20,333 nucleotides of DNA from a virus, in the IMG/VR virus record IMGVR_UViG_3300009496_000108, positions 1 to 20,333 of that record, one strand, 5' to 3'. A program made the position numbers and the translations under genes. The stretch's first letter is position 1. Every line of letters begins with the position of its first letter. Shown piece by piece: positions 1 to 20,333 of the stretch. The notes under the pieces were generated by a model, which did not search any database, had not been told where the DNA came from, and saw only the letters and a program-made list of their open reading frames with translations.

Positions 1-360
1 ATACACAAGATTTTTAAGCTGATCTACGCCGTTAAAATCGCGCCATTGTTTTCCGTATACAGGGCCTAATGTTTCATCAGTTCTGCCTGAGCGTTCATAA
101 TCTGGTCGCCAGTATTTAACACCGTTATCTTCAAGATATTTTAAATCAGTTCTACCATTTAATATCCAAAGCAATTCAGTGCGTGCTGCATTGAAGCTAA
201 TTCGCTTTCCTGTGAGGATTGGAAATCCATCCGACATATCATGGCGTATAGTTCTTCCGAAGACAGACTTTGTCCCTGTCCCTGTTCTATCCGATTTAGA
301 TAATCCTCTGTTGAGTATTTCTGAAATAAGTCCTTTGTATTCATTTTCTATGTTTGTCAT
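1..360 (-). CDS. thyA: Thymidylate synthase ThyA, N-terminal part (runs off left edge)
   Basis: Converts dUMP to dTMP with methylene-tetrahydrofolate and supplies dTTP for phage replication. The first 120 codons are present; the catalytic cysteine lies beyond the edge. Visible family motifs are RTGTGT at residues 25-30 (the phosphate-binding arginine loop), a segment reading ELLWILNGRTD near residue 82, and LGPVYGKQWR near residue 118. All align well with bacterial ThyA. The ATG at 358-360 is the only start in frame that gives a normal ThyA N-terminus, and it overlaps the end of the upstream gene by 20 bp, so the two are probably co-transcribed. This is the classical folate-dependent ThyA type, not ThyX. 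No truncation other than the window edge is seen. Confidence 0.96.
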   Translation of the reverse strand, partial: MTNIENEYKGLISEILNRGLSKSDRTGTGTKSVFGRTIRHDMSDGFPILTGKRISFNAARTELLWILNGRTDLKYLEDNGVKYWRPDYERSGRTDETLGPVYGKQWRDFNGVDQLKNLVY

Positions 361-589
361 AATAGTATTTGTAATATTCAAATATTTTTGCCCATATCTC
401 TGTCTTACCATAAGTATCAGGACTAGTATTTGTTTTACCCTTGTTTTTAATAACAACGTACCAAGCTGTATCGTTTTTAGCTGATGGTGCAATTGCTATA
501 TCGTTTCTGATACACCAGCGTTGAGCTTCCCAAAGGATTTCTTTGAATGGGCTTTTACCCATATCGCATTTTTTCTTTGCTACTCCCAT
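341..589 (-). CDS. Small hypothetical protein between primase-helicase and thyA
   Basis: I do not recognise this 82-residue protein. It is basic at the N-terminus (MGVAKKKCDMGKS) and ends in an aromatic, charged helix (KIFEYYKYYYDKHRK). I chose the ATG at 587-589 because it overlaps the primase-helicase stop codon by 10 bp, a typical translational-coupling arrangement. An earlier in-frame ATG at 637 would add 16 residues lying inside the primase-helicase gene and is less likely. The position between two nucleotide/replication genes suggests a replication accessory role, but nothing in the sequence proves it. Confidence 0.7.
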   Translation of the reverse strand: MGVAKKKCDMGKSPFKEILWEAQRWCIRNDIAIAPSAKNDTAWYVVIKNKGKTNTSPDTYGKTEIWAKIFEYYKYYYDKHRK

Positions 590-2286
590 GGCATTGGTGT
601 TCCGTCTAAAGCAATTGGCTGATGAGGTATAAAGCAACCTGATTTAGGTTCCCATTTGAAATGAGCTTCAGCTCCATTCTCTCCTAAGTTTTGGAATTTA
701 ACTTTGAGAACTTTCGCTTTAACAGTTTTCGCTTCATAATCCCTGTGTACCAATATACCGTGATAACTAGCATCATACCACTCGCCGCCGCCTTTGATAT
801 TGTACATAGTCGGTTCTTCAATTTTACCATCTTTATCTTTATACATTTTAGTTGGATGAGCTACTATGAAAACTAATACATCATACTTTTTAGCAAAGAT
901 TTCAATCTTAGCAAGATATTCCATGGTGTACCTGTTAACATCATCGGACCCTCCGACGTCTCTAACTTTATTAAATGGATCAATAACCAAACATTTAATA
1001 CCTTTACGCTTAACTAACTCAGCTGCTTTCTTTAATACAGAATCTAATGTGTAGCGCTCCATATCAATGTGATAGTAATTGCTGTTGCAATGATCTGCTA
1101 CTTGATTCCAACGCTCGCCTCCAATATCTTCTTTAGTCGGCATACCTTGCCAAGTCTTACGCATTAGTTTATGAGCATGTAGATAAGTTGGTTGATTTTC
1201 CGGCGACGCAAACGCTGTTTTCCATCCGTAGTTATTATTATATCCGACAACCATTTGATCGACGAAATCACTCTTACCGGAACTAGGAATACCAGTAACA
1301 GTAATGAATTGACCAGTATATGTTGAAAAGATATCATCGAAATTTTGCAACCCGATTTGAAATCCAGGTTTAAAGCCATTACGCACAAAGTCTGTAACCT
1401 CATCTTCGATATCTCTGAACGTTGTAACATTTTCGAGTGGGACTGGCTTTGATTTTGAAATACGCTCTGATAACCTTTCTTTTCCATACTTTAGTAAATA
1501 TTCATTAGCGTCTTTACAATCTTCAAATGTAGTTATGTAACAAACTTCAGATCCTAATCTACGGATTAACTCTGCTTGTAATGCTTGCCCTGCTTCATCT
1601 GAATCACATGCTAGTATAATCTTATCTTTGTCTTCAAAGTAATCAATACAGCTGTCTAAATAATCTAAATTGTTAGTATTAAGTGTTGCTCCGTTTGGAA
1701 CTGATACTGCGTTTGTTATACCAGCTTCGTGTAGTGCAAGCACATCCATTTCGCCTTCAACAATAACACAATACTCAAAACCTACAATGCTGTCAATATT
1801 ATAAAATACTTTTTCAGCACCTTTGTATAATTTAAAATTCTTTCTTCCATCACGGTATTTAACATTAGTTAATTCACCGCCCATAAAATAATTGAACTTT
1901 ATTACATTCTCGGTCTTTTGTGTTTGTGGCATCCACTCAGGACCCTCAGTAACTTTTAAGTCGATGAGAGTCTGATGTGAAATACCTCTTGTTTTAAACC
2001 ACTCTTCAACTTTCATTCCAGGTTCGTTGTGTATAGCAACTTGCTCAGGTTTGATGTATACTTTTTCAGCTTTACCCTTACGCTGATAAGTATGTAATTG
2101 AAATGATTTATCACAATTGTGACAAGTACCGAGACCCCGTTCCCAATCATAAGAAGCACACTTTGCTTTCTGATTTTTAGGTTTTCTATCAGCAGAACAA
2201 AGAGGGCATATACCCTGCTTATTGCCTTCTTCAAGCTTATGCACATTGAAATCTTCAATTGCAAATCCATTGATCTCTGTATTCAT
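580..2286 (-). CDS. DNA primase-helicase, T7 gp4/Twinkle type
   Basis: Bifunctional replicative enzyme that unwinds DNA at the fork and lays primers. Domains in order: an N-terminal zinc ribbon with cysteine pairs C27/C30 and C55/C58; a TOPRIM primase fold with VEGEMD (176-181) and ACDSDEAG (226-233); and a C-terminal RecA-like DnaB-family helicase with Walker A GIPSSGKS (332-339), Walker B ending at D436 in CLVIDPF, and a VAHPTK motif just after. At 568 residues it matches the T7 gp4 size. It lies downstream of the SSB-like gene under the promoter copy at 2725-2761 and overlaps the next gene. One exact TGCTATACAC decamer lies inside it (2029-2038). The family call is secure; primer specificity cannot be read. 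Confidence 0.96.
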   Translation of the reverse strand: MNTEINGFAIEDFNVHKLEEGNKQGICPLCSADRKPKNQKAKCASYDWERGLGTCHNCDKSFQLHTYQRKGKAEKVYIKPEQVAIHNEPGMKVEEWFKTRGISHQTLIDLKVTEGPEWMPQTQKTENVIKFNYFMGGELTNVKYRDGRKNFKLYKGAEKVFYNIDSIVGFEYCVIVEGEMDVLALHEAGITNAVSVPNGATLNTNNLDYLDSCIDYFEDKDKIILACDSDEAGQALQAELIRRLGSEVCYITTFEDCKDANEYLLKYGKERLSERISKSKPVPLENVTTFRDIEDEVTDFVRNGFKPGFQIGLQNFDDIFSTYTGQFITVTGIPSSGKSDFVDQMVVGYNNNYGWKTAFASPENQPTYLHAHKLMRKTWQGMPTKEDIGGERWNQVADHCNSNYYHIDMERYTLDSVLKKAAELVKRKGIKCLVIDPFNKVRDVGGSDDVNRYTMEYLAKIEIFAKKYDVLVFIVAHPTKMYKDKDGKIEEPTMYNIKGGGEWYDASYHGILVHRDYEAKTVKAKVLKVKFQNLGENGAEAHFKWEPKSGCFIPHQPIALDGTPMPWE

Positions 2287-2306
2287 TTAATTAAATTGAA
2301 TTGTTA

Positions 2307-2396
2307 TTACTCTTCATCTAAGCACTCTGGACATATGTCGCAATAATCAAAGTCACACTTAGTCATAACTTCTTTGCACATTTCACATTGATCCAC
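2307..2396 (-). CDS. Tiny cysteine-rich (zinc-finger-like) protein
   Basis: A 29-residue frame with six cysteines in C-x2-C, C, C-x2-C-x2-C spacing and an acidic end (CLDEE). It would start with GTG at 2394-2396, sharing one base with the TAG stop of the SSB-like gene (TAGTG). An internal ATG (codon 6) is an alternative but would lose the first cysteine. The cysteine pattern suggests a zinc-binding knuckle. It sits between SSB and primase-helicase, so a replication or RNA-polymerase accessory role is possible. Too short to assign to a family; a similar tiny Cys-rich acidic protein occurs at 13436-13534. Confidence 0.5.
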   Translation of the reverse strand: MDQCEMCKEVMTKCDFDYCDICPECLDEE

Positions 2397-2704
2397 TAAA
2401 ATGGTAAATCATCTGGTGGTCCGACTTGTGCTGCTGGCTGCTGAGGTTGATCAGTTCTAGGTGCTGCTGCTACATTTACATCGTTTGTCCACACAACTTT
2501 AACATTACCAAGGTATGTTTTAGGAGCTTTACCTTCTCGCTCTTCTTTTGTTTGATCAACAATGACTGGACCTTGATTTCCAAATTGATCTACTTCATCA
2601 TTGATAGTAATTGTAATAGGTAAATACTTACCCTTCTTGCCGATGATAATCTTATCTTTCGGAATTTCATTCAAGTTGATACTTGCTTTAATAATACTTG
2701 CCAT
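2396..2704 (-). CDS. Single-stranded DNA-binding protein-like
   Basis: A 102-residue protein whose first ~75 residues are beta-strand rich (KGKYLPITITIND, then VIVDQTKEER and TYLGNVKVVW), followed by a Pro/Gln/Ala-rich linker and the acidic tip DDLPF. That tip is nearly identical to the DDIPF tail by which SSB proteins recruit replication and repair partners. The size and the OB-like strand pattern followed by a disordered linker fit a compact phage SSB. Neighbours are an exonuclease, an annealing protein and the primase-helicase, all of which act on ssDNA. It is the first gene after the promoter copy at 2725-2761, whose AT-rich box ends about 20 nt before the start codon. The body shows no diagnostic SSB motif, so the call rests mainly on tail, size and context. 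Confidence 0.75.
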   Translation of the reverse strand: MASIIKASINLNEIPKDKIIIGKKGKYLPITITINDEVDQFGNQGPVIVDQTKEEREGKAPKTYLGNVKVVWTNDVNVAAAPRTDQPQQPAAQVGPPDDLPF

Positions 2705-2724
2705 AATTTTATTGTTTTAATTTA

Positions 2725-2761
2725 TTATATTATCTATTGTTATTCGTGTTAGTTTTGTAAA
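2725..2761 (-). promoter_or_regulatory. Phage promoter-like element, copy P1
   Basis: On the minus strand it reads TTTACAAAA, an 18-nt spacer containing ACGA, then GATAATATAA, about 20 nt before the SSB-like start codon. It begins 3 bp after the stop codon of the exonuclease gene. One of 12 copies with identical internal spacing. It should drive the SSB, Cys-rich, primase-helicase, hypothetical and thyA genes. Confidence 0.85.
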
Positions 2762-2763
2762 CA

Positions 2764-3504
2764 TTATAATGTCTGCTGAACTAGGTATTGAGCTGGGTCA
2801 AAGTCTTTATCTTTATAGAATAATCTATACTGATCTATCGCTTGCTCCACTTTATCTTTACCTCTTTCTAAAAACTGAGGAGAACAATCGAATATACCTA
2901 TATTACCAGTTAATTTATCCGCTGTTATGAATATCATATCCATATCAAAGTACGTTGAATAAATGTAGGCCTGGCTGTCATAGTTATACTCTTTTGCACT
3001 ATAAGCGAATTTATCTAAATTAGATGTTGTTTTAAGATCAACCACTAATTGTTGTGTGTTATTCTTAATATCGCCTTTCAGTTTCCACCATTCACCACCT
3101 AGTTCTAATACTCCTGGCACTTCGTATTCAACATCAATATCTTGTATTAATTCTTGACATACTTTGTTAGCCATTAGCTTATCCCTTAAGACGGATAATG
3201 CATCCGCTTCTTTCTGTAATAAACACATTTTACCTTCTGATAACTCTTTATATATTTTAGAGTTTCTAGTAGATGCATCTATTATTTTGTATTGTTCCAG
3301 TTTGTCTGGTTCAAGTACTAATGTATGAAAATAACCACCTTTTACTAAATTTGGATTACCTTCAATAGGTTTTTTGAAACTAAGTGGATCTCGCATTAAA
3401 GACCTTATATCTGAATTGCTTAAGTACTGTTTTCCAAAATCTCCATAATAATCGTCGTCATTCTCTAATCTTTTTAAAATTTCTAGCTTTTCTGTTTCTG
3501 TCAT
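2764..3504 (-). CDS. PDDEXK-fold exonuclease (RecE/exonuclease VIII-like)
   Basis: Probable double-strand-specific exonuclease that produces ssDNA for annealing-type recombination. At 246 residues it shows the PDDEXK core: D145 in KLKGDIK, D156 and K158 in VVDLKTT, then a Q-rich helix motif (YDSQAY, 175-180). Upstream, GGYFHTLVLEP near residues 56-66 matches the conserved G..hH.l.leP element of phage exonuclease VIII-like proteins. It overlaps the annealing protein gene by 4 bp, the RecE/RecT-like pairing expected for a two-component recombination system. The exact subfamily was not checked. Confidence 0.88.
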   Translation of the reverse strand: MTETEKLEILKRLENDDDYYGDFGKQYLSNSDIRSLMRDPLSFKKPIEGNPNLVKGGYFHTLVLEPDKLEQYKIIDASTRNSKIYKELSEGKMCLLQKEADALSVLRDKLMANKVCQELIQDIDVEYEVPGVLELGGEWWKLKGDIKNNTQQLVVDLKTTSNLDKFAYSAKEYNYDSQAYIYSTYFDMDMIFITADKLTGNIGIFDCSPQFLERGKDKVEQAIDQYRLFYKDKDFDPAQYLVQQTL

Positions 3505-4013
3505 AAAGTTTTTAGTATTTCAGCAGGTATTTCATACTTCCCTTTAATAGCTTCTAGACTTCCCCCTGCTTTTAGGAAAGCTTTAGCTTTTGTTAATGCT
3601 TGACCTTCTAATTTAGGCTTCACAGATTCTTTCTTACCGTGATCTGCGTCTTGAGTGTCATCAATTAAGAATAGATTCCCTAACGCATATTTTTTACCAT
3701 AACTAGAAGCACTACCGAATTTCTGCGGCATTTGCATACCCTTCTGAAGTAGATCTACTCCAACAACAGCTGTTGCATGTATAGCATCTACGCCGTCAGT
3801 AATAGTAGCTTTAGATTCTAGTATAGGAAAATCAGTGTTAGATATTAATTCTTCGCTGATCGTTACCGATACGCCTAGTCTTAATAAAAAAGGTTTTGTT
3901 GCTTCAAGGATGTCTTCGGCGGACCTGAAGTTGTACTTGCCGAAAGAGTTAAATCTACTTTTTTTCGATTTGAACTCGGTTTGGATTGTTGCTAATTTTT
4001 CGTTTAATTTCAT
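3501..4013 (-). CDS. erf: ERF-family single-strand annealing protein
   Basis: Promotes annealing of complementary single strands during phage recombination and concatemer or end repair. Of 170 residues, the N-terminal part has the ERF signature YNFRSAEDILEATKPFL (27-43) and the central part has MPQKFGSASSYGKKYALGN with a following LIDDTQDAD (near 95-123). The tail is short and probably flexible, with a helical end. It is coupled to the exonuclease by a 4-bp overlap and lies directly downstream of the sigma factor gene. It contains a one-mismatch copy of the repeated decamer (3777-3786). Confidence 0.93.
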   Translation of the reverse strand: MKLNEKLATIQTEFKSKKSRFNSFGKYNFRSAEDILEATKPFLLRLGVSVTISEELISNTDFPILESKATITDGVDAIHATAVVGVDLLQKGMQMPQKFGSASSYGKKYALGNLFLIDDTQDADHGKKESVKPKLEGQALTKAKAFLKAGGSLEAIKGKYEIPAEILKTL

Positions 4014-4085
4014 TCGTTCTTAGTTTAGTAGCTTATATATAATTACATACACTTGCTGTTTATTTACATCTATTTTTCACCTAAT

Positions 4086-4844
4086 TTAAAGATAATCAAG
4101 CACTTGCGTTGGGTCTACAGAGTCAATTAGTTTTTCTATAGCCTGCTTTTTAAGCTCTGAAACTCTCACATATCCGCTTGGTCCTTTAAAGTTTAACTCT
4201 TCAGCTATAGCTTTACCTGGCATTTTATCGCAGTCTAAACCGTAGCTTAAACGCAATACCTCATACTGAATATCTGTTAGATATTTTTTACATAAGCCAG
4301 TCAAGTAAGTATTCATCAACGCTATATTGTAAGGCTCTGACGTGTCAGGTATATTCTCAGACCATTTCTCAGCAGTATCAGAATCTATATCTATACTTTT
4401 GAATACGGAATTAAAGAAGATAGCTACTAACGCTTTGTCCTTGCCAAAATCTTTTTGGATCTCGTTTAGCTTGTATTCAGGGATTCTCATATCGCCTCTA
4501 TTAATGTTTATAGCGCGTCTAATTGTTCCTTTAATACGTTTAGCTAAGAATGATTTAATTGTCTTCTCAGGGTCGTCAGATTCAATCACTCTGTTAATAT
4601 CTAGCTTATCAACCGCTTTAATTAAACCTATAGATCCTTCTTGTATTAAGTCATTAATACTTAGCACTCCGGATGCTTGATCAGAAGTTGAAAACTTTCT
4701 TGCTATATTTTCTACTAAAGGTAAAAACTTAACTATAAGTTCATCTCTAGTATACTCATCCCAAAACTTACCTTCTAAATTATATATAGATTTTTTTACG
4801 TCTTCTTTGTATCTTATATAGTTTTGTATATTATACTTTTTCAT
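4086..4844 (-). CDS. Phage-encoded sigma-70 family RNA polymerase sigma factor
   Basis: A 252-residue protein with a sigma region 2: the segment LPLVENIARKF at 41-51 and the core-binding motif DLIQEGSIGLIKAVDK at 65-80, followed by a basic FLAKRIKGTIRRAI stretch (99-112) that would fit the promoter melting/-10 recognition part. Region 4 (about 184-240) has a helix-turn-helix with LTDIQYEVLRLSYGLD, KAIAEEL and RVSELKKQAIEKL. It should redirect host RNA polymerase to phage promoters. The 12 copies of a promoter-like element in this window are the obvious target. Its own upstream region has no copy, which fits expression by the host polymerase first. It overlaps the upstream gene by 14 bp. Confidence 0.9.
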   Translation of the reverse strand: MKKYNIQNYIRYKEDVKKSIYNLEGKFWDEYTRDELIVKFLPLVENIARKFSTSDQASGVLSINDLIQEGSIGLIKAVDKLDINRVIESDDPEKTIKSFLAKRIKGTIRRAININRGDMRIPEYKLNEIQKDFGKDKALVAIFFNSVFKSIDIDSDTAEKWSENIPDTSEPYNIALMNTYLTGLCKKYLTDIQYEVLRLSYGLDCDKMPGKAIAEELNFKGPSGYVRVSELKKQAIEKLIDSVDPTQVLDYL

Positions 4845-5025
4845 ACTCGTCTATTATTTTAAAGGCTTTCGCCATTCTATTGTCATCAGCATAGTATATA
4901 TTGCCGATCTTTGCCATCCACTCGTTAAATTCCTGTGTCATAGTTGGTGGTATTGTATCATTATTGTCTTGCCAAGTGTCGGCATAACAATCAAAGTTAT
5001 TTTCAAATATTTGTCCTATATCCAT
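4831..5025 (-). CDS. Small acidic hypothetical protein upstream of sigma factor
   Basis: A 64-residue acidic protein I do not recognise (MDIGQIFENNFDC..., ending IIDEYEKV). It overlaps the sigma factor start by 14 bp and is probably co-expressed with it. There is no promoter repeat upstream; the 5' flank is A/T-rich with no obvious Shine-Dalgarno sequence. A role as a sigma or polymerase accessory protein would be a guess from position only. Confidence 0.72.
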   Translation of the reverse strand: MDIGQIFENNFDCYADTWQDNNDTIPPTMTQEFNEWMAKIGNIYYADDNRMAKAFKIIDEYEKV

Positions 5026-5130
5026 AATTCTATTTATTTTAATCCGTTAAAAAACTAATCTTACCCAAACCGTTGCACAGATCTACTATCTATTTATTTA
5101 ATACACAAGCTTTTTTTACTTTATTTCATC

Positions 5131-5150
5131 ACCAACATTAAAACGTTGGT
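5131..5150. repeat. Hairpin with conserved CATTAAAACG loop, copy 1
   Basis: ACCAA and TTGGT pair around the loop CATTAAAACG. The same loop occurs with different stems at 5696-5722 and 5730-5758. It is followed at 5159-5186 by a second hairpin (GATAAGAAGC pairing with GCTTTCTTATC, one bulged base). Both lie in the 167-bp gap 3' of the gene at 5193-5408; this gap otherwise holds no gene that I can see. Confidence 0.6.
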
Positions 5151-5192
5151 CAACAGTTGATAAGAAGCATTACACGCTTTCTTATCTTGGTG

Positions 5193-5408
5193 TTAGCCAC
5201 AATTAATTAATTCTATTAATCTATCTGCAAGCCATTCTTGGTCTTCGTGGTCTTCTATGTATTTAAGGTCAACTTCTTTTAATTCTGTAATTAACAGTTC
5301 ACGTTGTTGGCTAACATCAAATAAAACCAATAACTCATCTACTGCTTCTTTAGGTTCTAAATGTCCACTTTCAACTTTACCTACTATTTGTTCAAATTTA
5401 TCTTTCAT
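5193..5408 (-). CDS. Small acidic helical hypothetical protein (cassette gene)
   Basis: A 71-residue, strongly acidic, helix-rich protein (MKDKFEQIVGKVESGHLEPKEAVDELL...). It is unrecognised, though its style resembles small proteins carried in bacterial gene cassettes. The stop codon lies inside GGCTAAC, close to the integron core consensus RYYYAAC. It is the last (most downstream) gene of the cassette-like segment 5.0-6.8 kb, which lacks both the phage promoter repeat and the TGCTATACAC decamer. Confidence 0.72.
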   Translation of the reverse strand: MKDKFEQIVGKVESGHLEPKEAVDELLVLFDVSQQRELLITELKEVDLKYIEDHEDQEWLADRLIELINCG

Positions 5409-5434
5409 ATCGTTACTTGTTTTATCTGTATTAC

Positions 5435-5613
5435 GTTAGGCAACATATACTTCTGTGTATGTTATTGCAATAAACGGTATTAAGTAAATCTTACTTTTAA
5501 ATTTGCACTCTCCTTTTACACCTACATTACTTTTAACATATCCAAAGCCTACGTTAAAAATTGGACTAAATGTTATTTGTTTGTCTACTAATTTCATAAT
5601 TACGTTGCCTAAC
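5435..5613. repeat. 10-bp perfect inverted repeat flanking a small gene (integron-core-like)
   Basis: On the plus strand GTTAGGCAAC at 5435-5444 and GTTGCCTAAC at 5604-5613 are exact reverse complements. In gene orientation the gene at 5436-5597 begins 7 nt after GTTAGGCAAC and its TAA stop lies inside GCCTAAC. These fit the integron core site consensus GTTRRRY and RYYYAAC exactly, in the order expected for one cassette. Confidence 0.65.
5436..5597 (-). CDS. Short hypothetical protein (cassette gene)
   Basis: A 53-residue protein (MKLVDKQITFSPIFNVGFGY..., ending ITYTEVYVA) with alternating beta-type hydrophobic residues and no recognisable family. It is bounded by a perfect 10-bp inverted repeat whose arms match integron recombination core sites, and the stop codon lies inside the downstream arm. 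The ATG at 5595-5597 follows an A/T-rich leader. A beta-rich small domain is all that can be inferred. Confidence 0.65.
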   Translation of the reverse strand: MKLVDKQITFSPIFNVGFGYVKSNVGVKGECKFKSKIYLIPFIAITYTEVYVA

Positions 5614-5616
5614 AAT

Positions 5617-5688
5617 GGCTAAAGTTAATAGCCTCGCAAGGTCTTGTTATAATTTGATGGTTAATATTAAAGGCTACTAACCTTAGCC
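5617..5688 (-). repeat. Large intercistronic hairpin, 18-bp stem and 36-nt loop
   Basis: Arms 5617-5634 and 5671-5688 pair over 18 positions. The two non-Watson-Crick positions are G-U wobbles only if the minus-strand (sense) transcript folds; on the plus strand they would be A-C mismatches. Same architecture as the hairpin at 6242-6314. It lies just upstream (in gene orientation) of the GTTAGGC core and the gene at 5436-5597. Confidence 0.65.
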
Positions 5689-5695
5689 TCGTCCG

Positions 5696-5722
5696 ATAAA
5701 AAACATTAAAACGATTTTTTAT
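5696..5722. repeat. Hairpin with conserved CATTAAAACGA loop, copy 2
   Basis: Perfect 8-bp stem ATAAAAAA/TTTTTTAT around the 11-nt loop CATTAAAACGA. In the sense direction the U-run on the 3' arm could also act as a weak terminator for the gene at 5776-5958. Confidence 0.65.
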
Positions 5723-5729
5723 ACTATAC

Positions 5730-5758
5730 GTTGTAAAACATTAAAACGATTTTACAAC
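5730..5758. repeat. Hairpin with conserved CATTAAAACGA loop, copy 3
   Basis: Perfect 9-bp stem GTTGTAAAA/TTTTACAAC around the same 11-nt loop as copy 2, with a largely different stem sequence. It lies 17 bp from the stop codon of the gene at 5776-5958. Confidence 0.65.
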
Positions 5759-5775
5759 AAAGTATATAAATAATG

Positions 5776-5958
5776 CTACATTCCGTAACTATCATCCATC
5801 ATCTTTTCAACCGCTTCCATTCCTTTAATAATTTTCTTAAATGGTTCATCTAATAATTTTGGGTCTAAATGAAATATATGACCGTATTCCTCTATCTTGT
5901 AATAGAAGTCAATTATTTCACTCATTTCCGCTTTCTTTATTTCTCTTATATCTGACAT
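5776..5958 (-). CDS. Small acidic helical hypothetical protein (cassette gene)
   Basis: A 60-residue helical protein (MSDIREIKKAEMSEIIDFYYKIEEYG..., ending EKMMDDSYGM) with no recognisable family. Internal methionines exist, but the first ATG follows an A-rich leader and is kept. The gap from its stop to the next gene downstream (5598-5775) contains three structured inverted repeats and no other gene. It is separated by 38 bp from the gene upstream. Confidence 0.7.
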   Translation of the reverse strand: MSDIREIKKAEMSEIIDFYYKIEEYGHIFHLDPKLLDEPFKKIIKGMEAVEKMMDDSYGM

Positions 5959-5996
5959 ATCGTTTTATTTAATCCGCACTATTCATATACTAAGCG

Positions 5997-6212
5997 TTAT
6001 ATGCAATTAAGCAAATCCGTTTCTATTTGGTTTATTTCGTCAAGGGTTCTGTTCAATGGTAAGTACTTTCTATGTGGTTCGTTATTAAGGTTGTCAATTT
6101 CAAACCACTTCCATTCATAAATCGCATCTTTAGGGTCTTTATAGTTAGGTGGTACAAATTCATTTTGCTCATCCTTAACACCCCAAAGTCCGTTCTTTTT
6201 AAATAATTTCAT
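5997..6212 (-). CDS. WG-repeat-like small protein (cassette gene)
   Basis: A 71-residue protein starting MKLFKKNGLWGVKDEQNEF, followed by VPPNYKD. This matches one WG beta-hairpin repeat (kngkWGviD...ePPkYd), a motif of bacterial surface and unknown-function proteins. I chose the ATG at 6210-6212 because the longer frame to 6305 would translate an 18-bp hairpin arm and gives a non-protein-like N-terminus. The cassette is flanked by a 9-bp perfect inverted repeat (5996-6004 and 6230-6238: GTTATATGC/GCATATAAC), with the TAA stop inside the downstream arm. Function unknown. Confidence 0.75.
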   Translation of the reverse strand: MKLFKKNGLWGVKDEQNEFVPPNYKDPKDAIYEWKWFEIDNLNNEPHRKYLPLNRTLDEINQIETDLLNCI

Positions 6213-6241
6213 TTCAAAATTGCTTAAAAGCATATAACACC

Positions 6242-6314
6242 GTATATAGTTTATATGCCTAGTTAATATTCGTTTTAATTCAAAGTGTAGTTTAATGGCA
6301 CACAAACCATATAC
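6242..6314 (-). repeat. Large intercistronic hairpin, 18-bp stem and 37-nt loop
   Basis: Arms 6242-6259 and 6297-6314 pair over 18 positions. The three non-Watson-Crick positions are G-U pairs only in the minus-strand transcript. Architecture is the same as 5617-5688, although stem sequences differ. It lies between the genes at 5997-6212 and 6331-6579. Confidence 0.65.
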
Positions 6315-6330
6315 AACACGTTGTAAACAA

Positions 6331-6579
6331 TTACATACCGTTGTATATTTGGTGCATTTTTACTGCTTCATTTCCATAACCATTAATTGCTAACTTATTT
6401 GCCAACTTAAATACTTCGGTATGCAACTGCTCGCTATCGCTTTCACAACTATGCGTATAATTAATAGCTTCTAATAGCTCTTTTGCAATGTCAGTTATGT
6501 CTTCTTGTCTAAAAAAAGAACAGTTATTCTCATTAAATCCGTGTTCTTCAAATATATTTATTATTTTTTGTAGTTCCAT
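6331..6579 (-). CDS. Hypothetical protein (cassette gene)
   Basis: An 82-residue acidic, helical protein (MELQKIINIFEEHGFNENNCSFF..., ending AVKMHQIYNGM). No family recognised; the spacing of hydrophobic residues suggests a compact all-helical fold. It follows an A/T-rich leader and precedes the large hairpin at 6242-6314. Gene style and structured spacer match its cassette neighbours. Confidence 0.75.
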   Translation of the reverse strand: MELQKIINIFEEHGFNENNCSFFRQEDITDIAKELLEAINYTHSCESDSEQLHTEVFKLANKLAINGYGNEAVKMHQIYNGM

Positions 6580-6639
6580 TTTTGTTAATTTTAATTATTA
6601 TTCAACGCTACTAATCATACACTTTCAAGTTGTAAGTAA

Positions 6640-6804
6640 TTACAAGCGTTCTATTATTTCATCTAATTGGTCAGTGTTGTGTAATTGGCAGTTATTATAA
6701 GCGAAATCCTTTAAATCTTCAACCGCTTGTAACTTCCCTTCGGTATTGCTAACAACGGGTAAAATTAATTCTTTAACTACCTTTATAAAAGCCTCCTTAG
6801 TCAT
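6640..6804 (-). CDS. Hypothetical helical protein (cassette gene)
   Basis: A 54-residue protein starting MTKEAFIKVVKELI and ending QLDEIIERL; no family recognised. The frame could begin at 6831 (nine residues more, overlapping the HTH gene stop by 7 bp). I prefer 6804 because the sequence just before it, GTTGTTATGGCA, resembles the core-like sites preceding other genes in this segment, and AAGGAGG immediately after the ATG is coding. It is the first gene of the cassette-like segment in transcription order. Confidence 0.6.
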   Translation of the reverse strand: MTKEAFIKVVKELILPVVSNTEGKLQAVEDLKDFAYNNCQLHNTDQLDEIIERL

Positions 6805-6824
6805 TGCCATAACAACATCGCCAT

Positions 6825-7448
6825 CTACCATAGTTGTTGGTTTAGTAATTCTTTTTCTTTTTTAAGTTCATTACTCATGTTTCTATATATAGTTCTGCTA
6901 GAACACTTTAAAGTTTCAGCTAACTTAACCATAGTTATAATTTCGTTTTCGTGGTTAATAAAAATCATAGCATCGTATATTTCACTGCTGGATATTTTAG
7001 ATCTACCTACTAGCTTACCTACTATAGAGAGCTTTTGTCGCATATCAAGACCGCTATAATCCTTAAAGATTACTTTACGTAACTTATTAGGAGGAGGTGT
7101 TTCGAGATCCATTAAAGACACATCGTATATCATGCTTTGTAGTAGTTGCTCTGAAACTTTAAACGTAACAAATCCTGCTTTCTTATTACATATATACTTA
7201 GACATCGCTTCAAAGCCTTCTTGATCCATCTGAGGATTCAAGTACCATAATACATACAAATGCCATTTAAGACTCCTATATGTATTGATTTTAGCTTTAG
7301 AATTAAATAGTGTATAGCATTGACGTGTACCCGCTTCGTAGTAATTACCCCAATCAAATACTTCTGTTGGTTTGTCATCTACTGGATCACATCTATAGAA
7401 TATCCTATGACGATCTAAATATGATGTATCTCTTGTATAATGCGACAT
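6825..7448 (-). CDS. Protein with C-terminal helix-turn-helix, candidate regulator
   Basis: A 207-residue protein of unrecognised family. The N-terminal ~130 residues are aromatic-rich (WGNYYEAG, LKWHLYVLWYL). The last ~40 residues look like a DNA-binding helix-turn-helix: MVKLAETLKCSSRTIYRNMSN followed by a basic/acidic helix. Its start codon (7446-7448) lies inside a 50-bp imperfect palindrome (7441-7490) that recurs at 14423 and 15804, so it may control its own expression and that of the distant sites. It contains an exact decamer TGCTATACAC (7310-7319), here read as Cys-Tyr-Thr. A role in phage gene control or replication initiation is inferred from HTH plus palindrome only. Confidence 0.8.
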   Translation of the reverse strand: MSHYTRDTSYLDRHRIFYRCDPVDDKPTEVFDWGNYYEAGTRQCYTLFNSKAKINTYRSLKWHLYVLWYLNPQMDQEGFEAMSKYICNKKAGFVTFKVSEQLLQSMIYDVSLMDLETPPPNKLRKVIFKDYSGLDMRQKLSIVGKLVGRSKISSSEIYDAMIFINHENEIITMVKLAETLKCSSRTIYRNMSNELKKEKELLNQQLW

Positions 7449-7490
7449 TAGCCTCTTACTATTAAATAATTAACAAGCTATCGTCACACT
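7441..7490. promoter_or_regulatory. 50-bp imperfect palindrome, copy 1 (operator-like)
   Basis: In minus-strand orientation it begins AGTGTGACGATAGC, has an A/T-rich centre with GTTA and ATAGTAAGAGG, and ends GGCTAATGTCGCA. The outer arms are reverse complements apart from a few positions. It overlaps the start codon of the HTH gene. Related copies are at 14423-14472 and 15804-15851. Confidence 0.75.
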
Positions 7491-7530
7491 TTCGTTTCGA
7501 TGCTTCAGTTGTTTGTTTTGGCGGAATCAT
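7462..7530 (-). CDS. Possible 22-residue basic peptide
   Basis: ATG at 7528-7530 opens a 22-codon frame (MIPPKQTTEASKRKCDDSLLII) ending in the palindrome upstream of the HTH gene. It is the only protein-like reading of the gap between the 7553-7825 gene and the HTH gene. Too short to call firmly; it could be a leader peptide or chance. Confidence 0.35.
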   Translation of the reverse strand: MIPPKQTTEASKRKCDDSLLII

Positions 7531-7552
7531 AATATTTATTGAAAATAAATAA

Positions 7553-7825
7553 TTACCGGTCATTCAATCGTTTTTGCAGCACCTCTATCTGATCATTAAT
7601 TTGAGGTACTAATTCATACTGCTCTGTTGCTATGTACTCCAATCGTTTAGCTCTAAGTACATTTAACTCCTCTTCTAAAGTTAAATATGCTTTAGGCTTT
7701 TTACCAGAATACTTATCCATTTGTATTTCGAAGTCAGCATCCCACTGTTGTTGCTTTTCAACTAACTTCTCCATTACTTTTGTTGAAACTACTTCTGCTA
7801 ACTTTTCAATTTGTTTATCAGTCAT
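7553..7825 (-). CDS. Coiled-coil hypothetical protein
   Basis: A 90-residue, highly charged protein that is almost entirely helical: MTDKQIEKLAEVVSTKVMEK, then a short GKKPKAYLTL break, then a heptad-rich C-terminal half (EELNVLRAKRLEYIATEQYELV...). The pattern suggests a dimeric coiled coil. No family recognised. First gene after promoter copy P2. Confidence 0.78.
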   Translation of the reverse strand: MTDKQIEKLAEVVSTKVMEKLVEKQQQWDADFEIQMDKYSGKKPKAYLTLEEELNVLRAKRLEYIATEQYELVPQINDQIEVLQKRLNDR

Positions 7826-7837
7826 TTTTTATATTTA

Positions 7838-7874
7838 TTATATTATCTATTGCCGCTCGTAGCGGTTCCGTATT
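7838..7874 (-). promoter_or_regulatory. Phage promoter-like element, copy P2
   Basis: GATAATATAA 13 nt before the start of the 7553-7825 gene and invariant ACGA in the 18-nt spacer. The distal box is diverged (AATACGGAA), where it overlaps the stop codon of the upstream gene (7873-7875). Confidence 0.75.
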
Positions 7875-8343
7875 ACTTTGCTCTTAATATTATGCTTTCG
7901 TTAGCATTTCTTACTGTGTGTTTTTCGTTTTCGTAATAATTCCAGTACGCATCTACACTACATTCAGTTTTATATTCGTCAGGCATACACTGTGGAGGTT
8001 GCGTAAACGCTTGGTTACTAATACGCTTAGGAAAAGTGTATAGCACATCACGACATTTACTTATTGTTAAATGCTGTTTGCCGTAACGTTTAGTATACTC
8101 TTCGCCTAGTGCTAACATATGTTCGTAAGCCCAGAAGTAATTTTCAGCAGAAGCTCGTACCCACACTGCGGACGGATGGTTTTTGTGTGTCGCTTTGTAA
8201 GGTACATCTGCTTCTTCTTCATCTAATATAATATGTGCAGTGCATAGTAATTGAGCTGTTTCAAGGATCATCTTTACTACATGCTTATTATATTGTACTT
8301 GTGCTGCTTTTTTAGGACAGTGAGATAGATAGAATATATTCAT
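7873..8343 (-). CDS. Conserved phage protein with HVVKM / NHP...W motifs
   Basis: A 156-residue protein with the pattern of a family widespread in marine phages: a start like MNIFYLSHCP, then NKHVVKMILETAQLLCTAH (19-37), YKATHKNHPSAVWVR (49-63), a WAYEHMLALGEEYTKRYGK helix and a PPQCMPDEYK loop (near 119-128). Conserved His, Asn and Trp positions suggest an enzymatic or nucleic-acid role, but I know of no established function. It contains the exact decamer (8036-8045), read here as Leu-Tyr-Thr. It starts 2 bp after the KTSC gene ends. Confidence 0.85.
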   Translation of the reverse strand: MNIFYLSHCPKKAAQVQYNKHVVKMILETAQLLCTAHIILDEEEADVPYKATHKNHPSAVWVRASAENYFWAYEHMLALGEEYTKRYGKQHLTISKCRDVLYTFPKRISNQAFTQPPQCMPDEYKTECSVDAYWNYYENEKHTVRNANESIILRAK

Positions 8344-8345
8344 AG

Positions 8346-8564
8346 TTATCTTGTAAATTTAAAGTCGTTCTTAATATACTTGTTAAAGAATCTACCCTTA
8401 GATCTTGCTTCGATTAAACCATTAAAGACATGGTAAGGAACTCCCTCGTAAGTATAAACAGCTGATGGTAAATCAAGTGATAAGTTTTTAGATTCGTAGT
8501 TGTATTCTGCGCATTGTACAGCGCTTGAGTCAAATTCAAAATAGCCTTTGGTATTATTGTTCAT
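8346..8564 (-). CDS. KTSC-domain protein
   Basis: A 72-residue protein that is almost entirely one KTSC domain: SSAVQCAEYNYESKNLSLDL, then VYTYEGVPYHVFNGLIEARSKGRFFN and a final IKNDFKF. The conserved pattern is a small beta sheet with (G)VP and A-S-x-G-x-(F/Y)-(F/L)-N. KTSC domains are common in phage and bacterial proteins, sometimes fused to lysyl-tRNA synthetase-type or other domains; the role is unknown. First gene after promoter copy P3 (about 15 nt from its AT-rich box). Confidence 0.88.
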   Translation of the reverse strand: MNNNTKGYFEFDSSAVQCAEYNYESKNLSLDLPSAVYTYEGVPYHVFNGLIEARSKGRFFNKYIKNDFKFTR

Positions 8565-8578
8565 AAGTTTATTGTTTA

Positions 8579-8615
8579 TTATATTATCGTTACTTGTTCG
8601 TGTTTAGTTTGTAAA
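8579..8615 (-). promoter_or_regulatory. Phage promoter-like element, copy P3
   Basis: Reads TTTACAAAC, 18-nt spacer with ACGA, GATAATATAA on the minus strand. It sits between the stop of the 8619-8783 gene and the KTSC start, as expected for a promoter at an operon boundary. Confidence 0.85.
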
Positions 8616-8618
8616 TTA

Positions 8619-8783
8619 TTACTCATAGAATTCGTCTATTGTTTTATGGTGATAGCCCATAGCTTTAACTATTTCTAACCATAGCTCATGAAGTTCTTCA
8701 AGTGTTAAGTCTGAACGATCTACTTGAGTAGATATTTCTTTATTATAGTAATTTAATGTTATTTTTAACGGTTCTTTGTGCAT
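8619..8783 (-). CDS. Small acidic hypothetical protein
   Basis: A 54-residue protein (MHKEPLKITLNYYNKEISTQ..., ending HKTIDEFYE): an N-terminal beta hairpin and a C-terminal helix (LTLEELHELWLEIVKAMG). No family recognised. ATG at 8781-8783, 11 bp downstream of the Gp88-like gene. Last gene of the operon that starts at promoter copy P4. Confidence 0.75.
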   Translation of the reverse strand: MHKEPLKITLNYYNKEISTQVDRSDLTLEELHELWLEIVKAMGYHHKTIDEFYE

Positions 8784-8794
8784 AATTTATTATT

Positions 8795-9400
8795 TTAGTG
8801 AAATATTAATCCTACTTTATTTGTTTTATTAAACCATCTAGTAGCCATTAGATCAGTAGATGAAGCATCGGTATAACCAGCAGAAACAAGATCGCTATGA
8901 CTAGAAAATATTTTGGTGTGTCTATGTTGTCTCTCATCTATTAAATGTTTTTGCTTTCCTGAATCAGAAAATATTATATCATAATTACTTGGCAAAGATG
9001 TTTTTAACATCATATCAATCATATTGGTGTAACTGTAAAACCGCACGTTCGGATTGTGTATAGCAATCGCGATCCACTTGTTTAAATAAGCGTTAGAATA
9101 GTAATCGCCGCTGTCATGCACTCTTACGTAGTCAGGTTTCTTCTTACGTATTTCAGCATTCATAGCTTCGATAAAGTCATCAGTCTTTGATAACTGGTAA
9201 CGATTTTCAAACGCTGGTTTTACATTACTCCAGATGTAGGCTCCTTTCTTAGCGTAACAGAATTTAACACAACTGTCAGCCATGGGGCACGTCAGCTTCC
9301 CGCTAGCAGATTTGTAGGCAGGAATACCGAAGTTAAAAACCCGAAGCCCTAATGCTTTAGATGTTTTTTTAAGTTTGGAATTTTGGGTTAGTAGATTCAT
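8795..9400 (-). CDS. Gp88-family phage protein
   Basis: A 201-residue protein with the cysteine signature of the Gp88 family: LTCPMADSCVKFCYAKKG, with C38, C44 and C48, preceded by IPAYKSASGK and followed by an aromatic R-Y segment. Later motifs (VRVHDSGDYYSNAYLNKW, RFYSYTNM, FSDSGKQ) fit the same family. The cysteine cluster resembles a metal or iron-sulphur site. The family is common in phages and has no settled function that I can state. Exact decamer at 9056-9065, read as Ala-Ile-His. Confidence 0.85.
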   Translation of the reverse strand: MNLLTQNSKLKKTSKALGLRVFNFGIPAYKSASGKLTCPMADSCVKFCYAKKGAYIWSNVKPAFENRYQLSKTDDFIEAMNAEIRKKKPDYVRVHDSGDYYSNAYLNKWIAIAIHNPNVRFYSYTNMIDMMLKTSLPSNYDIIFSDSGKQKHLIDERQHRHTKIFSSHSDLVSAGYTDASSTDLMATRWFNKTNKVGLIFH

Positions 9401-9402
9401 AA

Positions 9403-9507
9403 TTATTCTTCGTTATCTTTTTTTCGCATTCTCCAGTCAAGGTATATTGGACCTATAAAAGATGCAGAAAATATGGTTAATAGTACTAGGTTTGTAGTCG
9501 TTATCAT
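9403..9507 (-). CDS. Small single-membrane-segment peptide
   Basis: A 34-residue frame: MITTTNLVLLTIFSASFIGP forms a hydrophobic segment of about 17 residues, followed by a positively charged tail (DWRMRKKDNEE). This topology predicts an inner-membrane peptide with its C-terminus in the cytoplasm. The ATG lies only 5 nt from the AT-rich box of promoter copy P4, so the transcript would be nearly leaderless. Function unknown. Confidence 0.65.
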   Translation of the reverse strand: MITTTNLVLLTIFSASFIGPIYLDWRMRKKDNEE

Positions 9508-9511
9508 ACAA

Positions 9512-9548
9512 ATATATTATCGATAAGTGATCGTGTTAGTTTTGTAAC
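9512..9548 (-). promoter_or_regulatory. Phage promoter-like element, copy P4
   Basis: GTTACAAAA, 18-nt spacer with ACGA, GATAATATAT on the minus strand. It starts at the last base of the stop codon of the 9548-9715 gene and ends 5 nt before the 9403-9507 start codon. Confidence 0.85.
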
Positions 9549-9715
9549 TACCAGCTAGATGGTCTTGTTCTACGTATAATAGCGGTATTAGTTTGAGTAT
9601 CTATTAGTTTATCAGGAGATACAGAGGCTTGTTTACCGTCTTCATACTGTATTATGCATAGGTCATAGCCGTGATGTAATAAATCTACGGCTTGTCCTTC
9701 GAATCTATAGCTCAT
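9548..9715 (-). CDS. Small hypothetical protein, beta-rich
   Basis: A 55-residue protein (MSYRFEGQAVDLLHHGYDLC..., ending IRRTRPSSW) with alternating strand-like residues and a GYDLCIIQYEDGKQASVSPDKL segment that looks like a small SH3-like or Tudor-like barrel. This is an impression only, with no family match. It is 2 bp from the gene upstream and its stop touches promoter copy P4. Confidence 0.7.
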   Translation of the reverse strand: MSYRFEGQAVDLLHHGYDLCIIQYEDGKQASVSPDKLIDTQTNTAIIRRTRPSSW

Positions 9716-9717
9716 AA

Positions 9718-9981
9718 TTAATCTAATAAAACCATATAGGCTTCAGTGTTGTTTTTACGAAACCACGTTAATGCTTTTTGAAACTCATTAACCTGCTTTT
9801 TTGTTACAGTTTTTGGCGCTACTTCGAATATATAGTTGCTACCCATTATATAATCGTAGATAGAGAGCTCGAGAGCGTTAAGTGTATAGCATTCGCCGCT
9901 AAAACTGTTAGTAACTTTTTCACCTTTATCATAGATCATACCTTGAAACCATTTAGGCACTTTTTGCTCGTTAGTTTTCAT
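9718..9981 (-). CDS. Conserved phage hypothetical protein (WFxGMIYDKGE type)
   Basis: An 87-residue protein with KWFQGMIYDKGEKVTNSFSG, YTLNALELSIYDYIMG and a C-terminal helix ending ALTWFRKNNTEAYMVLLD. Proteins with this order of motifs are common in marine phages, but I know no function. It overlaps the coiled-coil gene by 11 bp. Exact decamer at 9882-9891, read as Cys-Tyr-Thr; its flank (GCGAA before the motif) matches the copy at 12983. Confidence 0.8.
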   Translation of the reverse strand: MKTNEQKVPKWFQGMIYDKGEKVTNSFSGECYTLNALELSIYDYIMGSNYIFEVAPKTVTKKQVNEFQKALTWFRKNNTEAYMVLLD

Positions 9982-10330
9982 CTTCGTCGCTTATTATGTT
10001 AAACAAATTTTCTATACCATCAGATATTTCTTCAGATAATTGATCGGTATCATTAAATTCTATGCTACCTAAAGCTAGTGAATTGTTGTAGTCAATTTCG
10101 AAATCAACCTCATAGCTATCTACGTTACTAAGACTGCTTGCGTTTATTGATTGTTCTATTACATCTCTAATGTCATTAACAATATCTCTGGTAATTTTTA
10201 CTTTGTTAACGGCTTCTAATTGGCCTTCAACGATTTTAAGATCGTCTTTAACTACTTTAGCGTTTAGTTCTAGCGAGTTTAGTGTAATTTCTAACTCGTT
10301 TACTTTGTCTTGTAATTCTGCTTTTGTCAT
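9971..10330 (-). CDS. Acidic coiled-coil hypothetical protein
   Basis: A 119-residue protein with a heptad-rich N-terminal third (MTKAELQDKVNELEITLNSLEL and so on to about residue 45), then helices, a beta-like DSYEVDFEIDYNNSLALGSI stretch and a very acidic C-terminus (EEISDGIENLFNIISDEDEN). No family recognised; the shape suggests an oligomeric acidic protein, possibly a nucleic-acid mimic or scaffold. Confidence 0.76.
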   Translation of the reverse strand: MTKAELQDKVNELEITLNSLELNAKVVKDDLKIVEGQLEAVNKVKITRDIVNDIRDVIEQSINASSLSNVDSYEVDFEIDYNNSLALGSIEFNDTDQLSEEISDGIENLFNIISDEDEN

Positions 10331-10331
10331 A

Positions 10332-10550
10332 TTATTGGGTTTTATTTGATTTTTCTATTAATTCGGCAATATACTGCCATACTTTTAATTCTGTTTTATT
10401 ACCTTCAGCAACTAATACAAATTGCTCACGTGATATGTCACCACCGTAGAAGCCACACTCGAGGTCAACCACATCTCGACGGATCTGAAAGTTTAGCATT
10501 GAGATCTTAGCGAAAGCTTTGTCGCTAGCTCGGTTGTGTATAGCACTCAT
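10332..10550 (-). CDS. Small hypothetical protein
   Basis: A 72-residue helical protein (MSAIHNRASDKAFAKISMLN..., ending IAELIEKSNKTQ). Unrecognised. Its start overlaps the previous stop by one base, and one intergenic base separates it from the next gene. The exact decamer (10536-10545) begins at codon 3, read as Ala-Ile-His. Confidence 0.75.
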   Translation of the reverse strand: MSAIHNRASDKAFAKISMLNFQIRRDVVDLECGFYGGDISREQFVLVAEGNKTELKVWQYIAELIEKSNKTQ

Positions 10551-10783
10551 TAGTCTTTAACGAATAATTGTTCGCCGAATCGATACATAAACACTGAAAC
10601 ATAACAGTTATCAACGTCGCAGAAAGTCATAATAGACTCGACTTCGCCTATAGTAAGATCGCTATAGAACTTGTTATCGATTAAAAGTTTTGTAACTCGA
10701 GCTACTGAGTCGGCATATTCTGGGGCGTTACTATTAAGATTAACTAATAGTTTAGGCTGCAAGCGGTCATAAAGTGTTTTCAT
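10550..10783 (-). CDS. Small hypothetical protein
   Basis: A 77-residue protein (MKTLYDRLQPKLLVNLNSNA..., ending SVFMYRFGEQLFVKD) with an N-terminal helical half and a beta-rich C-terminus. Unrecognised. First gene after promoter copy P5, about 25 nt from its AT-rich box, and head of a five-gene run to 9548. Confidence 0.75.
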   Translation of the reverse strand: MKTLYDRLQPKLLVNLNSNAPEYADSVARVTKLLIDNKFYSDLTIGEVESIMTFCDVDNCYVSVFMYRFGEQLFVKD

Positions 10784-10807
10784 TATATTATATTTAGTTT
10801 ATTACAA

Positions 10808-10844
10808 TTATATTATCGAATATAGTTCGTGTTTATTTTGTAAT
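10808..10844 (-). promoter_or_regulatory. Phage promoter-like element, copy P5
   Basis: ATTACAAAA, 18-nt spacer with ACGA, GATAATATAA on the minus strand. It overlaps the last four codons of the 10833-11015 gene. Confidence 0.85.
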
Positions 10845-11015
10845 TTTTGTTTGGTTTACTAAGTCATTACCTAACATTTCGTAAGTTTCACCGTCTTCTA
10901 ATGAACACTCGTTTTTCACGAAATCCCATATTTCTCTGATGTACTGACCTTCACATCCCGGTTTGTTTTGTTTTTTGAAGTACTCTATAGTATCTTCATT
11001 CCAATAGTATTTCAT
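10833..11015 (-). CDS. Small acidic hypothetical protein
   Basis: A 60-residue protein (MKYYWNEDTIEYFKKQNKPG..., ending GNDLVNQTKITK), with one cysteine pair too far apart for an obvious metal site. No family recognised. Its 3' end carries the distal box of promoter copy P5. Confidence 0.72.
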   Translation of the reverse strand: MKYYWNEDTIEYFKKQNKPGCEGQYIREIWDFVKNECSLEDGETYEMLGNDLVNQTKITK

Positions 11016-11016
11016 A

Positions 11017-11154
11017 TTATTTGAATTTTGCCGCGACTTCGTATATTTCTTGTCGATCGTCTTTATCTAGGTTGTTGATGTTCAAGCTAGCGTATTGTTT
11101 CAGTGCATAGTGTATAAATATGCAATCGCTTTCTGTTAATTCTATATTTCTCAT
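11017..11154 (-). CDS. Small acidic hypothetical protein
   Basis: A 45-residue protein (MRNIELTESDCIFIHYALKQ..., ending IYEVAAKFK), predicted helical with a short beta start. It is separated by one base from each neighbour (10833-11015 and 11156-11476), so it lies in a tight operon. No family recognised. Confidence 0.68.
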   Translation of the reverse strand: MRNIELTESDCIFIHYALKQYASLNINNLDKDDRQEIYEVAAKFK

Positions 11155-11155
11155 A

Positions 11156-11476
11156 TTATTTAGTTTTATAAGGTGTTGTTTTTAAGTATGCTGCTTCAAA
11201 TTCTTGAGACTTTTTATAGTAAAAATCACCAAAGGTGTTTTCGCCATATAGTTGTTCGTACAAGGTTTTGAATCCAATGTATTGAACTTTTTTGTCGTTT
11301 ATAAAGAAACCTAATTCTATTTCGCTAATGTCGTGACCATACTTTTTACCTATTCCAGGAACTTCTGATACCATACTGTATACTCTTGCTTCTATTTGAA
11401 ACATACCCTCATCTTTAGTGAATTTAGTGAACACACTAAGATCCGTAATTTCATCTACTTTTTTAATTTTACTCAT
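11156..11476 (-). CDS. Hypothetical protein
   Basis: A 106-residue mixed alpha/beta protein (MSKIKKVDEITDLSVFTKFT..., ending AAYLKTTPYKTK) containing GMFQIEARVYSMVSEVPGIGKKYGHDISEIELGFF, which looks like a small beta sheet domain. Unrecognised. It lies directly downstream of the tRNA-like sequence and would share its transcript from promoter copy P6. Confidence 0.76.
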   Translation of the reverse strand: MSKIKKVDEITDLSVFTKFTKDEGMFQIEARVYSMVSEVPGIGKKYGHDISEIELGFFINDKKVQYIGFKTLYEQLYGENTFGDFYYKKSQEFEAAYLKTTPYKTK

Positions 11477-11498
11477 TTTACTTGATTTAATTTGTTAG

Positions 11499-11594
11499 TA
11501 ACTAGTGAGGAATCGAACCTCATACTCGTCAGTAGTATTTGGTTTGTGGAGTCAAAGCCACAATTATTTTAAGATACCAAACCATACCTAGTTT
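11499..11594 (-). tRNA. tRNA-like sequence, non-canonical (possible tRNA-Gln UUG)
   Basis: On the minus strand it has a canonical T-arm (TGAGG, loop TTCGATT, CCTCA) followed by CTAGTTA that pairs with AACTAG at the 5' end (6 bp). There is a long-variable-arm-like hairpin ATACT/AGTAT with a 7-nt loop. The anticodon-type hairpin TTGTGG/CCACAA closes CTTTGACT, in which UUG (Gln) is in anticodon position if one T is bulged. Departures from a normal tRNA: 8-nt anticodon loop, no clear D-arm, about 14 extra nt before the anticodon stem, and a class II-size variable region. A second 5' arm, TAACTAG at 11695-11701, gives a perfect 7-bp acceptor with CTAGTTA. It may be a degenerate tRNA, an interrupted tRNA or another tRNA-like RNA; no CCA is encoded. 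Confidence 0.55.
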
Positions 11595-11747
11595 CCGGCT
11601 CATTACGTGATCATTAATCGTATCTTTCGCCAATTGCTCTCATGCCATAACTCACCACCAATAATGCACCACACCGTATCTCCCCCCTGAGTTCCTAGTT
11701 ATACTTGCACCTGGATTTTATAGTTCATACCTTGTTGAGCTTTGTTA
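11595..11747 (-). other. Non-coding leader between promoter P6 and the tRNA-like sequence
   Basis: No convincing gene; only a 9-codon frame at 11699-11728. The minus strand is unusually G-rich, including a run of six G, and has AACTCA/TGAGTT arms (about 11651-11692) around a 33-nt loop. It also holds the second copy of the tRNA-like acceptor arm. Together with 11499-11594 it could be one structured RNA of about 200 nt made from P6. Confidence 0.5.
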
Positions 11748-11978
11748 TTATTCAATTATATTATCGATACCGCTTCGTGTTAGTTCCGCAAGCATTATTG
11801 TCACCGCGCCGATCATAACTTCAGAGTGTATAGCACTGTATTCTTCGCCGTCTTGAGGAAAATCTTCCAATTGCCAATCAACACTATCTTCCATTAGTTC
11901 CAGCGTTACACTGGCAATACCCATTGCGATCTCGTCTAAAGCTACTGTTCTATCTGTTATTTCCATGTTGTCTTCCAT
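11748..11978 (-). CDS. Acidic hypothetical protein ending inside promoter P6
   Basis: A 76-residue strongly acidic helical protein (MEDNMEITDRTVALDEIAMG..., ending LTRSGIDNIIE). No family recognised. The last 15 codons carry the whole P6 promoter element, so this sequence has a double constraint. Exact decamer at 11826-11835, read as Ala-Ile-His. An alternative start is the internal M5. Confidence 0.75.
   Translation of the reverse strand: MEDNMEITDRTVALDEIAMGIASVTLELMEDSVDWQLEDFPQDGEEYSAIHSEVMIGAVTIMLAELTRSGIDNIIE
11756..11792 (-). promoter_or_regulatory. Phage promoter-like element, copy P6
   Basis: CTTGCGGAA, 18-nt spacer with ACGA, GATAATATAA on the minus strand. It is the only copy lying wholly within a gene, and its distal box diverges from TTTACAAAA as in P2. 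Nothing but the tRNA-like region lies between it and the gene at 11476. Confidence 0.75.
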
Positions 11979-12003
11979 TTACGTTTTAAATATATATACT
12001 TCA

Positions 12004-12300
12004 TTATTGAGGGAATTCTTCTCGCTGAGCGATTGCGGTGTGAAATGTCCACATGCACTTGTTAATAAATGATAGAGTACTTACCGATGCTTTCTCTATA
12101 GAAAAAGTGTATAGCATAGAGTTATAGAATTCCGTTAGGCCCGGATCGCTTTTGCACCAGTCTTTCTTAAAGCCCTCATAGAAATCACCTTGCATAAAGT
12201 TCATACCTATTATTTTACGTTGCTTGTTATACTCTAAGTATATCCACCGATCGTCATCTTCACACCATACGTGTTCTACTTTGTCTATATCGTAATTCAT
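12004..12300 (-). CDS. Hypothetical protein
   Basis: A 98-residue protein rich in aromatic and acidic residues (MNYDIDKVEHVWCEDDDRWI..., with NFMQGDFYEGFKKDW). Unrecognised. Its start overlaps the stop of the upstream gene by one base. Exact decamer at 12107-12116, read as Leu-Tyr-Thr. Confidence 0.76.
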   Translation of the reverse strand: MNYDIDKVEHVWCEDDDRWIYLEYNKQRKIIGMNFMQGDFYEGFKKDWCKSDPGLTEFYNSMLYTFSIEKASVSTLSFINKCMWTFHTAIAQREEFPQ

Positions 12301-12569
12301 TAGTTCTGACAGTTTTTGTTGTTAAAGTTCATTAAGTGTTGGATGCGATCAACGTGGTTCGGTATTAATTCTCGCTTGTAGTAATATCCGTGATTACTAC
12401 TTTCTTTAAGTAATAACTTATTGATTTGGTACACCTGGGTTTTGTTGCTATAGCGATTAGGATTTTTAGTGCTCACTCTAACATAACCGTTAGTGTAGGT
12501 TATTCCGATTCTTCCGTCGTTTAATTCAAAATGTAGTGATCCGTTTTTAGTAATTTTAAATAGTTTCAT
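12300..12569 (-). CDS. Basic hypothetical protein
   Basis: An 89-residue basic protein (MKLFKITKNGSLHFELNDGR..., ending HLMNFNNKNCQN). The first half is beta-rich (SLHFELNDGRIGITYTNGYVRVSTK) and the rest helical and basic, which would suit a nucleic-acid-binding protein. No family recognised. Confidence 0.75.
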   Translation of the reverse strand: MKLFKITKNGSLHFELNDGRIGITYTNGYVRVSTKNPNRYSNKTQVYQINKLLLKESSNHGYYYKRELIPNHVDRIQHLMNFNNKNCQN

Positions 12570-12590
12570 AGGTATAGTATTTAGTTATTA

Positions 12591-12770
12591 TTAATTTTTA
12601 GGTACGTAAGTTAAGCCTTTATAGTTAAACCACTCTGTAATTCCGTCTTGTTCGTCGTATTCATTCCAGATAAAAGCGAATCTTTGTGGTAGATCGCCGA
12701 TCAAGTATGGTTTGAATACTTTACCGTTTAGACTTATTAGTTTTGATTTTAGAAATTTTACTTTGTTCAT
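12591..12770 (-). CDS. Small hypothetical protein downstream of promoter P7
   Basis: A 59-residue protein beginning MNKVKFLKSKLISLNGKVFK and ending NYKGLTYVPKN, beta-rich with a GDLPQRFAFIWNEYD core. I start it at 12770, not at the farther ATG (12860): the extension would simply translate the P7 promoter element and the 3' end of the neighbouring gene. The start is about 21 nt from the AT-rich box, as at other promoters here. Confidence 0.72.
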   Translation of the reverse strand: MNKVKFLKSKLISLNGKVFKPYLIGDLPQRFAFIWNEYDEQDGITEWFNYKGLTYVPKN

Positions 12771-12790
12771 GATTAGTATTTTAGATTCAT

Positions 12791-12827
12791 ATATATTATC
12801 GATACCGCATCGTATTAGATTTGTAAT
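12791..12827 (-). promoter_or_regulatory. Phage promoter-like element, copy P7
   Basis: ATTACAAAT, 18-nt spacer with ACGA, GATAATATAT on the minus strand. It begins 2 bp after the stop codon of the 12830-13045 gene. Its spacer is nearly the same as that of P6 (GATACCGC next to TATC on the plus strand). Confidence 0.85.
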
Positions 12828-12829
12828 TA

Positions 12830-13045
12830 TTATTTGATCGGTTCGTTGTAGTGATTCCATAGATTAGTGTGTGAATGGTTTTTGCCTTTACCGCTTGCAC
12901 CCTTCGACTCCATCTTCCAAGATTTATATTGTTTGTCGGTCATTTGACCACATTCTCCACCTTGTTTAACAACATTGTTGCGGTGTATAGCATTCGCCTT
13001 CTTCTGGTTTTCAACGTATTCGCACGCTTCTTTCATAGTCATCAT
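12830..13045 (-). CDS. Small basic hypothetical protein
   Basis: A 71-residue basic protein (MMTMKEACEYVENQKKANAI..., with GGECGQMTDKQYKSWKMESKG and a His-rich NHSHTNLWNHYN end). Unrecognised; it could bind nucleic acid or a metal ion. It overlaps the upstream gene by 4 bp. Exact decamer at 12983-12992, read as Ala-Ile-His. The true start may be the second or third methionine. Confidence 0.72.
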   Translation of the reverse strand: MMTMKEACEYVENQKKANAIHRNNVVKQGGECGQMTDKQYKSWKMESKGASGKGKNHSHTNLWNHYNEPIK

Positions 13046-13236
13046 AGTATTCTTTTTAGTTGTTCCTTAATTAACATTATATCTTCGTCGCTTACTAAAA
13101 CTTCTTCATCGCCTGGTCGATCGTGTATAGTATCGTACATTGCATCATGAAAGTAGTTACCTACTATCTTATCTAAGCGATTAGCGATCTCTTTAATTTC
13201 TTCCCAGGTTAATTTGGTTGTGTTTATATTTCCCAT
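13042..13236 (-). CDS. Small acidic hypothetical protein
   Basis: A 64-residue acidic helical protein (MGNINTTKLTWEEIKEIANR..., ending EDIMLIKEQLKRIL). Unrecognised. It overlaps both neighbours, by 4 and 13 bp. It contains a one-mismatch decamer copy (13123-13132). Confidence 0.74.
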   Translation of the reverse strand: MGNINTTKLTWEEIKEIANRLDKIVGNYFHDAMYDTIHDRPGDEEVLVSDEDIMLIKEQLKRIL

Positions 13237-13409
13237 GTTATATCGGTTGGATTATAGTCTCTATCTTCGTAGTCTAATACTGAATGCACTTCGCCTCGGT
13301 ATTTACTTGCAAATTGTATAGCATCTTCGCGAGTATCGAAGTCGTAGTGATCTTCGCTATAGTCATCACCATCTTCACTGTGTGTTCTTAATTCTACTGA
13401 ATATCTCAT
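13224..13409 (-). CDS. Very acidic small hypothetical protein
   Basis: A 61-residue protein, about a quarter Asp/Glu (MRYSVELRTHSEDGDDYSED..., ending NPTDITWEI), in a beta-helix-beta order. DAIQFASKYRGEVHSV resembles the small DUF-type domains in which one helix packs on strands. No firm family. One-mismatch decamer copy at 13315-13324. Confidence 0.72.
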   Translation of the reverse strand: MRYSVELRTHSEDGDDYSEDHYDFDTREDAIQFASKYRGEVHSVLDYEDRDYNPTDITWEI

Positions 13410-13435
13410 AATATTGGTTTTTAGTTATTAATTAT

Positions 13436-13534
13436 TTATTCTTCATCTTCGTCAAATTCCGCCCACTCTAGGCAATCACCGCATCGATCGGAGTTCAGTA
13501 AACTTGGTTCCGCACCGCAACAATTACTCCACAT
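13436..13534 (-). CDS. Tiny cysteine-containing acidic protein
   Basis: A 32-residue protein (MWSNCCGAEPSLLNSDRCGD...) with C5-C6 and C18-x2-C21, then an acidic tail (FDEDEE). The CC/C-x2-C layout resembles a short zinc knuckle. Its ATG overlaps the stop of the upstream gene by 11 bp, which argues for coupled translation. Compare the tiny Cys-rich protein at 2307-2396. Confidence 0.6.
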   Translation of the reverse strand: MWSNCCGAEPSLLNSDRCGDCLEWAEFDEDEE

Positions 13535-13844
13535 CGGTAGATAGTATTTCACCTAAATGTCTCACATTCGAAGGTAGATTAGTACTTTGACTCCAGTAAC
13601 CGCGTTTCAACCAATTAGGTAGGATATTTAGTTTAGGTAACATGACCTTTAATACCTCATCGTGATTGTATTTTATGGTTTGACCCTTGTTATTGGTGAA
13701 AGTGATTTCTTGATTTCGACCGTACCACGACTTCCGAACTACGAAGTTTTTACGTGTTATTGGTGGAAATACCGCTTTTAGTTGTTCCGGTGTTAACTCT
13801 TTTAGTAGTTGTTCTTGAGTTTTAATAGTTTGTTCAGTAGACAT
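13524..13844 (-). CDS. Hypothetical protein, paralogue of 14789-15106
   Basis: A 106-residue protein with the core FPPITRKNFVVRKSWYGRNQ, EITFTNNK, then YNHDEVLK, LPNWLKRGYWSQSTNLPSNV and RHLGEIL. The same core recurs in the 105-residue product of 14789-15106 at well over half of positions, so the two arose by duplication. The conserved basic/aromatic patches (NFVVRKSW, KRGYWSQSTNLP) suggest nucleic-acid or protein binding, but no known family is evident. It is the head gene of the run after promoter copy P8. Confidence 0.82.
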   Translation of the reverse strand: MSTEQTIKTQEQLLKELTPEQLKAVFPPITRKNFVVRKSWYGRNQEITFTNNKGQTIKYNHDEVLKVMLPKLNILPNWLKRGYWSQSTNLPSNVRHLGEILSTDVE

Positions 13845-13897
13845 GATAATTTGGTTTTATAAGTTAATAATTAAATTCGTATTTTGTTAGTATTCAT

Positions 13898-13934
13898 ATA
13901 TATTATCGAACGGTGTTCGTAACGGTTTTGTAAA
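13898..13934 (-). promoter_or_regulatory. Phage promoter-like element, copy P8
   Basis: TTTACAAAA, 18-nt spacer with ACGA, GATAATATAT on the minus strand; the AT-rich box is 54 nt from the start codon of 13524-13844. The 66 bp behind it up to 14000 hold no gene that I can see. Confidence 0.85.
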
Positions 13935-14000
13935 GATCGAAGGTGTATATTTATTTTGTAGTATAAATAGTAGAGTAGTTGTAACTCACCTCTTAAGTGC

Positions 14001-14220
14001 TTAAAACACTCGATTTATTAGGTCAATTACGAACATTTCTTCAGTTTCGTCGTCTTCGAGTATACAATCGATCTCTACGAACTCTGTTATCGCTGCAATT
14101 GTTTGTTTTAGGGTTAAATAGTTTGATTCGAACTAAAAATGCGCTATTGTTTGGTCATTCCAGTAAATTGGCTTCTTCATATTCTTTGTTTTGATCTGTT
14201 ATACTTAATTTGTTATTCAT
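14001..14220 (-). pseudogene. Degraded small gene with stop and frameshift
   Basis: An ATG 1 nt from promoter copy P9 opens 21 codons (MNNKLSITDQNKEYEEANLLE) ending at a TGA (14155-14157). In the next frame, with no ATG, 43 codons at 14001-14132 read like real protein (FESNYLTLKQTIAAITEFVE..., ending MFVIDLINRVF). Reading through the TGA and skipping one base at about 14133 would join them via PNNSAFL. Two separate lesions are needed, so decay is more likely than a programmed frameshift; a sequencing error could explain one of them. Confidence 0.45.
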
Positions 14221-14257
14221 ATATATTATCAATACCTCGTCGTGTAGGTTTTGTAAA
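14221..14257 (-). promoter_or_regulatory. Phage promoter-like element, copy P9
   Basis: TTTACAAAA, 18-nt spacer with ACGA, GATAATATAT (last bases ATTGATAATATAT) on the minus strand. It directly abuts the start codon of the degraded gene and is followed on its far side by an inverted TGCTATACGC copy (14258-14267). Confidence 0.8.
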
Positions 14258-14422
14258 TGCTATACGCGGAAAAAACGGTAATTTTCAATAGAAAATACTA
14301 AGATTTAGCTAAATACCTAAAATGCTATACGCTGCCGCGTAGGGCGGAGTCTACTCTTCCGATTCTATTGCAAGATCAGGCCATTAAACCGCTACTTATT
14401 AGGTAACGGCTGGGTAATTAAG
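14258..14422. other. Non-coding segment with two inverted decamer variants
   Basis: No gene seen on either strand. It contains two plus-strand copies of AAATGCTATACGC (14255-14267 and 14320-14332), a GCCGCG / GGGCGG stretch and an imperfect hairpin around ACCGCTAC and GGTAACGGCT (near 14389-14410). It lies between promoter copy P9 and palindrome copy 2. Confidence 0.5.
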
Positions 14423-14472
14423 AGTGTGACATTAGCCTGTTATATATAATAGTAGTAGGCTATCGTCGCACT
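14423..14472. promoter_or_regulatory. 50-bp imperfect palindrome, copy 2 (operator-like)
   Basis: Begins AGTGTGACATTAGCC and ends GGCTATCGTCGCACT; the two 15-nt arms are reverse complements except at three or so positions. The centre holds GTTATATATAATAGTAGTA with a -10-like TATAAT. It lies 1 bp from the stop of the 14474-14614 gene, so it may act on rightward transcription. Confidence 0.75.
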
Positions 14473-14473
14473 G

Positions 14474-14614
14474 CTAGGATGATGATCCGAACTCTTGGAT
14501 GCATCGTGCAGTCATCTCTTGTTCGTCTGACCATCCTGAAGGATATTCCTCGATGTATGTGCATTGCACGTATTTGGATCCATCTGGTCTGGTAATTGTT
14601 TTGCTTGTGTACAT
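14474..14614 (-). CDS. Small hypothetical protein
   Basis: A 46-residue protein (MYTSKTITRPDGSKYVQCTY..., ending IQEFGSSS), beta-rich first half and one helix. Unrecognised. It shares the P10 transcript with the 27-residue gene upstream and ends next to the palindrome at 14423-14472. Confidence 0.66.
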   Translation of the reverse strand: MYTSKTITRPDGSKYVQCTYIEEYPSGWSDEQEMTARCIQEFGSSS

Positions 14615-14615
14615 A

Positions 14616-14699
14616 TTATTGTTTTATTTGGTGGATAGCTTTAGCGATTAATTTAAGTTCATCAAAGATGGTTAGAAAGAAATTGTTGATAGTTTTCAT
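14616..14699 (-). CDS. 27-residue amphipathic peptide
   Basis: MKTINNFFLTIFDELKLIAK followed by AIHQIKQ: a single amphipathic helix with hydrophobic Phe/Ile/Leu face. It starts 22 nt from the AT-rich box of promoter copy P10 and ends 1 bp before the next start codon, both typical of real genes here. It could be a membrane-associated or protein-binding peptide. Confidence 0.55.
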   Translation of the reverse strand: MKTINNFFLTIFDELKLIAKAIHQIKQ

Positions 14700-14720
14700 G
14701 TTATAGTTATTTAGATTCGT

Positions 14721-14757
14721 ATATATTATCAGTTGTTATTCGTAATGGTTTTGTAGG
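14721..14757 (-). promoter_or_regulatory. Phage promoter-like element, copy P10
   Basis: CCTACAAAA, 18-nt spacer with ACGA, GATAATATAT on the minus strand, 22 nt before the 14616-14699 start. A 5-bp hairpin (GGATC/GATCC, 14758-14772) without a U-tract separates it from the stop of the 14789-15106 gene and could be a weak terminator. Confidence 0.85.
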
Positions 14758-14788
14758 GGATCGAAAAGATCCTGTTAAGGAGGAGAGG

Positions 14789-15106
14789 TTATTTAGACCC
14801 CTCCGTTGCATCTGCAATGTCCGCTAGATGTCTAACATTAGTTGGCAGATTAGTTGACTGTGACCAGTATCCGCGCTTGATCCAGCAAGGCATTATGCTT
14901 AGTTTCGGCAACATCGCTTCAAGTATCGTATCGTGATTGTATGTTACGACTTGGTCTTTATTGTTCGTAAAGGTAATGATCTGGTTGCGTCCGAGCCATG
15001 ATTTTCTGACTACAAAGTTCTTGCGATTGATTGGTGGGAAGATTAATGCTTTTTCTTCATTAGACATTTTTGCGATTGCATTGGTAATTAATTCTTGACT
15101 GTTCAT
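14789..15106 (-). CDS. Hypothetical protein, paralogue of 13524-13844
   Basis: A 105-residue protein sharing FPPINRKNFVVRKSWLGRNQ, ITFTNNKDQVVTYNHD, and IKRGYWSQSTNLPTNVRHLA with the product of 13524-13844; N- and C-termini differ. Each paralogue has its own promoter copy (P11 here, P8 there). Function unknown. Just 3' of the stop is the sequence that on the plus strand reads AGGAGGAGAGGTTAT, repeated after the 15221-15391 gene. Confidence 0.82.
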   Translation of the reverse strand: MNSQELITNAIAKMSNEEKALIFPPINRKNFVVRKSWLGRNQIITFTNNKDQVVTYNHDTILEAMLPKLSIMPCWIKRGYWSQSTNLPTNVRHLADIADATEGSK

Positions 15107-15149
15107 AATTTACTGTTTTTATTTATTATTATTATTATTTGTTATTCAC

Positions 15150-15186
15150 TTATATTATCAGGTTGCAGTCGTGATGGTTTTGCAAC
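15150..15186 (-). promoter_or_regulatory. Phage promoter-like element, copy P11
   Basis: GTTGCAAAA, 18-nt spacer with ACGA, GATAATATAA on the minus strand, 44 nt before the 14789-15106 start. An ATT trinucleotide run lies between it and the gene. Confidence 0.83.
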
Positions 15187-15220
15187 TATTTTTTAAAATG
15201 CAGGGGTTGAGGAGGAGAGG

Positions 15221-15391
15221 TTATGGAATTGGCGTAAAATCCATCAGATCGTTGTACTCTGCGATCAAAGCATCGTACTGAGGTGTCAGATGTTCGAACC
15301 CACCGTCTCGGATCAATATCTCAAGAGAGTCGATTATAGATTCAAGGCGCAATTCAGGGTGGGCAATCATTAGAGATTTTTTCATGGTCAT
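15221..15391 (-). CDS. Small acidic hypothetical protein
   Basis: A 56-residue acidic helical protein (MTMKKSLMIAHPELRLESII..., ending LMDFTPIP). Unrecognised. It could also start at the third codon (ATG at 15383-15385). It is the rightmost clear leftward gene, starting 17 nt from the AT-rich box of promoter copy P12. Confidence 0.68.
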   Translation of the reverse strand: MTMKKSLMIAHPELRLESIIDSLEILIRDGGFEHLTPQYDALIAEYNDLMDFTPIP

Positions 15392-15407
15392 TATTATTTA
15401 GATTCAC

Positions 15408-15444
15408 TTATATTATCAGTAGCCGGTCGTAGTAGTCTTGTAAA
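15408..15444 (-). promoter_or_regulatory. Phage promoter-like element, copy P12
   Basis: TTTACAAGA, 18-nt spacer with ACGA, GATAATATAA on the minus strand. Like P9 it is joined on its far side to a plus-strand AAATGCTATACGC (15442-15454). Confidence 0.82.
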
Positions 15445-15803
15445 TGCTATACGCTTCGCTACGCTCCGCGATCATACATGAACAAGAGAGGTTATCGGTA
15501 CAGCTTCCATTAGCTGCAGCATAGATCGTACGGCAACACCGCAGACCAGGACCAGAGTCATAGCGCCAACAGACCAGGACCAGGCACCAGCACGTAGCTA
15601 CATACCACAGGATACCTCAACAATACACAGGAAAACGTATCAAAAGGTCAAAGCATATGATTAAACACCAAAAATAAACGGGGACTGGGTCAAAGCAAAT
15701 GCGTTTCCTTATCGAACCGGGTCAGTAGAAATTAGTATATAACCCCCAAGCTCTAAGTATCTAATAAAAAATTTTTTTCAAAAAAAAATCTCTTTTGATC
15801 CCC
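15445..15803. other. Non-coding divergence zone between leftward and rightward genes
   Basis: No convincing gene. From the left: TACGCT repeats with CGCGG (15447-15470); a stretch clearly richer in G+C than the rest (about 15480-15640) with the 14-bp direct repeat CAGACCAGGACCAG at 15542-15555 and 15570-15583; GGTCAAAGCA twice (about 15646-15655 and 15688-15697); and a long A/T tract (about 15766-15790) of A-run, T-run, A-run. It could hold the replication origin, a packaging site or the rightward promoter; none can be decided by eye. Confidence 0.55.
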
Positions 15804-15851
15804 AGTGCGACAATAGGTAGTTATATATTATAGTAAGAGGCTAACGTCGCA
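15804..15851. promoter_or_regulatory. 48-bp imperfect palindrome, copy 3 (operator-like)
   Basis: Begins AGTGCGACAATAGG and ends GAGGCTAACGTCGCA; the centre is GTTATATATTATAGTAA, including a -10-like TATAGT. It lies 47 bp before the first rightward gene, in the right orientation and place to be an operator-promoter for the rightward genes. Confidence 0.78.
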
Positions 15852-15898
15852 TTTGATGGACCCGTAAGTACTGTCGTATATATGTAAGTATATAAGGT

Positions 15899-16165
15899 AT
15901 GGGAAAACAAAAACTAACGGCTAAGGGAGCAGCTACGAAAAAAGCTAGAGATATTGCTTATGCAAAAGGAATAGCCTGGAACGGTAAACCCACATCTCAG
16001 CACAGAAGAACAGAAAAGAAAGCGGAGAACCAAAGGATAGGGCAGAATAGTACATCGGACATACATCATATTGATGGTAAAGTCGGTAACACTAGAAGAG
16101 TATCTATAAAAAAGAACAGAGACACGTTCGGAAGCGGGGATCGTCAAAAAACAAGAACAACGTAA
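15899..16165 (+). CDS. Small, highly basic protein with IHHIDGK motif
   Basis: An 88-residue Lys/Arg-rich protein (MGKQKLTAKGAATKKARDIA...) with a helical charged first half (RRTEKKAENQRIG), then DIHHIDGKVGN and an Arg/Lys-rich end (FGSGDRQKTRTT). HHxDG with a downstream basic tail occurs in small proteins near structural genes of several marine phages, and partly resembles the start of an HNH-type motif, but the rest of a nuclease fold is missing. It is probably a DNA-binding or virion protein. It is the first rightward gene. Confidence 0.72.
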   Translation: MGKQKLTAKGAATKKARDIAYAKGIAWNGKPTSQHRRTEKKAENQRIGQNSTSDIHHIDGKVGNTRRVSIKKNRDTFGSGDRQKTRTT

Positions 16166-16176
16166 AAAAATAAAAC

Positions 16177-17454
16177 ATGGCTATAATTTATTCATACCCC
16201 ACGGCAGTACCAAAGTTAATAGACAAAATAATAATCACTCAATCATACGATGTTAATGCCGCAGCTCCTATAGAGGGTAATCCTACTAGAGCAGCATTGA
16301 TATCTGATATTGGAGATTTATTAGGTGTAACAACAGGTACAGCTAATACCCTTCCAATGTTTTCCAGTGCCGGATTAGTAGACTCTCCCATATACACAGT
16401 ACCCGGCTCCGAGGGGGTTACTATTGAAAATGAACTAGCCGTTCCGAAAATAAACTTTGGGTTCAACACTTATTACGGTAGAGATATGACTATCTCTGGA
16501 ATTGCAGACGGAACTTTTGACGGAATACAGGTTACTAACGAACTTGTTATTGGGAAGTTAGCTAATACCACAGGTGATCTTGCTATGTATTTTAAATACG
16601 GAGATGAAAGAGTAGGGGGAATTTATTTAGATGACGATGCCTCTCAGCAAGGACTCTCTTTTTACGTGCAGGAATCTGCAACAAATGCAAACATAGTTAA
16701 AAAGATATCTCTAAGAGAGGGAACAACTATTGGTAGCGCATTAGCAACTACTCTTCCACCTGCCAACGGATTAGCTGTGCAGGGTGACGTAAAGGCATTA
16801 GGTAACGCTACTTTCGGAGAAGATGATTCACAAGAAGTTACCATGGAATCTACTTTAAATATACAAGGACCTGTAAAAGATAGTGGGAGTAATTTAGGGG
16901 GTGACCAGCAAGTTTTGGTTTCTAATGCAAGTGGCAATGTAGCTTGGGGAGCTCTTCCTACAGGTACGGTAAAAGGAACCGGTGCAGTAAACTTTGTTCC
17001 TAAATGGTCAGCTACCGATACACTACAAAATAGTATTATATTTGACGATGGGACTAATGTTGGTATTGGAACTTCAGGAACAAACCCTGCGGATAAACTG
17101 CATGTACAAGGTGCTGTAAGAGCGGTAGTTGCAGGTTCAAGCGGTGCTGCTTTTAATGCAACCAATGCCTTTGGTGTCACTTCGTCCATTCGTTTTGGTG
17201 ATAACCACGCAGTGCTAGCATTAAAAAATAACTCAAACGTTGTAGCTGCAAGAATAAGTTCTAGTGGTTTTTCTTTTTTTAATGGTGGAAATGTAGGTAT
17301 CGGAACAGAATCTCCTGCTTCACAACTTACGGTTAACGGGGGAGATATTGAGGTTGAGGATGAAAACAAAGGGTTAATATTACATTCGCCTAATAACACG
17401 CGTTATAGAATTACGGTTGCAAATGATGGAACACTATCTACAGCAGCGATATAA
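16177..17454 (+). CDS. Virion adhesin / tail-fibre-like protein
   Basis: A 425-residue protein rich in Gly, Ser, Thr, Asn and Ala with repeating beta-strand patterns. The N-terminal ~50 residues (MAIIYSYPTAVPKLIDKIII...) are shared with the next protein and probably attach it to the virion. Two NVGIGT-P-L-V segments (about residues 297-313 and 376-390) are the kind of repeat found in phage fibres and bacterial trimeric adhesins. It ends at STAAI without an intramolecular chaperone domain. It likely binds the host surface. No signal peptide, as expected for a virion protein assembled in the cytoplasm. An A-rich leader precedes the ATG. Confidence 0.82.
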   Translation: MAIIYSYPTAVPKLIDKIIITQSYDVNAAAPIEGNPTRAALISDIGDLLGVTTGTANTLPMFSSAGLVDSPIYTVPGSEGVTIENELAVPKINFGFNTYYGRDMTISGIADGTFDGIQVTNELVIGKLANTTGDLAMYFKYGDERVGGIYLDDDASQQGLSFYVQESATNANIVKKISLREGTTIGSALATTLPPANGLAVQGDVKALGNATFGEDDSQEVTMESTLNIQGPVKDSGSNLGGDQQVLVSNASGNVAWGALPTGTVKGTGAVNFVPKWSATDTLQNSIIFDDGTNVGIGTSGTNPADKLHVQGAVRAVVAGSSGAAFNATNAFGVTSSIRFGDNHAVLALKNNSNVVAARISSSGFSFFNGGNVGIGTESPASQLTVNGGDIEVEDENKGLILHSPNNTRYRITVANDGTLSTAAI

Positions 17455-17483
17455 AAAGTAAAAACAATAATTAAAACATCGAT

Positions 17484-18179
17484 ATGGCAAATATATCAAG
17501 TTATCCAAAAGCCACACCTACAGTATCGGACTTGTTGGTAGGTACTTCTACATCATTGAATCAGACAAGAAACTTTTCAATTGCTGATGTAGCCACTTTT
17601 GGTTCAGGTACTGATAGTAACTCATTAATGCTTAATAATGTAAAGATGAGGTCTGAATGGTCTAACTCAATAGCGGGGCAATTTGTTATTAGCGCTTTAT
17701 TTACTAATTTAAGATACCCTTTATTAAAAGTTAATTTTGAAAACCTTCAGTTAAACGTAGGGTCAACATATAAGCTAATAATAGAAAGATTTAAAAGACC
17801 TTCCTCAAGAAAAGTTGCTGGAGGAATTCTAGAATATAGAGATGCAGGATACAAAAGACAAAAACCGTTTGACTCTGGGGCTCCTTATAACGGTAGAGTT
17901 ATAGAAATACCTATAACAGCTACTAGTGGGCAATTATTTGACTTTAAATTAGATTTATACTATCCATGCGCAGGAACCGTTGTATTTAATGACACTGTTT
18001 TTCCAAAAGTAGCTGGTACTAGATCAACATTTCCTATTTCTGAATCAAAGCAATATGTAGCTTTTAGAATATCACAAACAACAAATGGTGTTACTAAAAC
18101 TTCTCCAGTGCTACAAGAGTTAACTATGCTAGGCACGTTAGATGGAGGGAATAGAAGAGTAACTTTTATACCAAGATAA
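17484..18179 (+). CDS. Virion protein with fibre-type N-terminus
   Basis: A 231-residue protein starting MANISSYPKATPTVSDLLVG, then TSTSLNQTRNFSIADVATFG, which matches the start of the upstream fibre (SYP-A-P, then a TR/I-D segment). The rest is a beta-rich domain (LLKVNFENLQLNVGSTYKLI, FDFKLDLYYPCAGTVVFND) without recognisable enzyme motifs. It is probably a second fibre or head/tail accessory protein that uses the same docking site. It is separated by 29 bp from the upstream gene and followed by a terminator. Confidence 0.78.
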   Translation: MANISSYPKATPTVSDLLVGTSTSLNQTRNFSIADVATFGSGTDSNSLMLNNVKMRSEWSNSIAGQFVISALFTNLRYPLLKVNFENLQLNVGSTYKLIIERFKRPSSRKVAGGILEYRDAGYKRQKPFDSGAPYNGRVIEIPITATSGQLFDFKLDLYYPCAGTVVFNDTVFPKVAGTRSTFPISESKQYVAFRISQTTNGVTKTSPVLQELTMLGTLDGGNRRVTFIPR

Positions 18180-18201
18180 AAAATATAGAGCCTTCCTTTG
18201 A

Positions 18202-18264
18202 GTCCTCCACGTGAGGGTTCTGTTGGGTCCTCCACGTGAGGGCCCTGTTGAGGGCTTATTTTTT
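18202..18264 (+). terminator. Rho-independent terminator preceded by tandem repeat
   Basis: GCCCT, loop GTTG, AGGGC, then TTATTTTTT at 18242-18264 is a classical intrinsic terminator. Just before it GTCCTCCACGTGAGGG occurs twice (18202-18217 and 18227-18242) with 25-bp spacing; each copy can form a small CCTC/GAGG hairpin. It ends the fibre transcript before groEL. Confidence 0.85.
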
Positions 18265-18291
18265 AAAAGTAAACGTAAAATAAAACACAGC

Positions 18292-18324
18292 GCACTATTT
18301 ACAGCAGCTTTATAAGAAGTAAAG
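18292..18324 (+). pseudogene. Remnant of a fibre gene 3' end
   Basis: This stretch matches the last codons plus 3' flank of the fibre gene at 17431-17463 at 27 of 33 positions and keeps its reading frame: ALFTAAL-stop against TLSTAAI-stop, followed by a nearly identical AAGTAAA flank. No start or body remains. It looks like the scar of a deleted or exchanged fibre gene between the terminator and groEL. Confidence 0.6.
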
Positions 18325-18402
18325 TTTACTTAAATCACGTAATAATAAACTTAAGGAAGTTAAAATATAATAAATAATAAAATTTAATCAAATTAATTAA
18401 AC

Positions 18403-19956
18403 ATGTCAAACCAAATTGTAAAAAATCTCACCTTCGGTGAGAAGGCAAAGACCAATGTATTTAAAGGTATCGAAAAGCTTACAAAAGCTGTTAGTTCTAC
18501 CTTAGGAGCCAGTGGAAAATGCGTATTACTAGAAAACGAATTAGGTAAACCTGTTATTACCAAAGATGGTGTAACGGTTGCAAATTCAATAACACTTAGA
18601 GATCCTATTGAAAATATGGGTGCAACGCTTCTAAAGGAAGCAGCTAGGCAAACTGTTAAAGAAGCTGGAGATGGAACCACAACAGCTACAGTCTTAGCTC
18701 ACTCAATATTATTAGAAGCATACGCTGCTAAAAACAGTGGATCAAGGGAAATGAAGGAAGGTGTCGAATCGGCTACTAAAAAAGTAATTGAGTATCTAGA
18801 AAAGCTAGCGGTACCTGTTGAAGGAGATATGGTAAACCATGTTGCAACAATTTCTTCTAACAACGATAAAGAACTTGGTAATGTTATTGCTGAGGCTTTT
18901 AAACAAGTGGGTAAGAATGGAGTTGTTACTATGGAGGTTTCAAATGATAGCGAAACAAGTTACGAAGTAATAAATGGAGCTGCAATAGATAAACCTTTAA
19001 AGAACTTCCACTTTATCACAGACGAAAGTAAAAAAGAAGCTGTACTTGAAAATCCATTAGTATTACTAGTGGAAAACAAAATAGAAAACATACGTAAGAT
19101 ACAAAGTGTTTTAGAGTATGTTATAAAAAACAATGAGCCTTTATTAATTATTGGCGAAGCAGATGAGCAAGTAGTATCCGCTTTAGCTATGAATAAAAAG
19201 AAAGGTAATATCAAAGTCAATATTATTGACACTCCTGACTTTGGAATATACAGAAAAGAAAAGCTTCAGGATATAGCCCTCTTAACAGGTGCTACGGTCG
19301 TGAATGAAGACCTTGGTGATGACTTAGATATGATAGAGGTAGAAATGCTAGGAAAGTGTTTAAAGTCCATTACAAACGACCAGGAGACCATTATACAAGT
19401 AGGAGATACATCTATTAAAGTTCAAGAAGTTATCGATTCGATACAAGATGACATTAAAAAAGAAACTTTACCAGGTAAGCTTAATAGATTAGAAAAAAGA
19501 TTAGGTTTATTATCTTGTAAAGTAGCTGTTATAAAAGTAGGTGCAAGCTCAGAGGTTGAGCTTAAAGAAAAGCAAGATAGAGTTGAAGATGCGATGTGTG
19601 CTACAAAAGCTGCTATTAAAGAAGGTATTGTACCAGGTGGTGGTATTGCTTTATTAAATGCTTCTACTTATGTTAAACCAAGCAACGATAATGAAAAAGT
19701 TTTACTAGAAGCTATTAAAGCGCCTTATTTAACTATACTAAAAAACGCTGGTTTAGAAGAAGTATATCCGAAAGGAAAAGGCAAAGGAATTAATGTAGTT
19801 ACCGGTAAAGACGTTAATATGATTAAGTCTGGTATTATTGATCCTTTATTAGTTACTAAAAGCGCATTAAAGAACGCAGCATCAGTAGCTACAACTATAT
19901 TGTCAACAGATTGTGTAATCAACAACTTAAGAGTAGAAGATGAAAGCAATAGGTAG
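18403..19956 (+). CDS. groEL: Phage-encoded chaperonin GroEL
   Basis: ATP-driven folding chamber protein, 517 residues, full length apart from a missing Gly-Gly-Met tail (E. coli GroEL has 548). ATPase motifs are intact: KDGVTVA with D55, GDGTTTATVLA with D90 (equivalent of the nucleotide-site aspartates D52 and D87), and VEDAMCATKAAIKEGIVPGGG near residues 390-410. The apical and intermediate regions are clearly diverged from host-type sequences (NSDSETSYE-like patches, DKPLKNFHFITDESK), so substrate preference may differ. It is translationally coupled to groES (17-bp overlap) and sits behind a terminator with its own A/T-rich leader. It probably folds capsid or other virion proteins. Confidence 0.97.
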   Translation: MSNQIVKNLTFGEKAKTNVFKGIEKLTKAVSSTLGASGKCVLLENELGKPVITKDGVTVANSITLRDPIENMGATLLKEAARQTVKEAGDGTTTATVLAHSILLEAYAAKNSGSREMKEGVESATKKVIEYLEKLAVPVEGDMVNHVATISSNNDKELGNVIAEAFKQVGKNGVVTMEVSNDSETSYEVINGAAIDKPLKNFHFITDESKKEAVLENPLVLLVENKIENIRKIQSVLEYVIKNNEPLLIIGEADEQVVSALAMNKKKGNIKVNIIDTPDFGIYRKEKLQDIALLTGATVVNEDLGDDLDMIEVEMLGKCLKSITNDQETIIQVGDTSIKVQEVIDSIQDDIKKETLPGKLNRLEKRLGLLSCKVAVIKVGASSEVELKEKQDRVEDAMCATKAAIKEGIVPGGGIALLNASTYVKPSNDNEKVLLEAIKAPYLTILKNAGLEEVYPKGKGKGINVVTGKDVNMIKSGIIDPLLVTKSALKNAASVATTILSTDCVINNLRVEDESNR

Positions 19957-20200
19957 AAACTTGATAATAAAGATCATTAAAGAAACAACTACTAAAACAA
20001 AAGGTGGTTTAATACTTAATGAAAAAAGTAGAGAAGATATAAGATATCGTAAAGCTACTATTGTATCCGTTGGAACAGATGTTGAAGGTGTAACGAAAGA
20101 CGATACAATCTATTTTGACAGAAACGCTGGACACGGAATAGAAATAGACAACGAGAAACTACACGTTATAAAGAATCAAGATGTAGTAGTCGTATTATGA
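19940..20200 (+). CDS. groES: Phage-encoded co-chaperonin GroES
   Basis: An 86-residue cpn10 lid protein: N-terminal MKAIGRNLIIKI, a mobile loop ETTTKTKGGLIL with the hydrophobic GGLIL that docks on GroEL (22-26), the barrel TIVSVGTDVEGVTKDDTIYF, and an end of LHVIKNQDVVVVL. It is slightly shorter than E. coli GroES (97), chiefly in the roof loop. It overlaps groEL by 17 bp and the next gene by 4 bp (ATGA). Carrying its own lid makes the pair potentially independent of the host GroES. Confidence 0.93.
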   Translation: MKAIGRNLIIKIIKETTTKTKGGLILNEKSREDIRYRKATIVSVGTDVEGVTKDDTIYFDRNAGHGIEIDNEKLHVIKNQDVVVVL

Positions 20201-20333
20201 AACGATTAGAAGCAAGGGATATTAAAGATATGAACTTGCTAAAGCACTATCGTGTTATACGTAAATGGGCATGTAGGAATAACGGTTTAAACGATGCAGA
20301 TCTTGAACTACTTATTTATTTCGATTGCATGGA
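20197..20333 (+). CDS. Partial gene downstream of groES (runs off right edge)
   Basis: ATG at 20197-20199 overlaps the groES stop (ATGA). The 45 visible residues (MKRLEARDIKDMNLLKHYRV..., ending LELLIYFDCM) are basic then helical; IRKWACRNNGLNDADLELLIYFD has the rhythm of a winged-helix (MarR-like) DNA-binding start (helix, then S/N-x-x-D/E-LELLIYL). This is suggestive only. Translational coupling with the chaperonin genes is clear. Confidence 0.75.
   Translation, partial: MKRLEARDIKDMNLLKHYRVIRKWACRNNGLNDADLELLIYFDCM

Follow-up and report, generated by a model that had tools for sequence, protein, structure and literature searches.

The 20,333-nt stretch of DNA analyzed here (IMG/VR virus record IMGVR_UViG_3300009496_000108, positions 1 to 20,333; hereafter the window) was found to carry twelve copies of a fixed-geometry element and, in the same arm and on the same strand, a gene for a phage sigma factor. 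On sequence grounds the copies are probably promoters for host core RNA polymerase carrying this sigma factor (4086..4844), and as sigma and element appear to have been gained and lost together, the phage most likely uses a promoter code of its own to reprogram the host RNA polymerase. The sigma gene, on which the understanding of the feature turns, was overlooked in a preceding reading of the letters alone (the sequence-only reading). Its description of the copies as a phage promoter element is strongly backed by strand, gene-start placement, fixed spacing and co-occurrence with the phage sigma. The features are listed below, the twelve copies being assigned from their coordinates, invariant boxes and position weight matrix (PWM) scores.

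15408..15444, minus: promoter element copy 1, heading the early arm
15150..15186, minus: promoter element copy 2
14721..14757, minus: promoter element copy 3
14221..14257, minus: promoter element copy 4
13898..13934, minus: promoter element copy 5
12791..12827, minus: promoter element copy 6
11756..11792, minus: promoter element copy 7, ahead of a conserved non-coding RNA region
10808..10844, minus: promoter element copy 8
9512..9548, minus: promoter element copy 9
8579..8615, minus: promoter element copy 10
7838..7874, minus: promoter element copy 11
2725..2761, minus: promoter element copy 12, ahead of 2396..2704 and the primase-helicase gene 580..2286
4086..4844, minus: phage sigma-70-family factor of 252 aa with regions 2, 3.0-like and 4, the proposed reader of the element (PHROG, Pfam, PDB, AF2/Foldseek)
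6825..7448, minus: conserved 207-aa protein with a C-terminal helix-turn-helix (HTH), encoded upstream of sigma (72/77 loci)
7441..7488, minus: element B, a TGYGACNNTAGC-N22/24-GCTANNGTCRCA inverted repeat holding the start codon of the 207-aa gene
14425..14470, minus: element B, second copy
15806..15851, plus: element B, third copy, head of the rightward (late) arm
15667..15699, minus: weak candidate for a promoter of the host sigma-A type (TTTG-N20-TAnnTTTG), heading the early arm

All twelve copies lie on the minus strand where the sequence-only reading had placed them, and the fixed geometry which it described holds in every one, an invariant ACGA being followed after 9 nt by an invariant GATAATATA. 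All 12 occurrences of GATAATATA in the window are on the minus strand and none is on the plus strand, against an order-1 Markov prediction of 0.48 per strand (0.0 for ACGA-N9-GATAATATA). The copies have PWM scores of 39.8–53.9 bits (28–48 when each is left out of its own matrix), while the next best site in the window scores 6.1 and the best among 40 simulated sequences 12.5. The element is thus far above chance. Its proposed extent of 37 bp is present in full, but conservation runs further 3', all 12 copies having a purine as the 12th nt past the GATAATATA G.

A new parse of the boxes is indicated by the sequence, with GATAAT as the predicted -10 box, CAAAAC as the -35 box, a spacer of exactly 17 nt and a purine at +1. 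GATAAT is TATAAT with a G at -12, and the CAAAAC-N17-GATAAT of the window falls within the 16–18 nt between the boxes of sigma-70-type promoters; the earlier view that the spacing is too long for ordinary sigma-70 was therefore wrong, an artefact of choosing TTTACA and TAATAT as hexamers. In this layout the -35 box TACAAAAC would lie at about -37 to -30, the ACGA spacer box at -25 to -22 and the -10 box, extended by ATA, at -12 to -7, and the predicted start site is this purine, 12 nt past the GATAATATA G (a purine in 343/365 family elements, 94%). The gaps are rigid: 17 nt from CAAAAC to GATAAT and 9 nt from ACGA to GATAAT. Among the sigma-selected loci, TACAAAA-N18-GATAATATA was found 43 times and its N17 and N19 variants 0 times, and the gap between ACGA and GATAATATA was 9 nt in 243 cases and 8 or 10 nt in none. 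Across the whole collection a gap of 9 nt was seen in 107 stretches, of 5–8 nt in 1 and of 10–13 nt in 0.

The odd part of the element is the invariant spacer box at -25 to -22. ACGA is invariant in the window and altered to ACGT or ACAA in some sister lineages, which suggests a lineage-specific recognition box, and a third contact through it, as the sequence-only reading proposed, is plausible from these patterns. That it is a true third recognition element within the spacer, read by an added sigma surface or a partner (e.g., the 207-aa HTH protein) and retuned per lineage (ACGA, ACGT, ACAA), is advanced only tentatively and is rather unlikely. If it were so, the promoter codes of related phages sharing a host would be orthogonal to one another.

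The product of 4086..4844 has the sequence and modeled structure of a full sigma-70-family factor, for which core RNA polymerase binding and initiation are predicted. It matches PHROG 351 (E=1.8e-21), and region 2, for core binding and -10 recognition, is found by Pfam Sigma70_r2 (E=7e-8, above the cut-off), with PDB sequence matches to sigma-28/SigA over residues 25–134, the best being sigma-28 (1rp3). The helix-turn-helix of region 4 is present as the conserved YGLDCDKxxAKxIA...YVRVSQIKKQAVxKL (residues 201–240), where the AF2 model has helices at 191–201, 210–216 and 224–242. Foldseek matched this model to sigma factors over most of its length, each global superposition being poor because a low-confidence linker joins the domains. 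No match was obtained by tblastn of sigma against 50,697 deposited phage records. In bacterial genomes there were eight clear matches, all on MAG contigs (Saprospiraceae, Sphingobacteriales, Flavobacteriaceae, Lewinella and bins named Aliivibrio and Ilumatobacteraceae). The last two were taken for misbinning; the matches indicate Bacteroidota hosts, and this uncultivated marine phage lineage very probably infects Bacteroidota.

Co-occurrence of sigma and element was followed from three sides. Among 76 IMG/VR loci picked by sigma, together with the window (77), ACGA-N9-GATAATATA was found 243 times on the sigma strand, once on the opposite strand and 0 times in the reversed control. All 50 records picked by the element had 1–15 copies (reversed control, 1 in total), confined to one strand in all except G041. 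Sigma relatives (54–100% identity) were found in 36/50 of these records, and in the 14/50 without sigma the contig stops close to the elements, cutting the early arm short. Of 35 records picked by terminase alone, the two with sigma had 4 and 7 copies; among the 33 without it, 30 (including Elemovirus and Cellulophaga phages) had no element, 2 had one match and 1 had 3 copies, the latter on a truncated contig with its copies ≤750 nt from the end. The distribution suggests that sigma and element were gained and lost together, though on this basis sigma is not fully separable from other lineage-confined genes (e.g., the 207-aa HTH gene).

Locus L171, with sigma and no element, was rejected as a counter-example: an 8-kb stretch with all ten elements of its relative L169 is absent, and other stretches are missing too, which points to a deleted or mis-joined contig. 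The element-free sigma loci L158, L182, L183, L189, L193, L195 and L211 start within about 2 kb of a contig end and have no upstream DNA. Mantel and column tests over 50 loci were not significant for -35 against region 4 or -10 against region 2, and clade structure seems to account for a weak covariation of the middle box with region 4 and the linker.

The leading alternative is that host sigma-A RNA polymerase is recruited by a phage activator in the style of T4 MotA/AsiA (e.g., the 207-aa HTH protein) bound to TACAAA...ACGA, the phage sigma serving the late arm. A conserved HTH protein does stand beside sigma in 72/77 loci, activator sites typically have a spacer box and box/sigma covariation was not found. 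However, the flavobacterial sigma-A uses the Bacteroidota -7 box consensus TAnnTTTG (PMC9723704), from which GATAATATA differs: as the sequence-only reading had said, the element does not match the Bacteroidetes pattern, GATAATATA being invariant and both the TAnnTTTG box and TTTG absent. Moreover, the -35, middle and -10 boxes keep their register to the exact nucleotide, as would fit a single reader. The 207-aa protein (weak HTH_11 match; no PDB fold match despite an AF2 pLDDT of 89) also has a better candidate target in element B, a conserved element which heads its gene (7441–7488) in place of the promoter element and is likely the control site of the 207-aa/sigma operon. The activator reading is considered improbable. 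A single TTTG-N20-TAnnTTTG occurs in the window, at the early-arm head, and is kept only as a weak candidate, since all relatives have comparable matches within coding DNA.

Placement relative to genes was also as expected of promoters driving the phage's early arm. The matrix search of related phages proposed in the sequence-only reading, for which equal frequency away from gene boundaries or on the wrong strand was to count against a promoter, gave, over the 76 sigma-selected loci and the window, 466 family PWM hits on the sigma strand against 2 on the opposite one. Only 7.5% of family elements lie inside ORFs (71% at random), and 81% lie ≤60 nt from a start codon (23% at random). The median distance from predicted +1 to ATG is 20 nt, resembling the median leader of 24 nt in F. 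psychrophilum (PMC9723704). In the window, the claim that copies abut the stop codon of the gene behind is true to within 3 nt for 5/12; three others begin 27–34 nt past a stop codon, one overlaps the upstream ORF by 12 nt and copy 11756 lies inside the 3' end of ORF 11748..11978. Short predicted leaders (-2 to +51 nt from predicted +1 to the next ORF start) were obtained for 11 copies, the exception being copy 11756, which has a conserved non-coding RNA region and no gene downstream. In L173 and L175 a conserved non-coding RNA begins exactly at the predicted +1; Rfam and ARAGORN made no call in the window. To say that almost every leftward operon is covered was generous, as the stretch 2764–7553, with the exonuclease, ERF, sigma and 207-aa genes, is without any copy. 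In five relatives the late arm has no elements at operon starts; a relaxed pattern gave a few matches in it, all within long ORFs or at one coding overlap.

These positions bear on two further readings. A leader RNA signal (processing site or translation enhancer) would suit a block just ahead of start codons in a host group without Shine-Dalgarno sites, but is very unlikely: gaps that stay at 9 nt and 18 nt while their sequence varies, together with an unconstrained distance to the start codon, point to DNA recognition, and the block also precedes a non-coding RNA, overlaps upstream genes and is missing before late genes. A site for DNA binding or for replication/packaging that does not act as a promoter, suggested by the many copies within one genome arm, is more doubtful still given the strict orientation with transcription and the placement at operon starts.

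In the proposed order of events for sigma-dependent promoters, the sigma operon (207-aa HTH protein and sigma) would be under its own control element B, and host core RNA polymerase with phage sigma would then transcribe the early arm from the twelve promoters, which are predicted to head the replication block, a region of non-coding RNA and a set of small operons. ACGA may be touched by sigma region 3 or 4, or by a partner protein. The sigma gene is usually without an element directly in front; in 6/64 loci its start lies 12–15 nt past the G of the -10 box, and in such relatives a copy at the sigma start could give positive feedback.

Phage sigma factors with private promoters are known, namely T4 gp55 (late) and SPO1 gp28 (middle), which likewise redirect host core RNA polymerase to promoters repeated through the genome. 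In contrast to these, the present promoters serve the early/replication arm and not the structural arm, whose genes would be preceded by the promoters of a T4-like late sigma, and their -35, spacer and -10 boxes are in rigid register. With regions 2 and 4 in a 252-aa protein, the phage sigma is like FliA/sigma-28 (group 3 sigma-70), and GATAA recalls the sigma-28 -10 box GCCGATAA, whereas the -35 box, ACGA spacer box and spacing all differ. T4 middle promoters (MotA box) and the phage element both combine a conserved box in the -30/-22 area with a -10 box; however, the -10 box of the phage element is not that of host sigma-A and no MotA relative was recognized.

No description of the element, the sigma or a private sigma/promoter pair in Bacteroidota phages was found in the open-access literature searched; in Bacteroidota themselves both the primary sigma and the promoter code are unusual. 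The pair occurs in well over 100 contigs of uncultivated viruses, and no deposited phage record among those searched has it. With this pair, operons and start sites in these genomes can be read in a concrete way and sigma specificity can be studied on naturally varying promoters; it may also provide Bacteroidota with an orthogonal expression system. Elemovirus, Pachyviridae and Pervagoviridae phages of Flavobacteriia share the terminase family (31–48% identity), and Elemovirus also matches in its divergent early/late arrangement, exonuclease and ERF included, but these phages are without sigma and without element, so that sigma gain and early-arm rewiring can be studied as one event. In the nearest of them, MW202828, the corresponding places are occupied by the palindrome GTGTCGTTAACGACAC instead of the element.

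The sequence-only reading had proposed twelve copies of a promoter-like element on the minus strand, and all twelve were confirmed at the places described. GATAATATA occurs 12 times on the minus strand of the window and 0 times on the plus strand, against an order-1 Markov expectation of 0.48 per strand (0 for a full element match), with ACGA exactly 9 nt 5' of it in all twelve occurrences. The position-matrix search suggested with that reading scored the twelve copies at 40–54 bits and the next best window site at 6 bits, the maximum over 40 simulated sequences being 12.5 bits or less. Across the whole of IMG/VR, the gap between ACGA and GATAATATA was 9 nt in 107 stretches (defined by the pattern ACAAAAC-N4-ACGA-N9-GATAATATA), 5–8 nt in 1 and 10–13 nt in 0. 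At the sigma loci, TACAAAA stood 18 nt 5' of GATAATATA in 43 cases and 17 or 19 nt in 0.

The spacing had been considered too long for ordinary sigma-70, a view that did not hold, as the 23 nt arose from choosing TTTACA and TAATAT as hexamers. Taking GATAAT (TATAAT with G at −12) as the −10 box leaves a spacer of 17 nt to CAAAAC as the −35 box, and a purine occupies the predicted +1 (the twelfth base after the G) in 12/12 window copies and 343/365 family sites. The oddity is therefore the strongly conserved spacer box AATACGA (about −28 to −22) and not the spacing. A conserved non-coding RNA, GGCCTGAYYTTGNAATAG..TCGGAAGAGTAGA, starts exactly at the predicted +1 base of an element in two compared loci, L173 and L175. 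The median predicted leader is 20 nt long; the median for Flavobacterium psychrophilum leaders is 24 nt (PMC9723704).

Same-strand ORFs of ≥40 aa contain 33 of 440 elements (7.5%), vs. 71% of random positions in the same stretches. A start codon lies within 60 nt of 81% of elements vs. 23% at random. In five relatives the elements are found only in the early arm, with no operon-start elements in the late arm. In the window, a 20,333-base virus contig from IMG/VR, the leftward (early, minus-strand) arm encodes a primase-helicase, an exonuclease, an ERF annealing protein, a gp88-like protein and many small proteins; the rightward (late, plus-strand) arm opens with unknown proteins and GroEL. Two of the small early-arm proteins (13524..13844 and 14789..15106, minus) are paralogue-like, share RKNFVVRKSWxGRNQxITFTNN and have one element each.

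The proposed reader of the element is a phage sigma factor. Its gene and the copies of a second conserved site, element B, are as follows:
4086..4844, minus, sigma-70-family factor of 252 aa (PHROG 351, E=1.8e-21; Pfam Sigma70_r2; PDB sigma-28 and SigA)
7441-7488, minus, element B, inverted repeat TGYGACNNTAGC-N22/24-GCTANNGTCRCA
14425-14470, minus, second copy of element B, same inverted repeat
15806-15851, plus, third copy of element B, heading the late arm

The aligned sigma family has a region 3.0-like stretch, RGDIRIPEHKLNEIRK, which we take to be reminiscent of RTIRIPVHMIETI in sigma-70, and a region 4 HTH (YGLD...YVRVSQIKKQAV). An AlphaFold model searched with Foldseek matched sigma factors, the domains being well modelled and their mutual placement not.

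Element and sigma were compared from three sides, using partial IMG/VR records treated as fragments, related records being non-independent observations. Fifty of the records containing the 107 stretches carry 1–15 copies each, on a single strand in all but one, and 36 of the 50 encode sigma (54–100% identity). In the other 14 the contig ends near the elements on the downstream side; in one (G031) it breaks within the 207-aa gene which elsewhere precedes sigma. At sigma loci picked blind to the element, exact matches numbered 243 on the sigma strand, 1 on the opposite strand and 0 for the reversed control, and the family matrix gave 466 vs. 2. Element-free sigma loci are those without upstream DNA, or L171; the latter was rejected as a counter-example, as it is without the 8-kb stretch that carries elements in its close relative L169. 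Among 35 terminase-selected records of ≥35 kb, picked blind to both, the two with sigma have 4 and 7 elements. Of the 33 without it, 30 have 0 and two have one match each; the remaining record is a truncated contig with three copies ≤750 nt from its end. Elemovirus, two Cellulophaga phages and MW202828 are among the records negative for both. Elemovirus has the same exonuclease-ERF order in its early arm, and the terminase of MW202828 is 67% identical. In the early arm of this sister phage, MW202828.1 (L251), a palindrome, GTGTCGTTAACGACAC, directly precedes several start codons, a different control element at equivalent positions.

Some other lineage-specific factor may read the element, as co-occurrence separates such a factor incompletely from sigma. 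Reading by host core RNA polymerase with the phage sigma is nevertheless considered quite probable: transcription would start at the twelve elements and drive expression of the early/accessory arm and the replication block. Elements lie mostly upstream of sigma (403 vs. 24 downstream). In 6 of 64 loci the sigma start codon has its own copy (ATG 12–15 nt after the −10 G), which suggests positive feedback. Two full sigma genes lie far apart in each of G003, G024 and G041; a 129-kb contig among these could represent a permuted repeat or a join between two phage genomes.

In front of the sigma operon stands a different conserved site, element B. A 207-aa HTH protein is encoded ahead of sigma in 72/77 loci, and element B is kept before this operon in nearly all 72; the repeat encloses a TAATAGTAA-like core, and the gene's ATG often lies in the right arm. 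Element B is the putative site through which both the sigma operon and the late arm are controlled. For the initial driver of sigma, a host-type TTTG-N20-TAnnTTTG close to where the early arm begins is a weak candidate. GTAAGTATATAANGTAT (15880-15897, plus), at the start of the late arm, is conserved across six divergent genomes, in each of which it closely follows element B, and is a candidate late promoter.

Sister lineages have variant boxes, namely TTTGCAAAC (L177), TCGAAA (L207, L214) and CACAAA (L208), ACGT (L173, L175) and ACAA (L209) in the middle box, and GATAATAAT (L157, L201) and GATATTA (L192) at −10. This looks like a changing specificity code; an attempt to assign box variants to particular sigma residues found none. 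Sigma was found in 0/50,697 deposited phages and in at least 176 IMG/VR contigs. The hosts are inferred to be Bacteroidota because sigma-bearing MAG contigs are binned mostly there and phages related by terminase have Flavobacterium, Cellulophaga, Tenacibaculum and Maribacter as hosts.

A tRNA-like RNA common to 13 relatives lies at 11498-11592 (minus), inside 11490-11745, downstream of the element copy at 11756. It has an acceptor-type stem (ACTAG/CTAGT), a small stem-loop and a T-arm (GAGGTTCGATTCCTC), with a highly variable hairpin replacing the D and anticodon arms. Compensatory changes affect three pairs among the 13 relatives; ARAGORN and Rfam made no call for it. Repeated non-coding modules lie beside it in L030, L151, L161, L162, L177, L184, L204 and L218 (for example AGAGTTTTACGGTATATAGCTCT, CTAGACGAGTAGCTTAATTAGGT...ACATAAGTGAATAGCTAG and GTGGAGGGCTTAGTACGGCTACGG...GAAGATCCTC), their order varying like a cassette array. 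The second non-coding RNA, that of L173 (2157) and L175 (715), lies at about 14330-14381 (minus) in the window. The 9-mer GCTATACAC occurs within genes, 9 times on the minus strand and 0 on the plus strand:
2037, 7318, 8044, 9064, 9890, 10544, 11834, 12115, 12991, minus, GCTATACAC sites from the 9-mer count

This strand bias is present in G046 and G031 and absent in G016 and G011, all element-bearing records. GCTATACGC has three plus-strand occurrences in non-coding DNA.
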